DNA of 64,000 nucleotides from assembly GCA_020160915.1 (NCBI GenBank), contig JAIUPK010000003.1:310001-374000 (forward strand), in the 5' to 3' direction. Shown in pieces: positions 1-64,000 of this stretch. Both the position numbers and the translations under genes were made by a program. Numbering within the stretch: the first letter of the stretch is position 1; every line of letters starts with the position of its first letter. A model generated the notes under the pieces. That model ran no database searches. It saw nothing but the letters and a program-made list of their open reading frames with translations, and was not told the origin of the DNA. The stretch comes from Actinomycetota bacterium. Lineage in GTDB: Bacteria > Actinomycetota > Actinomycetes > Actinomycetales > Microbacteriaceae.

Positions 1-467
1 CCGGCGATCCTGAACCCGCTGGTCGCATCGGTCAGCCGGGTGCGCGCATACATCGACACCACTCGCGCAATGAACCGCTGCACTCCCCGACGGGCGGCCG
101 AGGACTTGAAGCTACCGCCGTCGGCATAGCGACTGCCGATCACGATGTCAGCGTGGTCGAGCGCGGCGATCAGATCGGCGATGTTCTCGGGCCGGTGCTG
201 GCCGTCTCCGTCGAACTGGATGACCGCGTCGTAGCCGTTCTGCAGGGCGAACTTGAAGGCGGTGCCCATGGCGGCCCCTACGCCCAGGTTGATCGCGTGG
301 GACACGACGCGTGCGCCTGCGGCTCGCGCGATGCTCGCCGTGGCATCACGAGAACCGTCGTCCACGAGCACGACATCGCTCAACGGATGAACCGCGGAGA
401 GCGACGCCAGTACTTGACCGATGACCGCCGCCTCGTTGAGCGCCGGGACCGCGACAAGTACTCTCAT
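1..467 (-). CDS. Family 2 glycosyltransferase, DPM1-like (partial, C-terminus beyond the left edge)
   Basis: Transfers a sugar from a nucleotide sugar, probably to a polyprenyl phosphate, in the cytoplasm at the membrane. The visible 155 residues begin MRVLVAVPALNEAAVIG and contain LVDDGSRDAT, the metal-binding FDGDGQH (DxD-type) and IGSRYADGGS, the usual order in the dolichol-phosphate mannosyltransferase group of GT2. The ATG at 467 lies 11 bp after the stop of the upstream glycosyltransferase, so it is the last visible member of the rfbC-rfbA operon. Because the C-terminus is missing, membrane anchors cannot be judged. The family call is firm; donor and acceptor are unknown. Confidence 0.85.
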   Translation of the reverse strand, partial: MRVLVAVPALNEAAVIGQVLASLSAVHPLSDVVLVDDGSRDATASIARAAGARVVSHAINLGVGAAMGTAFKFALQNGYDAVIQFDGDGQHRPENIADLIAALDHADIVIGSRYADGGSFKSSAARRGVQRFIARVVSMYARTRLTDATSGFRIA

Positions 468-478
468 AGCCGCCTAGC

Positions 479-1834
479 CTACCGGGAGCGACTGAATCGG
501 GAGGTCACGCGCGCGAGCGCACGTGAGGGTCCCTCGGCCCGCAGGTAGTGCCAGAACATCCGAATGTCGTGTGCGAGTCCGTAGGGCTTGCGACGCTTTC
601 CCGACGCCGAGCGGTCGACTCGGCTTCCCACGCTGTCGGCGGCACGATGGGGATTCGCCACGAACTCCACGAGCGGTGCGAGGGTCTTCTCCCAGAGGAA
701 GTCAGCGCGCACGCGCTCGACGTTGCGTCGCGTCTGCGCGATGAACTCCTCATCGAAGAGCACACGCTCGAGGGCCAGTTCGAGGGCCGCGACATCCCGT
801 GCCGGCACAACGACCCCGAGTCCCTCGCGCTCGACCAACTCGGCGAAGCTGTCACCCTCGGTCACGACCATGGGCAGTCCGGCCCAGAGGTAGTCCAGGA
901 TGCGAGTGCGGAACGAGAACGTGGTCTCGACGTGGGACATGTGCGTGCTCACGCCCGCGTCGGCCTCCATGAGCCAGCTCTGCCGATCGGCGTACTGCAC
1001 CCATGACTCGTTGAAGAACACCGAGGTGTCGAGCGCCCCCAGTTCGCGAGCGAGATCGAATGACTCGCGCACGATGCCCATCTCATCGACCCCGGGATGC
1101 TTCGTTCCCAGGAACAGCAGCCTGACACTCGGGCGTCGCTCGGCCAACTGTGCCACCGCCGTGATCAGCGTCAGCGGGTCGAACCAGTTGTACAGCCCGC
1201 CGCCCCAGATGAGCAGCTTGTCGTCGACGGCGACCCCGCTGCGCACACCCTTCACCACATCCGTGGTGTGGGCGGGCGGTGTGGAGCTCAGGCCGAACGG
1301 TGCAACCGCGATCAACTGCTCGAGGTGGGGGTCGTTCTCGTACGTCGCGGGGTTGACGCGCCCCAGCGTCGTCAGCTGTCCGAGATAGAACAGGCGCTGG
1401 CGTTCGGAGGCGCACAGGAAGAAGTCGGCGAGCGCGAGCTGCTCGTTGAGCACCCGGGTGGCGGTCGTGACTCTGAGTTCCCAGGTCGCACGACCGAGCT
1501 CGCGACCCTGCTCCAGCATCTCCAGATGCATCGGGTCGTAGATGTCGGCGACGACGACCTTCTCGGTGGTGCGCAGGGCGTCGAACTGTGCCATGGCGTG
1601 GCCCTGAAAGACGATGACGTCGGCCCAGGCGAGAAGGCGCGCAAACGCGGCATCCTCACCGGGCTTGACGCGGTGGAGCTCGAATGATGCATCGACCGGC
1701 TCCAGGAGGGTCGTCGTCATCAACGCGACCTCGTTGTCGATGGCCAGCAGTTGCGCCATGTTCCAGGCCCGGATGGCCGGACCCGCCATCTTCGGCCCGA
1801 TCGGGTCGCCCGTGATGACGAGAACTCGCGTCAC
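479..1834 (-). CDS. GT4-like glycosyltransferase of the polysaccharide locus
   Basis: A 451-residue two-domain (GT-B) glycosyltransferase, probably adding a sugar to a surface glycan. Residues 1-20 read [20 protein letters not shown], a typical N-terminal Rossmann strand and loop. The second domain has [24 protein letters not shown] and [20 protein letters not shown], the donor-binding region. An ATG further upstream would add 35 Arg-rich residues overlapping rfbA; the GTG at 1834 is preferred because it gives the GTGA overlap with the rfbA stop seen elsewhere in this locus. The basic C-terminal tail may touch the membrane. Specificity is unknown. Confidence 0.8.
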
Positions 1835-2700
1835 CGTTGCTCCGCGAGCAGCCGCTCGAGGTATTCGCCGTAGCCGCTCTTGACCAGAGGCCGGGACAGG
1901 GCGAGGAGCTGCACGTCGTCGATCCAGCCCGCTCGCCACGCGATCTCCTCGATGCAGCCGATCTTGTAGCCCTGACGGGCCTCGATGACCCGCACGAACT
2001 CACTCGCCTGCACCATCGACTCGAAGGTTCCCGTATCGAGCCACGCAGTGCCCCGGTCGAGCACGTCGACGCGCAATGCGCCGGACGTGAGGTAGTGCTC
2101 GTTGACCGTGGAGATCTCGAGTTCCCCCCGGGCGCTCGGCGTGATCGACCTGGCGATACCCACGACCGAGTTGTCGTAGAAGTACAGCCCCGGCACCGCG
2201 AAGTTGCTCTTCGGATGCTCCGGCTTCTCCTCGATCGACACCGCCCTGTGCTCGGAATCGAATTCGACCACACCGTAGGCGCGCGGGTTGGCCACGTGGT
2301 ACGCGAAGATCAACGCACCATCGACGTCGGTGTGGCTGCGCAGGTTGGAGCCGAGCCCGGCTCCGTGGAAGATGTTGTCGCCCAGAACGAGCGCGACCTT
2401 CTCAGAGCCGATGAATTCCTCGCCGATGATGAAGGCCTGCGCGAGACCATCCGGCGACGGCTGCACAGCGTAGGAGATGGAGATCCCGAGCTCGCTGCCG
2501 TCACCCAGCAACCGGCGAAACGCCACCTGGTCGTCGGGGGTGGTGATGATCAGGATCTCCCGGATGCCCGCGCTCATGAGCGTCGACAGCGGGTAGTAGA
2601 TCATCGGCTTGTCGTACACAGGCATCAGCTGCTTGGAGATGCCCTTGGTGATCGGCCACAGCCGCGTGCCGCTGCCGCCGGCAAGGATGATGCCGCGCAC
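1831..2700 (-). CDS. rfbA: Glucose-1-phosphate thymidylyltransferase
   Basis: Makes dTDP-glucose from dTTP and glucose-1-phosphate, the first step of dTDP-L-rhamnose synthesis. The 289-residue product starts [20 protein letters not shown], the nucleotidyltransferase signature, followed by [17 protein letters not shown] and [10 protein letters not shown]. Length and motifs fit RmlA. The GTG at 2700 is chosen because the conserved sequence begins there; longer in-frame ATGs run into rfbC. It lies 1 bp after the rfbC stop and overlaps the next glycosyltransferase by 4 bp, so translation is probably coupled. Feedback control by dTDP-rhamnose is known for the family. Confidence 0.95.
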
Positions 2701-2701
2701 G

Positions 2702-3304
2702 TCAGGCCGTGGCTTTCGCGTAGTACGCCCGCAGTTCGGCGTAGTCGGGGAGTCCACCCGACGCGAGCAACTCGGCCAGCGACGGGGCCGCGAGGTCCTT
2801 GGGGCTGAGAACGGGCTCGCCGAGCTCCGACGGGAACACAAGTCCGATGTCGGGGTCGAGAATGTTGAGGTCGTGTTCGGCGGCCGGGTTGTAGGTCGAG
2901 CTCACGAGGTAGGTGAGGGTGGCGTCATCGGTCAATGCGGCGAATGCGTGGCCGAGCCCCTCGGAGATGAACACCGACCGCCTGGAGTCGGCATCGAGCA
3001 GGACCGAGTCCCAGGTGCCGAACGTCGGCGAGCCGACCCGGATGTCGACGATGAAGTCGATGCCCGCTCCCCGGGCCACCGACACGTACTTGGCCTGCCC
3101 GGGAGGAGTGTCTGCGAAGTGGATGCCGCGCACGACACCTCGGCGCGAGACCGAGACATTGGCCTGCCGCAGTTCAAAGGAGCGACCGGTCGCCTCGGCG
3201 AGCCGGTCGTGCCGGAAGGACTCGAGAAACAGACCCCGATCGTCCTTCCAGGGCACCGGGGTGATCTCCCATGCATCCGGCACCGCGAGTTCTCGAATCT
3301 GCAC
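2702..3304 (-). CDS. rfbC: dTDP-4-dehydrorhamnose 3,5-epimerase
   Basis: Epimerises dTDP-4-keto-6-deoxyglucose at C3 and C5, the third step of dTDP-L-rhamnose synthesis. The 200-residue cupin-fold protein contains [26 protein letters not shown] (with the catalytic-type His) and GLGHAFAAL, all standard RmlC motifs. It lies 22 bp after the upstream GT2 gene and 1 bp before rfbA. The other two pathway genes (rfbB, rfbD) are in the divergent operon starting at about 4365, so the pathway is complete but split over two transcripts. Confidence 0.94.
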
Positions 3305-3326
3305 GGGACGATCCTAACGTGCGCGC

Positions 3327-4313
3327 TCAGTCGGCAGGTTGGAGGAGGTCGCGGGCGGCGTCCATGAGGCCGCGGCTGAATCGGCTGTAGCGCCCAGCCA
3401 CAACCGCGGCGGCAATTCGCGGGGCACGCAGAACCGGGTTGGACGGCAGGGCGAGTCGCCACTTCTCGTGTGTGAGCTTCGCCCTGGCGTGCGCGAGCCG
3501 GGATGAGTCGATGAGGGTACCGAGCGATTCGAGTCGCTCCACGAGCGCGGTCGAGCGAGCAACGAGCCCCTGGTTGCGCTCCAGGCGCGGTTCGCGCAGC
3601 TTGCCGAACTTGTACCTGAGGCTGGGCTTGCTCGCCCCGATCTGGTTGCCACCGTGCTGGCGGTACTCGATGAGCCGCCCGTCGATCAGGAGAGTACGGC
3701 TGATCGCGGAGGCAACGATCGCGAGCCACTCGTCGTGCACCCACGACGGCGCGAACGGCACGGCGTGGTCGAGCAGTTCGCGACGGAAGACCACGGTCGC
3801 ACCGGTCACGAGGTTGCGTCGGATGAGCGTGTAGTAGCTGCGCCCGTCCTCGAGGTGCCGCCGCTCTCCCGGAGTGGCCTCAAGGCTGTCCAGAAGGGAG
3901 TCCGGCAGGGGTGTGCGCTCGGCGGTCACGAGGGTCGCGTCACTGTGTGCGAGAAGCAGGTCGGGTTCGGCGGTGAAGCACTCGACGAACCGGGCGAGCT
4001 TGTCGGGCATCCACACGTCGTCCTGATCGCAGAGCGCAATCAGATCCCCGGTGCACGCCTGCACCGCCTGCTCGAAGTTGGCGACCACTCCCAGAGCGGG
4101 CGCGTTGCGCAGCACGAGGAGCTCCGGTCTCGGCAGCGGCGACTCACGTACAGCTCGTTCCACAAGGGACACCGTCTCGTCGGTGGACGCGTCATCCGAG
4201 AGCACGATCTGGGTCGCCGGCACGCTTTGGGCGAGAATGCTGTCGATCTGCTCGCGCACGAATGCCGCGCCATTGTGAGTGCAGAGCGCGACGGAGATCG
4301 AGGGGCTGGTCAC
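3327..4313 (-). CDS. Family 2 glycosyltransferase (rhamnosyltransferase-like)
   Basis: A 328-residue GT-A fold enzyme, likely adding rhamnose or another sugar to the surface polysaccharide. Residues near the start read ISVALCTHNGAAFVREQID, then LSDDASTDET and the metal-binding LCDQDDVWMPDKLARF. EYRQHGGNQIGA near residue 220 is typical of WbbL/RfbF-like enzymes. It shares the DQDDVWMPDKLAR block and the RQH..N motif with the divergently transcribed neighbour at 4365, so the two are probably paralogues. It is the first gene of the minus-strand operon; a 51-bp gap to the divergent gene must hold both promoters. Confidence 0.88.
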   Translation of the reverse strand: MTSPSISVALCTHNGAAFVREQIDSILAQSVPATQIVLSDDASTDETVSLVERAVRESPLPRPELLVLRNAPALGVVANFEQAVQACTGDLIALCDQDDVWMPDKLARFVECFTAEPDLLLAHSDATLVTAERTPLPDSLLDSLEATPGERRHLEDGRSYYTLIRRNLVTGATVVFRRELLDHAVPFAPSWVHDEWLAIVASAISRTLLIDGRLIEYRQHGGNQIGASKPSLRYKFGKLREPRLERNQGLVARSTALVERLESLGTLIDSSRLAHARAKLTHEKWRLALPSNPVLRAPRIAAAVVAGRYSRFSRGLMDAARDLLQPAD

Positions 4314-4364
4314 GCCTCCACCCTATTCGTCGCATCCGAAGGCCCCGGCGTAAAGTTGGTGCTT

Positions 4365-5309
4365 ATGCCGTCATCCGCCCCGACCGCCACGCTGCCCGAG
4401 GTGGTCGTGCTGCTGGCGACCTACAACGGCATCCGATGGCTGCCAGAACAGCTCGACAGCATCCTGTCTCAGGAGGGTGTTCGAGTGCGCGTTGTCGCCC
4501 TCGACGATGAATCATCCGACGGCACCCGGGACTGGCTCGTCGAACGCTCGGCTCACGAGCCGCGCCTGACGGTACTGCCCTCAATGGGCCCGTCCGGTCG
4601 GTCTGCGGCGAATTTCTACCGACTCATCGGCCTGGTCGAGCCACCCGCCGAGGGCTATCTCGCCTTCAGCGACCAGGACGACGTCTGGATGCCCGACAAA
4701 CTCGCTCGGCACGTCGAGTTGCTGAGATCCGGCGGGCACGACGGCATCTCCTCCTCGGTGACCGCGTTCTCCTCGAACGGCGATCGCACCGTCATCCGCA
4801 AGGACTACCCGCAGCGCCGCTTCGACTATCTCACCGAGAGCCCCGGGCCCGGATGCTCGTTCCTGTTGTCCCCGCGACTTGCCGCCCTCGTCGCGGCGCA
4901 ACTCGCCGACGACGAGTCACCCGCGAGAACTGCGGAGTACCACGACTCACTGATCTACGCGCTCACTCGCGGTCGGGGGTGGTCGTGGCACATCGACGGA
5001 GTGCCGAGTCTCGACTACCGGCAGCACGACTCCAACGTGATGGGAGCCAACACCGGCCTCAGTCCGGCGCTGACGCGTCTGAGACTCATCCGGGAGCAGT
5101 GGCACCGCACACAGGCCATCATTCACGCACGCTCCGCACTGCGTGTCGCCGCGCCAGAAACGCGCGCCGGGCTCGAGCAGATGCTGCCGTTGCTGGAGGG
5201 ACGAGGCATCCGTGCACGCTGGCGGCTAGCGTCCCACGCGGGGCAGATGCGGCGCCGACCCCGTGACCGCGCGATAATCAGAGTCTTGATAGTGACGGGT
5301 GTGTGGTGA
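4365..5309 (+). CDS. Family 2 glycosyltransferase (rhamnosyltransferase-like)
   Basis: A 314-residue GT2 enzyme, paralogous to the gene at 3327-4313. Motifs are VVVLLATYNGIRWLPEQLD, LDDESSDGTRDW, FSDQDDVWMPDKLARH and DYRQHDSNVMGANTG. The open frame extends hundreds of bases upstream as a shadow of the divergent gene; the ATG at 4365 is where family similarity starts. It is the first gene of the plus-strand operon with rfbB, rfbD and a GT4, and its stop overlaps the rfbB start. The presumed substrate is dTDP-L-rhamnose made by its neighbours; that is inference from context. Confidence 0.87.
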   Translation: MPSSAPTATLPEVVVLLATYNGIRWLPEQLDSILSQEGVRVRVVALDDESSDGTRDWLVERSAHEPRLTVLPSMGPSGRSAANFYRLIGLVEPPAEGYLAFSDQDDVWMPDKLARHVELLRSGGHDGISSSVTAFSSNGDRTVIRKDYPQRRFDYLTESPGPGCSFLLSPRLAALVAAQLADDESPARTAEYHDSLIYALTRGRGWSWHIDGVPSLDYRQHDSNVMGANTGLSPALTRLRLIREQWHRTQAIIHARSALRVAAPETRAGLEQMLPLLEGRGIRARWRLASHAGQMRRRPRDRAIIRVLIVTGVW

Positions 5310-6298
5310 CGGTAGTGAGAATCCTGGTAACCGGCGGTGCCGGCTTCATCGGCTCGAACTTCGTTCGGCGCACCCTCGAAGACGCCTATCCGGGCCTCGA
5401 GGGCGCCGAAGTGGTCGTTCTCGACGCCCTCACCTACTCGGGGAACCTCGAGAACTTGTCGCCAGTGGCCGACTCGCCGCGCTACGAGTTCGTGCACGGC
5501 GACATCCGCGATGCCGATCTGCTGGACCGCATCCTGCCGGGCGTCGACGCGATTGTGCACTTCGCCGCCGAATCGCACGTCGACCGCTCGGTACGCGACT
5601 CAGGAATCTTCGTGGAGACCAACGTGCTGGGCACCCAGCGGCTGCTGGATGCAGCACTGCGCAACGGCACCGCTCGGTTCGTGCACGTCTCCACCGACGA
5701 GGTCTACGGATCCATCGCCGAGGGCTCGTGGGACGAGACGCGGCCGCTTGAGCCCAACTCGCCGTACTCGGCGTCGAAGGCCGGCAGCGACCTGCTCGCT
5801 CGCAGCTACTTCCGCACCCACGGTCTCAACCTCTCGATCACCCGGTGCAGCAACAATTACGGGCCGTACCACTTCCCCGAGAAGGTCATCCCGTTGTTCG
5901 TCACCAACCTCATCGACGACAAGCACGTTCCGCTCTACGGCGAGGGCAACAACATTCGCGACTGGCTGCACGTCGACGACCACACCCGCGGCATCGCGAT
6001 GGTGCTCGTGGGTGGGCGAGCTGGCGAGATCTACAACATCGGCGGCGGCACCGAGCTCACCAACAAGGAGCTCACCGAGCTGTTGCTGGATGCCACTGGC
6101 AAGGACTGGTCGTATGTCGACCGGGTGGCCGACCGGCTCGGCCACGACCTGCGCTACAGCGTGGACATCTCCAAGATCCGTTCGGAGCTCGGCTACGAGC
6201 CGCTCGTGCCGTTCGAGCAGGGACTCGCCGACGTCGTGCAGTGGTACCGCGACAACCGGGCGTGGTGGGAGCCGCTCAAGGTCAGGGCAGCCCTGTGA
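5306..6298 (+). CDS. rfbB: dTDP-glucose 4,6-dehydratase
   Basis: Converts dTDP-glucose to dTDP-4-keto-6-deoxyglucose using bound NAD. It has the Rossmann motif ILVTGGAGFIGSNFV at the N-terminus, VHVSTDEVYGS, and the catalytic YSASKAGSD (YxxxK). NIRDWLHVDDHTRGI is typical of RmlB. Length is about 330 residues. GTG codons at 5303, 5306 and 5315 are all possible starts; 5306 gives a 4-bp GTGA overlap with the upstream stop, as used elsewhere here. The start is therefore uncertain by up to four residues; the function is not. Confidence 0.95.
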   Translation: MTVVRILVTGGAGFIGSNFVRRTLEDAYPGLEGAEVVVLDALTYSGNLENLSPVADSPRYEFVHGDIRDADLLDRILPGVDAIVHFAAESHVDRSVRDSGIFVETNVLGTQRLLDAALRNGTARFVHVSTDEVYGSIAEGSWDETRPLEPNSPYSASKAGSDLLARSYFRTHGLNLSITRCSNNYGPYHFPEKVIPLFVTNLIDDKHVPLYGEGNNIRDWLHVDDHTRGIAMVLVGGRAGEIYNIGGGTELTNKELTELLLDATGKDWSYVDRVADRLGHDLRYSVDISKIRSELGYEPLVPFEQGLADVVQWYRDNRAWWEPLKVRAAL

Positions 6299-7161
6299 CC
6301 CGCTACGTGGTGACCGGGGCCGGGGGCATGCTCGGCACTGACCTGCGCGGGGCGCTCGCGGGCCGCGATGCCACGTTCCTCACCCGCGCGGACCTCGACA
6401 TCACCGATCCGGCCGCCGTGGACGCCGCTATTGCGGCACAGCTGAGTAGCGGTGACGTCGTCATCAACGCCGCCGCCTACACCGCGGTCGACGACGCCGA
6501 GTCGCACGAAGACGAGGCTCACGCGATCAATGCCGTCGGTGCTGGCCTGGTGGCCGCCGCCGCCGCGCGATCCGGGGCCCGCGTCGTGCAGATCTCCACG
6601 GACTACGTGTTCGACGGCACGGCGACGGCCCCCTACGCGGAGGGTGCGCCGCGGCATCCGGTGTCTGCCTACGGCCGCACCAAGGCCGAGGGTGAAGAGC
6701 GGGTGCTGGCGGCAAATCCCGACGGGGCCTATGTGGTGCGAACCGCCTGGTTGTACGGCGAGCACGGGCCGAACTTCGCCAAGACGATGTTGAAGCTCGC
6801 GGCCGAGCGGCCCACTGTAGATGTCGTGATCGATCAGATCGGCCAGCCCACCTGGTCGCGCGATCTTGCCGAACAGATCATGCGTCTCGTGGACTCGGAT
6901 GCCCCAGCAGGCATCTACCACGGCACCAACGGCGGCACCGCGAGCTGGTTCGACTTCGCACGCCTGATCTTTGAGCTCGGCGGCTATGACCCCGAGTCGA
7001 TTCGCCCCACCGACAGCGCTTCCTTCGTACGCCCCGCTCCACGCCCCGCCTATTCGGTGCTCGGTCACGACGCGTGGTTCGGTGCTGGCATAGCTCCCCT
7101 GCGCGACTGGCGCTCCGCGCTTCGCGAAGCCTTTGCGACGGAAGCCCTGGTGTCCGCATGA
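6295..7161 (+). CDS. rfbD: dTDP-4-dehydrorhamnose reductase
   Basis: Performs the last step to dTDP-L-rhamnose with NAD(P)H. The 288-residue product begins VTRYVVTGAGGMLGTDL (Rossmann), followed by NAAAYTAVDDAE, QISTDYVFDGTA and the catalytic YGRTKAEGE. GQPTWSRDLAEQI near the C-terminal third is a family signature. The GTG at 6295 overlaps the rfbB stop by 4 bp. The gene overlaps the following GT4 by an ATGA, so rfbB, rfbD and the glycosyltransferase are tightly coupled. Confidence 0.95.
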   Translation: MTRYVVTGAGGMLGTDLRGALAGRDATFLTRADLDITDPAAVDAAIAAQLSSGDVVINAAAYTAVDDAESHEDEAHAINAVGAGLVAAAAARSGARVVQISTDYVFDGTATAPYAEGAPRHPVSAYGRTKAEGEERVLAANPDGAYVVRTAWLYGEHGPNFAKTMLKLAAERPTVDVVIDQIGQPTWSRDLAEQIMRLVDSDAPAGIYHGTNGGTASWFDFARLIFELGGYDPESIRPTDSASFVRPAPRPAYSVLGHDAWFGAGIAPLRDWRSALREAFATEALVSA

Positions 7162-8285
7162 CCACACTGCGCGTGATTGTCGACGAGATGCTCTCGGGCG
7201 CTCCGGGGGGAGTCTCCCGGTACGCCGAGGAGTTGACCCGAGCGCTGATCTCGACGGCGCCCAAGGGTGTTGCCGTCGAGGGTCTGGTGTCGGCGTCCAC
7301 CGAGCCGGAGTACGAGCGCATCCACGAACGTCTGCCGGGCCTTGCGACCCTGCACAAGAGTGCACTTCAGCGTCGCGAACTCAGTTCTGCATGGCAGCAC
7401 GGGTTCACTCGGCTGCCGGGAACAGGCATGGTGCACGCCCCCAGCCTCTTCGCCCCCCTCGCCAAGCACGACCGTCTCAATGACGGCGACCAGATCATCG
7501 TGACGGTTCACGACACTCTCGCCTGGACCGCACCGCAGGTGCTCGGCCCGCGCCGAGTGTCGTGGCACAAGGCGATGCTCAAGCGGGCCGAGAAGTACGC
7601 CGACGCGATCGTCGTGCCCAGCCACACCGTTGCCGATGAGCTCATGACGATCGCGGCTGTCGGCGAACGAATCAGAGTGATCGGCGGTGCCTCGAGTTCG
7701 GCGCTGCGCCTGCCCACTGACGCGGATCTGCTCGCCGCCGAGCTGGAGCTCCCCGATCGCTACGTGCTCGCCATCGGCGATATCGGCGCCCAGAACGGCC
7801 TCGACCAACTCGTCGCGGCACTCGCAGCTCTCGACGATGACGTCGCCCTCCTGATCGCGGGCACCGAGCCCGCCAGCCCTGCGCTGGTTTCCGCTGCCGA
7901 TGAGGCGCGTGTCGCCCCCGGCCGCGTTCGGGGCCTGGGAGCACTCGCCGACCCGGCACTGTCCGTCGCGCTATCCCGGGCCGCCGTGTTCGCCTACCCC
8001 AACCTCGAGGAGGGGTTCGGACTGCCCGTGCTCGACGCCTTCGCGCTGGGAACTCCGGTCATCCACTCGGATGCCCCCGCGCTCGTCGAACTCGGGGCGG
8101 AGGCCGGGCTCAGGGTGGAGCGCGAGGGTGAGGGCTACTCCGAGCGTCTCGCCGAGGCCATCGGTTCGGTTATCGCCGACTCAGAACTGGCCGATCGACT
8201 GCGTGTCGAGGGCATCGATCGCGCCGGGGTGTTCTCCTGGCGCGGAGCGGCCGACAAGGTCTGGCAGCTGCACGCCGACCTGTAG
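7158..8285 (+). CDS. GT4 family glycosyltransferase
   Basis: A 375-residue GT-B glycosyltransferase for the surface glycan. The N-terminal domain starts MTTLRVIVDEMLSGAPGGVSR; the C-terminal domain has GLGALADPALSVALSRA and NLEEGFGLPVLDAFA, the E-x7-E type donor-binding motif of GT4. The ATG at 7158 forms an ATGA overlap with rfbD; earlier in-frame ATGs lie inside rfbD. It is the last gene of the operon and is followed after 7 bp by the convergent LCP gene. The sugar transferred is not known, but a dTDP-rhamnose donor is plausible from context. Confidence 0.85.
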   Translation: MTTLRVIVDEMLSGAPGGVSRYAEELTRALISTAPKGVAVEGLVSASTEPEYERIHERLPGLATLHKSALQRRELSSAWQHGFTRLPGTGMVHAPSLFAPLAKHDRLNDGDQIIVTVHDTLAWTAPQVLGPRRVSWHKAMLKRAEKYADAIVVPSHTVADELMTIAAVGERIRVIGGASSSALRLPTDADLLAAELELPDRYVLAIGDIGAQNGLDQLVAALAALDDDVALLIAGTEPASPALVSAADEARVAPGRVRGLGALADPALSVALSRAAVFAYPNLEEGFGLPVLDAFALGTPVIHSDAPALVELGAEAGLRVEREGEGYSERLAEAIGSVIADSELADRLRVEGIDRAGVFSWRGAADKVWQLHADL

Positions 8286-8292
8286 TCGGGCG

Positions 8293-9666
8293 CTATGGCG
8301 CCGGGGTCTCCTCGACGGTCGGCGCAAGCGCTTCGGCGACGAGCTGGCGAATGTAGTCGAAGTCGGGATACTCGGGGTCGACGCCGTTATCGGGCACGAG
8401 GTCGAGCGTGTCGACGGGCAACGCGCGAGACTTGCCTGCGAGCTCGACGAAGTATCCGAGCATCGACTGCGGGATGTCGGTGCTCACGACCTGCGCACCC
8501 GCCTGCGCGACCGCCTGGAACTTGGTCAGCACGTTGGCCGGATCGAACTGCTGAAGGATCGCCTCCTGCACCTGGCGCTGCCGCCCCATGCGCTCGTAGT
8601 CGGTCGTGCCCGCACGGATGCGCGCGTAAGCCAGGGCAATTCCGCCATTCATGAGCTGCACGCCGGGCTCGATCCACGGCACATCGGTGTAGGGCTGACC
8701 GTTCTCGTCGACCTCGTCGGTGATCGGCAGCCGGTGTGCGACGTCGATCGTGACGCCCCCGAGGGCGTCGATGAGGTCGGCGAAGCCCTGCATGTCGATG
8801 AGGGCGTAGTACTGGATGGTGATCCCCAGGGTGCCCTCGACGGCATCCCTCATCGCCTCGATGCCGGGCTGGCTGCCGTTGGCGACCGCATCGGGGTAGA
8901 GGTCGGGTGAGTACAACTCGACCTCGGTGTAGATCGAGTTGATGAGGCACACGTCGACCTGGCAGCCGTTCAGTCCGTAGCCGTCGGGGTACTCAGCCGC
9001 GAGCGGTGACCCCTCGACGAAGGGCACGTCCTCCATGTTGCGGGGCACGCCGATGATGGTCGCCTTGCCCGTCGAGGCCTCCACGCTCACCACCGAGATG
9101 CTGTCGGGGCGCAGGCCGTCGCGGTCCGGTCCGGCGTCGCCACCCAGAAGCAGGATGTTGTACCGCCCGTCAACGGGGGGCTCGATTGTTGTTCCGGCGA
9201 AGACCTCGCCCACCGTCGACCGGGTGGTGCCGGCGATCATGACCGCGTAGGCGCCCGTGCCCGCGACGACCAAGAGTGCCGCCACGCTCAGCACCGCGAC
9301 GAAGATGCGGGCGTTGCCCTCGACATTCACGAACCGCACAAGGCGCAGCGTGTCGAGGGTGAGCACCACCCAGAGCACCACGTAGAAGATGATCACGCCC
9401 TGCAGAACCCAGAGGGCGAACGAGTTGGTGGCGATCGTGATGAAAGCGGTGCGCCCGAGGAAGTACACGAGCGCGCCGATCGCGATGAGACCCCAGAGCA
9501 CGAACGTCGACCCGACGCCGAATCGCCCCAGTCGTCGACTGCCGGCGAGCAGTTGCGCCGACCCGGGGATGAGGATGTTCAGCACGACCAGAACCCAGGC
9601 GCGACGCGTCATCACCTCCGGAGATCGCGTATTCGGATAGCGAACCGGGCTCGAAGCGTTAGTCAT
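8293..9666 (-). CDS. LytR-CpsA-Psr (LCP) family cell-wall ligase
   Basis: LCP proteins transfer polyprenyl-linked glycans onto peptidoglycan outside the membrane. The 457-residue protein has about four hydrophobic segments in residues 25-155 (for example VLQGVIIFYVVLWVVL and FVAVLSVAALLVVAG). The LCP domain follows: NILLLGGDAGPDRDGLRPDS, GVPRNMEDVPF, GGVTIDVAHRLPITDE and YARIRAGTTDYERMGRQ, which include the conserved Arg/Asp residues. It lies 9 bp downstream of purE on the same strand but next to the rhamnose locus, so its partner is probably that polysaccharide. The multi-span N-terminus is longer than the single anchor of many LCPs. Confidence 0.9.
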   Translation of the reverse strand: MTNASSPVRYPNTRSPEVMTRRAWVLVVLNILIPGSAQLLAGSRRLGRFGVGSTFVLWGLIAIGALVYFLGRTAFITIATNSFALWVLQGVIIFYVVLWVVLTLDTLRLVRFVNVEGNARIFVAVLSVAALLVVAGTGAYAVMIAGTTRSTVGEVFAGTTIEPPVDGRYNILLLGGDAGPDRDGLRPDSISVVSVEASTGKATIIGVPRNMEDVPFVEGSPLAAEYPDGYGLNGCQVDVCLINSIYTEVELYSPDLYPDAVANGSQPGIEAMRDAVEGTLGITIQYYALIDMQGFADLIDALGGVTIDVAHRLPITDEVDENGQPYTDVPWIEPGVQLMNGGIALAYARIRAGTTDYERMGRQRQVQEAILQQFDPANVLTKFQAVAQAGAQVVSTDIPQSMLGYFVELAGKSRALPVDTLDLVPDNGVDPEYPDFDYIRQLVAEALAPTVEETPAP

Positions 9667-9675
9667 GCCGATGCC

Positions 9676-10170
9676 TCACAGCGACGCGATGAGGGCGGCG
9701 TTCTTCTGCGCGACCTCAGCCTCGAGCGCAGCGGCGAACTCGGCGAGCTTCGCCGTCAAAGCGGTGTCGCCCGAGGCGAGGATGCGCGCGGCAAGGATGC
9801 CCGCGTTCCTCGCTCCGCCAATCGACACGGTGGCAACCGGAATGCCCGCGGGCATCTGCACGATGGACAACAGGGAGTCGAGACCATCGAGCGTCTTCAG
9901 GGGAACGGGAACGCCGATGACGGGAAGGGTGGTCACCGAGGCGAGCATGCCCGGCAGGTGCGCCGCACCGCCGGCACCAGCGATGATCACCCGGATGCCG
10001 CGCCCGGCAGCCGCCGAGCCGAAGGCGATCATCGCGGCTGGCGTGCGGTGTGCCGATACCACCTGCACCTCGTGAGCGATGTCGAACTCGGTGAGCACGG
10101 CGGCGGCAGCGGACATCACGCTCCAGTCGGAGTCGGAGCCCATGACGACGGCAACGAGGGGGGTACTCAC
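9676..10170 (-). CDS. purE: N5-carboxyaminoimidazole ribonucleotide mutase
   Basis: Rearranges N5-CAIR to CAIR in purine synthesis, following PurK. The 164-residue length fits class I PurE. Signature motifs are [12 protein letters not shown] near the start, [12 protein letters not shown] with the catalytic-type His, and [11 protein letters not shown]. The GTG start at 10170 is 16 bp downstream of the purK stop, so purK and purE form an operon that runs on into the LCP gene. Confidence 0.96.
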
Positions 10171-10186
10171 CCGTCAAGCGTAGGTG

Positions 10187-11305
10187 TCAATCCTCAAAGA
10201 ATGCCGCTGCGGCACGCGCCCGGAAAACCACGTCGTCGAGGTCGGCACCGCCGGCCGTGACATGCCCGACCTTGCGCCCGGGTCGGGCCTGCTTGCCGTA
10301 GAAGTGGAGCTTGACGTCGGGCTGGTCGGCCATCGCGGCGGCGAGCCTCACATCGTGCGCGCTGTCCGCAACCCCGCCGAGCACGTTGACCATGACACTC
10401 CACGGGTCACGGCTCCCCGTTGCCCCGAGGGGAAGGTCGAGCACGGCGCGCAGATGCTGCTCGAACTGGCTCGTCGTGGAGCCGTCGATCGACCAGTGCC
10501 CGCTGTTGTGCGGTCGCATGGCCAGCTCGTTGACGAGGAGCCGATCATCGGTCGTCTCGAAGAGTTCGACGGCAAGCACTCCCGTGACATCCAGATTCTC
10601 GGCTATCGACGTGGCGATGTCGGCCGCGACCTGAGCGACCCGGCCCGCCGAATGCGGCGCTGGCGCGATCACTTCTGCGCAGACCCCGTCGCGCTGCACC
10701 GACTCCACAACCGGCCAGAGAGCGATCTCACCTGACGGGCGACGAGCGAGCACCTGCGAGAGCTCACGCCGGAACTCGACCAGTTCCTCGGCCAGCAGGG
10801 GTTGATCGTCGTCGAACCAGTCGGCCACGTCGCGCGCATCGGCGACGACCCGCACACCCTTGCCGTCGTAGCCGCCCCGCGGCGTCTTGACGATGGCACG
10901 CCCCCCGTGCGCGTCGATGAATCCGGTGAGGTCGTGAACGGATGCCACGGCCGCCCAATCCGGCACCGGCAGACCCAGCTCGGCGAGCCTCGCCCGCATG
11001 AGCAACTTGTCCTGCGCGTAGAGCAGCGCCTGGGGACCGGGGTGCACGCGCACGCCGCGGTCGACTAGCTCGTGCAGGAGAACCTGCGGCACGTGCTCGT
11101 GATCGAAGGTGACGACATCCACTGTGTCGGCGAACGCGAGCACCGCCTCGCGGTCGCGGTAGTCGCCGATAGCTGATGCGGCGAGGCCCGCTGAACTGGC
11201 CTCGGTCTCGGCGAGCACCCGCAGACCGATGCCGAGCTCGACGGCCGGCGGGATCATCATCCGAGCCAGCTGGCCGCCCCCGATCACACCGACGGTCAGG
11301 CTCAC
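10187..11305 (-). CDS. purK: N5-carboxyaminoimidazole ribonucleotide synthase
   Basis: ATP-grasp enzyme joining bicarbonate to AIR. The product, 372 residues from the chosen start, has VGVIGGGQLARMM, VTFDHEHVPQVLL, TPRGGYDGKGVRV and NELAMRPHNSGHWSIDG, all PurK signatures. An upstream ATG at 11341 would add 12 residues, but the GTG at 11305 has a GGGGAG ribosome-binding site a few bases upstream and starts right at the conserved strand, so it is preferred. It is divergent from the GtrA-like gene, with the promoters in 11306-11394. Confidence 0.95.
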   Translation of the reverse strand: MSLTVGVIGGGQLARMMIPPAVELGIGLRVLAETEASSAGLAASAIGDYRDREAVLAFADTVDVVTFDHEHVPQVLLHELVDRGVRVHPGPQALLYAQDKLLMRARLAELGLPVPDWAAVASVHDLTGFIDAHGGRAIVKTPRGGYDGKGVRVVADARDVADWFDDDQPLLAEELVEFRRELSQVLARRPSGEIALWPVVESVQRDGVCAEVIAPAPHSAGRVAQVAADIATSIAENLDVTGVLAVELFETTDDRLLVNELAMRPHNSGHWSIDGSTTSQFEQHLRAVLDLPLGATGSRDPWSVMVNVLGGVADSAHDVRLAAAMADQPDVKLHFYGKQARPGRKVGHVTAGGADLDDVVFRARAAAAFFED

Positions 11306-11394
11306 GGTACTCCCCAGTTCGTTGTCAGAAATCCTTGGCATGGCGACAGATAGACTGCCGTCGCTCCCCCATTGTCGCTCACCTGAGGAGGCGC

Positions 11395-11874
11395 ATGCGC
11401 GCCCTGTTCGGCCAGTTCGTACGCTTCGGCGTCGTGGGACTTGTCGGGGTCGTGGTCGACGTCGGGATCTTCAATCTGTTGCGCCTCACCGTGCTCGCAC
11501 CCGAGCTCATCCACGAGGGACCGGTGATCGCCAAAGTCATCTCGACCTCGATCGCCATTGTCACGAACTGGATCGGCAACCGCTACTGGACGTTCGGCTC
11601 GATGCGCCGATCGCACGTGCTGCGCGAGGGCCTGGAATTCGCCCTGGTGAGCGTCGGGGGCATGGGTATCGCGTTGCTGTGCCTATGGGTTTCGCACTAT
11701 CTCCTCGGCTTCACCTCGGCGCTTGCCGACAACATCGCCACCAATGTCGTGGGCCTCGCGCTGGGAACCGCGTTCCGCTTCACCTTCTACCGCATCTGGG
11801 TGTTCCGTCCGGAGCTCGAGGCGAAGGCGGCCGGTGAGGCGGAGAGCGTCAGTCCGGTCGGCTCGCCTCAATGA
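11395..11874 (+). CDS. GtrA-like four-helix membrane protein
   Basis: A 159-residue integral membrane protein with the GtrA fold: FGVVGLVGVVVDVGIFNLLR, VISTSIAIVTNWIGNRYWTF, a third helix near residues 85-105 and a fourth near 115-140 with LALGTAFRFTFYRIWVF. GtrA proteins are thought to move undecaprenyl-linked sugars across the membrane, which fits the nearby polysaccharide locus. The ATG at 11395 has a strong GAGGAGG ribosome-binding site. Its 3' end overlaps the convergent PH-domain gene by 26 bp. Confidence 0.85.
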   Translation: MRALFGQFVRFGVVGLVGVVVDVGIFNLLRLTVLAPELIHEGPVIAKVISTSIAIVTNWIGNRYWTFGSMRRSHVLREGLEFALVSVGGMGIALLCLWVSHYLLGFTSALADNIATNVVGLALGTAFRFTFYRIWVFRPELEAKAAGEAESVSPVGSPQ

Positions 11875-12322
11875 GGTCGTGAAGCACCTCCTGCACGAGC
11901 ACCGCTCCTGGCACGTCCCTGAGTACGACCTCCTGGTCCCCACCGAGGTCGGCTTCCAGATCTCCGCTGCGAAATAGGCTCTGCAGCCAGGTCGCCCGCA
12001 TGGTGACGGAGCGCACCCGCGAGTGCAGCACCTCGCGGCGCAGGCGCACGAACACCCCGCTGCGCACCACGGTGCGACGGGTTGTGATCGTGTAGTTGCG
12101 CGCGAGCCACGCCAGCAGCGGGTACACCCATCCCACGAGTACAAGCACCCCGGCAGCGGCCGCGATGGCCGGCCAGCCGTCGACATACCTGCCGCCGAAG
12201 TAGCCGTACGCGGCGCAAACAGCGAGCAGCAACACGGTCGGCCAGAACAGCACCCGCACGTGAGGCCGGAGCCTCGCGACGACCACCTCCCGCACTGGCG
12301 CCTCGGTCATGCTCTCATTCAT
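11849..12322 (-). CDS. PH-domain (bPH2, YdbS-like) membrane protein
   Basis: A 157-residue protein with two hydrophobic segments (VLFWPTVLLLAVCAAYGYFG and IAAAAGVLVLVGWVYPLLAWL), followed by a bacterial PH domain: YTITTRRTVVRSGVF, SRVRSVTMRATWLQSLFRSGDLEAD. The function is unknown. It follows birA with an 8-bp overlap; a second ATG at 12310 is an alternative start. BirA and bPH2 genes are often adjacent in actinobacteria, which supports the call but gives no mechanism. Confidence 0.8.
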   Translation of the reverse strand: MNESMTEAPVREVVVARLRPHVRVLFWPTVLLLAVCAAYGYFGGRYVDGWPAIAAAAGVLVLVGWVYPLLAWLARNYTITTRRTVVRSGVFVRLRREVLHSRVRSVTMRATWLQSLFRSGDLEADLGGDQEVVLRDVPGAVLVQEVLHDLIEASRPD

Positions 12323-13094
12323 ACCTCAGGTGCGTCACGTCACCAGCGGCGACGGGCTGCACGCCCGAATCATCGCGCACCAGAAGGCGACCCACCGAGT
12401 CGATTCCCTCGGCCACCCCGCGCAGCATGCTGCCGTCGGGCAGTTCGACCCGCACCTGCTGTCCGATCGTGCCGCAGACCCTGACGACCTGATCGCGCAA
12501 TCCCGCCTCGGGGTCGAAACCCGAGCCGCGATAGGCGTCGCTGAGCTGACGTAACTCGCCGAGATAGGCCGCGAGCGCGCGATCCACGATGTCGGTCGCG
12601 TCCGCACCGACGAGCGTCAGCGAGGTCGCGGCCGGGGTGGGCAGCTCCTCGGCGGTCATCGTGAGGTTGAGGCCGGCGCCGATCACGACGGCTCGCGGGG
12701 AGACGAGCAGCTCGGTGAGCAAGCCCGAGACCTTCAGCCCGTCGACCTGCACGTCGTTGGGCCACTTGAGCGAGACCCGAGGTGGGTCGACGAGGGATGC
12801 CACAGCGCGGGTCATGGCGAGGCCCGCGAGCAGCGGCATCCACCCCACCTTCTCGAGGGGGAGGTCTGGCAGCGACAGCAGCACCGACACGGCGATCGTG
12901 CGCTCCGGCGGCGCGACCCACACCCGGTCGAGGCGGCCGCGGCCGGCCGTCTGGTTGGTGGTGACCACGACCGTGAAGTCCTGGGCTTCGCCTGAGGATG
13001 CCCGTGCGACGAGCTCGGCGTTGGTGGACCCCACCTCGTCGAGCAGGTGGAGGTGCGGGGCGATCGCGCGGCTGAGCGGCAGGTGCATGCCCAC
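12315..13094 (-). CDS. birA: Biotin--[acetyl-CoA-carboxylase] ligase
   Basis: Activates biotin as biotinyl-AMP and attaches it to the BCCP lysine, here presumably that of the carboxylase alpha subunit at 21345-23099. The 259-residue protein contains DEVGSTNAELVAR, TTNQTAGRGRLDRVW (adenylate binding) and SLKWPNDVQVDGLKVSGLL. It lacks an N-terminal helix-turn-helix, so it is a ligase only and not a biotin repressor. It is divergent from the FkbM gene. Confidence 0.94.
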   Translation of the reverse strand: MGMHLPLSRAIAPHLHLLDEVGSTNAELVARASSGEAQDFTVVVTTNQTAGRGRLDRVWVAPPERTIAVSVLLSLPDLPLEKVGWMPLLAGLAMTRAVASLVDPPRVSLKWPNDVQVDGLKVSGLLTELLVSPRAVVIGAGLNLTMTAEELPTPAATSLTLVGADATDIVDRALAAYLGELRQLSDAYRGSGFDPEAGLRDQVVRVCGTIGQQVRVELPDGSMLRGVAEGIDSVGRLLVRDDSGVQPVAAGDVTHLRYE

Positions 13095-13161
13095 AGGCTA
13101 GCCGTCTTGACCCACTACGATGGGGCGGCAGGGTACTGGTCGGACTACCGAGGAAGAGAAC

Positions 13162-13962
13162 GTGACAACAGACGTTTACCCCGAGCCCGTCCTCCCCACC
13201 GCGACCGCGCTCAGACCGAGACTCGCGAACTCGATCATGCAGTTCGCGACTCGCATCAACTGGGCCGAGGCCGAGCTGCGTGGTCTGCGGGCGATCGTGC
13301 GTCCCGGTGATTCGGTGATCGACATCGGCGCCGCGCACGGCATGTACACGCTGCCGCTGGCCCACCTCGTGGGACCGACCGGTCGGGTGGAATCCTTCGA
13401 ACCCCACCCACGGCAGCAGCGCACCCTGCGCTTCCTCCGGGGGCTGGTCGGGGTGTCCCAGGTGAGCGTCAATGCCGCGGCGGTGGGCGCGACGACCGGC
13501 GAGCGCACCATGCGGCTGCCGCTCAAGCTCGGCTTTCCCATCTACGGCCACGCCCACATCACCGAGGGGGCGGCGGTTCACCCCACCGCGCGAGTGCGGC
13601 AGTGGAACACCATGATCACCTCGGTGGATGCGTGGGTGAAGGCCCAGGGAATCGACCGGGTCACCTTCATCAAGATCGACGTCGAGGGCTTCGAGCCCCA
13701 GGTGATCGAGGGCGCCGTCGCCACCATCACCAACGATCATCCCAGCCTGCTGCTCGAGATCGAGGACCGCCATCTGGCTCGCTACGGCAAGGACGGCAAC
13801 TCGTTCGCCGAGTCGATTCTTGCCCGCTGGCCGGAGTACGGCATGTACGTCTGGCAGGACGATCGGTGGGTCGCCGCCGACGAGGTCGTGCTGGGCATCC
13901 GCAACTATCTGTTCGCCACCGAGGACGCATTCCAGACCAGCCGGGTCACTCGGTCACAGTAG
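13162..13962 (+). CDS. FkbM-family SAM-dependent methyltransferase
   Basis: A 266-residue class I methyltransferase. SAM-binding motif I is VIDIGAAHGMYTLPLAHL at about residues 55-70, then VESFEPHP (acidic residue for the SAM ribose) and the FkbM signature FIKIDVEGFEPQVIEGA. FkbM enzymes O-methylate sugars or polyketides; a sugar hydroxyl of the surface glycan is a fair guess. The GTG at 13162 is preceded by GAGGAAGAG and is preferred to the upstream GTG at 13120. It stands alone between birA and the carboxylase genes; the substrate is unknown. Confidence 0.85.
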   Translation: MTTDVYPEPVLPTATALRPRLANSIMQFATRINWAEAELRGLRAIVRPGDSVIDIGAAHGMYTLPLAHLVGPTGRVESFEPHPRQQRTLRFLRGLVGVSQVSVNAAAVGATTGERTMRLPLKLGFPIYGHAHITEGAAVHPTARVRQWNTMITSVDAWVKAQGIDRVTFIKIDVEGFEPQVIEGAVATITNDHPSLLLEIEDRHLARYGKDGNSFAESILARWPEYGMYVWQDDRWVAADEVVLGIRNYLFATEDAFQTSRVTRSQ

Positions 13963-14032
13963 GTCGGCCCAAGAAAACCGCGACACTGCTGTAGCTCGTC
14001 ACCAAAGCCGGTTCGCGCGCTCTCGGTAGAGT

Positions 14033-15643
14033 GTGAGCGTGAGCGAGAAGACGACCCCGACCCCAGCCGACCTGTCCACGACGGCCGGGCGCATCGCCGA
14101 CCTCAAGGTGCGCTACCACGAGGCCGTGACCGCCAGCGGCGAGGCCGCCATTCAGAAGCAGCACGCGAAGGGCAAGAAGACCGCCCGCGAGCGCATCGAG
14201 CAGCTGCTCGACCACGGCTCGTTCGTCGAGCTCGACGAGTTCGTGCGCCACCGCACCCACGCGTTCGGCATGGAGAAGAACCGCCCGTACGGTGACGCGG
14301 TCGTCACCGGCCTCGGCACCATCCACGGCCGCCAGGTCGCGGTCTACTCGCAGGACTTCACCATCTTCGGCGGCTCGCTCGGCGAGGTGGCCGGCGAGAA
14401 GATCATCAAAGTGATGGATCACGCCCTCAAGACCGGCGTGCCGATCATCGGCATGCTCGACTCCGGTGGCGCCCGCATCCAGGAGGGCGTGGTCGCCCTC
14501 GGCAAGTACGGCGAGATCTTCCGCCGCAACACCGCGGCATCCGGAGTCATCCCGCAGATCTCGATCGTCATGGGCCCAGCGGCCGGTGGCGCTGTGTACT
14601 CGCCGGCTCTCACTGACTTCGTCATCATGGTCGACAAGACCAGCCAGATGTTCGTGACCGGACCCGACGTGATCAAGACCGTCACCGGCGAGGACGTCGG
14701 CATGGAGGAGCTGGGTGGCGCCCTCACCCACAACAAGATCTCCGGCGTTGCGCACTACCTCGCCAGCGACGAGGATGACGCGCTCGACTACGCGCGCACG
14801 CTCATCGGGTTCCTGCCCGACAACAACCTCGCCGAGCAGCCGGTCTACGAGAGCGAGGTGGAGCTCGAGATCACCGACGAGGACCGCAAGCTCAACTCGA
14901 TCATCCCCGACAGCCCCAATCAGCCCTACGACGTGAAGGCCATCATCGAGCACATCGTCGACAACGGCGACTTCCTCGAGACCCAGCCGCTCTACGCGCC
15001 CAACATCGTCGTGGGCTTCGGACGGGTCGAGGGCCGCACGGTGGGCGTCATCGCCAACCAACCGCAGGCCATGGCAGGCACCCTCAACATCGAGGCTGGC
15101 GAGAAGGCTGCCAGATTCCTGCGCTTCTGCGATGCGTTCAGCATCCCGATCCTGACGCTCGTGGATGTGCCGGGGTATCTGCCGGGCACCGACCAGGAGT
15201 GGACGGGCGTCATCCGCCGTGGGGCCAAGCTGCTCTACGCCTACGCGGAAGCCACGGTGCCGTTGGTCACCGTGATCACGCGCAAGGCGTACGGCGGTGC
15301 CTACATCGTCATGGGTTCCAAGCAGATGGGCGCCGACCTCAACTACGCCTGGCCGACGGCCGAGATCGCCGTGATGGGTGGCCAAGGCGCCGTCAACATC
15401 CTCTACCGCGGCGAGATCAAGGCGGCAGAGGAGGCGGGCGAGGATGTCGCGGCGGTGCGCACCCGGCTCGCCAACGAGTACACCTACAACGTGGCATCCC
15501 CGTTCCTGGCGGCGGAGCGCGGCGAGCTCGACGGCGTCATCGAGCCGGCGGCAACCCGCGTGGCCGTGATCAAGGCGCTCCGAGCCCTGCGCACGAAGCG
15601 CGCGACCCTTCCCCCGAAGAAGCACGGGAACATCCCGCTGTGA
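14033..15643 (+). CDS. Acyl-CoA carboxylase beta (carboxyltransferase) subunit
   Basis: Transfers carboxyl from carboxybiotin to acetyl- or propionyl-CoA. The 536-residue crotonase-fold protein has [17 protein letters not shown], the first oxyanion-hole region [25 protein letters not shown], and in the C-terminal half [14 protein letters not shown] and [14 protein letters not shown]. The length is that of AccD/PccB. Start choices are the GTGs at 14033 or 14039. The epsilon subunit gene overlaps its stop region. The alpha partner at 21345 is separated by 5.7 kb. Acetyl versus propionyl preference cannot be read from the sequence by eye. Confidence 0.93.
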
Positions 15644-15849
15644 GTGAGGACTCGGCCTTCAGGATCATCTCCAAGAACGCGACCGACGAGGAGATCGCTG
15701 CGGTCAGCGCCGTGCTCCAGGTCGCCCTCGACGAGCTCGCAGCCGCCCAGGGCCCGGATGACGGCCCCGTCGTCTCGGCGTGGAATCGCAGCCAGCGCGG
15801 CCTGCGCAGCCCACTCACGCCCGGCCCGGGGGCGTGGTGTTCGTTCTGA
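15640..15849 (+). CDS. accE: Acyl-CoA carboxylase epsilon subunit
   Basis: A 69-residue protein starting at the GTG at 15640, which overlaps the beta-subunit stop as GTGA. The sequence has [17 protein letters not shown] and ends in [12 protein letters not shown]. This matches the actinobacterial epsilon subunit pattern (EEIAAL..VL... then W.....R.PL.PGPGAW), which stabilises the alpha-beta complex. The tight coupling to the beta subunit supports the assignment. Confidence 0.85.
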
Positions 15850-15860
15850 CGCCGTAATCA

Positions 15861-15876
15861 CCCCCAGAGGGGGGTC
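15861..15876 (+). terminator. Weak hairpin after the carboxylase operon
   Basis: ACCCCC and GGGGGT form a short GC-only stem with a loop of about four bases, 12 bp after the epsilon-subunit stop. There is no clear T-run, so it may slow rather than end transcription. Confidence 0.3.
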
Positions 15877-15929
15877 ACTTGGTGCGGAAACCGGGTTACG
15901 AGTGGCCTGGAACAACGAAATCCGAAGCA

Positions 15930-15958
15930 CTGACGGGCCATACAGACCGTTCTACCCT
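15930..15958 (+). promoter_or_regulatory. Candidate promoter inside the 455-bp convergent gap
   Basis: CTGACG at 15930-15935 and TACCCT at 15953-15958 are separated by exactly 17 bp, a good match to a sigma-70-type -35/-10 pair (TTGACA, TANNNT). Nothing annotated follows on this strand until beyond 16305, where the genes run the other way. The pair could drive a short transcript ending near the hairpins at 16208-16284. Confidence 0.3.
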
Positions 15959-15964
15959 CTGTAG

Positions 15965-16242
15965 GCCGCTGATTCCGCCGAAAAGCGACGTTTGTACCCC
16001 TGATTTCGAAACCGGCTTCCGCGAAAAGCCCATGATTTCGGGCACTATTTCCTTCATTGAACCCCGAATTGTCCCCCTCTAGTCCCCCAAAGAGACGACT
16101 GTTCTCTATCTCGCCCTGCGACCAAACTTGATGGTGCTAGGTGAATCTCATTGAGATCACCACCAGCGATTGGCCGACTAGGGTAAGCGGGCCAATCGCT
16201 TGGGGGCGGGTCAGGGCGATATTCGGGTTATCGCCCTGACCC
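15965..16242 (+). ncRNA. Possible small RNA between convergent operons (speculative)
   Basis: This segment has visibly lower GC than its surroundings and no credible reading frame with a ribosome-binding site. It follows a candidate promoter and ends in three nested symmetry elements: a palindrome ATCTCATTGAGAT at 16145-16157, an 11-bp inverted repeat (AGCGATTGGCC at 16165-16175 and its complement at 16190-16200), and a perfect 14-bp stem at 16208-16242. There is no T-run after the last stem. This is inference from layout only. Confidence 0.2.
16208..16242. repeat. Perfect 14-bp inverted repeat (hairpin)
   Basis: GGGTCAGGGCGATA at 16208-16221 and its exact complement at 16229-16242 flank a 7-base loop. 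It lies between the carboxylase operon and the terminator of the two-component operon. It could be the 3' end of a transcript from the left, or an operator; neither is shown. Confidence 0.5.
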
Positions 16243-16253
16243 GGAAACGTGCA

Positions 16254-16284
16254 GAAGGGCCGGGAGCCACGCTCCCGGCCCTTC
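16254..16284 (-). terminator. Terminator of the two-component operon
   Basis: GAAGGGCCGGGAG at 16254-16266 and its exact complement at 16272-16284 make a 13-bp stem with a 5-base loop, about 20 bp past the stop of the kinase-like gene at 16305. It is GC-rich, with only a weak T-run on either side, so it may work on both strands. Confidence 0.6.
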
Positions 16285-16304
16285 GTGCGTCACCGCCCCG
16301 GAAT

Positions 16305-17345
16305 CTACACGACCCGCGGAATCTCCAGCCACAGGTCGACCTCGTCGTCCTCCAGCGAGTCCTGTCCGAGGGCTACAGCCTGGCCATCCCCTGAGCTTCG
16401 CAGTCCCACGACGGTGACGGCGACATCCGAGCCTTCGGGCACTGTTCGAGCGATCACCTTGTCGGCGTCGGTGTCGTGGATGGCCTGGGCGAGACGGTTG
16501 AGCACCCGATCCAGCTCCACCTCGGAGAGGTCGTCGATGCCGCCCTCGTCGAGAAGGGTGACCGTGGCTCCGCGGCGGCGGGCGCTCATGACCTCTTCGC
16601 GCACGGCGTCGTTGAGAAGCTTCCGGCCGCGGATCTCGTCCCGGATCGCGCCCTCGAGGTGCAGGCACTCCTGGCGCTGCTCGTCGGTGAGATCCCCGTC
16701 GCGCTCCTGGATGATCCTGAGCATGGCCAGTGCCATGGCGCTCGTCTGACCCAGCCGGAACTGACGCTCGTAGACGTGGGCCTCCTGCGCGGCCTGCCAG
16801 TCTGTTGCCTCGCGCTCGGCGAGCGCGAACCGTTGGGCATCCTTGGAGGCCTTGGTCAGAGCGGTGCTCATGACGTGCGACACGGCGACCCACGAGGCGC
16901 TGCCCACGATTCCCAGGCTGAGGAGGCCAGCGGGTCCAGCGGGACCCACGATGGTGATCGTGTGCACGACGAGGAATCCGATACCGAGCCACGCGAAGGT
17001 CGGGCGACCACGGGTGGAGGTGATGGTCAGCAGGATGCCGCTGGCCGCGACATACCAGCTCGCGTAGCCCGTGCCTCCGGGCCGGGCGAAGTCAAGTTCG
17101 TTGGCCACCAGCAGCGTGATGGCAATGACGATCGCGAAGTTGAAGGCCGCCATCCAGATCGGCATGCGCTTGGGGCCGAACGGGAGCAGCGAGACGACGG
17201 TCGCCAGCGCGAAGAGTGCCATCGCCACGAAGATCGGAGCCTGATGCCTCGGTTGGTCGATCGTGTAGACCGCGAGCACGAGCAGGTACGCGGAGAAGAG
17301 TCCGGCCAGGCCGACGACGAGGTACCGGGGCACGCCGATGTTCAT
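16305..17345 (-). CDS. Membrane protein resembling a degenerate sensor kinase
   Basis: A 346-residue protein, the last gene of a three-gene operon after a LuxR-type regulator and a histidine kinase. Residues 1-160 carry five or six membrane segments (for example APIFVAMALFALATVVSLLP and FAIVIAITLLVAN). The cytoplasmic part has ALTKASKDAQRFALAEREA and a helical region where a DHp domain would lie, but I see no phospho-acceptor His box and no N or G boxes of an ATPase domain. The ATG at 17345 overlaps the kinase stop as TGATG. It may be a pseudokinase partner of the upstream kinase. The function is not known. Confidence 0.7.
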   Translation of the reverse strand: MNIGVPRYLVVGLAGLFSAYLLVLAVYTIDQPRHQAPIFVAMALFALATVVSLLPFGPKRMPIWMAAFNFAIVIAITLLVANELDFARPGGTGYASWYVAASGILLTITSTRGRPTFAWLGIGFLVVHTITIVGPAGPAGLLSLGIVGSASWVAVSHVMSTALTKASKDAQRFALAEREATDWQAAQEAHVYERQFRLGQTSAMALAMLRIIQERDGDLTDEQRQECLHLEGAIRDEIRGRKLLNDAVREEVMSARRRGATVTLLDEGGIDDLSEVELDRVLNRLAQAIHDTDADKVIARTVPEGSDVAVTVVGLRSSGDGQAVALGQDSLEDDEVDLWLEIPRVV

Positions 17346-18619
17346 CAGCCGACCTCGGCTGTCTCGAGGCCGACCGGAGTGGGAGCACCGGCGGGGTTCG
17401 GCCAACGGAGGCTCACGAGTGTGCCTTCGTCAGGTGCGGACTGGATGACCGCACGACCGCCCGCGTTCGCGAGACGCTCGATGATCGAGATGCGCACGCC
17501 GATGCGCTCCTCGGGGATGTCCGCCACGCTGAATCCGCGCCCGGTATCACCGACGATGATCTCGATGCCGCCGGGCGCAACGCTGCGGAACGCGACCCAC
17601 CGGGTCACGCCGGTGTCGCCCGCGTGCCGCGAACTGTTGACCATCGCCTGAGCCGCAGCGGAGTAGAGCGCCTCTGCGGCCTGGGCCGGGATCGAGCGGG
17701 TTCCCACGCTGCGCGCCCTGAGCTCGAAGACACCCGAGTAGCCGTTCACCGTCTCCGTGATGCGTTCGGCCAACGACGTGAGCCGCACCATGGATCCATC
17801 GTCTGGGCTGGCGGCCGCGGCATCCCGAAGATAGCCGATCGTGTTGGTGGCCATCGTCGCGGCCAGGTGCTGGGCCTGCGGGGTGAACGCGCGTGCGGCG
17901 GAGATGAGGGTCGTCAGAACGCTGTCGTGCACGATCGAGTCGACCTGCACTCGCTCCACCTCGGTGGCGTGCTGGCGCACCGCGTGCGCGTACCGGTCGA
18001 GCGCCGTGGCCTGGGCGTTGTCAACGGAGCTGGCGGCCTGGCGCAGCATCGTCAGGATGATGATGATCGCGCCACCCAGGATCACCGCGTAGATGCCTTC
18101 GAACAGCGCCAGCAACGGGGGTGCCCCTCCGCCGATCGGCGTGGCCCGGAAGAGCACGTAGATGGTCGGGCACAGAAACAGGTAGATGGTTGCAATGAGC
18201 GGCCTGAACGCGATGGCCGCCATCGCCGTCGCCACGGTGATGAGGTAGTTGAGCCAGTGGATGCCCGAGAAGATCTCCGCCCCCGGCAGCACGGTCAAGG
18301 GCCACGTGATGAGCGCCGCGAGGTAGAGGATCGCGAACAGACCCTGAGCCGGCTTGACCCACACCTTCGCGAACGACGTGATGAGAACGACCACGAGCAT
18401 GCCGAAGAGCGACGGGACGACGATCCACAGCCACAGCGGATACGCCTCGTCGAGCTGGCCGAGCATCCACGGGATGGTCTGGGCCCCGAACACGAGACCG
18501 AAGACGGCAACCGAGCGCGCGAAGACGTTCTCGACCTGCTTGCGGCTGATCGGATTCCGCGGCTGCTTGGACTGCGGCGGAGCGGCGACCGATGTCGCGC
18601 TAGCGGGCATCTCCGCCAT
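17345..18619 (-). CDS. Two-component sensor histidine kinase, NarL-partner type
   Basis: A 424-residue membrane kinase. Residues 35-190 hold about six hydrophobic segments. The phosphorylation site is in SIVHDSVLTTLISAAR (HisKA_3-like HDxxL). The ATPase domain has AAAQAMVNSSRHAG (N box), IIVGDTGRGFSV (G1) and ERIGVRISIIERLANAGG (G2). No periplasmic sensor domain is visible, so the signal may be in or at the membrane. The start overlaps the response regulator gene by 20 bp; the ATG at 18610 is an alternative. The signal sensed is unknown. Confidence 0.88.
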   Translation of the reverse strand: MAEMPASATSVAAPPQSKQPRNPISRKQVENVFARSVAVFGLVFGAQTIPWMLGQLDEAYPLWLWIVVPSLFGMLVVVLITSFAKVWVKPAQGLFAILYLAALITWPLTVLPGAEIFSGIHWLNYLITVATAMAAIAFRPLIATIYLFLCPTIYVLFRATPIGGGAPPLLALFEGIYAVILGGAIIIILTMLRQAASSVDNAQATALDRYAHAVRQHATEVERVQVDSIVHDSVLTTLISAARAFTPQAQHLAATMATNTIGYLRDAAAASPDDGSMVRLTSLAERITETVNGYSGVFELRARSVGTRSIPAQAAEALYSAAAQAMVNSSRHAGDTGVTRWVAFRSVAPGGIEIIVGDTGRGFSVADIPEERIGVRISIIERLANAGGRAVIQSAPDEGTLVSLRWPNPAGAPTPVGLETAEVG

Positions 18620-19304
18620 CCGGATCGAGACCGGGCAGGATGCCGTCCTCGACCGCGCGCCTCAGCAGATCGACCTTGGTGGGCGCCGGTCGGCCGACCT
18701 CCACGTACTTGACGCGGATGCGGTCCAGGTACTCCCTGGCGGTCGAGTATCCGATGCCCAGTTGCTGGGCAGCGAGCTTGAGCGGCAGTCCCGAGGCGTA
18801 GAGGTGCAGGATCTCGCGCTCGCGCCGACCCAGCTGGGCTTTGGCGAAGTCGCGGTCGGCGTCGATCGCGGTCGCCCACTCGAGGTTGTTGAGCACCTCG
18901 CCGCGCGCGACTGTCGCGGCGGCAGCGAGAACCGTCTTGGTCGCCGACGACTTGGGGATGACGCCTGCCGCACCGGCCGCAAGCGCCTCGCGCACGTAGG
19001 CCACGCGGTCGGCGATGCTGTGCACGAGTACGGCCGCGCCGGTGGCCTGCACCCGCTTGACGTTGTCGGTGACGGTGGACCCATCGCCGAGCGAGAGGTC
19101 GAGCACGACGACGTCGACCTCGCGGCCGTCGAGACCTTCAACGAGTTCGGAGACGGTGGGTGCGGCGAGCACGAAATCGTAGCCCTCCGCGAGGAAGGCA
19201 GCCTTGAGACCGAGTCGCACTGACTCGTGGTCGTCGACGACGGCAACGCGCACCTGCGGTGCGGCGATATCGCTGCCGACTTCCGTAGTAGATGCCTGGG
19301 CCAT
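18600..19304 (-). CDS. LuxR/NarL-family response regulator
   Basis: A 234-residue regulator. The receiver domain spans about residues 18-135: VAVVDDHESVRLG (acidic pocket), VVVLDLSLGDG with the phospho-acceptor Asp, and GVIPKSSATKT with the conserved Lys. The DNA-binding domain has LGRREREILHLYASGLPLK and IGYSTAREYLDRIRVKY. It is the first gene of the operon and its cognate kinase overlaps its end. It may bind its own promoter in 19305-19378; no clear operator is visible there. Confidence 0.9.
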   Translation of the reverse strand: MAQASTTEVGSDIAAPQVRVAVVDDHESVRLGLKAAFLAEGYDFVLAAPTVSELVEGLDGREVDVVVLDLSLGDGSTVTDNVKRVQATGAAVLVHSIADRVAYVREALAAGAAGVIPKSSATKTVLAAAATVARGEVLNNLEWATAIDADRDFAKAQLGRREREILHLYASGLPLKLAAQQLGIGYSTAREYLDRIRVKYVEVGRPAPTKVDLLRRAVEDGILPGLDPDGGDAR

Positions 19305-19378
19305 GCACGTCCATTCTGCCGGGTGTACCCCATCGTACTGTCGTCAGAGCACTATCGCGGGGCCAACATTCCGCCCGT

Positions 19379-20611
19379 TCAGGTGCGAGTGAAGGTTCCC
19401 ACGGCTTCAACATGGTGAGTGTGCGGGAACAGGTCGAACGCTCGCAACCCCCCGAGGTGGTACCCGAGATCGGCAAACAGGGCGGTATCCCTGGCAAAGG
19501 CCACCGGATCGCACGCGACGTAGACCACCTGGGCGGGCTTCAGCCGCGCGACCGCCTCGACGACATCTCGTCCGGCGCCCGCGCGAGGAGGGTCGAGAAC
19601 GACAGTCGCCCGGGCGAGTCGCTCGCGCTCCGAGGTGCCAGCGGATGCCGCGAGCGCGGCCACCCAGCGCTCGACGCGACCCGTCTCGGCTCGCGCTCCG
19701 AGCCATTCCGACAGGTTCTCGGCGGCGAAGTCGGTCGCGGTCGCGTCGCTCTCCACGCTCGTGATGCGCGTGGACGGGCCGAAGCGATCGGCGACGGCGG
19801 CGGCAAGGAGCCCGACGCCGCCGTACAGGTCGAGGTTCGCGGCCTGCGGATCGAACAGCTCCGGATCGATGGCTGACTGCACCGCCTCGGTCAGCGTGGC
19901 CGCAGCCCCGCGGTGCACCTGCCAGAAGCCGCTGTCGGCGAGGCGGAACTCGCGCTCGCCCACCCGCTCGGTGATCACGCTGGGCTTCTGATCTCCGACG
20001 ATCAGACGCACGCCCCCCGTCGACGGGTTGAGCACGTCAACGCTCTCGTAGCCGTCGAACCGCTCCCCGAGCGGAGCTGACGCCTCGAGCTCGGCGGTCG
20101 CCAGTGGCAGGCTCGTCACGGGAATCACCCGGTGTGACCGGGCGGCGAACGGACCGGGCCGCCCCGTCTCGTCGACGTGCAGACGCACCCGGGTGCGCCA
20201 TCCGGTGCCGGCGCGGTCGTCATCGCCGGGCACCGCCTCGACGGTGACGTCGCGCTCGATGCGCGCCATGCGGGCCAGCGAATCGGTGATCACCTGGCGC
20301 TTGAGCTCGCGCTGGTGGGCGAGCTCGATGTGCCCGAACTCGGCGCCGCCCGCACGGTCGACCGGATCGCGGTCGAGATCCGCGGCATCCCACACGTGGG
20401 GCTGGCGGTGCGGGCTGGCCGCGAGCACCTCGACGGTCTCGGCGCGCCAGAAGCTCTTCTTGGAGTCGCTCGACACCCGCGCGAGCACTCGCTCCCCCGG
20501 GATCGCGTCGGCGACGAACACGACACGGCCGTCGTGCCGCGCGACCGAGACCCCGCCGTGCGCGATGTTGGTAACGTCGAGTTCGATCGTCCTGCCCAGC
20601 CAGTCACCCAT
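19379..20611 (-). CDS. TrmA/RumA-family 23S rRNA or tRNA (uracil-5)-methyltransferase
   Basis: A 410-residue SAM-dependent RNA methyltransferase. The N-terminal TRAM-like domain is ELDVTNIAHGGVSVARHDGR. The catalytic domain has FWQVHRGAAATL, LDLYGGVGLLAAAV (SAM motif), VVLDPPRAGAGRDV and YVACDPVAFARD containing the nucleophilic Cys. The usual N-terminal Fe-S cysteine cluster of RumA is not evident. It is divergent from maf with a gap of only 22 bp. The exact RNA target cannot be told from the sequence. Confidence 0.88.
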   Translation of the reverse strand: MGDWLGRTIELDVTNIAHGGVSVARHDGRVVFVADAIPGERVLARVSSDSKKSFWRAETVEVLAASPHRQPHVWDAADLDRDPVDRAGGAEFGHIELAHQRELKRQVITDSLARMARIERDVTVEAVPGDDDRAGTGWRTRVRLHVDETGRPGPFAARSHRVIPVTSLPLATAELEASAPLGERFDGYESVDVLNPSTGGVRLIVGDQKPSVITERVGEREFRLADSGFWQVHRGAAATLTEAVQSAIDPELFDPQAANLDLYGGVGLLAAAVADRFGPSTRITSVESDATATDFAAENLSEWLGARAETGRVERWVAALAASAGTSERERLARATVVLDPPRAGAGRDVVEAVARLKPAQVVYVACDPVAFARDTALFADLGYHLGGLRAFDLFPHTHHVEAVGTFTRT

Positions 20612-20633
20612 CCCCCCAGCCTAGGAGCCCTCA

Positions 20634-21266
20634 GTGCGTCTCTACCTCGCATCGACCTCCCCCGCACGGTTGGCGACCCTGCGCGCCGCGGGCATCGAGC
20701 CGATCGTCCTCGACCCGGCGGTTGACGAGGATGCCGTCGCGGCGGCCGCCGGGCCGCTGCCCGTGCACGAGGCGGTGCAGGTGCTCGCGCGCGCCAAGGC
20801 CGAGGCGATCGTGGGAAGCCTCGTGGGCGGCGAACCGATCGACGGCATCATCGTGGGCGGCGACTCGCTGTTCGAGTTCGACGGCTCCGTGTTCGGCAAG
20901 CCGCATCATCCGGAGGTCGCCGTCGAGCGCTGGCGCAGCATGCGGGGGCGCTCGGGCACCCTGCACTCCGGCACGTGGATCATCGACCATCGCGGTGGAG
21001 TGGACTCCGGCGGGGCGGGCGGGGTGTCGTCGGCCGGTGTCAGCTTCGCCGACCTCGGCGACGAGGAGATCGATGCCTACGTCGCCACCGGGGAACCCCT
21101 GCGGGTGGCGGGCGCCTTCACGATCGACAGCCTCGGCTCGGCCTTCATCACCGGTGTCGACGGCGACCCGCACGCGGTGGTGGGAATCTCCGTCGCACTG
21201 CTGCGGCAGCTGGTGGTCGAGCTGGGCATCCCGTGGCACACGCTGTGGAACCGCGCGAACTTGTAG
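20634..21266 (+). CDS. maf: Maf-like nucleoside triphosphate pyrophosphatase
   Basis: Hydrolyses non-canonical or excess nucleotides (dTTP, UTP or modified forms), acting in nucleotide-pool cleaning or division control. The 210-residue protein opens with RLYLASTSPARLATLRAAGI, the Maf signature, followed by GGDSLFEFDGSVFGKP and GAFTIDSLGSAFITG. The start is the GTG at 20634. It is followed after 78 bp by the carboxylase alpha gene, a neighbourhood common in actinobacteria. Confidence 0.93.
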   Translation: MRLYLASTSPARLATLRAAGIEPIVLDPAVDEDAVAAAAGPLPVHEAVQVLARAKAEAIVGSLVGGEPIDGIIVGGDSLFEFDGSVFGKPHHPEVAVERWRSMRGRSGTLHSGTWIIDHRGGVDSGGAGGVSSAGVSFADLGDEEIDAYVATGEPLRVAGAFTIDSLGSAFITGVDGDPHAVVGISVALLRQLVVELGIPWHTLWNRANL

Positions 21267-21344
21267 CCTCACACAGGACTCTCGACCCGTTTTTGTCGGC
21301 ATCACCCAAAGGCGTGCCGCTCCGCCCCAATAGGCTAGGTGACT

Positions 21345-23099
21345 ATGGCTCCCATCACGAAGGTTCTGATCGCCAACCGGGGTGAGATCGCGGTGCGTGT
21401 CATCCGCGCCGCCAAAGACAGTGGCATCGCCTCCGTCGCGGTCTACGCCGACCAGGATCGGGATGCCCGTCACGTCAAGCTCGCCGACGAGGCCTACTCG
21501 CTCGACGGCACGACGAGCGCCGACACCTACCTCGTGATCGACAAGCTGCTCTCCGTCGCCCGTCGCTCCGGCGCCGACGCGGTGCACCCCGGGTACGGGT
21601 TCCTCGCCGAGAACGCCGACTTCGCGCGCGCCGTCATCGACGCCGGGCTGACCTGGATCGGCCCGTCGCCCGACGCAATCGAGAAGCTCGGCGACAAGGT
21701 CAGTGCTCGCCACATCGCCGAGAAGGTCGGCGCACCGCTCGCCCCCGGAACCCTGAACCCCGTGTCGGGCGCCGCCGAGGTGCTCGACTTCGTCGACCTG
21801 CACGGCCTGCCGGTCGCGATCAAGGCGGCGTTCGGCGGCGGCGGTCGCGGCCTGAAGGTCGCCCGCACCCGCGAGGAGATCCCCGAGCTGTTCGACTCCG
21901 CCACCCGCGAGGCCGTGGCGGCCTTCGGTCGCGGGGAGTGCTTCGTGGAGAAGTACCTCGACCAGCCGCGCCACGTCGAGACACAGTGCCTCGCCGACAG
22001 CCACGGCAACGTCGTCGTCATCTCCACCCGCGACTGCTCGCTGCAGCGTCGCCACCAGAAGCTCGTGGAGGAGGCGCCGGCACCGTTCCTCACCGACGAG
22101 CAGAATGCGGCCCTCTACACGTCGTCGAAGGCGATCCTGAAGGAGGTCGGCTACGTCGGCGCCGGCACCTGTGAGTTCCTGGTCGCCAAGGACGGCACGA
22201 TCTCCTTCCTCGAGGTCAACACCCGCCTGCAGGTCGAGCACCCGGTCTCCGAGGAGGTCACCGGGATCGACCTCGTGCGCGAGCAGTTCCGCATCGCCGA
22301 GGGCGGCGTCATCGACTACGACGACCCGAAGCCGCAGGGGCACTCGTTCGAGTTCCGCATCAACGGCGAAGACCCGGGCAAGAACTTCCTGCCCTCCCCC
22401 GGGCCGGTCAACGCCCTGCGCTTCCCCGGCGGCCCCGGCGTGCGCGTCGACAGCGGTGTCACCACCGGCGACGTCATCTCGGGCGCGTTCGACTCCCTGC
22501 TGGCCAAGCTCATCGTCACCGGATCCAGCCGGGCGGATGCCCTCGAACGCTCCCGCAGGGCCCTCGACGAATTCGAGGTGGCCGGCCTTCCGACCGTGCT
22601 CCCGTTCCACCGCAAGATCGTGCGCGACCCCGCCTTCACCGACAGCCCGTTCCGCGTGTACACCCGCTGGATCGAGACCGAGTTCGACAACGACATCGAG
22701 CCGTGGAGCGGATCCCTGCCCGACGGGTCGGCTCCGCCCGCCCGCCACAGCGTGGTCGTCGAGGTCGGAGGCAAGCGGGTGGAGGTGTCGCTGCCCACGA
22801 AGCTGGTGCCCACGGCGGGCGGCGGAACTGCTCTGGCCGCTGCGCCTCGGCGCAGCGCCGCGGCATCCGTCAGCACGGTCACCGGCGACACGGTGAAGGC
22901 ACCCATGCAGGCGACCGTGGTGAAGATCGCCGTCGCCGAGGGCGACAAGGTCGTCAAGGGCGACCTGATTCTCGTGCTCGAGGCCATGAAGATGGAGCAG
23001 CCGCTCACCGCGCACAAGGACGGAACGGTCACCGGCATCAATGCGACGGTCGGTGCGACCGTGTCATCCGGTCACCTGCTGCTGAGCATCGCCGACTGA
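21345..23099 (+). CDS. Acyl-CoA carboxylase alpha subunit (biotin carboxylase plus BCCP)
   Basis: The 584-residue protein carboxylates its own biotin with ATP and bicarbonate and hands the carboxyl to the beta subunit (14033-15643). The biotin carboxylase part has [47 protein letters not shown] and [16 protein letters not shown]. The C-terminal biotinyl domain has [18 protein letters not shown], where the Lys is biotinylated. The ATG at 21345 has AGGTG upstream; a GTG at 21339 is an alternative. Long antisense reading frames here are codon-bias shadows. Confidence 0.95.
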
Positions 23100-23104
23100 G
23101 GGAC

Positions 23105-23155
23105 GCGAGCCGCCCTGCCAAGGTTGCCTCCGGGAGCGAGGCGACGGGCGGTCGC
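23105..23155. terminator. Bidirectional terminator between convergent genes
   Basis: Nested stems: GCGAGCCGCCC with GGGCGGTCGC (outer, one bulge) and GTTGCCTC with GAGGCGAC (inner, one G-T pair), loop CGGGAGC. It fills the gap between the carboxylase alpha stop and the stop of the convergent flavoprotein gene and could serve both. Confidence 0.6.
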
Positions 23156-24591
23156 TAGTTGACGATGTGCATCGCCCGCGCGGCATCCGTGATGCTGCCG
23201 GTCAGCGACGGGTAGACCGGGAACGCGCGCGCCAGCTGGTCGACAGTGAGCCGGTGCTCGACGGCCAGTGACACGGGCAGGATCAGCTCGGATGCGTGCG
23301 GCGCGACGATCACGCCGCCGATGACCGTGCCGGAGCGGGTGCTCGTGAAGAGCTTCACGAAGCCGTCCTTGATGCCCATCATCTTCGCCCGCGGGTTGGA
23401 CGCCAGCGGCAGCTTGTAGATGATGCCGGTGGTGAGGCCTTCCTCGATCTGCTTCTGCGACCAGCCGACGGTAGCGATCTCGGGCTGGGTGAAGATGTTC
23501 GAGGTGACGTTACGCAGCTCGGTCGGATACACGGCATCGCCCATGGCGTGGTACACCGCGGTGCGACCCTGCATCGAGGCGACGGATGCCAGCGGCAGGA
23601 AGTCCGAACAGTCGCCGGCCGCGTAGATGGAGGGCATCGACGTGCGCGCGACCCGGTTGACCCGGATGTGCCCGGAGTCGGTGAGTTGCACGCCCGCTTC
23701 CTTCAGACCGATGTCCTCGGTATTGGGCAGCGACCCAACGGCCATTAAGCAGTGAGTACCCTCGACGACCCGGCCGTCGGCGAGGGTCGCGATCACGCCG
23801 GTCTTCGTGGCCTTCACGGACTCGGCACGGGACTTCGAGAGCACGGTCATGCCGTTGCGCTTGAAGACGTCCTCGATGACGCGCGCGGCGTCGGCATCCT
23901 CACCGGGCAGCACCTGCTCGCGGGAGGAGATCAGGGTGACCTTCGAGCCGAGCGCGGTGTACGCGGAGGCGAACTCGGCGCCGGTCACACCCGACCCCAC
24001 CACGATGAGGTGCTCGGGAACCTGGTCGAGTGTGTACAGCTGGGTCCAGGTGAGGATGCGCTCGCCGTCCGGCATCGCGCTGTCGAGCATCCGCGGTCGG
24101 GCGCCCACGGAGACGACGAGGGTATCGGCGTCGATCTCGTCGAAGTCGGTGCCCTTCTTGCCCTTGCCCGTTGAGACCACGAGACGCTGCGGGCCGTCGA
24201 GTCGACCTTCGCCCTGGATGATCCGCACGCCCGCCTTGATGAGCTGCGACTTCATGTCCTCCGACTGCTGGCGAGCCAGCCGCAGCAGTCGGGCGTTGAC
24301 CGCCGCGAGGTTGACGGTCACGTCCGGGCGAACAGCCCTGCCGGATTCGGAGCGCACGAAGAACTGAACGCCGAGGTCGGCCGCCTCACCGATGCTGTTG
24401 GTCGCCTCGGCGGTCGCGATCAGAGTCTTGGATGGCACCACGTCGGTGAGCACCGCCGAGCCGCCGACGCCCTCGCGCTCGACCAGGGTGACCTCGGCAC
24501 CGAGCTGTGCCGCGGCGAGCGCCGCTTCGTATCCGCCCGGACCGCCACCGAGAACGGCTATTCGCTGGGTCCGCTCGAATTTGTAGGCCAT
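23155..24591 (-). CDS. LpdA-like NAD(P)H-quinone dehydrogenase (flavoprotein disulfide reductase family)
   Basis: A 478-residue FAD protein: IAVLGGGPGGYEAALAAAQL (FAD), LIVVGSGVTGAEFASAY (NAD(P)H) and IYAAGDCSDFLPLASVA (second FAD motif). In place of the redox CxxxxC of lipoamide dehydrogenase it has GVGGSAVLTDVVPSK, with no cysteine at either site. The C-terminus also lacks the catalytic HxxxxE in its usual form. This matches mycobacterial LpdA (Rv3303c), which reduces quinones and not lipoamide. It is divergent from punA with a 31-bp gap. Confidence 0.88.
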   Translation of the reverse strand: MAYKFERTQRIAVLGGGPGGYEAALAAAQLGAEVTLVEREGVGGSAVLTDVVPSKTLIATAEATNSIGEAADLGVQFFVRSESGRAVRPDVTVNLAAVNARLLRLARQQSEDMKSQLIKAGVRIIQGEGRLDGPQRLVVSTGKGKKGTDFDEIDADTLVVSVGARPRMLDSAMPDGERILTWTQLYTLDQVPEHLIVVGSGVTGAEFASAYTALGSKVTLISSREQVLPGEDADAARVIEDVFKRNGMTVLSKSRAESVKATKTGVIATLADGRVVEGTHCLMAVGSLPNTEDIGLKEAGVQLTDSGHIRVNRVARTSMPSIYAAGDCSDFLPLASVASMQGRTAVYHAMGDAVYPTELRNVTSNIFTQPEIATVGWSQKQIEEGLTTGIIYKLPLASNPRAKMMGIKDGFVKLFTSTRSGTVIGGVIVAPHASELILPVSLAVEHRLTVDQLARAFPVYPSLTGSITDAARAMHIVN

Positions 24592-24622
24592 GAGCCAATT
24601 GTCTCAGAAGTAGAGTGGTGGG

Positions 24623-25459
24623 ATGTCCCTGAAGACCCCCACGAATCCCCTCGATGACCCCACCGCCGACCCGTTCGCCATCGCCGCAGCGGCGGCCGCG
24701 GAGATCGCGGAACGCACCGGAGTCGAGCGACACGACATCGCGCTGACCCTCGGCAGCGGCTGGGCGAAGGCCGCCGACCTGATCGGTGAGACGACCGCCA
24801 CGATTCCCGCCTTCGAGATCACCGGCTTCTCCAAGCCTGCACTCGAGGGCCACGTCGGCACACTGCGCTCGGTGCTGCTGCCCAGCGGAAAACGTGCGCT
24901 GGTGATCGGGGCACGCACTCACTACTACGAGCAGCACGGCGTGCGCCGCGTTGTCCACTCGGTGCGAACGGCGGCCGCCACGGGGGCGGCGACCATGATT
25001 CTCACAAACGGGGCCGGGGGCATCCGGGAGACCTGGAAGCCGGGGACGCCCGTGCTGATCAGCGACCACATCAACCTCACTGCCGACTCGCCCCTCGAGG
25101 GCGCCACCTTCATCGACCTCACCGACCTGTACTCGAAGCGCCTGCGCGACCTCGCTCGTTCGGTCGACTCGAGCCTCGACGAGGGCGTGTACTGCCAGTT
25201 CCGCGGGCCGCACTACGAGACGCCCGCCGAGGTGCAGATGGCGAAGATCATCGGCGGCCACATCGTGGGCATGTCCACCGCGCTCGAGGCGATCGCCGCA
25301 CGGCAGGCCGGCATGGAGATTCTCGGGATGTCGCTCATCACGAACCTCGCTGCGGGCATCCAGAAGACACCCTTGAGCCACGCCGAAGTGATCGAAGCCG
25401 GGCGCGAGGCGGAGTCGCGGATCAGCGCGCTGCTCGCCACGATCGTCGGGGAGCTGTAG
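24623..25459 (+). CDS. punA: Purine nucleoside phosphorylase
   Basis: Splits inosine/guanosine-type nucleosides with phosphate into base and (deoxy)ribose-1-phosphate. The 278-residue length fits the trimeric low-molecular-mass PNP family. Motifs: LTLGSGWAKAADL, IGARTHYYEQHG, MILTNGAGGIRE, YCQFRGPHYETPAEV and VGMSTALEAIAARQ. The sugar-phosphate mutase gene starts 2 bp after its stop, so the two work together. Confidence 0.94.
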   Translation: MSLKTPTNPLDDPTADPFAIAAAAAAEIAERTGVERHDIALTLGSGWAKAADLIGETTATIPAFEITGFSKPALEGHVGTLRSVLLPSGKRALVIGARTHYYEQHGVRRVVHSVRTAAATGAATMILTNGAGGIRETWKPGTPVLISDHINLTADSPLEGATFIDLTDLYSKRLRDLARSVDSSLDEGVYCQFRGPHYETPAEVQMAKIIGGHIVGMSTALEAIAARQAGMEILGMSLITNLAAGIQKTPLSHAEVIEAGREAESRISALLATIVGEL

Positions 25460-25461
25460 CC

Positions 25462-27096
25462 GTGAGCCTGATCGACGATGCCCGGGCCTGGCGCGACCAG
25501 GATCCGGATGACACCACCCGCGCCGAACTCGACGCACTGATCTCCTCCGCCGAGGCCGGGGACACCGAGCCACTGGCCGAGCGCTTCGCGAGCCGGCTGC
25601 AGTTCGGCACGGCGGGACTCCGCGGCGAGCTGGGCGCGGGCCCCGCCCGCATGAACCGAGTGCTCGTCACTCAGGCGGCCGCGGGCCTCGCCGCCTACCT
25701 CCTGTCGAAGTCCCCCAGCCCGAGCGTCGTGATCGGCTACGACGGGCGCACCAACTCCGAGGTCTTCGCGCGTGACTCGGCCGTCGTGATGGCCGGCGCA
25801 GGCGTGCGCACCACGCTGCTGCCGCGCCACCTGCCGACCCCGGTGCTGGCGTTCGCGGTGCGGCATCTCGAGGCGAGCGCGGGCATCATGGTGACGGCGA
25901 GCCACAACCCGGCCCGCGACAACGGCTACAAGGTCTACCTCGGCGATTTCGACCACGGCTCGCAGATCGTGCCGCCCGCCGATGCGGAGATCGCCTCAGA
26001 CATCGCTCGGATCTCGACGGGCTCGATCACCGACCTCCCGCGCTCGACCGACTTCGTGGTGGCCGACGAGTCGATCCTCGAGGAGTACGTGCGCCGCACG
26101 GCCGAGCTGGGCTCGACGCCCGCGCCGATCTCGTTCGTCTACTCGGCGATGCACGGAGTGGGCTGGGAGACGGCCGGCAAGGTCTTCGCCGCTGCCGGAT
26201 TCGCCGCCCCGTCCCTCGTCACCGAGCAGATCGAGCCGGATGCCGCGTTCCCCACGGTCGCGTTCCCCAACCCCGAAGAACCCGGCGCCATGGATCTCAC
26301 GCTCGCGAAGGCGGCGGAGGTCGGCGCTGACGTCGCGATCGTCAACGACCCCGACGCCGACCGGCTCGCCGTGGCCATTCCGACCGCGAGCGGCTGGCGC
26401 GCGCTCTCGGGCAACGAGGTGGGGTATCTGCTGGGGTGGCGAGCCGCGCAGCGGTGCAATCCCGATCAGGTGCTCGCGGCATCCATCGTGTCGTCGCCGG
26501 CACTGCGAGAGGTGGCTCGCAGCTACAACCTCGACTACCGCGACACCCTGACGGGCTTCAAGTGGATCTCCCGCGTCGGCGGACTCGCCTTCGGCTACGA
26601 GGAGGCGTTGGGCTACCTCGTCGATCCCGACAAGGTGCGCGACAAGGACGGCATCTCAGCCGCCGTCGACTTCCTCTCCCTGGTGTCGGAGCTGAAGTCG
26701 CAGGGCAAGACCGTCGTCGACCACCTCGCCGACTTCGCGGCCAAGTTCGGCGCGTACGCCTCGGGCCAGATCTCGCTGCGCGTCGACGACCTGTCGCGCA
26801 TCGGCGCGATGATGGCCCAGCTGCGCGCGCATCTGCCGGAACGGATCGGCACCCTCGAGGTCGACCGCATCGACGACTTCATCGATGGCTTCGGCGAGTT
26901 CCCGCCGGGCGACATCCTGCGCATCCACCTGGTCAACGGTGCACGCGTGATCGTGCGCCCCAGCGGTACGGAGCCCAAGCTCAAGGTCTACCTCGATGCG
27001 TCGAGCACCGACGGGGATGCCACGGCGCGCCAGAGTGCGGCAGCCGCCGTCATCGCCGAACTCGACGCCGGCATGCGCGAGTTGCTCGCGGGCTGA
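25462..27096 (+). CDS. Phosphohexomutase-family enzyme, probably a phosphopentomutase
   Basis: A 544-residue alpha-D-phosphohexomutase superfamily protein. It has QFGTAGLRGELGAGPARMN, the phosphoserine loop GIMVTASHNPARDNGYKVY, the metal loop IVNDPDADRLAVA and the phosphate-binding RPSGTEPKLKVYLD. The family includes PGM2-type enzymes that act on ribose-1-phosphate. Because it starts 2 bp after purine nucleoside phosphorylase, its likely job is to turn ribose-1-phosphate into ribose-5-phosphate; phosphomannomutase or phosphoglucomutase is the alternative. It converges on the PTS IIB gene with a gap of 6 bp. Confidence 0.87.
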   Translation: MSLIDDARAWRDQDPDDTTRAELDALISSAEAGDTEPLAERFASRLQFGTAGLRGELGAGPARMNRVLVTQAAAGLAAYLLSKSPSPSVVIGYDGRTNSEVFARDSAVVMAGAGVRTTLLPRHLPTPVLAFAVRHLEASAGIMVTASHNPARDNGYKVYLGDFDHGSQIVPPADAEIASDIARISTGSITDLPRSTDFVVADESILEEYVRRTAELGSTPAPISFVYSAMHGVGWETAGKVFAAAGFAAPSLVTEQIEPDAAFPTVAFPNPEEPGAMDLTLAKAAEVGADVAIVNDPDADRLAVAIPTASGWRALSGNEVGYLLGWRAAQRCNPDQVLAASIVSSPALREVARSYNLDYRDTLTGFKWISRVGGLAFGYEEALGYLVDPDKVRDKDGISAAVDFLSLVSELKSQGKTVVDHLADFAAKFGAYASGQISLRVDDLSRIGAMMAQLRAHLPERIGTLEVDRIDDFIDGFGEFPPGDILRIHLVNGARVIVRPSGTEPKLKVYLDASSTDGDATARQSAAAAVIAELDAGMRELLAG

Positions 27097-27102
27097 GGAA
27101 GC

Positions 27103-27375
27103 CTATTCGAGGGCCGACCTGAGCTTGGCGGTCAGCTCCTCCGTGTCGAAGTAGTTCTGGATCACGATCACATCGGCGAAGGTCGAGCCGATCGCATCCA
27201 CGAACTCCTGAGAGGTGAGGATGACCTGCGCGTCTGAGGCGACATCCTTGACCGTGGAGATGTCGGCGGCGACGACCGTCGCCTCGAGGTCGAGCTTGCG
27301 CAGCACTCGCTCCGCGTTGACCTTCAGGATGCCCGAGCTGCCGATTCCCGCACCGCAGATGGTCACGATCTTCAC
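27103..27375 (-). CDS. PTS IIB component, ascorbate/lactose type
   Basis: A 90-residue phosphocarrier. VKIVTICGAGIGSSGILKVN holds the P-loop Cys at about residue 7, phosphorylated by IIA, and IVIQNYFDTEELTAKL is near the end. It resembles UlaB/SgaB. The GTG at 27375 overlaps the IIA stop as GTGA; the much longer open frame upstream is a shadow. It is the last gene of the operon and no IIC permease gene is present in the window. Confidence 0.82.
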   Translation of the reverse strand: MKIVTICGAGIGSSGILKVNAERVLRKLDLEATVVAADISTVKDVASDAQVILTSQEFVDAIGSTFADVIVIQNYFDTEELTAKLRSALE

Positions 27376-27818
27376 GCGGGAACCTGCATGATCCGCTGCA
27401 CGTCGGCGGCGGTCGTGGCGGCCGCCAGATCGGCGATCGCCGTCGAGTCGTTGAAGATGTTGGCGACCGCGGCGACCACGGCAAGATGACGGTCGGCGGT
27501 GAGGATCGCGAGCCCCAGGATGACGCTCACCGGATCGTTGTACGGGTGACCGAACGACACCGGCTCGGCCAGGGTCACGACCGAGAGTCCGTCGGCGAGC
27601 ACCTCGGGGCCGGGCCGAGCGTGGGCAAGAGCAAGACCTGGCGCGATCACCACATAGGGACCGTGCTCCTCGATCATGCGGATCATCTCGCGCGAGTACT
27701 CCGGCTTCGCCGCGCCTGAGGCGGCGAGCGCGTCGCCCGCGAGGGTGACCGCGGCTCGCCAATCGGCGGCGTGAGCCCCGATGACGATGGCGCTGGCGGG
27801 GAGCGGGGGCAGCGACAT
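27372..27818 (-). CDS. PTS IIA component, ascorbate/mannitol type
   Basis: A 148-residue IIA domain. The phosphorylated His is in VVIAPGLALAHARPGPEV at about residue 66, followed by LAEPVSFGHPYNDPVSVIL, as in UlaC/SgaA proteins. It starts 3 bp after the adenosine deaminase stop and overlaps IIB. With IIB it can carry phosphate from EI (a ptsI gene lies at 46143) but lacks a partner IIC nearby. Confidence 0.85.
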   Translation of the reverse strand: MSLPPLPASAIVIGAHAADWRAAVTLAGDALAASGAAKPEYSREMIRMIEEHGPYVVIAPGLALAHARPGPEVLADGLSVVTLAEPVSFGHPYNDPVSVILGLAILTADRHLAVVAAVANIFNDSTAIADLAAATTAADVQRIMQVPA

Positions 27819-27821
27819 CCG

Positions 27822-28943
27822 TTAGGCCTCTTCGAAGCCGGCGGTGATGCGGTCGGCCAGATCCTCGCGGTCCTCCATGGGGAGGAACGCCGATGCCGCA
27901 GCGTTGAGCTGGAACACCGCCAGGTCGGTGAGGTCGTAGTCGAAGGTCTCCGCGAGCAGGGCGAGCTCGCGGCTGAGCGAGGTGGCGCTCATGAGTCGGT
28001 TGTCGGTGTTGACCGTCACGCGGAATCCGAGCTGGTACAGCAGGTCGAAGGGGTGATCGATGAGCTCGTCGCCCCACTGCTCGATCGCGCCGGTCTGGAG
28101 GTTGGAGCTCGGTGACAGCTCGAGTGCGATCTCGCGGTCCTTCACCCACTGGGCGACCGGGCCGAGTGTGACGTAGGTGTTCTCGTCGTCCTCGCGGGCG
28201 GTGTGCACATCCTCGGCGAGGCGCACGCCGTGGCCGAGGCGCAGAGCACGGCCGTCGAACAGGGCGCCGCGAATCGAGTCGAGACCGTCGGCCTCGCCCG
28301 CGTGGACTGTAGCGGGGAAAAAGTGCTGGGCGAGGTAGTCGAACGCATCGCGTAGGTTGCCGGCCGGGAAGCCCGCCTCGGCACCCGCAATATCGAATCC
28401 GACGACGCCGTTGTTGCGGTGCCGCACGGCGAGCTCGGCGATCTCGAGGCCGCGGTCGGCGTGCCGCATCGCGCTGACCAACTGACCGACCCGGATGCTG
28501 CCACCCGCGTGACGGACCTCCTCGGCACCGGCCTCCAGGCCCTCCTGCACGGCTTCGACAGTCTGGTCGAGGGTGAGTCCCCGGCTCAGGTGCTGCTCGG
28601 GTGCCCACCGGATCTCCCCGTAGATGACGCCGTCGGCGTGCAGATCGAGCACGAACTCGCGGGCCACGCGCGCCAATCCCTCGTGGGTCTGCATCACTCC
28701 GGTGGTGATATCGAAGGTCTTGAGGTACTCCACCAGGGAACCCGAGTCGGACTTCTCGGCGAACCAGGTGGCGAGAGCCGCGGCATCCGATGCGGGAACG
28801 GCCATGCCGATCGCATCCGCCAGCTCGATGATCGTCTGCGGACGGAGCCCGCCATCGAGGTGGTCGTGGAGGGACACCTTGGGCAGCGCCGTGATACTCG
28901 CTCCACCCCCGGGCATGAGGAACTCGGTAACAGCGGCGTTCAT
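27822..28943 (-). CDS. add: Adenosine deaminase
   Basis: Converts adenosine or deoxyadenosine to inosine. The 373-residue TIM-barrel protein has VSLHDHLDGGLRPQT (zinc His pair), TVHAGEADGLDSIRG (catalytic Glu), LRLGHGVRLAED, LELSPSSNLQTGA and TVNTDNRLMS (metal Asp). The ATG at 28943 is chosen; the frame upstream runs into the IclR gene region. It lies 10 bp after iclR and 3 bp before IIA. Its product inosine feeds PNP or the nucleoside hydrolase. Confidence 0.93.
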   Translation of the reverse strand: MNAAVTEFLMPGGGASITALPKVSLHDHLDGGLRPQTIIELADAIGMAVPASDAAALATWFAEKSDSGSLVEYLKTFDITTGVMQTHEGLARVAREFVLDLHADGVIYGEIRWAPEQHLSRGLTLDQTVEAVQEGLEAGAEEVRHAGGSIRVGQLVSAMRHADRGLEIAELAVRHRNNGVVGFDIAGAEAGFPAGNLRDAFDYLAQHFFPATVHAGEADGLDSIRGALFDGRALRLGHGVRLAEDVHTAREDDENTYVTLGPVAQWVKDREIALELSPSSNLQTGAIEQWGDELIDHPFDLLYQLGFRVTVNTDNRLMSATSLSRELALLAETFDYDLTDLAVFQLNAAASAFLPMEDREDLADRITAGFEEA

Positions 28944-28953
28944 GTGCCCCAAT

Positions 28954-29634
28954 CTACCGGGGTTCACCCTGTAAGAGTCGTGAGATCTCCGACGCGGTGT
29001 CCTCCGCTGCGGCCACAACCTCGTCGACCGGGATGCCCGAGAAGGTGGTCGCGACGTACGGCACCGTCAGCGCGGCCCGCGTAACCCCGCGCGCGTCGAC
29101 GATCGGGGCCACCACGTCGGTGATGCCCGCCTGCAGCGGGTCGGCCCGCGTGAGGGCGGCGGCGCCCTCCAGCACCTCACCCGTGGCGGTCTCCAGCGGG
29201 AAGACGGCGCCCACCCGCACCCGGTACCCGAAGTCTGCGGGGCTCTCCACCTGCGCGATCACGCGCACTCGCGCCGCGTCGAGCACGCTGAGGTTGCACG
29301 ACTGGCGCACCCGATCCGACAGCTCGCGCATGGGAGTCGTTGCCAGCATGATGAGCCCCCGCAGCGGCGGATGCCGGTGCGCGAGGTCGAAGGTCATCAT
29401 CGAGAAGGAGTACAGCCCGCTCTGCCGGTCGCGCACGACATAGCCGCGGCGCTCGAGCACCCCGAGCACCCTGAAGATCTGCCCGACGCTGCGGCCGGTC
29501 GCCTCGGCGATCTCGGTCTGGCCGAGGCCGCCGGCGGTGTCCGCGAGCAGCTCGAGGATGTCGAGACCCTTCTCGAGGGCCGGCACGGCGTACGCGGTGT
29601 CGGGAGCTGGGGGCACCTCCGGGTCGCGCGGCAT
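28954..29634 (-). CDS. IclR-family transcriptional regulator
   Basis: A 226-residue regulator. The winged helix is at residues 15-75: ALEKGLDILELLADTAGGLG, TEIAEATGRSVGQIFRVLGV and RRGYVVRDRQSGLYSFS. The effector domain follows with SCNLSVLDAARVRVIAQVE and ATGEVLEGAAALTRADP. The C-terminal part is shorter than in typical 250-residue IclR proteins. The ATG overlaps the preceding stop as TGATG. It probably controls this operon and the divergent nucleoside hydrolase through the AT-rich site at 30839-30863; the ligand is likely a nucleoside or sugar but that is inference. Confidence 0.88.
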   Translation of the reverse strand: MPRDPEVPPAPDTAYAVPALEKGLDILELLADTAGGLGQTEIAEATGRSVGQIFRVLGVLERRGYVVRDRQSGLYSFSMMTFDLAHRHPPLRGLIMLATTPMRELSDRVRQSCNLSVLDAARVRVIAQVESPADFGYRVRVGAVFPLETATGEVLEGAAALTRADPLQAGITDVVAPIVDARGVTRAALTVPYVATTFSGIPVDEVVAAAEDTASEISRLLQGEPR

Positions 29635-30824
29635 CAGCGAGCGGCGGACAGTGCGGCGAGCATCCGTCGGGCGATCTCGCGGTCGATGTCCTCGGGAACC
29701 GGCTGGGCGCCCAGGGTGAGGGTGTCGGCTGCGGTGGCGACCCGCTCGAGGGAGAGCGACTGGAGCAGGAAGCCGAGGTCCATCGACTCGAGCGAGTTGC
29801 CCTTCGGTTCGCGGCCGGCGAGGTTGAACATGCGTCCGTCGGCGATGAGGATGACGTGGCGCCCGCCCGGCAGATCGAGACGCTCGATCGCGTCGTCGAG
29901 CACCGTGCTGCCGATCGCGTAGGCGCGCAGGGCGGGAACGTCGATCTCCCAGGGGAAGTGCCCGCAGTTGGCGAGCACGGCTCCGTCGGCGACCTTCTCG
30001 AAGAACGGGGTCGTCAGGATTCCCGGATGCCCGGTCGCCGTGATGAACACCTGGCCCCACTCGGCGAGCCCGTCTGCAGTGTCGACCCGGAATCCGTCCA
30101 TCGCCGCCTCGAACGCCTTGATCTCGTCGACCTCCACGACCGCCACCTTGCCGCCGAGCGCGCGGAGGTACTGCGCCACGCCCCGACCGCACCAGCCGTA
30201 GCCGAAGACGACGAAACGCTTGGAATTGACCATCAGGTTGGTGATGCGCATGAACGACTCGACGACGGACTGGCCGACGGCGTGCTTGTTCTCGCCGATC
30301 GCCTTCAGCAGCGAGTCGTTGATGACGATCATCGGGAAGGGGATGCGCCCCGCGAGCTCGCCGCGCAGTCGGAGGCCGCCCGAGGTGGTCTCCTCCGTGC
30401 CGCCGATGATGCCGGTCGGGTCCGCCGCGGCGAGCGCTGCGAGGTCGGCGCCGTTGTCGAGCAGGATCGTCGGCTTCGCCTCGGCGACGGATGCCACGTT
30501 CCGGTGGTGCTGGTCGAGGTCGTCGTCGCGCGAGCCGAACACGGTCATTCCCTGACCACGGAGGAAGGCCACGATGTCGTCCTGGGTGGAACCGTGGTTG
30601 CCGGTCGCCACGACCTCGGCGCCGCCGGCAGCCAGAGTCTCCAGCAGCACAGCAGTCTTGGGCTCGAGGTGCAGGCTCATGCCGATGCGGTGGCCGGCGA
30701 AGGGCAGCCGCTCGGCGAACTCGGCGCGGGCTCTCGCGAGCAGCGGCATCCGGGATCTGATCCATTCGACGCGGGCGGCGCCGCGGGCACTGAGATCGGT
30801 GGTGGAGGCACTGTGGTCGGTCAT
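29634..30824 (-). CDS. S-adenosylhomocysteine hydrolase-like protein (divergent)
   Basis: A 396-residue NAD-dependent SAHH-family protein of the short archaeal/Thermotoga type. Conserved: MSLHLEPKTAVLLETL, LLDNGADL, GTEETTSGGLRL, the NAD fold VVFGYGWCGRGVAQYL and NCGHFPWEIDV. Unusual: NHGSTQDDI where NPLSTQDDV is normal, and INDSLLKAIGENK in place of the ND..(T)K..FDN block, so the catalytic Asp position is Glu. The C-terminal K..HYRY tail of classical SAHH is missing. It is the first gene of the operon with iclR, add and the PTS pair. It may hydrolyse SAH or a related nucleoside. Confidence 0.78.
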   Translation of the reverse strand: MTDHSASTTDLSARGAARVEWIRSRMPLLARARAEFAERLPFAGHRIGMSLHLEPKTAVLLETLAAGGAEVVATGNHGSTQDDIVAFLRGQGMTVFGSRDDDLDQHHRNVASVAEAKPTILLDNGADLAALAAADPTGIIGGTEETTSGGLRLRGELAGRIPFPMIVINDSLLKAIGENKHAVGQSVVESFMRITNLMVNSKRFVVFGYGWCGRGVAQYLRALGGKVAVVEVDEIKAFEAAMDGFRVDTADGLAEWGQVFITATGHPGILTTPFFEKVADGAVLANCGHFPWEIDVPALRAYAIGSTVLDDAIERLDLPGGRHVILIADGRMFNLAGREPKGNSLESMDLGFLLQSLSLERVATAADTLTLGAQPVPEDIDREIARRMLAALSAAR

Positions 30825-30838
30825 GCGAGCACTCTACA

Positions 30839-30863
30839 CATATGAGGGTGGCTTTCATATATG
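30839..30863. promoter_or_regulatory. Candidate IclR operator in a divergent promoter region
   Basis: The 61-bp gap between the SAHH-like gene and the nucleoside hydrolase has a distinctly AT-rich patch with CATATG (30839-30844) and CATATATG (30856-30863); ATATGA and TCATAT form an inverted repeat 9 bp apart. TTTCATATATGCAA is close to palindromic. Its position suits a regulator acting on both divergent genes. Binding is inferred. Confidence 0.4.
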
Positions 30864-30885
30864 CAAATCACGCTAGGATCGGGGT

Positions 30886-31830
30886 ATGGCGACGAAGATC
30901 ATCCTCGACTGCGACCCCGGCCACGACGACGCGATCGCAATGCTGCTCGCCTGGGGCAACCCCGACATCGACCTGGTCGGCGTCACCACGGTGATGGGCA
31001 ACCAGTCGATCGAGAAGGTCACGCGCAACGCGCTAGCGGTCGCTCGTGTCGCGGGAATCACCGGGGTGCCATTCGCGCGAGGTTCGCATCGGCCGCTCGT
31101 GCGTCCGGTCGAGTTCGCTGACACCATCCACGGGGAGTCAGGGCTCGATGGGCCCGTGCTGCCCGTGCCCACGTTGTCGCTCGATCCCCGCCACGCGGTG
31201 GACTTCATCATCGACACCGTCATGGCGTCCGAACCCGGCGAGATCACCCTGGTACCGACGGGGGCCCTCACCAACATCGCCCTGGCCGTGCGCAAGGAGC
31301 CTCGCATCGCATCCCGGGTCAAGCAGGTGGTGCTGATGGGCGGCGGCGTCAACGTCGGCAACTGGTCGGCGACGAGCGAGTTCAACATCGTGATCGACCC
31401 TGAGGCCGCGCACATCGTCTTCAACGAGTCCTGGCCGCTCACCATGGTCGGCCTCGACCTGACGCATGAGGCGCTCGCGACGCCCGAGGTCGCTGCGGCG
31501 ATCGCGGCCGTCGACACCGCGCCGGCGAGGTTCGTGGGCGAGCTGCTCGAGTTCTTCGGCCACACCTACAAAGACGAGCAAGGCTTCGACTACCCGCCGG
31601 TGCACGACCCCTGCGCCGTGGCCTTCGTGATCGACCCGACCGTGATGCAAGCCGTGCGGGTTCCGCTCGACGTGGAACTCACCGGCACTCTCACCCTCGG
31701 GATGACGGTGGCCGACTTCCGCGCGCCCGCACCCGACGACTGCACGACCCAGGTCGCGCGCAACCTCGACCACGCCAAGTTCTGGGCGCTCGTCGTCGAC
31801 GCGCTGGAGCGGATCGGCGACCCCGAGTAG
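30886..31830 (+). CDS. Nucleoside hydrolase (IunH family)
   Basis: Hydrolyses nucleosides to base and ribose. The 314-residue protein opens with the calcium-binding IILDCDPGHDDAIAMLLAW, followed by VTTVMGNQSIEKVTRNAL, VLMGGGVNVGN, SEFNIVIDPEAA and PPVHDPCAVAFVID, all family motifs. It is divergent from the SAHH-like/iclR/add/PTS operon and is probably co-regulated with it. Purine versus pyrimidine preference cannot be read reliably. Confidence 0.92.
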   Translation: MATKIILDCDPGHDDAIAMLLAWGNPDIDLVGVTTVMGNQSIEKVTRNALAVARVAGITGVPFARGSHRPLVRPVEFADTIHGESGLDGPVLPVPTLSLDPRHAVDFIIDTVMASEPGEITLVPTGALTNIALAVRKEPRIASRVKQVVLMGGGVNVGNWSATSEFNIVIDPEAAHIVFNESWPLTMVGLDLTHEALATPEVAAAIAAVDTAPARFVGELLEFFGHTYKDEQGFDYPPVHDPCAVAFVIDPTVMQAVRVPLDVELTGTLTLGMTVADFRAPAPDDCTTQVARNLDHAKFWALVVDALERIGDPE

Positions 31831-31841
31831 CTGCCTCCATC

Positions 31842-31902
31842 GGTGAGATGCGGCAATCGCACGCTCCAGCGCATCATTCCCGGCTGATTGCCGCACCTCA
31901 CC
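31842..31902. repeat. Long imperfect palindrome A, upstream of the first AbiEi/DUF559-like gene
   Basis: Left arm 31842-31858 (GGTGAGATGCGGCAATC) and right arm 31886-31902 (its complement, 16 of 17 matching) flank a 27-base loop. Twenty-three of the first 25 bases match palindrome B downstream of the gene (32866-32890), and the right arms match too. The two copies are direct repeats bracketing one gene. Confidence 0.85.
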
Positions 31903-31952
31903 CTGTGGATGACTCTCGGGTCGCGGGGCGGTGCTCGTGCACTGTGGTCTGC

Positions 31953-32870
31953 GTGACCGCGCGCATCCCTCTCCCCGATGCGCTGGGCACCGCATTCTCC
32001 GTCGCATCCGCGCGCCAACTGGGCATCGGGCCTCGTCGACTTGCGGGAGCTGACCTGGAGCGACCGTTCTGGGGCGTGCGTGCTGCCGCCGGAACCCCGG
32101 ATGACACGGCGTCGGTCGCGCGAACATACTCGGCCAAGATGCCCCCGCATGCCTTCTTCTCGCACGCCACGGCGGCCCAGCTGTGGTCGATCCCACTGCC
32201 CATCCATCTCGAGAATCCGCTGCCGGTCCACGTCTCTGTCCCCTCCGACCGCCGGGCCCCGGAAGGTCGGGGAGTCGCTGGCCATCGTCTCGACATCCAC
32301 CGCGTGGATATCGAAACGATCAACGGGCTCGCCGTTACCTCGCCGGGGCGCACTGTGATCGACCTGGCTCCCCTCCTTGACGACGAACACCTACTCGGAG
32401 CTCTGGACAACATCTTCTGGCGCCGACGGTCGACTGCGTCACGCGCCACCCGGATTTCGTTTCGCGAGTGCCTGGACCGCCATCGAGGCCGCCGTGGCAG
32501 GTCCCGAGTGGAGACGCTGCTGCCACTCACCACCGACCGATCGGACTCGATTCCGGAGTCGGCGTTCCGGCTCCGATTCGTCCGATCGGGTTTCCCCGAC
32601 CCAGTGCCCAACCAGAACGTCTACGACATGAACGGGCGCTTCATCGCCATGCCCGACCTGCAATTTGCTGCCTACCGAATGGCGTTGGACTACGAGGGGG
32701 ACCATCACCGCACGGATGCCCGCCAGTGGCGAAAAGACTTGCGACGGGTCCCACTGCTCGAGGATGCCCACTGGCATCACACGCGTATGTCCGCCGACGA
32801 TCTCGCAGACCCCCGCGAACTGCTGAATCGAACAGCACGCCGCCTGAGGGAGCGAGGCTGGCCGGGGTGA
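31953..32870 (+). CDS. AbiEi-like N-terminal domain plus DUF559/Vsr-like nuclease-type domain
   Basis: A 305-residue protein of unknown role. The N-terminal two thirds resemble AbiEi-type regulators: SARQLGIGPRRLAGADLERP (winged-helix start), FFSHATAAQLWSIPLP and LAVTSPGRTVIDLAPLL. The C-terminal part has PESAFRLRFVRSGFP, MPDLQFAAYRMALDYEGDHH and DARQWRKDLRRVPLLEDAHW, the E..D..E-x-G-x-H and D..R..L pattern of DUF559/Vsr-like endonuclease folds. The GTG at 31953 is chosen; an earlier GTG-type start lies inside palindrome A. Its TGA stop forms part of the left arm of palindrome B. No partner toxin gene (AbiEii) is adjacent. Confidence 0.72.
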   Translation: MTARIPLPDALGTAFSVASARQLGIGPRRLAGADLERPFWGVRAAAGTPDDTASVARTYSAKMPPHAFFSHATAAQLWSIPLPIHLENPLPVHVSVPSDRRAPEGRGVAGHRLDIHRVDIETINGLAVTSPGRTVIDLAPLLDDEHLLGALDNIFWRRRSTASRATRISFRECLDRHRGRRGRSRVETLLPLTTDRSDSIPESAFRLRFVRSGFPDPVPNQNVYDMNGRFIAMPDLQFAAYRMALDYEGDHHRTDARQWRKDLRRVPLLEDAHWHHTRMSADDLADPRELLNRTARRLRERGWPG

Positions 32871-32926
32871 GGTGCGGCAATTGCACGCTCGTGGCCTTCG
32901 CGAGGGCGCGTTTGCCGCACCTCATC
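32866..32926. repeat. Long imperfect palindrome B, at the stop of the first AbiEi/DUF559-like gene
   Basis: TGAGGTGCGGCAA at 32868-32880 pairs exactly with TTGCCGCACCTCA at 32912-32924, loop 31 bases. The left arm begins with the gene's own TGA stop. It is a near-copy of palindrome A upstream. It also lies between convergent genes and could act as a terminator, though no T-run follows. Confidence 0.85.
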
Positions 32927-32973
32927 GGGCGCGGGGGGCGCGTGCGGGAGCGTGCGGGGGCGCTGCGGGCGCG

Positions 32974-34260
32974 TCAGTCGACGCGACCCGCGATCAGCGG
33001 GCCCACGTCGTCGGCCGTGTCGCCGATGCGGTAGGCGCCTTCGAGCGCTTCGAGCGCACGCTCGAAGCGCGCGGGCTCATCCGTGTGCATGGTGAAGAGC
33101 GGCTGACCCTTGGTAACGCGGTCGCCCGGCTTGGCGTGCAGGTCGATGCCCGCAGCGTGGTGCACCGGGTCCTCCTTGCGGGCACGCCCGGCCCCGAGCC
33201 GCCAGGCGGCGATGCCGAACGGCAGCGCGGCCTGCGCGGCGAGAACCCCGTCGGCGTCGGCCGTGACGACCTGGCTCTCGCGCGGTGCGGGCAGTGCGGC
33301 ATCCGGGTCGCCACCTTGGGCTGCGATCATGGCGCGCCAGGTGTCCATCGCGCGGCCATCCTTCAGCGCCGCCTCGACGTCGGCGTCGGGCTGGCCTGCG
33401 AGGGCGAGCATCTCGCGCGCGAGGGCAATCGTGAGCTCGACGACATCGGCCGGGCCGCCACCGGCGAGCACCTCCACCGATTCGCGCACCTCGTTGGCGT
33501 TGCCGATCGCCAGTCCCAGCGGAACGTTCATGTTGGTGAGCAACGCGACCGTCTTCGTGCCGGCATCCTTGCCCAACTGCACCATCGTCTCGGCCAGTTC
33601 GCGACTGCGCGCTGGGTCCTGCATGAACGCGCCCGAGCCGAACTTCACGTCGAGCACGAGGGCCGCGGTCCCCTCCGCGATCTTCTTCGACATGATGGAT
33701 GACGCAATCAGAGGTATCGCTTCGACGGTGCCCGTGATGTCGCGCAAGGCGTAGAGCTTGCCGTCAGCGGGCGCCAGCCCGGACCCGGCCGCGCAAATCA
33801 CCGCACCCACCGACTTCAGCTGCGCGTAGAACTCGTCGTTCGACAGCTTGGCGCGCCATCCGGGGATCGACTCGAGCTTGTCGAGCGTGCCGCCGGTGTG
33901 GCCGAGCCCCCGGCCGGAGAGCTGCGGCACAGCGACGCCGAACGACGCGACGAGCGGCGCGAGCGGCAGGGTGATCTTGTCACCGACACCACCGGTCGAA
34001 TGCTTGTCGGTGGTCGGCTTGCCGAGTCCGTCGAAGGAGAGGGTCTCCCCGGTGGCGATCATCGCGAGGGTGAGGTCGCGGATCTCGGTGCGTTCCATAC
34101 CGTTGAGGAAGATCGCCATGGTCATGGCCGACATCTGCTCATCGGCGACGTAGCCACGGGTGTACGCATCGACGAGCCAGGTGATCTGCTCAGTCGTCAG
34201 CACCCCTTTGTCTCGCTTGGTGCGGATGAGGTCGACGACGTCGAAGGGTTCTACGGCCAT
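32974..34260 (-). CDS. deoA: Thymidine phosphorylase
   Basis: Splits thymidine (and deoxyuridine) with phosphate to base and deoxyribose-1-phosphate. The 428-residue protein has DVVDLIRTKRDKGVLT, MAIFLNGMERTE, the phosphate/pyrimidine-binding KHSTGGVGDKITLPLAPLVA, LSGRGLGHTGGTLDKLESIPG and SSIMSKKIAEGT. The ATG at 34260 has an AAGGAG site 8 bp upstream; longer frames are spurious. It is the last gene of the nucleoside importer operon, separated from cdd by a 40-bp repeat. Confidence 0.94.
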   Translation of the reverse strand: MAVEPFDVVDLIRTKRDKGVLTTEQITWLVDAYTRGYVADEQMSAMTMAIFLNGMERTEIRDLTLAMIATGETLSFDGLGKPTTDKHSTGGVGDKITLPLAPLVASFGVAVPQLSGRGLGHTGGTLDKLESIPGWRAKLSNDEFYAQLKSVGAVICAAGSGLAPADGKLYALRDITGTVEAIPLIASSIMSKKIAEGTAALVLDVKFGSGAFMQDPARSRELAETMVQLGKDAGTKTVALLTNMNVPLGLAIGNANEVRESVEVLAGGGPADVVELTIALAREMLALAGQPDADVEAALKDGRAMDTWRAMIAAQGGDPDAALPAPRESQVVTADADGVLAAQAALPFGIAAWRLGAGRARKEDPVHHAAGIDLHAKPGDRVTKGQPLFTMHTDEPARFERALEALEGAYRIGDTADDVGPLIAGRVD

Positions 34261-34275
34261 GGTGTTTCTCCTTGC

Positions 34276-34311
34276 GATTTCGATACGGCCCGCGGCCTGC
34301 TCAATCAGCGG
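34276..34311. repeat. GTTGAGTAG/CGTATCGAAAC-type extragenic palindrome between deoA and cdd
   Basis: One inverted-orientation copy: GATTTCGATACGG, the palindromic centre CCCGCGG, and CCTGCTCAATC. It belongs to the repeat family at 49647 and 58135. It overlaps the end of cdd, so the repeat supplies the cdd stop codon (complement of TCA at 34301-34303). Confidence 0.7.
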
Positions 34312-34726
34312 CTTTGTACGCCTCGAGCGTGCGCGGCCCGAACGCGTCGGGGATGACCTCGTCGATGGTCCTGATGCCGGAGACCGTCTCGAGCAGCATC
34401 CCCTCGGCGGAGTGCTCGAAGAGCAGCTGGCGGCAGCGCCCGCAGGGCATGAGGGCATTGCCGTGGCCGTCGACGCAGGTGAACGCGACCAGTTTGCCGC
34501 CGCCCGTCATGTGCAGCGACGACACCAGCGCGCACTCCGCACAGAGGGTGAGTCCGTACGACGCGTTCTCGACGTTGGCGCCCGAGATCACGCGCCCGTC
34601 GTCGACGATGGCCGCAACCCCCACGGGGAAGTTGGAGTACGGAACGTAGGCGTGATTGAGGGCCTCCTTGGCAACCCCGCGGAGGGCATCCCAGTCGGCC
34701 TCGGTCTTGGGCAGGTAGTCGGTCAT
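34301..34726 (-). CDS. cdd: Cytidine deaminase
   Basis: Deaminates cytidine and deoxycytidine to uridine and deoxyuridine. The 141-residue tetrameric-type protein has the zinc motif TLCAECALVSSLH (Cys-Ala-Glu) and MPCGRCRQLLFEH (PCxxC). NFPVGVAAIVDDGRVISGANVENASYG is the usual N-terminal region, given here only as the start of the domain. It overlaps the upstream permease gene by 4 bp and precedes deoA, so deoxycytidine can go to deoxyuridine and then be split. The stop codon lies inside an extragenic repeat. Confidence 0.94.
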   Translation of the reverse strand: MTDYLPKTEADWDALRGVAKEALNHAYVPYSNFPVGVAAIVDDGRVISGANVENASYGLTLCAECALVSSLHMTGGGKLVAFTCVDGHGNALMPCGRCRQLLFEHSAEGMLLETVSGIRTIDEVIPDAFGPRTLEAYKAAD

Positions 34727-36026
34727 GATTTGATATACGGCTTTCCTGAGGCTGCGGGCCCGCGCACGTGTCCCACGAAGCCGGCGACCGCCAGGATCGT
34801 GACGACGTACGGAAGCATGAGCATGAACTCGCTCGGCACCGGGGAGCCGATCGCGCTCAACACGCCCTGCAGGTTCGACGCGAAGCCGAACAGGAGCGCC
34901 GCCATGGTCGCTCTGATGGGATCCCAGCGCCCGAAGATGACGGCGGCCAGGGCGATGAAGCCGGCGCCCGCGGTCATCTCCTTGTTGAAGGCTCCCACCG
35001 AACCGAGCGTGAAGTACGCACCACCGAGACCGGCGATGGCACCGGCGAGCGACACATTCCAGAACCGGGTGCTGTTGACGTTGATGCCCACGGTGTCGGC
35101 GGCCTGCGGGTGCTCACCGACGGAACGGAGGCGCAGACCCCACCGCGTCTTGAAGAGGGCGAACCAGACGACGGCCACAGCCACATACATGATGTAGACG
35201 ATGATCGTCTGCCTGAACAGAACCGGCCCGAGGATCGGTATTTCACTGAGCAGCGGGATCGGCAGTCGGGGGAATCGCGGCGGGCTGTTGAGCAGTGCAG
35301 CGTTCGGCGCGAGCACCTTGGAGAACAGGAAGCTCGTGAGACCGACCACGAGCACGTTGAGCACGACGCCGACGATCACCTGATCGACGAAGTACTTGAT
35401 CGAGAACGCCGCAAGCACGAAGGCAACGAGCACGCCCGCGACCACCGCGGCGAGCAGTCCGAGGAGCGGTCCGAAGAACGCGTCCTTGATCACGGATGCC
35501 ACGACCGCCGAGACGAACGCCCCTGCGAGCAACTGGCCCTCGATCGCCACGTTGACCACACCGACGCGCTCGGAGATGACTCCGCCGAGCGCACCGAAGA
35601 TCAGCGGAACACTCAGGCCGACGGCCCCGACGAGCAGACCCGGGATCGGGATGAGCGCCCCGGCCGCAGCCCAGGTGAGGAATCCGATCACGAACAGCAC
35701 CGCGAAGATGCTGACCAGCCACAGTGGCGTGCGTCGAGCGCGCCAGGTGAACCAGAACGCCACCGCGGTGATGGCAACCATCAGCACGGTGATGCTGATG
35801 CTCACCACCTGCACGTCGGCAGGAATCACGGGCAGCTGGATGAGGTCGCTCTCGGTGGAGAGCCGGTAGGTCGTCGTTCCCGTGCGGCCGAACACGATCA
35901 GGAGCAGGAAGGCGAGCACCGAGAAGATCCCGAATGCGACGGGCGCCTTCCAGTTGCGCACGACCGCGGTCTCGAGAGCGGCCCTCGGGGTCGAGGGCAC
36001 GGGCACCTGGGCTGCTGTTGTCGAGG

Positions 36027-36030
<4 letters not shown>
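34723..36030 (-). CDS. Nucleoside ABC transporter permease (second of two)
   Basis: A 435-residue membrane protein of the BMP/RbsC-like permease family (NupQ-type). About ten hydrophobic segments are visible, with LIFGALGGVISERVGVVNVA and IEGQLLAGAFVSAVV, the conserved EGxxL region of branched permeases, and GLRLRSVGEHPQAADTVGIN near residue 310. It overlaps the first permease by 4 bp and cdd by 4 bp. An extra N-terminal 100 residues carry two or more membrane spans before the core. Confidence 0.9.
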
Positions 36031-37285
<1,255 letters not shown>

Positions 37286-37289
<4 letters not shown>

Positions 37290-38806
37290 GCCGCAGCTCC
37301 TGCCTGGGCCGGGGTCTCCCCGGCCATCATGAGTCCAAGTACGTCGCGCGGTGTATCGCCGGGAACGATCCCGACGATGCCTCCGCGGTACATCACCGCG
37401 ATCCGGTCCGCGAGCGCGACGACCTCGTCGAGTTCGGTGGAGACCACGATCACCGGCACGCCGGCATCCCTGGCCTGGATGATCCTGGTGTGCACGAACT
37501 CGATGGATCCGACGTCGAGTCCGCGGGTCGGCTGGGCGGCGACGAACAGCTTGAGATCGCGGCTCAGCTCGCGCGCGAGCACGACTTTCTGCTGGTTGCC
37601 GCCCGACAGCTTGCCGACCGGCGTGTTGATCGACTGCGTGCGAACGTCGAACTCGGCGACCTTGGCCGTCGCGAACTCGGCCAGGTACTTCAGCTGCAGA
37701 GTACCCGCCTTGACGAACGGTGGCTGGGTCGCGCGGTCGAGCATGAGGTTCTCGGAGATGGTGAACTCCGCGATGAGGCCGTCTTCGGTGCGATCCTCGG
37801 GAACGAACCCGACGCCGGCATCGAGCGTCTTGCGCACGGAGAGCTCGCGAAGCGAGACGCCGTGCAGGTGCATGTTGCCGGTGATCCGGTGCTGCAGACC
37901 CATGATCGCCTCGGTGAGCTCGGTCTGGCCGTTGCCCTGAACCCCGGCGATGGCGAGAACCTCGCCCTCGTGCACCTCGAAGCTGACGTTGTTGACGACC
38001 AACTGGTTGCGCTGGTCGATGACCGACAGGTTCTCCACCACGAGCGCTGTCGCCCCTGGATGCGCCGGGCCCTTGTGGATCATCAGGTCGACCGCGCGGC
38101 CCACCATCAGCGACGCGAGCTCCTCGTTGGTCGCCGTCGGAGAGGCCTCGCCGACCACCTTGCCCAAACGGATGACCGTGATGCGGTCCGCGACCTCGCG
38201 CACCTCCCGCAGCTTGTGGGTGATGAACACGATGGAGGTTCCCGACGCCTTGAGCTGGCGCATGATGACCATGAGCTCGTCGGTCTCCTGGGGGGTGAGC
38301 ACTGCGGTGGGCTCGTCGAACACGAGCACCTTCGCGTCGCGCGACAGCGACTTGATGATCTCGACTCGTTGCTGCACGCCGACCGGCAGATCCTCGACGA
38401 GGGCGTCGGGGTCGATATCGAACCCGAATCGCGCTGAGATCTCGCGGACCTTCTGGCGCGCACCGGCAAGGTCGAGACGGCCACCGAACTTCGTCTCCTC
38501 GTGGCCGAGCATGACGTTCTCGGCGACGGTGAATACGGGGATGAGCATGAAGTGCTGGTGAACCATTCCGATGCCCGCGTTCATCGCGTCACCGGGACCG
38601 GCGAAGTGCTGAACCTCATCGTCCAGCAGGATCTCGCCCTCGTCGGCCTGGTACAGCCCGTAGAGCACATTCATCAGTGTGGACTTGCCGGCGCCGTTCT
38701 CGCCCAGCAGTGCGTGGATCTCGCCCGGTTCGACCGTGAGGTCAATGTGGTCGTTTGCGACCAGCGAACCGAACCTCTTCGTGATCCCGCGAAGTTCTAG
38801 CTTCAT
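37286..38806 (-). CDS. Nucleoside ABC transporter ATP-binding protein (two fused domains)
   Basis: A 506-residue protein with two ABC domains, as in sugar and BMP importers. The first has LLGENGAGKSTLMNVLYG (Walker A) and KVLVFDEPTAVLTPQE (Walker B). The second has IAGVQGNGQTELTEAI (degenerate Walker A, no GK[ST]), LSGGNQQKVVLARELS (signature) and VAAQPTRGLDVG. The ATG at 38806 is preferred to an in-frame TTG at 38815. It is the first gene after the hairpin that follows the lipoprotein gene. Confidence 0.92.
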
Positions 38807-38857
38807 GTCGTCCAATCTAACGCGGCGGCTCTGCCGATGGTGCTGTCAAGTTAAGAA

Positions 38858-38896
38858 GGTCGGGGAGACCAGCTGAGGCAGCTGGCCTCCCCGACC
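38858..38896 (-). terminator. Long hairpin between the BMP lipoprotein gene and the ABC genes
   Basis: GGTCGGGGAG pairs exactly with CTCCCCGACC, and inside it CCAGCTG pairs with CAGCTGG around a 3-base loop. On the minus strand the stem is followed by TTCTTAACTT, a modest T-rich tail. It sits between the lipoprotein gene and the downstream permease genes, so it probably gives partial termination and more binding protein than transporter. Confidence 0.7.
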
Positions 38897-38912
38897 GGGG
38901 TACTACTGGTGA

Positions 38913-40010
38913 CTAGCCGAGGTAGCTGGCCACCGGGATGCTGCCGTCGATGATGCCGGCCTTGATCTTGTCGAGCTCACCCTGCAGGTCGGGCGAAACC
39001 TTCGAGTCGAAGTTGTGGAACGGTGCGATACCGACTCCATCGTTCTCCAGGGTTCCGACGTAAGGGGCGTTCGAGAAGTCGCCACCGGCCGCGCCGGTCA
39101 CCACGTCGAACGTCGCCTGCTTGATGCCCTTGAGGATCGAGGTCAGGATGATGTCGGCGGTCGACGGGTCGGTCACGAACAGGTCAGCGTCAACACCGAC
39201 GAGGGCGATGTCCTTGCCCGAGTCGGCGATGGCCGCGACGGCGCTCTGGTAGATCGGTCCACCGACAGGCAGCAGTACATCTGCACCCTGGTCGATGAAG
39301 TTCTGAGCGGTGCTCTTGGCGACGTCGTTGGCCTCGAAGCCACCGGTCATGGTGGCGGTGTCGGGGCTGGCCGGGTCGAAACCGAGGACGGTGACGGACT
39401 TGCCCATCGCCTGGTTGTAGTAGGCAACACCCTGAGCGAAGCCATCCATGAAGATCGTGACGGTGGGGAAGTTCATGCCACCCCAGGTCGCGACGATTCC
39501 GGACTTCGAGTAGCTCGCAGCGGCGTAGCCGGCGAGGAACGCGGCCTGAGCCGTGTTGAACACGATCGGCTTCGTGTTGTCGAAGTCGGGCGTGCCGTTG
39601 AAGTCGGCGTCTGCTGCGTCATCGATCAGCGCGAACTGGATGTCGGGGTTGGCCTCAGCCGCCGTCAGGGTCGCAGCGGAGAGCGCGAAGCCAACGGTGA
39701 AGATGAGCGTGCAGCCCTGCGACACGAGGCTGTCGATGTTCGGTGCGTAGTCGGTCTCGGAAGCGGACTCGACGGTGATCGGCGTGACGCCGAGCGAGTC
39801 GGCCGCCTCGGTGAGGCCCTCGTAGCCGAGCTGGTTGAACGACTTGTCGTCGAAACCGCCGGAGTCGGAGACCATGCAGGGAACGAAATCGCTGGGAGCG
39901 GCGGTCTCGCCGCCAGTTTCGGGTGCTGCTGCACAACCGGCGAGAACGAGCGCGCTCGTACCGATCAGTGCGATACCGCTGAGTACGCGGCCGCGAGAGG
40001 TGATTCTCAA
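38913..40010 (-). CDS. BMP-family nucleoside-binding lipoprotein
   Basis: The 365-residue substrate-binding protein of the adjacent importer. The signal peptide ends in a lipobox ALVLAGC (Cys26), so it is anchored outside the membrane. The mature part has VSDSGGFDDKSFNQLGYEGL, VGFALSAATLTAAEANPDIQ and VLLPVGGPIYQSAVAAI, typical of BmpA/PnrA. I choose the TTG at 40010 because GGAGG lies 5 bases upstream and it gives a normal signal peptide. An ATG-type start at 40052 would put 14 extra residues before it. Confidence 0.92.
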   Translation of the reverse strand: MRITSRGRVLSGIALIGTSALVLAGCAAAPETGGETAAPSDFVPCMVSDSGGFDDKSFNQLGYEGLTEAADSLGVTPITVESASETDYAPNIDSLVSQGCTLIFTVGFALSAATLTAAEANPDIQFALIDDAADADFNGTPDFDNTKPIVFNTAQAAFLAGYAAASYSKSGIVATWGGMNFPTVTIFMDGFAQGVAYYNQAMGKSVTVLGFDPASPDTATMTGGFEANDVAKSTAQNFIDQGADVLLPVGGPIYQSAVAAIADSGKDIALVGVDADLFVTDPSTADIILTSILKGIKQATFDVVTGAAGGDFSNAPYVGTLENDGVGIAPFHNFDSKVSPDLQGELDKIKAGIIDGSIPVASYLG

Positions 40011-40086
40011 GGTGTCCTCCAAGATGCTGCCCGCCAGGAAGTGACGGGACATAGTGCACTACACGTTACCGAATGTTACGAATCAC

Positions 40087-40111
40087 GCATCAGCCAAACC
40101 GAGGCTGACGC
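40087..40111. promoter_or_regulatory. Inverted repeat in the BMP operon leader, candidate operator
   Basis: GCATCAGCC at 40087-40095 and GGCTGACGC at 40103-40111 pair in 8 of 9 positions around a 7-base spacer. It lies about 80 bp upstream of the lipoprotein start. GTAAC occurs three times nearby on the minus strand. No regulator gene is adjacent, so the binder is unknown. Confidence 0.35.
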
Positions 40112-40186
40112 ACAAAGGTTACAAACTCGCGATACCTGGGAAATCAGCGGGAAATGTTCAGTACATTTCGGGGCGGACCGCACCGG

Positions 40187-41308
40187 TTAGAGCACGTCGT
40201 CCCGGCCGGACACCTTGAGGGCATCCACGACTGACTTGACTCGTTGGGCGTTGGCCGTCGTGGTCACGAGCAGGGCATCCGGGGTGTCGACGACGACGAT
40301 ATCGGTCACTCCGATGAGCGAGATGAGCCGACCGCTCTGACTGATCACGACGCCCGTGGACGAGTCGGCGAGTACGCGCGCGTTCTCCCCGAGGATCGCG
40401 AGATCGCTCTTGCGCCCGCCGGCGTGAAGCTTGGCGATCGAGGCGAAGTCGCCGACATCATCCCAGTCGAAGTCGCCCGGGATGACAACGAGCTTGCCTG
40501 ACGCTGCGGCAGGCTCGGCAACCGTGTAGTCGATTGCGATCTTGGGCAGGGACGGCCACACCTTGTCGACGACCGCGCCACGGCGAGGCGTGTCCCAGGC
40601 GGTAGCGAGCTCCGTCAGCCCCTCCAGGAGCCGCGGGTTCGACTCCCCCAGCTGCGCCAGCAGCACGTCGGCGCGGGCGATGAACATGCCGCCGTTCCAC
40701 AGATGGTTGCCATCGGCGACGTACTTCTCGGCGGTGGCAAGATCGGGCTTCTCAACGAAGGACTCGACCGCGACAGCGTGCGGCGCGCCATCGATGGCCA
40801 ACGGCCCGGCGCAGTGGATGTACCCGAACCCGATCGCGGGTTCGGTGGGGGTGATGCCGATGGTCGCGATGTAGCCGGCCCTGGCGGCCGCAACACCCTC
40901 CTCGACCGCGCGACGGAAGCCTCTGACATCCGTGATCACGTGGTCGGCCGCGAATGAGCCGATGATGACGTCGGGTTCACGGGTAACCAGAATCGCCGCC
41001 GCCAGCCCGATCGCCGCTGAGGAGTCCTTCGGCTCACTCTCGAGCACAACGTTGGGATCGGTGAGATCGGGCAACTGAGCCTCCACGGCTGCGCGGTGAG
41101 CGCGGCCGGTCACGACCATGATGCGGTCGCTGCCCGACAGTGGTGCGAGCCGGTCCCAGGTGTCGCGCAGCAGGGTCTGCCCTGACCCGGTGAGGTCGTG
41201 CAGGAACTTCGGTGCATCGGCACGCGAGAGTGGCCAGAGGCGTGATCCGATGCCTCCCGCGGGGATGACGCTGTAGAACCCCGGCACGCTCGCTGCGGAT
41301 CGACTCAT
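40187..41308 (-). CDS. manC: Mannose-1-phosphate guanylyltransferase
   Basis: Makes GDP-mannose from GTP and mannose-1-phosphate for lipomannan-like glycans or polysaccharide. The 373-residue protein has VIPAGGIGSRLWPLSRADAP (nucleotidyltransferase signature), IIGSFAADHVI, FGYIHCAGPL, VESFVEKPD and NGGMFIARADVLLAQL. It lacks the C-terminal cupin isomerase domain of bifunctional ManC/AlgA. It is divergent from the mannosyltransferase-like gene at 41388. Confidence 0.93.
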   Translation of the reverse strand: MSRSAASVPGFYSVIPAGGIGSRLWPLSRADAPKFLHDLTGSGQTLLRDTWDRLAPLSGSDRIMVVTGRAHRAAVEAQLPDLTDPNVVLESEPKDSSAAIGLAAAILVTREPDVIIGSFAADHVITDVRGFRRAVEEGVAAARAGYIATIGITPTEPAIGFGYIHCAGPLAIDGAPHAVAVESFVEKPDLATAEKYVADGNHLWNGGMFIARADVLLAQLGESNPRLLEGLTELATAWDTPRRGAVVDKVWPSLPKIAIDYTVAEPAAASGKLVVIPGDFDWDDVGDFASIAKLHAGGRKSDLAILGENARVLADSSTGVVISQSGRLISLIGVTDIVVVDTPDALLVTTTANAQRVKSVVDALKVSGRDDVL

Positions 41309-41387
41309 GCCTCAAACATAGACTTAAGGGGACATTCACCTGCCGGTCACGTCGTTCCCGGCGGTCCCGTCACGTCACCTTGGCATC

Positions 41388-42524
41388 GTGACAGTCATGC
41401 GAGTTGTGGTTGTCAGTGAGAGCTTCCTCCCCACCACCAACGGCGTCACCACCAGCGTGCGGAAGGTGCTCGATCACCTCGCCGCCGAGGGACACGAGGC
41501 GATAGTCATCGTTCCCACGGCTGGCGCTCCCGCGACCTACGCGGGATTCCGAGTGCACGAGGTGCCGGCAATCGCCTACCGCCAGTTCCCGGTCGGCCTG
41601 CCTCACCCGATGGTGCAGAAGCTGATCGCTGACTTCAAGCCCGACGTCGTGCACGCGGCGTCCCCCTTCCTGCTCGGGGCACAGGCGATCGCCGCAGCGG
41701 GCCGGCTCGGCATCGCGAGCGTCGCCATCTTCCAGACGGATGTCGCCGGCTACGCCCGCAGGAACCGCCTGGGCGCCGCGACCCGCTTCGCGTGGCGCAT
41801 CGTTCGGTGGATCCACGAGGGCGCCGACCTGACTCTCGTGCCGTCGAGCGCATCGATGGCCGACCTCGAGGGTGCCGGCGTGCAGCGGCTCGCCCGCTGG
41901 GGCCGCGGCGTCGACCTCGATACCTACCACCCGCGCAATCGCACCGCTCCGGGAGTTCGTCGGCTGCGCGAACGGCTGGCTCCGCACGGCGAGACCGTCG
42001 TGGGGTACGTGGGCCGGTTGGCCCCGGAGAAGCAGGTGGAGCGGATGAGCGCGCTGCGGGGGCTCGGCGGCATCCGTCTCGCCCTCGTCGGCAGCGGCCC
42101 GTCGCTCGGATCGATCAAGCGCGAACTGAGCGGGATGCCGGTGACCTACCTCGGGCCGCTGTCGGGCCCGGACCTGGCCGCCGCGTACGCCAGTTTCGAT
42201 GTGTTCCTGCACACGGGAACGGAAGAGACCTTCGGCCAGACCGTGCAGGAGGCTCACGCATCCGGGCTTCCGGTCGTGGCCCCACGAGCGGGCGGGCCGA
42301 TCGACCTCATCGACCACGGCACGACCGGCTACCTCTATGACCCCGAGGATGCCGCGACCCTGCGCCCCTACGTCGAAGCCCTCACCCTCGACCCAGAGCT
42401 GCGCTCACGCATGGGGGAAGCCGGTCGGCGCAGCGTGCTGGGCAAGACCTGGCACGGGGTGTGCAGCGACCTCGTCGGGTACTACGAGCAGGCGATCGCG
42501 TCGCGGGTCGTAGTTGCGGGCTAG
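41388..42524 (+). CDS. GT4 glycosyltransferase, PimB/MgtA-like mannosyltransferase
   Basis: A 378-residue GT-B enzyme. It opens MRVVVVSESFLPTTNGVTTS, then VHAASPFLLGAQAIAAAGRL, WGRGVDLDTYHPRN, VGYVGRLAPEKQVERM and FLHTGTEETFGQTVQEAHAS with the E-x7-E motif. This pattern fits GDP-mannose-dependent alpha-mannosyltransferases such as PimB' or MgtA. The start is the GTG at 41388 or the ATG at 41397; neither has a clear ribosome-binding site. It is divergent from manC, which makes its probable donor. Confidence 0.85.
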   Translation: MTVMRVVVVSESFLPTTNGVTTSVRKVLDHLAAEGHEAIVIVPTAGAPATYAGFRVHEVPAIAYRQFPVGLPHPMVQKLIADFKPDVVHAASPFLLGAQAIAAAGRLGIASVAIFQTDVAGYARRNRLGAATRFAWRIVRWIHEGADLTLVPSSASMADLEGAGVQRLARWGRGVDLDTYHPRNRTAPGVRRLRERLAPHGETVVGYVGRLAPEKQVERMSALRGLGGIRLALVGSGPSLGSIKRELSGMPVTYLGPLSGPDLAAAYASFDVFLHTGTEETFGQTVQEAHASGLPVVAPRAGGPIDLIDHGTTGYLYDPEDAATLRPYVEALTLDPELRSRMGEAGRRSVLGKTWHGVCSDLVGYYEQAIASRVVVAG

Positions 42525-42595
42525 CTGACGCCTCGCGTCCGCGGGAAATCGCAGGAATATCTCGAAATCGAGCTATCTTTCAGCGTGACTGGACA

Positions 42596-42624
42596 GTTGA
42601 CCCCGAAACACAGTCATAGACTGA
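42596..42624 (+). promoter_or_regulatory. Possible sdhCDAB promoter
   Basis: TTGACC near 42597 is followed by TAGACT after about 14 bases, or by a less good hexamer at 17. It lies 75-100 bp upstream of sdhC in the only large gap before the operon. It is suggestive only because of the short spacing. Confidence 0.25.
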
Positions 42625-42697
42625 ATGAGGTCCGGCTACGGGCCGTTCGTCGGTCGCCTCGACGCGACCACTTCAGCCAAGCAAGGAGGGGTCGCTC

Positions 42698-43141
42698 GTG
42701 CCAGAGAAGTCGGCGAGTACCCTGGCGAGCGAACCGCCCGCCACACCAGTGATCAGAAACCCGAAACGTCCAGCGGGAACGCTGTACCGGGGCCGCGAAG
42801 GCATGTGGGGCTGGGTTCTCCACCGCATCACAGGCACCGCGATCTACTTCTTCCTGCTCGTGCACATTCTCGATACCTCGCTGGTGCGGTTGAGCCCCGA
42901 GGCCTACAACGCGGTGATCAACACGTACAAGACGCCCATCATGGGACTCGGTGAGATCGCCCTTGTGGCGGCGATCGGCCTGCATGCGCTCAACGGGCTG
43001 CGGATCATCCTGATCGACTTCTCCAGCTGGGGCACCAAGCACCAGCGCCTCATGTTCTGGATCGTCGTCGGCCTGTGGCTCGTGCTGCTGGCAGGCTTCG
43101 TTCCCCGCCAGCTGATGCACATCTTCGGAGGTGCCGCATGA
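42698..43141 (+). CDS. sdhC: Succinate dehydrogenase cytochrome b subunit
   Basis: A 147-residue membrane anchor with three hydrophobic segments. WGWVLHRITGTAIYFFLLVH contains the conserved HRxTG, and LHALNGLRIILID carries a heme-ligand-type His. GTLYRGREGMW is typical of actinobacterial SdhC. The GTG at 42698 has an AAGGAGGGG site upstream. It overlaps sdhD as ATGA and is the first gene of sdhCDAB. Confidence 0.92.
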   Translation: MPEKSASTLASEPPATPVIRNPKRPAGTLYRGREGMWGWVLHRITGTAIYFFLLVHILDTSLVRLSPEAYNAVINTYKTPIMGLGEIALVAAIGLHALNGLRIILIDFSSWGTKHQRLMFWIVVGLWLVLLAGFVPRQLMHIFGGAA

Positions 43142-43581
43142 GCGTGATCGACGCACCCCGCAGCAAGGCAGCCCCGAAGCGCCGCGGCATCAACTGGGAG
43201 AAGTGGGGCTGGATCTACATGCGCGCGAGCGGTGTCGTGCTCGTCGTGCTGATCTTCGGCCACCTGTTCGTGAACCTCGTTGCCGGTGAAGGCGTCAAGG
43301 CCATCGACTTCGCCTTCGTCGCCGGCAAGTGGGCCGACCCGTTCTGGGTCGTCTGGGACACCCTGCTGCTCTGGCTCGCCCTCATCCACGGCGGCAACGG
43401 CATGCGCACCCTCGTCAACGACTACGCCAACAACACGACAGTGCGGAGGATCCTGCTTGCGGGAATCTTCGCATCCACTGCAATCCTCATCATCCTGGGA
43501 ACCCTTGTGATCTACACGTTCGACCCCTGTCCTGTCGGCGCAGCGCCCGAGCTGCTCCCGAGCTTCTGCCCGGTGCCCTAG
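43138..43581 (+). CDS. sdhD: Succinate dehydrogenase hydrophobic membrane anchor
   Basis: A 147-residue protein with three membrane helices: [38 protein letters not shown] (His in the quinone/heme region) and [34 protein letters not shown] near the start is family-typical. It overlaps sdhC by 4 bp and its TAG overlaps the sdhA GTG by one base. Confidence 0.92.
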
Positions 43582-45386
43582 TGGCCGACCAGATCGCAGA
43601 CGGCACCGTCATCGACGGTGTCCACTACCACCAGCACGAGATCATCATCGTCGGCGCCGGCGGTGCCGGGATGCGCGCAGCAATCGAGGCCGGACCTCAT
43701 GCCTCCACGGCCGTGATCTCCAAGCTCTACCCCACCCGCTCGCACACGGGTGCGGCGCAGGGCGGCATGGCCGCAGCGCTCGCCAACGTGGAGGAGGACA
43801 ACTGGGAGTGGCACACCTACGACACCGTCAAGGGTGGCGACTACCTCGTCGACCAGGATGCCGCTGAGATCCTCGCGAAGGAGGCCATCGACGCGGTCAT
43901 CGACCTCGAGAACATGGGCCTGCCGTTCAACCGCACGCCCGACGGCAAGATCGATCAGCGCCGCTTCGGTGGCCACACCCGTGAGCACGGCAAGGCGCCG
44001 GTGCGTCGTGCGTGCTACGCCGCCGACCGCACGGGTCACATGATCCTTCAGACCCTGTACCAGAACTGCGTCAAGCTCGGCATCAACTTCTTCAACGAGT
44101 TCTACGTGCTCGACCTCGTGATGACCAAGGTCGACGGCAAGGACCAGCCCTCGGGCGTCGTCGCCTACGAGTTGGCGACTGGCGAGCTGCACGTCTTCCA
44201 GGGCAAGGCGATCATCTTCGCCACCGGTGGCTTCGGCAAGATCTACAAGACCACCTCCAACGCCCACACCCTCACCGGTGACGGCGTGGGAATCATCTGG
44301 CGCAAGGGTCTACCGCTCGAGGACATGGAGTTCTATCAGTTCCACCCAACCGGACTCGCGGGCCTCGGCATCCTGCTCTCCGAGGCGGCCCGCGGCGAGG
44401 GCGCGATCCTGCGCAACGCCTCCGGCGAGCGCTTCATGGAGCGCTACACCCCGACCCTGAAAGACCTCGCGCCGCGCGACATCGTCGCCCGTTCGATGGC
44501 TCTCGAGGTGCGCGAAGGCCGCGGTGCCGGTCCCGACAAGGATTACCTGTACCTCGACATCACCCACCTCGAGCCAGCCGTCATCGACGAGAAGCTGCCA
44601 GACATCACCGAGTTCGCCCGCACCTACCTCGGTGTGGAGCCGTACACGGAGCCCGTGCCGGTGCTGCCGACGGCGCACTACGCGATGGGTGGCATCCCGA
44701 CCAACGTCAGTGCCGAGGTACTGCGCACCAACACCGAGGTCGTGCCCGGCCTCTACGCGGCCGGTGAGTGCGCCTGCGTTTCGGTGCACGGGTCGAACCG
44801 CCTGGGCACCAACTCGCTTCTCGACATCAACGTCTTCGGCAAGCGTGCCGGCAAGAACGCGGTCGAGTACGTGAAGAAGACCAAGCAGTTCACTCCCCTG
44901 CCGGAGAACCCGGCGGCGGGTGTGCAGAAGATCCTCGACATGGTGCGCAGCGGGGATGGCAGCGAGCGTGTCGCCGTCATCCGCAAGGAGCTGCAGGACT
45001 CCATGGACCGCAACGCGCAGATCTTCCGCACCGACGAGAGCCTCGAAGAGGTCACCAAGCTCATCGAGACGCTGCGCGGCCGGTACAAGAACATCCAGCT
45101 GCAGGACAAGGGCAAGCGCTTCAACACCGACCTGCTCGAGGCGGTCGAGCTGGGCTTCCTGCTCGACCTCGCCGAGGTGCTCGTCTACTCGGCGCGCAGC
45201 CGCAAGGAGAGTCGTGGCGGTCACATGCGCGAGGACTACCCGGACCGGGATGACAAGAACTTCCTCGTGCACACCATGGCCTACCTGGTCGGCGACCCCG
45301 AATCCAAGGAGGCGGGCGACCACATCAAGATCGACTGGAAGCCGGTCGTGATCACGAACTACCCACCGATGGAGCGCAAGTACTGA
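43581..45386 (+). CDS. sdhA: Succinate dehydrogenase flavoprotein subunit
   Basis: Oxidises succinate to fumarate with covalent FAD. The 601-residue protein has [18 protein letters not shown] (FAD), [20 protein letters not shown] (flavinylated His), [29 protein letters not shown] and [20 protein letters not shown]. The start is the GTG at 43581, fixed by the TAGTG overlap; the longer frame upstream lies in sdhD. It is followed 1 bp later by sdhB. Confidence 0.97.
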
Positions 45387-45387
45387 C

Positions 45388-46146
45388 ATGAGCACCGCAG
45401 CCGTTATGGAGAACCAGCCGCACGTGCCCGAGGTCATCCCGACCTTCACGGCGACCCTGATCATCCGTCGCTTCGATCCTGAGGTGGATGACGAACCGCG
45501 CTGGCAGGACTTCGACGTCGAGCTGCGCGGCACCGACCGCGTGCTCGACGCGCTTCACAAGATCAAGTGGGAGCAGGACGGGTCGCTCACGTTCCGTCGC
45601 TCGTGCGCGCACGGCGTCTGTGGATCGGACGCGATGCGCATCAACGGTCGCAACCGCCTGGCCTGCAAAACCCTCATCAAGGACCTCGACATCTCCAAGC
45701 CCATCTACGTGGAGGCCATCAAGGGTCTGCCGCTGGAGAAGGACCTCATCGTCGACATGGAGCCGTTCTTCGAGAGCTACCGCTCGATCAACCCGTTCCT
45801 CATGGCGTCGGGCTCGCCCGACAAGGAGCGCAAGCAGAGCCCCGTGGAGCGCGCGCGCTTCGACGACACCACCAAGTGCATCCTGTGCGCCGCGTGCACC
45901 TCGAGCTGCCCGGTGTTCTGGACCGACGGCCAGTACTTCGGCCCGGCCGCCATCGTCAACGCGCACCGCTTCATCTTCGACTCGCGCGACGAGGGCGCCC
46001 AGGTGCGCCTCGACATCCTCAACGACAAGGAGGGGGTGTGGCGCTGCCGCACGACGTTCAACTGCTCCGAGGCCTGCCCCCGCGGCATCCAGGTGACGCA
46101 GGCGATCGCCGAGGTGAAGATGGCCGTGCTGCGGGGTAAGCCCTAA
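45388..46146 (+). CDS. sdhB: Succinate dehydrogenase iron-sulfur subunit
   Basis: A 252-residue protein passing electrons from FAD to quinone. It has the 2Fe-2S motif RRSCAHGVCGSDAMRINGRN and later Cys, then CILCAACTSSCPVFW and FNCSEACPRGIQVT for the 4Fe-4S and 3Fe-4S clusters. It ends the operon and converges on ptsI with a 4-bp overlap. Confidence 0.97.
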   Translation: MSTAAVMENQPHVPEVIPTFTATLIIRRFDPEVDDEPRWQDFDVELRGTDRVLDALHKIKWEQDGSLTFRRSCAHGVCGSDAMRINGRNRLACKTLIKDLDISKPIYVEAIKGLPLEKDLIVDMEPFFESYRSINPFLMASGSPDKERKQSPVERARFDDTTKCILCAACTSSCPVFWTDGQYFGPAAIVNAHRFIFDSRDEGAQVRLDILNDKEGVWRCRTTFNCSEACPRGIQVTQAIAEVKMAVLRGKP

Positions 46147-47783
46147 CTGCTCCCGGAATCCCGCGCGCCGGCCGCCGTGGTCGCCGCGAGGGCGCGTGAG
46201 GCGCGGGCCTGCGCCTCCTTGAGCGTGACGGTTCTGAGCTCGGCACGCACGTCGGCGAGGGCTGCCGGCGCCATCGAGAGCGTCGTGCATCCGAGACCCA
46301 CCAGCACGACGGCGAGCTTCGGGTCGGCGGCGGCCTCGCCGCAGACGCCCACGGGCTTGCCCGCAGCGGCGCCTGCATCCCCGAGCATCTTCACGAGCCT
46401 CAGCACGGCCGGATGCCACGGGTCCTGGTACGAGGCAACCGAGCCGAGCATGCGGTCCGCCGCCAACGTGTACTGGGTCAGGTCGTTGGTGCCGATGGAC
46501 ACGAAGTCGCTCACCTCGGCCACCTGGTCGGCCACCACAGCCAGCGACGGCACCTCGGCCATCACACCCACGGTCTTGAGACCGAGCTTCTTGCCGTAGT
46601 CGACGAACCACGTGGTCTCCTCGGCGTCGGAGACCATCGGCGCCATCACCCAGAGATCGGCCGTCGTCGCCGCCTGAGCGATGACGAGCGCCTGCAGTTG
46701 ATCGGCGAGGATCTGCTGGTTCGCGCGCAGCGCCCGAAGGCCGCGCATGCCGAGGGCCGGGTTCTCCTCGTGGGCGTCGTTGAGGAAGCTCAGCGGCTTG
46801 TCGGCTCCCGCGTCGAGCGCGCGCACGACGACCTTCTTGCCGGGGAAGTGCTGGAGCAGGTCGATGTACTGACGGGCCTGCTCGGCCACGGTCGGAGCGG
46901 TCGGCGAGTCGAGGAACAGGAACTCGGTGCGCAACAGACCCACCCCCTCCGCGCCGAGCGCGACGGCCGCCTCGGCGTCCTTCGGCGCGCCGAGGTTGGC
47001 CAGCAGCGGAATTGTGGTCCCGTCGGCCAGGACGCCATCCGTGATCGGAGCTTTCGTCGCCGCCGCGCGCCCGGCGATGCGGGCCTCGGCGGCGGCGATG
47101 GCCGCGGGGGTCGGATCGGTCGCGATGACGCCGGTTGCGGCATCCGCGATCACGACGGTGCCGTCGGTGAGGTCGAGTGCGCCGGTCACGCCGACGATCG
47201 CGACGATCGACTTCGAGCGCGCGAGGATCGCGGTGTGGCTGGTCGGCCCGCCGTCGCGGGTGATGAGGGCGAGCACCTTGTCGAGCTCGAGCAGGGCGGT
47301 GTCTGCCGGCGCGAGATCGGGGGCGACGAGGATGAACGGGGCGTCACTGGTGGGCACGCCCGGCGCGGGTACACCCCGCAGGTGGGCGATGATGCGCTGG
47401 CTCACGTCTGCGAGGTCGGATGCCCGTTCGGCCAGGTAACCGCCCATGGCGGTGAGCTGCTCCTGGAACGACGCGAACGCCTCGAAGACGGCGCGCTCCC
47501 CCGAGGTTCCCGACTCGATGCGCGCCTTGACGTCGTCGGTGAGCGTGGGGTCCTGCGCCATCATGGATGCCGCCTCCAGCACCGCCTGCGCCTCGCCACC
47601 GGCCTTGGCGCCCTTCGCGGCCAACTCCTCGGCCACGACGGCGAGGGACTTGTCTACCCGGGCGTACTCCGCGGCCGGGTCGCCCGCGTGCGGTCCGGCG
47701 ACCGGCTCGGGTAGCGGGTCGGGCATTCTCAGAATCGGGCCGATCGCGATACCGCGTCCGACCCCAACACCATGCAGCTCCAT
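46143..47783 (-). CDS. ptsI: PTS enzyme I (phosphoenolpyruvate-protein phosphotransferase)
   Basis: Takes phosphate from PEP and passes it to HPr. The 546-residue protein starts MELHGVGVGRGIAIGP. The active His is in GGPTSHTAILARSKSI. The PEP-binding barrel has LLRTEFLFLDSPTAPT, NPALGMRGLRALRANQQILA and FVSIGTNDLTQYTLAADR, and the catalytic Cys is in GVCGEAAADPK. Long upstream in-frame extensions are spurious. It could power the orphan IIA/IIB pair at 27103-27818. No ptsH lies next to it. Confidence 0.94.
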   Translation of the reverse strand: MELHGVGVGRGIAIGPILRMPDPLPEPVAGPHAGDPAAEYARVDKSLAVVAEELAAKGAKAGGEAQAVLEAASMMAQDPTLTDDVKARIESGTSGERAVFEAFASFQEQLTAMGGYLAERASDLADVSQRIIAHLRGVPAPGVPTSDAPFILVAPDLAPADTALLELDKVLALITRDGGPTSHTAILARSKSIVAIVGVTGALDLTDGTVVIADAATGVIATDPTPAAIAAAEARIAGRAAATKAPITDGVLADGTTIPLLANLGAPKDAEAAVALGAEGVGLLRTEFLFLDSPTAPTVAEQARQYIDLLQHFPGKKVVVRALDAGADKPLSFLNDAHEENPALGMRGLRALRANQQILADQLQALVIAQAATTADLWVMAPMVSDAEETTWFVDYGKKLGLKTVGVMAEVPSLAVVADQVAEVSDFVSIGTNDLTQYTLAADRMLGSVASYQDPWHPAVLRLVKMLGDAGAAAGKPVGVCGEAAADPKLAVVLVGLGCTTLSMAPAALADVRAELRTVTLKEAQARASRALAATTAAGARDSGSS

Positions 47784-47843
47784 GTGTGTCAAGGTCCTCT
47801 CGAGAAATAAGTTGCCCGTCGTCACTCTAGCTACGCTGGGGCC

Positions 47844-48797
47844 ATGACGGTGAGGGAGCGGTTCGCTGCTGTGGTCGCGCGAGTGCAGGCTCTCAAGCCG
47901 GTGCGCGTGTTCGACCGCTACGCGAGGAGCCGTGGTCCCCTGCTCTCGGCCGGACTGTCGTATCAGGCGATCTTCGCCGTGTTCGGCGGAATCTGGGTGG
48001 TGTTCGCGATCGCTGGCGCCGTGATCGCGTCGCGACCCACTCTGCAACGGGCACTGTTCGATCTCATCGAGACGAGCATCCCGGGCCTCATCGATGACGG
48101 CAGCGGCACCGGCGCGATCGACGTCGAGAACCTGTTCTCGGCGGGCATCTTCGGCTGGACGGGCGTGATCGCCGCTGGCGTGCTGCTGTTCACCGCCCTC
48201 GGGTGGCTGGCGTCGGGTCGCGACGCCGTGCGCGCGATGTTCGGTCTGCCCGTAGCGGCGACCAACCCGGTGCTGCTCAAGCTGAAAGACCTCGGACTCG
48301 CGGTCGGGTTCGGTCTGGTCATCGTGGTGTCGGCCGTGCTGACCGTGCTTGCGACGTCGTTCCTGGGCGGCGTCTTCGACTGGCTGGGCGTCGACCAGCG
48401 ATCGGATGCCCCAGCCCTCGCCATCCGCGCCGCAGTTCTGCTCATCGTGCTCGGCCTCGACACCCTCGTGCTCGGCACCTTCTACCGGGTGGTCTCGGGT
48501 ATCGCCATCCCGTTCCGCCTGCTCGCGCAGGGAACACTTCTGGCTGCACTGGCCCTGGGCGTGCTCAAGGTTCTCGGCACGAGCCTGCTCGGCGGCGCGA
48601 CCAGCAACCCGCTGCTGGCGTCATTCGCGGTGATCATCGGTCTGCTGCTGTGGTTCAACCTGGTCTGCCAGGTGATTCTGATCGGGGCCGCGTGGATCGC
48701 CGTGAGCGCGGATGACGCGGGGGTCGACCTCACCGGCAAGAAGAAGCGGGGCACGGCCAAACAGTCGGCCGCGAAGGCTGTCGTAGCCCCCCAGTAG
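47844..48797 (+). CDS. YihY/BrkB-family membrane protein
   Basis: A 317-residue protein with six hydrophobic segments: LSYQAIFAVFGGIWVVFAIA, TGVIAAGVLLFTALGWLASG, GLAVGFGLVIVVSAVLTVLA, AAVLLIVLGLDTLVLGTFYR, LLAALALGVLKVLGTSLLGG and FAVIIGLLLWFNLVCQVILI. FRLLAQGTLLAALAL with LLLWFNLVCQVILIGAAW is the family's best-kept part. The C-terminus is lysine-rich. The family's function is not settled. Confidence 0.85.
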   Translation: MTVRERFAAVVARVQALKPVRVFDRYARSRGPLLSAGLSYQAIFAVFGGIWVVFAIAGAVIASRPTLQRALFDLIETSIPGLIDDGSGTGAIDVENLFSAGIFGWTGVIAAGVLLFTALGWLASGRDAVRAMFGLPVAATNPVLLKLKDLGLAVGFGLVIVVSAVLTVLATSFLGGVFDWLGVDQRSDAPALAIRAAVLLIVLGLDTLVLGTFYRVVSGIAIPFRLLAQGTLLAALALGVLKVLGTSLLGGATSNPLLASFAVIIGLLLWFNLVCQVILIGAAWIAVSADDAGVDLTGKKKRGTAKQSAAKAVVAPQ

Positions 48798-48806
48798 TGT
48801 CGACGC

Positions 48807-49646
48807 ATGGTTCTTCGCATCGCGTCCGTCAACACGAACGGCGTTCGCGCCGCCTACCGCAAGGGCATGGGCGACTGGCTTGCGGCGCGCAACGTCGACA
48901 TCCTCGCGCTGCAGGAGGTGAGGGCATCCACCGAGGATCTCGAGCAGCTGCTCGGGTCGGAGTGGGACATTCTGCACGACGCCGCCACCGCGAAGGGGCG
49001 CGCCGGGGTTGCCCTGGCATCGCGACGCAAGGCGAGCATTCACCGTGTTGCGCTCGGGGCCGATGACTTCGACAGCGCCGGCCGCTGGATCGAGGCCGAC
49101 TACGAGGTCGGCGATCAGATCATCACAGTCGTCAGCACGTACGTGCACTCGGGCGAGGTCGACAGCCCCAAGCAGGTGGAGAAGTACACCTTCCTCGACG
49201 CCATGACCGAGCGGATGCCGCAGCTCGTCGCCCACAGTCCGCTGGCGGTGCTCATTGGCGACCTGAACGTCGGCCACCGCGAGTTGGACATCAGGAACTG
49301 GAAGGGCAACCGCAAGAACGCCGGGTTCCTGCCCCAGGAACGCGCGTACTTCGACCGCTTCTTCGGTCCGGCGGGCGAGCCGGTCGAGGGCGTCGACGGC
49401 TCGGTCGGCCCGGGGCTCGGTTGGGTGGATGTCGGACGCCGCTGGGCGGGCGAAGTCGACGGGCCGTACACGTGGTGGTCGAACCGCGGCCAGGCCTTCG
49501 ACACCGACACCGGCTGGCGCATCGACTACCACGTCGCCACCCCTGCGCTGGCCGACACCGTCACCGCCTACAGCGTGGACCGTGCGGCCGCCTACGACCA
49601 GCGCTGGAGCGACCACGCGCCGGTGGTCGTGGACTACGACGTGTAG
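48807..49646 (+). CDS. xth: Exodeoxyribonuclease III / AP endonuclease
   Basis: DNA repair nuclease acting at abasic sites. The 279-residue protein has RIASVNTNGVRAAYRKG (metal Asn), ILALQEVRASTEDLE (metal Glu), LIGDLNVGHRELDIRNWKGN (catalytic Asp-x-Asn) and RWSDHAPVVVDYDV with the DH pair. It is close to other actinobacterial exonuclease III sequences. It follows the YihY gene after 9 bp. Confidence 0.93.
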   Translation: MVLRIASVNTNGVRAAYRKGMGDWLAARNVDILALQEVRASTEDLEQLLGSEWDILHDAATAKGRAGVALASRRKASIHRVALGADDFDSAGRWIEADYEVGDQIITVVSTYVHSGEVDSPKQVEKYTFLDAMTERMPQLVAHSPLAVLIGDLNVGHRELDIRNWKGNRKNAGFLPQERAYFDRFFGPAGEPVEGVDGSVGPGLGWVDVGRRWAGEVDGPYTWWSNRGQAFDTDTGWRIDYHVATPALADTVTAYSVDRAAAYDQRWSDHAPVVVDYDV

Positions 49647-49740
49647 CTGGTTTGAGTAGCGGCCTGTAGGTGGGTTGAGTAGCGGCGCAGCCGCGTATCG
49701 AAACCCTGGTCTCGATACGGCCTGCGGCCTACTCGACCGG
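49647..49740. repeat. Cluster of GTTGAGTAG...CGTATCGAAAC extragenic repeats
   Basis: Three copies in the xth-trpS gap: a partial copy at 49647-49670, a direct copy GGTTGAGTAGCGG...CGTATCGAAACC at about 49672-49705, and an inverted copy at 49707-49740 (TCTCGATACGG...CCTACTCGACC). Each unit has a GC palindrome in its centre. The same family occurs at 34276 and 58135. Confidence 0.8.
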
Positions 49741-49750
49741 CCCGGTCTGA

Positions 49751-51474
<1,724 letters not shown>

Positions 51475-51497
51475 CGGGCCGACCTCGGCCCGTCTCG

Positions 51498-51595
51498 TGT
51501 CGATAACTCCTGCAATCGTGTTCTGAGCGCCTGCGCCAACAGCCAACGCGAGCGTTCACCTTGTTCGGAGTCCCCGAACTGCAGGAGTTATCAAC
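51498..51595. repeat. Long palindrome C, downstream of the second AbiEi/DUF559-like gene
   Basis: GTCGATAACTCCTGCA near 51499-51514 pairs with its complement at 51580-51595 (15 of 16), around a 65-base spacer. The left arm plus the following ATCG is identical over 21 bases to palindrome D at 52566-52586. The gene lies between C and D on the minus strand. Confidence 0.85.
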
Positions 51596-51621
51596 CGAGA
51601 GGAGGTGGCTACCTGCGGCTG

Positions 51622-52497
51622 TCACGGTCTCCTGGTGGAGTCCAGCAGGTGCCGGATCGCATCCACGACCTCGTTCGTGCGGTGCATCGTGCGGTTATAG
51701 GCCGGTCTGAGGGACATGTATCCCAGCCGGGCCGCGTCGATGTCACGATCGCGATCACGCACGTGCAGCTCCCATCCATCGTGGGCGAGTCTGCTGTCGG
51801 CCTCCCAGATGAGGCGCCCCTCGACCACCCCATCGACTCGCCCGACTCCGGGGATGACGACCTGGATCTCCGAGCGCAGTCCCGCGTCTTCGAGGGCGGC
51901 GCGCAGAACCGTCTCCTGACCCGACTCACTGCGCGGGTCTATGCGAGCTCGGAGAAATTGGTGCCCGGACCCAAGCCCGGCGAATAGCTCAGCGATGCCG
52001 GCCTCGTCGACCTTGCCGAGGAAGAGTGCGTTCTCGATGGACGCGAGTGCCAGGTGGGGCGGACTGCATCTGACAGTCTGTGCGAGGGCGTCCACGACTC
52101 CCACGCTGACCTCGGAGCCGGCCTCAGGCTCGAGAAGAGCCGACCAATGAAGTTCAGTACCTGCGCGATTGGCGCGAGTCAGGTGATGGCGGCGGTCGTG
52201 TGGGCTACGAGCTCGGGAGAGCTCACGCGGAAGGTGGATGTGCGTGACATGGCTCTCGAAGCCGAATATCCCGAAAGCGCGCAGAGCCGTCACACAACCC
52301 AGTCGACCCCCAACCCGAACCGCCCGTAGGACGTGCAGGTCGGTCGACGGAAGGGCGTAGTGGTCGCGACGAACCCGAAGGAGAACTCCAGACCGCACAC
52401 CCCCGGTGAGCATTCGCGACGTGGCCCCGATCGAGAACAGCTGCTCCCGCGACGCAACGGCCAACCCGAGTTCGCCGAACGCAGCACTCCATGTCAC
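51622..52497 (-). CDS. Second AbiEi-like plus DUF559/Vsr-like protein
   Basis: A 291-residue relative of the protein at 31953. The N-terminal part is a winged-helix/AbiEi-like region: LAVASREQLFSIGATSRMLT, VLLRVRRDHYALPS and GGRLGCVTALRAFGIFGF. The C-terminal part has SESGQETVLRAALEDAGLRS, GVGRVDGVVEGRLIWEADSR and RDRDRDIDAARLGYMSL, the E..D..E-x-D and D..R pattern of a DUF559/PD-(D/E)XK-like fold. Identity to the first copy is low by eye. The start is the GTG at 52497. It is a lone gene, with no cognate toxin, between the HAD gene and the riboflavin operon. Confidence 0.72.
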   Translation of the reverse strand: MTWSAAFGELGLAVASREQLFSIGATSRMLTGGVRSGVLLRVRRDHYALPSTDLHVLRAVRVGGRLGCVTALRAFGIFGFESHVTHIHLPRELSRARSPHDRRHHLTRANRAGTELHWSALLEPEAGSEVSVGVVDALAQTVRCSPPHLALASIENALFLGKVDEAGIAELFAGLGSGHQFLRARIDPRSESGQETVLRAALEDAGLRSEIQVVIPGVGRVDGVVEGRLIWEADSRLAHDGWELHVRDRDRDIDAARLGYMSLRPAYNRTMHRTNEVVDAIRHLLDSTRRP

Positions 52498-52565
52498 CTT
52501 ACGAGTCTCGGAGCCGACGCCCGCCTACGGTGGCGTGACGGGCGTGCCGGTGGAGAGCTGCCCCT

Positions 52566-52666
52566 TGTCGATAACTCCTGCAATCGACAGTGAGAGGCGA
52601 TGGATGGCACCGGTTCTCCGCGGCACCCTCTGACCTCCGGTACCAGCTCGCAGGAGTTAGCGACAA
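52566..52666. repeat. Long palindrome D, upstream of the second AbiEi/DUF559-like gene
   Basis: TTGTCGATAACTCCTGC at 52565-52581 pairs with its complement at 52650-52666 (16 of 17). The left arm and flank match palindrome C exactly over 21 bases. The interior of about 68 bases differs from that of C, so only the arms are conserved. Confidence 0.85.
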
Positions 52667-52734
52667 CGGGCGGGCCGCGCGGCGGCGGCGGCGGTGCGGC
52701 CGCCCCGGGAATACTCGCGCCAGACCCGCGTTGG

Positions 52735-52748
52735 TACACTCGTAGGCA
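52735..52748 (+). promoter_or_regulatory. Probable -10 element of the riboflavin operon
   Basis: TACACT at 52735-52740 fits TANNNT and would start transcription near 52747, just before the FMN aptamer. The matching -35 hexamer is poor, as is usual for high-GC promoters. Confidence 0.4.
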
Positions 52749-52757
52749 AGTAATACG

Positions 52758-52897
52758 TGCTCCGGGGTCGGTGAAAGTCCGAACCGGCGGTGATAGTCCG
52801 CGAGCCCGACCCGCAAGGGGAGGGTTGACCTGGTGGAACTCCGGGACCGACGGTAATGGTGTCGCAAGACATCTCAGTCCGGATGAGAGGCGCACGG
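52758..52897 (+). promoter_or_regulatory. FMN riboswitch (RFN element)
   Basis: The leader has the conserved pieces in order: GGGGTCGGTGAAAGTCCGAA, CCGGCGGTGATAGTCCGCGA, GACCTGGTGGAACTCCGGGA, CCGACGGT and AGTCCGGATGAGAGGCGC. This is the RFN fold that binds FMN and turns the riboflavin operon off. The ribD start is about 75 bases downstream. No long terminator stem is obvious, so control may be on translation start. Confidence 0.95.
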
Positions 52898-52970
52898 GGT
52901 GTTCGGCGTTGCCGTGCACCAGGTCGTTCGACCACCCCCGGAGTCCGTCGTGAGCAGACGAGGACACCGG

Positions 52971-54065
52971 ATGACCGCCCCAGGCGATGAGCGTTACGAG
53001 GCCGCCATGCGGCGCGCGCTCGAACTCGCCACCCGCGGACCGCTCGTCGGGGGCAACCCCCAGGTCGGCTGCGTCCTGCTCGACCCGGAGGGAACCATCG
53101 TCTCGGAGGGCTGGCACCACGGTGCCGGCACCCCGCACGCCGAGATCGACGCGCTCTCGAAGATCGACAGTGCGCGCGGCCTGACGGCGGTCGTGACCCT
53201 GGAGCCGTGCAACCACACCGGCCGAACCGGTCCGTGCAGCGAGGCACTCATCGCGGCGGGCGTCGCGAAGGTGGTCTATGCCGTGGCCGACCCCGGGCCC
53301 GTCGAGGGCGGCGGCGCCGAGCGACTGCGGGCCGCGGGCGTAGAGGTCGAGCAGGGTGTGCTCGCCGACGAGGCGACCGAGTTCCTCCTCCCCTGGCTGA
53401 CGGCAACCCGTCGCCGCACGCCCTGGGTCACCGTCAAGTGGGCGTCCACCCTCGACGGTCGGGCGGCGGCCGCCGACGGTTCCAGCCAGTGGATCACCGG
53501 CCCCGAGTCGCGCGAGCGAGTGCATGAGCAGCGCGCGGCATCCGATGCGATCCTCGTGGGCACCGGCACGGTGCTCGCCGACGACCCCACGCTCACCGCG
53601 CGCACCGAGTCCGGCGAGCTGCGCGAGCACCAGCCGTTGCCCGTCGTGATCGGCGAGCGCGCGATTCCCGGCGACGCCCGGCTGTGGGAGCACCCCCGCG
53701 GCGTGCTCGAGTCGGGCACTCGCGACCTGCGCGAGGTCATGTCGTGGCTGTTCGAGCAGGGCGTGCGCCGCGCCTACGTCGAGGGCGGACCCACCCTCGC
53801 CAGCGCGATCGTGACCTCGGGTCTCGCCGACGAGTACCTGATCTACCTCGCCCCGAAGCTGCTCGGTGGTCCCCTGCTCGCGCTCGGCGACATCGGGGTC
53901 GGCACGATCGCCGATGCGCGCGAGCTTCACATCACCGCGGTCGAGCGGCTTGGCGACGACGTCCTCGTCACGGCGCGGCCGATCGCCGATCTCGAGTCTC
54001 GAGTCTCGAGTCTCGGGTCTCGGCAGGCTCGACCACCGAAGCTCGACCACCGAATCGAAAGGTAA
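52971..54065 (+). CDS. ribD: Bifunctional riboflavin pyrimidine deaminase/reductase
   Basis: Performs two consecutive steps of riboflavin synthesis. The deaminase domain has GNPQVGCVLLDPEG, GTPHAEIDAL (His-Ala-Glu) and TLEPCNHTGRTGPC (zinc Cys pair). The reductase domain has PWVTVKWASTLDGRAAA and WITGPESRERVHEQRAASDA. The ATG at 52971 is used; a GTG at 52950 is also possible. The last 20 or so residues (LESRVSSLGSRQARPP...) come from a heptamer repeat and a repeat fragment and are not part of the fold. Confidence 0.94.
   Translation: MTAPGDERYEAAMRRALELATRGPLVGGNPQVGCVLLDPEGTIVSEGWHHGAGTPHAEIDALSKIDSARGLTAVVTLEPCNHTGRTGPCSEALIAAGVAKVVYAVADPGPVEGGGAERLRAAGVEVEQGVLADEATEFLLPWLTATRRRTPWVTVKWASTLDGRAAAADGSSQWITGPESRERVHEQRAASDAILVGTGTVLADDPTLTARTESGELREHQPLPVVIGERAIPGDARLWEHPRGVLESGTRDLREVMSWLFEQGVRRAYVEGGPTLASAIVTSGLADEYLIYLAPKLLGGPLLALGDIGVGTIADARELHITAVERLGDDVLVTARPIADLESRVSSLGSRQARPPKLDHRIER
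53991..54058. repeat. Heptamer tandem repeat and repeat fragment at the ribD 3' end
   Basis: CTCGAGT occurs three times in a row (53991-54011), followed by CTCGGGT and CTCGGCA (54012-54025). Then GCTCGACCACCGAA occurs twice (to about 54054). The second part resembles a GGTCTCGACAGGCTCGACCACC-type extragenic repeat known from actinobacterial genomes. Seven-base units are not a multiple of three, so a change in copy number would shift the ribD frame. Confidence 0.75.
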
Positions 54066-54067
54066 CC

Positions 54068-54670
54068 ATGTTCACGGGAATCATTGAGGAGCTCGGCGAG
54101 GTCGTCGCCTGGGAGGGGCTCGGGGATGCCGCGCGCATCACCGTTCGCGCACCGATCGCGGTCTCCGACGCGCGCCACGGGGATTCCATCTCGGTCAGCG
54201 GTGTCTGCCTCACCGTGGTCGCGCAAGGCCCGGACTGGTTCACCACCGACGTCATGGCCGAGACGATCGCCATGAGCACCCTCGCGGGTATCGCGCCGGG
54301 AGACCGCGTCAACATCGAGCGCGCCGCCCAGGTCAATGATCGCCTCGGCGGCCACATCGTGCAGGGTCACATCGACGGCACATCGACGCTGCTCTCCATC
54401 GAGCAGGGCAGCGCCTGGCGCGTTCTGCGCTTCAGCCTCTCAGCGGATGCCGCACCCCTCGTCGCCCGCAAGGGCTCGATCGCCGTCGACGGGGTGTCGC
54501 TCACGGTGTCCGCGGTCGGGGACGACTGGTTCGAGGTGAGCCTGATCCCCGAAACGTTGGCGGTGACGACGCTCGGCCGCAAAGACGTGGGCGACCGCGT
54601 GAACATCGAGACGGACATCCTGGCCCGTCATGTGGCACGACTGATGCAGTTCGAAAGGAGCCAGTCATGA
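54068..54670 (+). CDS. ribE: Riboflavin synthase alpha subunit
   Basis: Makes riboflavin from two molecules of 6,7-dimethyl-8-ribityllumazine. The 200-residue protein opens MFTGIIEELGEVVAWEG and has two similar lumazine-binding halves: SISVSGVCLTVVAQGPDWF and SIAVDGVSLTVSAVGDDWFE, with GGHIVQGHIDGT between. The ATG at 54068 follows an AAAGG site, 2 bp after the ribD stop. It overlaps ribBA as ATGA. Confidence 0.95.
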   Translation: MFTGIIEELGEVVAWEGLGDAARITVRAPIAVSDARHGDSISVSGVCLTVVAQGPDWFTTDVMAETIAMSTLAGIAPGDRVNIERAAQVNDRLGGHIVQGHIDGTSTLLSIEQGSAWRVLRFSLSADAAPLVARKGSIAVDGVSLTVSAVGDDWFEVSLIPETLAVTTLGRKDVGDRVNIETDILARHVARLMQFERSQS

Positions 54671-55947
54671 GCCTGGCAGACATCCCCGCGGCGATCGCCG
54701 CACTGGCACAGGGCCGGCCCGTGATCGTCGTCGACAATGAGAGCCGCGAGAACGAGGGCGATCTCATCATCGCCGCGCAGTATGCGACGCAGGAGAACCT
54801 GGCGTTCATGATCCGCTACAGCTCGGGCTTCATCTGCGCGCCGATGACCAATGAGTTGGCCGACCGGCTCGAGCTGCCCTACATGGTCATGGACAACCAA
54901 GACCCCCTGGGTACCGCGTACACCGTGACCGTGGATGCCGCGGACCGCCGCAGCACGGGCATCAGCGCGGGTGAGCGCGCCCACACGCTGCGCGTTCTCG
55001 CCGACGTGGACTCGACGCCCGCGAGCCTCAACCGACCGGGGCACATCCTCCCCCTCCGGGCAGTGAACGGCGGCGTGCGGCAACGCGCTGGGCACACCGA
55101 GGCGGCCATCGATCTGCTCAAGCTTGCAGGCCTGATCCCGGTGGGCGCCATCGGCGAGATCGTCACAGACGACGGCGGAATGATGCGCCTACCCGAACTC
55201 ATCACGTTCGGCGAGCGGGAGAACGTGCCGGTCGTCACGATCGAGGCGCTCATCGAGTACCTGCAGGAATGGCACTGCGACACCGACGTGCCCATGCCCG
55301 TCGACATCCCCGAGACCTCCCGAGTGATCTTCGAAGTGGAGACGACGGTACCGACCGAGCACGGGCCGTTCCGCTTCCGTGCGTATCGCGACCGCCAGAC
55401 CGGCGCCGACCACCTGGCGATCATCTCCGGCAACCCGACCAACGGCACCCTCGTGCGCGTGCACTCCGAGTGCCTCACGGGTGAGGTGTTCGACTCCGAG
55501 AAGTGCGAGTGCGGCCCCCAGTTGGATGCCGCGCTCGAACTCATCCAGCGCGACGGCGGAATCGTCATCTACATGCGCGGCCACGAGGGCAGGGGCATCG
55601 GCCTCATCAACAAGCTGAAGGCCTACCGCCTGCAGGAGGACGGCCTCGACACCCTTGACGCGAACCTCGCGCTCGGCTTCCCCGCAGACGGGCGCGATTA
55701 CGGCGCCGCGGTCGCGATCCTCGATGACCTGGGCATCTCCGAGGTGAAGGTCATCACCAACAACCCCGAGAAGCTTCGCCAGCTCGGCGACCGCGGCATC
55801 ACGATCGTCGAGCGTGTGCCGCTCGTCGTCGGGGTCGGGGAGTTCAACGAGAAGTACCTGGAAGCCAAGCGTGACCGGATGGGCCACGTGCTGCCCACCG
55901 ACGACGTACTCGATGCGGCACTGACCGCCAACCGGAAGGACAACTGA
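54667..55947 (+). CDS. ribBA: Bifunctional DHBP synthase / GTP cyclohydrolase II
   Basis: Supplies both precursors of riboflavin. The N-terminal DHBP synthase has VVDNESRENEGDLIIAAQ, TGISAGERAHTL and RPGHILPLRA. The C-terminal GTP cyclohydrolase II has VRVHSECLTGEVFDSEKCEC (zinc Cys) and YMRGHEGRGIGLINKLKAY. The 426-residue length is usual for the fused form. It starts inside the ribE stop and is followed 1 bp later by ribH. Confidence 0.96.
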   Translation: MSLADIPAAIAALAQGRPVIVVDNESRENEGDLIIAAQYATQENLAFMIRYSSGFICAPMTNELADRLELPYMVMDNQDPLGTAYTVTVDAADRRSTGISAGERAHTLRVLADVDSTPASLNRPGHILPLRAVNGGVRQRAGHTEAAIDLLKLAGLIPVGAIGEIVTDDGGMMRLPELITFGERENVPVVTIEALIEYLQEWHCDTDVPMPVDIPETSRVIFEVETTVPTEHGPFRFRAYRDRQTGADHLAIISGNPTNGTLVRVHSECLTGEVFDSEKCECGPQLDAALELIQRDGGIVIYMRGHEGRGIGLINKLKAYRLQEDGLDTLDANLALGFPADGRDYGAAVAILDDLGISEVKVITNNPEKLRQLGDRGITIVERVPLVVGVGEFNEKYLEAKRDRMGHVLPTDDVLDAALTANRKDN

Positions 55948-55948
55948 T

Positions 55949-56419
55949 ATGAGCGGCGAAGGACATCCCGCACTCGACACCGACGGAACGGGGCTGAAGG
56001 TCACCATCGTCTCGGGACTGTGGCACCACGCGATCGCGGATGGGCTGCTGGCCGGCGCGCGGCGGGTGCTTGAGGCATCCGGAGCAGAAATCACCGAGGT
56101 GCAGGTTCCGGGCAGCTTCGAGCTGCCGGTCGCGAGCAAGGTCGCCCTCGACGCCGGGGCCGACGCGGTCGTCGCGCTCGGCGTGATCGTGCGTGGGGGA
56201 ACGCCTCACTTCGAGTACGTCAGCGCCGCCGCCACTGACGGCCTCACCCGGGTCGCCCTCGACACGGGCAAGCCGGTCGGCTTCGGGGTGCTCACCCTCG
56301 ACGACGAGCAGCAGGGCCTCGACCGCGCCGGCCTGCCCGGGTCGAAGGAGGACAAGGGCGCTGAGGCGGCCGAGGCGGCCCTTGCCACCGCGATCGTGCT
56401 GCGGAAGATCCGCGGCTGA
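55949..56419 (+). CDS. ribH: 6,7-Dimethyl-8-ribityllumazine synthase
   Basis: Joins the ribityl-pyrimidine and dihydroxybutanone phosphate. The 156-residue protein has VTIVSGLWHHAIADGLL, VQVPGSFELPVASK, ALGVIVRGGTPHFEYVSAAA and FGVLTLDDEQQGLDRAG, the catalytic His being in the third block. It completes the ribD-ribE-ribBA-ribH operon under one FMN riboswitch. Confidence 0.95.
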   Translation: MSGEGHPALDTDGTGLKVTIVSGLWHHAIADGLLAGARRVLEASGAEITEVQVPGSFELPVASKVALDAGADAVVALGVIVRGGTPHFEYVSAAATDGLTRVALDTGKPVGFGVLTLDDEQQGLDRAGLPGSKEDKGAEAAEAALATAIVLRKIRG

Positions 56420-56444
56420 GCCGACCCGCGCTAGTCTCGTGCGC

Positions 56445-56840
56445 ATGAAGGCACTCATCGCGCTCGCCACGGCAGCCCTGCTGCTGACCGGATGCTCGGC
56501 GCAGCCGGTCGCGCCGAACTCCGACATCGCATCCCTGACCTTCCACCAGTACCAGGCCATCGAGAACTTCGACGACTCCGAGTACACCCAGGATGACCCC
56601 ACCGAGGTCGCGCGCTTCGTGAGTCTGCTCGACGAGTTCGGCGTCGTGCCAGGTGTCACCGTCACTGCCGATCAGGACGAGTGCGCGGGCGGCCTGAGTT
56701 CGACGGTGCGAGTGGACTACAGCGGTGGCGAGAGCGCCGACATGTTCATCGCGAGCTGCGGCAAGCCCGACTACGACAGATTCAACCAGCAAGCCAACGA
56801 ATTGTTCACCGAGTGGCGCATCGACGTGAGCGCCCAGTAG
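56445..56840 (+). CDS. Small lipoprotein of unknown function
   Basis: A 131-residue predicted lipoprotein: MKALIALATAALLLTGCSAQ has a signal peptide with a LLTGC lipobox (Cys17). The mature part is acidic, with YSGGESADMFIASCGKPDYD and two further Cys that could form a disulfide. I recognise no family. It follows ribH after 25 bp on the same strand, so it may be co-transcribed with the riboflavin genes or have its own start. Confidence 0.75.
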   Translation: MKALIALATAALLLTGCSAQPVAPNSDIASLTFHQYQAIENFDDSEYTQDDPTEVARFVSLLDEFGVVPGVTVTADQDECAGGLSSTVRVDYSGGESADMFIASCGKPDYDRFNQQANELFTEWRIDVSAQ

Positions 56841-56856
56841 CGCGTAATCTGGCGCG

Positions 56857-58128
56857 GTGACCGCACCGACGCTTCCGCCCGCATTCACCCCGTTCGCCGA
56901 GCCCAAGCGCAAGGTGACGGCCGGGTGGATCGCCCTGTTCGCCACAGCCTGGTTCGGTATCTGGATGGCGCAGCTCACGCCCATCCAGCTGCTGCTGCCG
57001 CAGCAGATCGACGACCTGCTCAGCCCTGAGGACTGGACTCAGAGCGTCGTCGCCTTCGGAATCATCTCCGGAATCGCCGGCGCCTGCGCCCTGCTCGCCT
57101 ATCCCATCACCGGTGCCCTCTCCGACCGCACCACCTCGCGGTTCGGGCGCCGGCGCCCGTGGATCTTCATCGGCACGCTCGTGTTCGCCGCGGCGCTCTT
57201 CCTGCTCGGCATCCAGACCACCATCGTCGGCATCGGCATCTTCTGGTCGCTCGCGCTCATCGGTTTCTGCATGCTCTCTGCTGCCCTCACGGCGACGATC
57301 TCCGACCAGGTTCCCGTCAACCAGCGCGGCTTCGTCTCGGGCTGGGTCTCGGCACCGCAGGCGGTCGGCACCGTGCTCGGCCTCGCGCTCGTCATCGGTT
57401 TGGCCCTGAACGCGCTCACCGGCTACGCCCTCATGTCGGTGCTGCTGATCGTGCTCGTGCTGCCGTTCCTGCTGGTGGTGCCCGACGAAGTGCTGCCCAA
57501 GGTGCTGCGCCCCCCGTTCACCGTCTCGGCCCTCGTGAAGGGGTTCTGGATCAACCCGATCGCGTTCCCCGACTTCGGCTGGACGCTGCTCAGCCGCATC
57601 CTCGTCAACATCGGCAACGCGCTCGGTACCACCTTGCTGCTGTACTTCATCATGTTCGGTCTGGGTCGCGTCGATACCGCTCAGGACGACCTGCTGGCGC
57701 TCACCGGCGTCTACCTCATCACGTTCATCATCGCCGCCCTCGGCTTCGGCAAACTCAGCGACGTGATCGGCCAGCGCAAGCCTTTCGTCTACGCCGCGGC
57801 CTACCTGCAGGGGCTCGCTGCCCTGATCATCGCGTTCGTTCCCGAGTTGACGATCACCTTCGTCGCCGCGGGGCTCCTCGGTCTCGGTTACGGATGCTTC
57901 ATGGCCGTCGACCAGGCCCTCGCGACCCAGGTGCTCCCGAACTCGCACACCCGCGGCAAGGACCTCGGCATCATGAACATCGCCACCACGGTGCCCCAGG
58001 CGCTCGCGCCGCTGCTCGGTGCGTGGCTGGTCGCCCTGTTCGCGGGCTTCATGGGACTGTTCATCGTGTCGGCCCTCGCGGGAGTGCTCGGTGGCTTCGC
58101 GATCATGCCCGTCAAGAAGGTGCGCTGA
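56857..58128 (+). CDS. MFS transporter (SLC45/sugar-transporter-like)
   Basis: A 423-residue protein with 12 predicted helices. The loop after helix 2 has GALSDRTTSRFGRRRPWIFI, the signature of the glycoside-pentoside-hexuronide/SLC45 sucrose-transporter side of MFS. Later blocks are GFGKLSDVIGQRKPFVYAAA and LGYGCFMAVDQALATQVLP. The start is the GTG at 56857, 17 bp after the lipoprotein. Its substrate may be a sugar or, from context, a riboflavin-related compound; the first fits the family better. Confidence 0.85.
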   Translation: MTAPTLPPAFTPFAEPKRKVTAGWIALFATAWFGIWMAQLTPIQLLLPQQIDDLLSPEDWTQSVVAFGIISGIAGACALLAYPITGALSDRTTSRFGRRRPWIFIGTLVFAAALFLLGIQTTIVGIGIFWSLALIGFCMLSAALTATISDQVPVNQRGFVSGWVSAPQAVGTVLGLALVIGLALNALTGYALMSVLLIVLVLPFLLVVPDEVLPKVLRPPFTVSALVKGFWINPIAFPDFGWTLLSRILVNIGNALGTTLLLYFIMFGLGRVDTAQDDLLALTGVYLITFIIAALGFGKLSDVIGQRKPFVYAAAYLQGLAALIIAFVPELTITFVAAGLLGLGYGCFMAVDQALATQVLPNSHTRGKDLGIMNIATTVPQALAPLLGAWLVALFAGFMGLFIVSALAGVLGGFAIMPVKKVR

Positions 58129-58134
58129 TCTCCG

Positions 58135-58253
58135 CTGGTTGAGTAGCGCCGAAGGCGCGTATCGAAACCAAGCAGCTGGTTGAGTAGCGCCGAAGGCGCG
58201 TATCGAAACCAGGCCATCGGTTTCGATACGCCGCTTCGCGCCTACTCAACCGG
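58135..58253. repeat. Three-copy GTTGAGTAG...CGTATCGAAAC repeat cluster
   Basis: Two identical direct copies of 36 bp (58135-58170 and 58176-58211; CTGGTTGAGTAGCGCCGAAG at the start) and one inverted copy (58218-58253; CGGTTTCGATACGCCGCTTC at the start). Each has the self-complementary centre GCGCCGAAGGCGC. It fills the gap between convergent genes and may work as a terminator. Confidence 0.85.
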
Positions 58254-58256
58254 CGT

Positions 58257-59078
58257 CTAGTCCAGGAACAGCGCCTTCAGCCGACGCGTCGTGAAGACCA
58301 GCCCCACGGCGATCATCACGAGGAAGTAGAGCAGGTGCAGCAGCATCGCTGGCGTCAGTGCGCCAGTCGTGAGTCCGCGCACCAGCTCGACGCCATGCCA
58401 GAGCGGTAGCGCCTGAATGAACCACTGGATCGGCTCGGGATACACCGTCAGCGGGTAGAACGTCGCCGAGAACAGGAACATCGGCAGCATCACGAACTGC
58501 ACCCACTCCATCTGCTGGAACGTCTTCAGGTAGCTCGTGATCCCCATACCGAGGCTGGCGAAGCCGAACGCGATCACCAGGATCGCGGGCAGCGCGAGGA
58601 TGGCAGTCCACGACAGGTTCAGCCCGAGCGCCGTCATCACCAGCAGGAACGTGGTGCCATAGGCCGCGCCGCGAAGCAGGGCGAGCGAGATCTCGCCGAG
58701 CGCGACATCCAATGGACCGAGACTGGTGGCGAGCATTCCCTGATAGAGCTTGCCGAAGTGCATCTTGAAGAAGACGTTCCAGGTGGAGTCGTAGATCGCG
58801 CCGTTCATCGCCGAGACCGCGAGCAGCGCCGGCGCGATGAACGCGGCGTACGGGATGACGTTGCCCTGGGCATCCGTCACACCGGTGATGTAGCTGCCGA
58901 GACCGAGACCGAGCGCGAGCAGGTAGAAGATCGGCTCGAACACCCCGGTGAGGATGATCGCCCAGTTGGTGCTTCGGGTCGCGAGCAGACCGCGGCCCAC
59001 GACCGCACGCGCGTTGCCCGCATACAGGGAACGGAGCCCGGCCTCGGACCGGGTGCTAGGGGTGATCGTGGATGTCAC
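58257..59078 (-). CDS. ABC-2 type exporter permease (second of two)
   Basis: A 273-residue membrane protein with about six helices, of the NodJ/DrrB group: IILTGVFEPIFYLLALGLGL, YAAFIAPALLAVSAMNGAIY, MHFGKLYQGMLATSLGPLDV and LPMFLFSATFYPLTVYPEPI. The GTG at 59078 overlaps the first permease by 4 bp; the longer frame upstream is spurious. With the partner permease and ATPase it forms an exporter, perhaps of a drug or glycolipid. Confidence 0.87.
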   Translation of the reverse strand: MTSTITPSTRSEAGLRSLYAGNARAVVGRGLLATRSTNWAIILTGVFEPIFYLLALGLGLGSYITGVTDAQGNVIPYAAFIAPALLAVSAMNGAIYDSTWNVFFKMHFGKLYQGMLATSLGPLDVALGEISLALLRGAAYGTTFLLVMTALGLNLSWTAILALPAILVIAFGFASLGMGITSYLKTFQQMEWVQFVMLPMFLFSATFYPLTVYPEPIQWFIQALPLWHGVELVRGLTTGALTPAMLLHLLYFLVMIAVGLVFTTRRLKALFLD

Positions 59079-59890
59079 TTGTCGAGCCTCCGAGTCGCGA
59101 TGCGTACGCAGAGCTGCCAGCCGAGCACGCCGAGCCCGATGAGGTAGACGATGTGCGCGACCGTCAGCCAGATCGGTTCGGTCGGGCCGTAGACGAACTG
59201 ACGGCCCAGCTCGCTGGCGTGCCAGAGCGGGGAGAGCCAGCCGATCCACTGCAGGAAGATCGGCAGCTGGGTCAAGGGGAAGAGTGTTCCCGAGAACAGG
59301 GTCAGCGGCAGGATGATCACGCGCTGCAGAATGGCGAACTGGCCGCGATCCTCCTGAATCGTCGCGGCGTAGGCCGCGACCGGCGAGAAGGCGAAGCCGC
59401 AGAGCAGCCCCGCGACGATGGTCAGCGCGCTCCAGCCGGGCTCAACCGCGCCGAACAGCAGCATCATCAGGTAGTAGACGCTCGTCGTGACGAGCATGCG
59501 CAGGCCGACGAACAGCACGACGCCATTGATGATCTGCCGCCCGGAGATGGGGGCGGCGTTCATGCCGATGAAGATGGCGTTCCACTTGAAGCCGAGAAGG
59601 ATGCCGAAGGTGTACTCCTCCATCGCCACCAGGAGCCCCGCGGTCGCGAGGAGTGCGGGGGCGACGAACTGCAGGTAGGTGACGCCGGGCACCGGGCCCA
59701 CGTTGCCCGTGATGAGGGTCGCGAGTCCGACACCGAAGGCGAACAGGTAGAGGAACGGCGTGCCGATCGCCGTCGCGACGAGGGTGCCGATGTAGCCGCG
59801 CATCGAGCGGATCTTGTGCTCGGCGACGTACCACGCGCCCCATCGGCGTGCGCGGGCGCCCGTCTGCAGCGGGCTGATGTCGGCGCTCAT
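59075..59890 (-). CDS. ABC-2 type exporter permease (first of two)
   Basis: A 271-residue permease homologous to its neighbour: VATAIGTPFLYLFAFGVGLA, FVAPALLATAGLLVAMEEYT, FKWNAIFIGMNAAPISGRQI and ILPLTLFSGTLFPLTQLPIF. Two different permeases suggest a heterodimer. The ATG at 59890 overlaps the ATPase gene as ATGA. Confidence 0.87.
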   Translation of the reverse strand: MSADISPLQTGARARRWGAWYVAEHKIRSMRGYIGTLVATAIGTPFLYLFAFGVGLATLITGNVGPVPGVTYLQFVAPALLATAGLLVAMEEYTFGILLGFKWNAIFIGMNAAPISGRQIINGVVLFVGLRMLVTTSVYYLMMLLFGAVEPGWSALTIVAGLLCGFAFSPVAAYAATIQEDRGQFAILQRVIILPLTLFSGTLFPLTQLPIFLQWIGWLSPLWHASELGRQFVYGPTEPIWLTVAHIVYLIGLGVLGWQLCVRIATRRLDK

Positions 59891-60819
59891 TCGACGAGGG
59901 TCCGGCCCGTGAGCTTGAGGAAGACATCCTCCAGGCTGGAGCGCCGCACGAGGCTCGTGATCGGTTCGAGACCACGCCGGGTCAACTCGACCAGGGCCTC
60001 CTCGCCACTGGTCGCATAGATCAGGATGCGATCGGGCAGCACCTCGAGACGGTCGCCGATGCCCGCGAGCTCGTCGGCCGCCGTCGCGTTGCGCTCGGAG
60101 CCGAACCGCACCTCGAGCACCTCGCGACTCGAGTGCTCCCGGATCAGGGCGGCGGGTGCGCCCTCGGCCATGATGGTGCCCTTGTCGACGACGACGAGCC
60201 GGTCGCACAGCTGCTCGGCCTCATCCATGTAGTGGGTGGTGAGCACGAGCGTCGTGCCCTGCTCCTTCAGCCGGAACAACCGGTCCCACAGGATGTGCCG
60301 TGCCTGCGGGTCCAGCCCCGTCGTCGGTTCGTCGAGCAGCAGGATGCGCGGGTCGTTGATCAGCGCACGCGCGATGGTCAGGCGCCGCTTCATCCCGCCG
60401 CTGAGGTCATCGATCTTGGCCTTGGACCGATCGCTCAGCTGCGCGAACTCGAGCAGCTCGTCGGCGCGCGTGGCGATGTGGGAGCGCGAGAGTCCGAAGT
60501 AGCGGCCGTACACCAGCAGGTTGTCGCGCACGCGCAGTTCGGTGTCGAGGTTGTCGGCCTGCGGCACGACACCCAATTGGGAGCGGATCGACGGCCCGTG
60601 CTGATTGGGGTCGAGACCCAGGATCGACAGGTCGCCGCTGGTGCGCGTCGACACCGCCCCGACCATGCGCATCGTGGTCGACTTGCCCGCACCGTTGGGC
60701 CCGAGCAGGCCGAACGACTCCCCCGGAGCCACCTCGAACGAGATGCCGTCGACGGCGACGAAGTCCTTGTACTTCTTGGTGAGCGAGGACGCGGTGATGA
60801 CAGGTGCTGGCACAGTCAT
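59887..60819 (-). CDS. ABC-2 type exporter ATP-binding protein
   Basis: A 310-residue DrrA/NodI-like ATPase: GLLGPNGAGKSTTMRMVG (Walker A), VVPQADNLDTELRVRDNL (Q-loop), DDLSGGMKRRLTIARALI (signature) and ILLLDEPTTGLDPQAR (Walker B). The C-terminal 80 residues are the extra DrrA-type domain, ending LEDVFLKLTGRTL. It is the first gene of the three-gene operon. Confidence 0.93.
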   Translation of the reverse strand: MTVPAPVITASSLTKKYKDFVAVDGISFEVAPGESFGLLGPNGAGKSTTMRMVGAVSTRTSGDLSILGLDPNQHGPSIRSQLGVVPQADNLDTELRVRDNLLVYGRYFGLSRSHIATRADELLEFAQLSDRSKAKIDDLSGGMKRRLTIARALINDPRILLLDEPTTGLDPQARHILWDRLFRLKEQGTTLVLTTHYMDEAEQLCDRLVVVDKGTIMAEGAPAALIREHSSREVLEVRFGSERNATAADELAGIGDRLEVLPDRILIYATSGEEALVELTRRGLEPITSLVRRSSLEDVFLKLTGRTLVE

Positions 60820-60911
60820 CGAGCCTAACCCGGGGGTGCGACACTGGCACCCGCGAATTACCCCGCACGGAGTACGAGGCGACCCACAACCTGAGCGAGA
60901 CTTGAGGGACC

Positions 60912-62789
60912 ATGACGACAGCGAACGACACCAGCCGCCGAAGCCCCTTCTCGCGCACGCCCGATGACGGTCCGCGCGCGAAGCTCAGCCAGCTCTGGCC
61001 GTACCTTGCCGAGCACCGCGGCATCCTCAGCGTCGTCGTTGCGCTGAGCATCCTCGCGGCGGCGGCCTCGCTGGCCCAGCCACTGCTCGTGAGCCAGGTC
61101 ATCACGGTCGTGCAGGCGAACAAGCCCCTCGGGATGCTCGTCTGGGCGCTCGTGGGGCTGGTCGTGATCTCTGGCGTGCTGAGCGGATTCCAGCACTACC
61201 TGCTGCAGCGCACCGGAACCAGCGTCGTGCTGTCGGCCCGCCGGCAGCTGGTGCGCCGGATGCTGCGGCTGCCGATCAGCGAGTTCGACACGCGCCGCAC
61301 GGGCGACCTGGTCAGCCGCGTCGGGTCGGACACCACGCTGCTCTACGCCGTCATCACCCAGGGGCTCGTCGACGCGATCGGCGGAGCGCTCGTCTTCATC
61401 GGTGCGCTTGTTGCGATGCTCATCATCGATCCGCTGCTGCTCGGACTCACCCTGCTGGTGGTCGCCATCGCCGTGGTCACCGTCGTGAGCCTGTCCGGGC
61501 GCATCCGGGTGGCCAGCCGCAAGCAGCAGGAGAAGGTCGGCGACCTGGCGGCGTCGGTCGAGCGGTCCTTGAGCGCCGTCCGTACGGTGCGGGCATCCAA
61601 TGCCACCGATCGTGAGATCGCCGCCGTCGAGAAGGATGCCGAGGGCGCCTGGCGCATGGGCATCCAGGTTGCGAAGATCTCCGCACTCGTCGTGCCGATC
61701 GCGGGCATCGCCCTGCAGGTCGCGCTGCTCGTGGTGCTCGGCGTCGGCGGCTTCCGGGTCGCCAGCGGTGCGATCACCGTCGCGAGCCTGGTGTCGTTCA
61801 TCCTCTTCCTGTTCATGATGATCATGCCGCTCGGCCAGGCCTTCGGCGCGATCAATTCGGTCAACCAGGCGCTCGGCGCGCTGGGGCGCATCCAGGAGAT
61901 CATCTCGCTGCCGAGCGAGACCGACGGCGACGCCGCGATCGTTCCCGCTGCAGCCATCGAGACGGATGCCGCGATCACCTTCGAGAACGTGGAGTTCAGC
62001 TACCCAGAGGGCACCGTCGTCGAGCAGGTCGAGAAGGAGGTTGTCGAGCTCGTCGAGACCGAGCACCTCGAGGGCCAGATCTCGACGAGCGCGATCGCCG
62101 ACTCAGACCGCACCGTGCTGCGCGGTGTCTCCTTCGCCGCCGAGCGCGGCAAGCGCACCGCGCTGGTCGGACCTTCGGGCGCGGGCAAGAGCACGATCCT
62201 CGCCCTCATCGAGCGCTTCTACGACCCGAACGCGGGCGTGGTGCGTCTCGGCGGCATCGACATTCGCGGCCTCGACCGCACGGATCTGCGGGCCCAGATC
62301 GGCTACGTCGAACAGGACGCCCCGGTTCTGGCGGGCACGATCCGCGAGAACCTGCGGCTCGCCACACCCGACGCGACCGACGAGCAGTGCATCGAGGTGC
62401 TGCACGCCGTGAACCTCACCGAGGTGCTCGAGCGCAACGAACTCGGCCTCGACGCCCCGGTCGGCGAGGACGGCGTCATGCTCTCCGGTGGTGAGCGCCA
62501 GCGACTGGCGATCGCCCGCACCCTGCTCGCGGCCCCGCCCATCCTGCTGCTGGATGAGTCGACCTCGAGCCTCGACGGCCTCAACGAGCAGATGCTGCGC
62601 GAGGCCATCGATGCCGTGGCCCAGAACCGCACGCTCATCGTGATCGCGCACCGGCTGTCGACCGTGGTCGACTCCGACCAGATCGTCGTGCTCGACCACG
62701 GACAGGTCGTGGGCGTGGGCACCCACTCCGAGCTCGTGAAGTCGACGCCGCTCTATAAGGACCTGGCGAAGCACCAGCTGCTGGTTTAG
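60912..62789 (+). CDS. ABC transporter, fused membrane and ATPase half-transporter
   Basis: A 625-residue type I ABC exporter. Residues 35-330 carry six helices (for example ILSVVVALSILAAAASLAQP) with RRTGDLVSRVGSDTTLLYAV. The ATPase has LVGPSGAGKSTILALIERFY, the signature LSGGERQRLAIARTLLAAPP and LLLDESTSSLDGLNEQM. Between the first strand (FSYPEGT) and VLRGVSFAAERG is an insert of about 30 residues with EKEVVELVETE, encoded by extragenic-repeat-like DNA. It starts 92 bp from the divergent ABC-2 operon. Drug or lipid export is likely. Confidence 0.9.
   Translation: MTTANDTSRRSPFSRTPDDGPRAKLSQLWPYLAEHRGILSVVVALSILAAAASLAQPLLVSQVITVVQANKPLGMLVWALVGLVVISGVLSGFQHYLLQRTGTSVVLSARRQLVRRMLRLPISEFDTRRTGDLVSRVGSDTTLLYAVITQGLVDAIGGALVFIGALVAMLIIDPLLLGLTLLVVAIAVVTVVSLSGRIRVASRKQQEKVGDLAASVERSLSAVRTVRASNATDREIAAVEKDAEGAWRMGIQVAKISALVVPIAGIALQVALLVVLGVGGFRVASGAITVASLVSFILFLFMMIMPLGQAFGAINSVNQALGALGRIQEIISLPSETDGDAAIVPAAAIETDAAITFENVEFSYPEGTVVEQVEKEVVELVETEHLEGQISTSAIADSDRTVLRGVSFAAERGKRTALVGPSGAGKSTILALIERFYDPNAGVVRLGGIDIRGLDRTDLRAQIGYVEQDAPVLAGTIRENLRLATPDATDEQCIEVLHAVNLTEVLERNELGLDAPVGEDGVMLSGGERQRLAIARTLLAAPPILLLDESTSSLDGLNEQMLREAIDAVAQNRTLIVIAHRLSTVVDSDQIVVLDHGQVVGVGTHSELVKSTPLYKDLAKHQLLV
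62039..62060. repeat. Extragenic-repeat-like palindrome inside the ABC transporter CDS
   Basis: GTCGAGCTCGTCGAGACC (within 62039-62060, GG-T before it) matches the GGTGGTCGAGC...GTCGAGACC repeat common in actinobacterial intergenic DNA. It is in frame and encodes VVELVET. It lies in the variable first loop of the nucleotide-binding domain. Confidence 0.55.
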
Positions 62790-62854
62790 GCGGGCGCGGT
62801 CTCGTCGATTTCGCCGCCGGCCAACCTCGCCTGTCGCCTGCGCTGGCCCCTTCT

Positions 62855-62897
62855 GTTGTGCAGGAGAAGCGACTATTGCTCGCGCCTCCTGCAGAAC
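62855..62897. repeat. Orphan palindrome E with a core related to C/D
   Basis: GTTGTGCAGGAG at 62855-62866 pairs with CTCCTGCAGAAC at 62886-62897 (11 of 12), loop 19 bases. The TGCAGGAG core is shared with palindromes C and D, but the arms are in the opposite order. It lies in the 214-bp gap between convergent ABC transporter and SpoU genes with no gene of its own. The rest of the gap holds only GC-rich sequence with short GGC/GCC repeats. Confidence 0.65.
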
Positions 62898-63003
62898 GGG
62901 AGTCTGCGGAAGGAGGAAGTCGACATTTCGCGGCCGGCACCCGACAGACGCGGCGGCGGCACCCGAGACCCCACGGCCAGCACCCGACGCCCCGCGGCGG
63001 CAC

Positions 63004-63804
63004 CTAGCCCGCGAGCGCATACATCGCGACGGCCGCTGTGGCCGCCACGTTGAGCGAATCGATGCCGTGGGCCATGGGGATCTGCACGACGCTGTCCGCG
63101 GCATCCAGCCCCTCGCGGGTGAGACCGTAGCCCTCCTCCCCCAGCACCAGGGCGACCCGCTCCGGGGCGGATGCCGCGAACTCCCGCAGGTCGACGGCGC
63201 CAGGCTCAAGCGCCAACGCGGCCACGTGAAACCCCGACGCCGTCAGCACAGCCCGCGCACTGCCCCAGTCGCCGAGGCGCGTCCACGGCACCTGCAGCAC
63301 TGTTCCCATCGACACCCGGATGGCCCGCCGGTAGAACGGGTCCGAGCACCGCGGCGTGACCAGAACAGCGTCCGCCCCGATCCCCGCGACCGATCGGAAG
63401 ATGGCGCCGACGTTGGTGGGGTCTGCCACGTTCTCGAGGATGACGATGCGGCGGGCATCCCGCAGCAGCGACTCGACCGCAGGTAGGGCGGGGCGATGCA
63501 TCGAGGCGATCAGCCCCCGGTGCAGCAGGTAGCCGGTCAGTTGCTCGAGCAGTTCGGGCGGGCCGTGGAAGATGGGCACGTCGTGCCGGGCGGTCAGTTC
63601 GAGGGCCTCACTGACCGAAGCGCCGAGCGCGAGCACCGATCGCGGCCGGTGCCCGGCCCGCAATGCGCGCCCGAGTACGAGCGCCGACTCAGCGATGTAG
63701 AGCCCGTGCTCGGTGCCCTGCGCCTTCTTGAGTGCGACATCAGTCTGGTGCGAGTAGTCGGCGAGGCGCGGGTCGTCGAGCGAGTCGATCTCGATGACGG
63801 TCAT
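63004..63804 (-). CDS. TrmH/SpoU-family RNA 2'-O-methyltransferase
   Basis: A 266-residue SPOUT enzyme. The N-terminal substrate domain (SLDDPRLADYSHQTDVALKK) precedes VILENVADPTNVGAIFRSVA (motif 1), VALVLGEEGYGLTREGLDAA (motif 2) and VVQIPMAHGIDSLNVAATAA (motif 3), which form the SAM-binding knot. It probably methylates rRNA or tRNA ribose; the target is unknown. Confidence 0.9.
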   Translation of the reverse strand: MTVIEIDSLDDPRLADYSHQTDVALKKAQGTEHGLYIAESALVLGRALRAGHRPRSVLALGASVSEALELTARHDVPIFHGPPELLEQLTGYLLHRGLIASMHRPALPAVESLLRDARRIVILENVADPTNVGAIFRSVAGIGADAVLVTPRCSDPFYRRAIRVSMGTVLQVPWTRLGDWGSARAVLTASGFHVAALALEPGAVDLREFAASAPERVALVLGEEGYGLTREGLDAADSVVQIPMAHGIDSLNVAATAAVAMYALAG

Positions 63805-63835
63805 CGGTATCGACTTCGCTCGACCACCGCTGGCA

Positions 63836-64000
63836 TCAGGCGAACGGGTTGGGCGTGAGCACGTACTTCGTCTCGAGGTACTCGTGGATGCCCTCGAAGC
63901 CGCCCTCGCGGCCGACGCCCGACTGCTTCATGCCGCCGAACGGTGCGGCCGCGTTGGAGACGACGCCGACGTTGAGGCCCATCATGCCGGTCTGCAGCGT
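63836..64000 (-). CDS. NAD(P)-dependent succinate-semialdehyde dehydrogenase (3' end only)
   Basis: The last 54 residues of an aldehyde dehydrogenase: [39 protein letters not shown] and [11 protein letters not shown]. The NxG..S, PFGG.K.SG.GREG and EYLE.KY pattern is that of GabD-type succinate-semialdehyde dehydrogenases. The rest lies beyond the right edge. Confidence 0.85.

Follow-up and report, generated by a model that had tools for sequence, protein, structure and literature searches.

Two AbiEi-like nuclease genes of Microbacteriaceae and their matched, dispersed palindromes: a possible REPIN-RAYT-like arrangement with a non-homologous enzyme

Genes A and B and their palindromic elements

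The window (the whole stretch of DNA that was analysed, 64 kb) contains two genes, A and B, each lying between two copies of a palindromic element of its own (Table 1). This architecture, two members of one protein family each with a matched palindrome pair, was proposed in the first-pass annotation; it was confirmed at both loci and is extended here by solo copies. The 57-bp core of the upstream element A (31844-31900) reads TGAGATGCGGCAAT...ATTGCCGCACCTCA, and the stop codon TGA of gene A forms the first three bases of the downstream copy. The GTG start of gene A was our choice and that of gene B is the first of its ORF. Two details of the initial description had to be abandoned. The spacers, said to be short, actually measure about 29 bp (A) and 60 bp (B) between core arms, and the inverted-repeat search, which was limited to 60 bases between arms, reported the A pair and left out the B pair because the arms of the latter lie further apart than this limit. 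Likewise, the GCAATCG-like edge thought to be shared by the elements did not persist in other copies, which read GCAATTGC, GCAATAAC or GCAAATTC, nor in gene-B relatives (AACTCATGC or AACTCAGGCA).

Table 1. Coordinates of genes A and B and of their flanking elements in the window
Feature	Position	Strand	Description
Palindromic element A, upstream copy	31842..31902	.	17-bp arms; inverted repeat
Gene A, 305 aa	31953..32870	+	AbiEi-like N-terminal and central part, C-terminal Vsr/MTES_1575-type nuclease
Palindromic element A, downstream copy	32868..32924	.	Inverted repeat
Palindromic element B, 3' of gene B	51502..51592	.	Reads GATAACTCCTGCAAT...TGCAGGAGTTATC
Gene B, 291 aa	51622..52497	-	N-terminal part weakly AbiEi-like; DUF559/EDxHD-type nuclease at the C-terminus
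Palindromic element B, 5' of gene B	52565..52666	.	Core 52570-52660

Both arms were over-represented in the window. Arm A occurred eight times with up to two mismatches, four of these within its flanking elements (chance mean 2.1; eight matches reached in none of 100 shuffles), and the four occurrences of arm B all belonged to elements B (chance mean 0.14; four reached in 0/100), the right arm of the 5' copy displaying two mismatches relative to the arm searched. Genome-wide, with at most one mismatch, 12 of 18 arm-A matches made up six elements of exactly 57 bp each, two flanking gene A and four solo (reversed-pattern control: six matches). The 18 arm-B matches (control: none) resolved into eight pairs with both arms, one unpaired left arm belonging to a ninth element with a degenerate right arm, and a single isolated match; two copies of 91 bp flank gene B and the seven solo copies range from 80 to 92 bp.

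Judged by third-position GC content, 13 of 15 A and B copies were located outside coding-like ORFs; solo copies B4 and B5 overlap possible 5' ORF extensions. Folding as single-stranded DNA exceeded that of shuffles in the 17 copies tested (z -2.6 to -7.3), which is what the arms alone would cause, and left-right complementarity just inside the arms was no greater than in the control. No simple intrinsic terminators were found around gene A or gene B. An FMN riboswitch upstream of ribD (52754-52898), near the 5' palindrome of gene B, was the sole match of a search for known RNAs from 31000 to 53300. Another dispersed REP family, of the GGTTGAG...TCGAAACC type, is present in the same genome in about a dozen or more copies (e.g. 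L007:1369-1404).

The protein family and its nuclease domain

Genes A and B are remote relatives within a single superfamily, the profile made from each reaching members of the other. Their own Pfam matches were weak and below cut-off (MTES_1575 REase, E 0.0047, for A; DUF559, E 0.051, and AbiEi_4, E 0.075, for B). At the level of the families (E<=0.01), MTES_1575 was matched by 22 of 31 members of family 1 and 50 of 60 of family 2, and DUF559 by 10/31 and 45/60, respectively. Single PADLOC AbiEi models matched up to 30/31 and 35/60 members and, combined, they span residues 16-193 of protein A, its AbiEi-like part; a PADLOC homing-endonuclease model matched 2/31 and 13/60. The MTES_1575 domain has been described as a Vsr-family REase (PMC3710099).

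The initial description had asked whether active-site residues line up in the C-terminal domain, and conserved candidates were found there. The candidate residues E202, D235, H252 and D262 of gene A are among the invariant columns of family 1. In family 2, E195, D222 and D248 of gene B are invariant and the further candidates E232, D234 and H239 occur in at least 90% of rows. Compared with PDB entries, the family-2 profile matched 3hrl ('Endonuclease-Like Protein', E 6.7e-10), with the VD, E-DG and H positions retained, and 3r3p ('Mobile intron protein', E 2.3e-5), where the E and the last D are retained and the D of VD and the H are not; the family-1 profile reached 3r3p with an E of 0.15 only. 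We take 3r3p to be I-Bth0305I and the conserved E, D, H and D residues presumably represent the EDxHD motif. Both proteins, as judged from their sequences, carry a Vsr/EDxHD-like nuclease domain with conserved candidate active-site residues.

Relatives of gene B occurred in 35 of 60 genomes of the bacterial family, taken to be Microbacteriaceae (E<=1e-10), and those of gene A in 103 of 150 (E<=1e-12), the window's genome (G000) being included in both and genomes recurring between the two sets. Of ten gene pairs taken from both families, nine gave a dN/dS of about 0.14-0.27, with dS near saturation; in the tenth, dS was not computable. By these estimates the genes are under purifying selection, dN being well below dS. 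A phage or plasmid origin was considered and rejected: searches with protein P0002 found nothing in plasmids (E<=1e-8), in phages (E<=1e-3) or, as relatives, in viral contigs, and the plasmid search with P0001 returned four distant matches in Arthrobacter and Tsukamurella (28.5-32.9% identity).

The gene B site was conserved across genera. Among the loci tested, both its HAD-hydrolase and ribD neighbours were found at G168, G164, G156, G167, G171 and two Glaciihabitans loci, and one of the two at G165 and at Lacisediminihabitans, Cryobacterium and Galbitalea loci. Among 15 loci of gene-B relatives, several of which duplicate earlier ones, 11 displayed matched palindromes at a score of at least 8 and 10 at a score of at least 10; of the four loci that gave no match, two are truncated in a flank. 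All 11 gene-B-type palindromes contain AACTC (in reversed order at L319), extended to TAACTC in about half of them; next to it comes an inner segment that varies (CTGCA, ATGC, AGGCA, AGCCTG, AGGAGA, CGGAAA and others). This combination of AACTC with a diverged inner part at gene B orthologs near HAD hydrolase and/or ribD genes indicates that protein and palindrome changed together. The initial description had left open whether the system was domesticated or selfish, and a partial answer can be given: gene B looks domesticated, from its same site in several genera and its dN well below dS.

Matched pairs, dispersed copies and arm-protein congruence in related genomes

Flanking pairs were detected as the same hairpin arm present both upstream and downstream of one gene, usually with a threshold score of at least 10. 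At this threshold, matched pairs were found at 55 of 122 loci vs 22 of 2500 mispaired flanks and, after gene calling in an overlapping set, 55 of 144 genes reached it, compared with 22 of 4000 mispaired flanks, the remaining 89 genes being without a detected pair. The matched pairs support the idea that each protein has its own palindrome. Upstream and downstream elements were equal in length in 41 of 58 genes scoring at least 9. The window's genome contains five further family members (L041, L042, L043, L044 and L382), and the next best relatives of genes A and B there display 41% and 36% identity, respectively. L042 (G000:C3:3663-4445), broken by one internal TAG, keeps its own flanking pair with arms GCGGATCAGGA (score 13.6). 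L041 (9.0) and L382 (7.2) have weaker, different pairs under the threshold of 10, and flanking-pair detection gave none for L043 and L044. At L044:1999-2098, a partial family match is followed by two tandem palindromes with arm-B-like arms TTGTGCAGGA.

A congruence between protein clades and palindrome clusters, proposed in the initial description as a check, was clear in family 2 and less so in family 1. Arm similarity correlated with protein relatedness in Mantel tests of family 2 (rho 0.256, p 0.0002, n=33), the result being borderline in family 1 (rho 0.167, p 0.053, n=20). The share of family 2 pairs with an arm score of at least 7 rose from 3% at 25-30% protein identity to 12% at 35-40%, 33% at 40-50% and 70% at 50-60%, and both pairs above 60% reached that score. 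On a quick protein tree with the loosest arm clustering, three arm-cluster changes were counted in family 1 (minimum 3; shuffled mean 5.8) and three in family 2 (minimum 2; shuffled minimum 5), leaving out L325 (same protein as L217) and rows with unique arms. Compared with shuffled labels, arm clusters followed the tree in five of six settings (p <= 0.002), the sixth being family 1 with the strictest clustering (8 rows, p 0.18). L062 and L150 were dropped from the Mantel, sliding-window and tree tests, the shared repeat at each of these loci being self-complementary or remote. Exceptions occurred: L166 and L074 are 57% identical and differ in arm, and L086 and L095 (about 40%) have a common arm. 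These comparisons indicate that palindrome sequence follows protein phylogeny, clearly in family 2 and at the border of significance by Mantel test in family 1.

In sliding windows, a weak trend was observed in both families for residues ~40-140 to track the arm better than the nuclease does, which weakly suggests a closer tie of this region to the arm. Co-variation of outer arm bases within elements was discounted: the signal obtained by pooling four genomes (0/2000 permutations) is confounded by genome-specific consensus, and it was not significant within G000 alone (p 0.13).

In the genus survey, 19, 16 and 25 arm-B matches were counted in G000, G164 and G168, where gene B was seen flanked by arm B, against 0-9 (mean 3.4) in the 24 other genomes (reversed-pattern control over the genus: 0-8); the contrast between 3 and 24 of the 27 genomes gave a Mann-Whitney p of 0.003 for a grouping chosen after the counts were known. 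G170, without a close gene B, has nine matches including four paired elements that were read. Solo B4 is also found in G170, at the corresponding position, indicating that some of the copies are old. Another arm, CGAAATGCAGGA, had 51 matches in G048 (control 4), 89 in G029 (control 2) and 22 in G022 (control 4), the two genes with a pair in G022 carrying other arms.

All 20 paired elements in the 14 regions read in G048, chosen among the matches listed, are 81 bp long with near-invariant 16-bp ends, and 19 of them lie outside coding-like ORFs. Their loops have a median identity of 0.46 vs 0.37 when shuffled (two local pairs reach 0.93), indicating that some homology is left in the diverged loops. 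The 37 elements from 19 regions of G029 measure 92 bp (25), 93 bp (5), 81 bp (5), 102 bp and 104 bp, and many of them have common loops and occur in arrays mixed with another REP family. Sequence similar to the GGTTGAG...TCGAAACC REP is interspersed with the nuclease-linked palindromes in these arrays (L365, L372). The 28 B elements from four genomes, which include two local duplicate pairs, split into nine of 74-75 bp and 19 of 84-86 bp, with no intermediate lengths. Together with the G029 values, lengths group into 74-75/84-86 (n=28) and 81/92-93/102-104 bp (n=37), neighbouring classes differing by about 11 bp. Such increments would be expected if the two arms had to lie on one face of the duplex, which suggests that the DNA is recognised in double-stranded form; length classes passed on by descent could give a similar picture.

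Comparison of solo B6 with 25 loci, most of them too diverged upstream to judge, revealed empty sites. In the window's genome, about 119 bp (15 bp, a 90-bp palindrome and 14 bp) lie between ...TTCTGCCAGA and TAGACTG. G156 and G171 display CCAGA followed directly by TACACTG, the palindrome being absent, and it is also missing from G168, G164 and G165, where the same upstream block was recognised. Relative to these sites, solo B6 appears as an insertion of about 119 bp, which is compatible with dispersal by the cognate enzyme.

A REPIN-RAYT-like reading and its alternatives

We consider it probable that every protein is matched to a palindrome of its own, the two working like a REPIN-RAYT system with a non-homologous enzyme. 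The AbiEi-like part would read an arm of roughly 12-16 bp, and a dimer would probably hold both inverted arms of one element, at a set distance and on the same helix face. The Vsr/EDxHD nuclease domain would nick or cut at the element or close to it, after which short palindromes would be spread into intergenic DNA by repair or transposition. The gene would be single-copy per palindrome type, tend to keep its site and remain under purifying selection, as for RAYTs. Binding, the domain responsible for it, dimerisation, cutting, and mobilisation by this protein rather than by another enzyme are steps that we infer.

REPINs and RAYTs, as far as described in PMC3116915, PMC8049555 and PMC8266576, combine a single-copy, vertically inherited gene near its cognate elements with inverted doublets of diverse spacer, co-evolution and clusters. 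The present elements are likewise multicopy, extragenic inverted doublets, with two conserved arms at a near-fixed distance around a diverse spacer; they are dispersed and clustered, and the gene near its cognate palindromes appears to co-evolve with them. RAYTs, in contrast, belong to the HUH/Y1 enzymes and act on REPs that are single-stranded and GTAG-tagged, whereas the proteins here are fusions of an AbiEi-like and a Vsr/EDxHD-type part, and the length steps of roughly 11 bp suggest double-stranded recognition. Examined by eye, the arms of the A, B, G048 and G029 elements are without a GTAG tag. Since the enzyme is unrelated to RAYTs, these systems are not RAYTs. To our knowledge, HUH tyrosine transposases are the only known dedicated partners of REP-like palindromes. 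Some REP classes, such as the CGTC REPs, are mentioned as being without a known enzyme (PMC3733652). TIRtrons (TIRYT), outlined in the same source, also place an enzyme gene between repeats that can form dispersed families, but their enzyme is a HUH tyrosine transposase.

Two other known systems resemble parts of the proteins. The EDxHD homing endonuclease I-Bth0305I, which according to a review dimerises on a very long target of nearly 60 bp (PMC3943268), has a homologous nuclease domain (3r3p, see above). Here, however, no intron or intein was seen, an AbiEi-like DNA-reading part is present, and the genes lie between two whole palindromes instead of inside their own disrupted target. AbiEi antitoxins of type IV toxin-antitoxin systems share the AbiEi-like N-terminal and central region and bind inverted repeats (PMC7319586). 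The proteins described here have an additional nuclease domain, their palindromes lie at either side of the gene as well as elsewhere in the genome, and no AbiEii toxin gene adjoins A and B. No report of this nuclease-palindrome system was found in the part of the open-licence literature that was searched, and a term search of the RepRanger survey (PMC12306157) found no word starting with RAYT, nuclease or transposase.

A broader proposal, which we advance tentatively and rate just short of an even chance, is that of a second, independently evolved class of palindrome-dispersing enzymes: a double-strand-reading AbiEi-EDxHD nuclease dimer that would measure two arms in helical phase and copy or fix arm pairs at a set spacing in intergenic DNA, domesticated and co-evolving across Microbacteriaceae. 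If this is true, the REPIN/RAYT-like arrangement would have evolved twice, with a non-homologous nuclease in the same architecture, and a likely role would emerge for uncharacterised DUF559-like proteins common in Microbacteriaceae. Dozens of natural protein-target pairs would also become available for studying how specificity might be determined by a reader of the AbiEi type.

The AbiEi-like region and the palindrome upstream of each window gene could otherwise belong to a regulatory system, where an AbiEi-type autorepressor would use the flanking palindromes as operators and the solo copies as its regulon, the nuclease domain being vestigial; AbiEi antitoxins are reported to regulate their own expression by way of inverted repeats located in the promoter (PMC7319586). 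We regard this as unlikely, given that genes with a detected pair carry a second palindrome on the downstream side, in many cases no further than about 40 bp from the stop codon, that G029 contains arrays and dozens of copies, and that the candidate active-site residues are invariant or nearly so. Furthermore, no AbiEii nucleotidyltransferase toxin occurred among the four genes neighbouring A and B (nucleoside hydrolase, pyrimidine phosphorylase, HAD hydrolase and RibD). The placement of G048 copies also speaks against operators: 13 of the 17 classified lie between convergent genes, or 12 of 17 when the nuclease gene overlooked by the rough third-position-GC ORF call is counted (3/20 unclassified).

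A shade less likely still is mobilisation of the palindromes by an unrelated enzyme (RAYT or other transposase), with nuclease genes that exploit or guard them, for instance as homing nucleases targeting them. The homology of the nuclease domain to a mobile-intron protein, the second REP family interspersed in G029 and the paired B palindromes of G170 would agree with it, the last fitting gene loss as well. Yet the flanking gene is congruent with its palindrome over several clades, no Y1/HUH transposase domain was among the matches of the 91 family proteins scanned (31 + 60, E<=0.01), and the genes do not interrupt a target, both flanking palindromes being whole.

Of 20 loci read for the gene-A site (its own included), both neighbours were located in 12 loci of the genus, seven with a family gene and five with 9-245 bp in its place, which would fit gain or loss of a gene-A cassette. 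Such a pattern might also be left by a palindrome-gene-palindrome transposon with solo palindromes as relics of its ends, a very improbable reading in view of the one copy per subfamily in the window's genome, the single site kept by gene B in several genera, and ends that are whole palindromes with diverged loops instead of simple terminal repeats. Palindromes of the occupants were GAGGTGCGGCRA (three), GAGGTAAGCC (two) and of the GAGAGTAC type (two), two occupants belonging to a subfamily with another palindrome. The gene-free site of G170 (L170) holds a different palindrome, GAGAYCTCCACTTTTGCTGCC, and this intergenic spot may therefore attract such elements.
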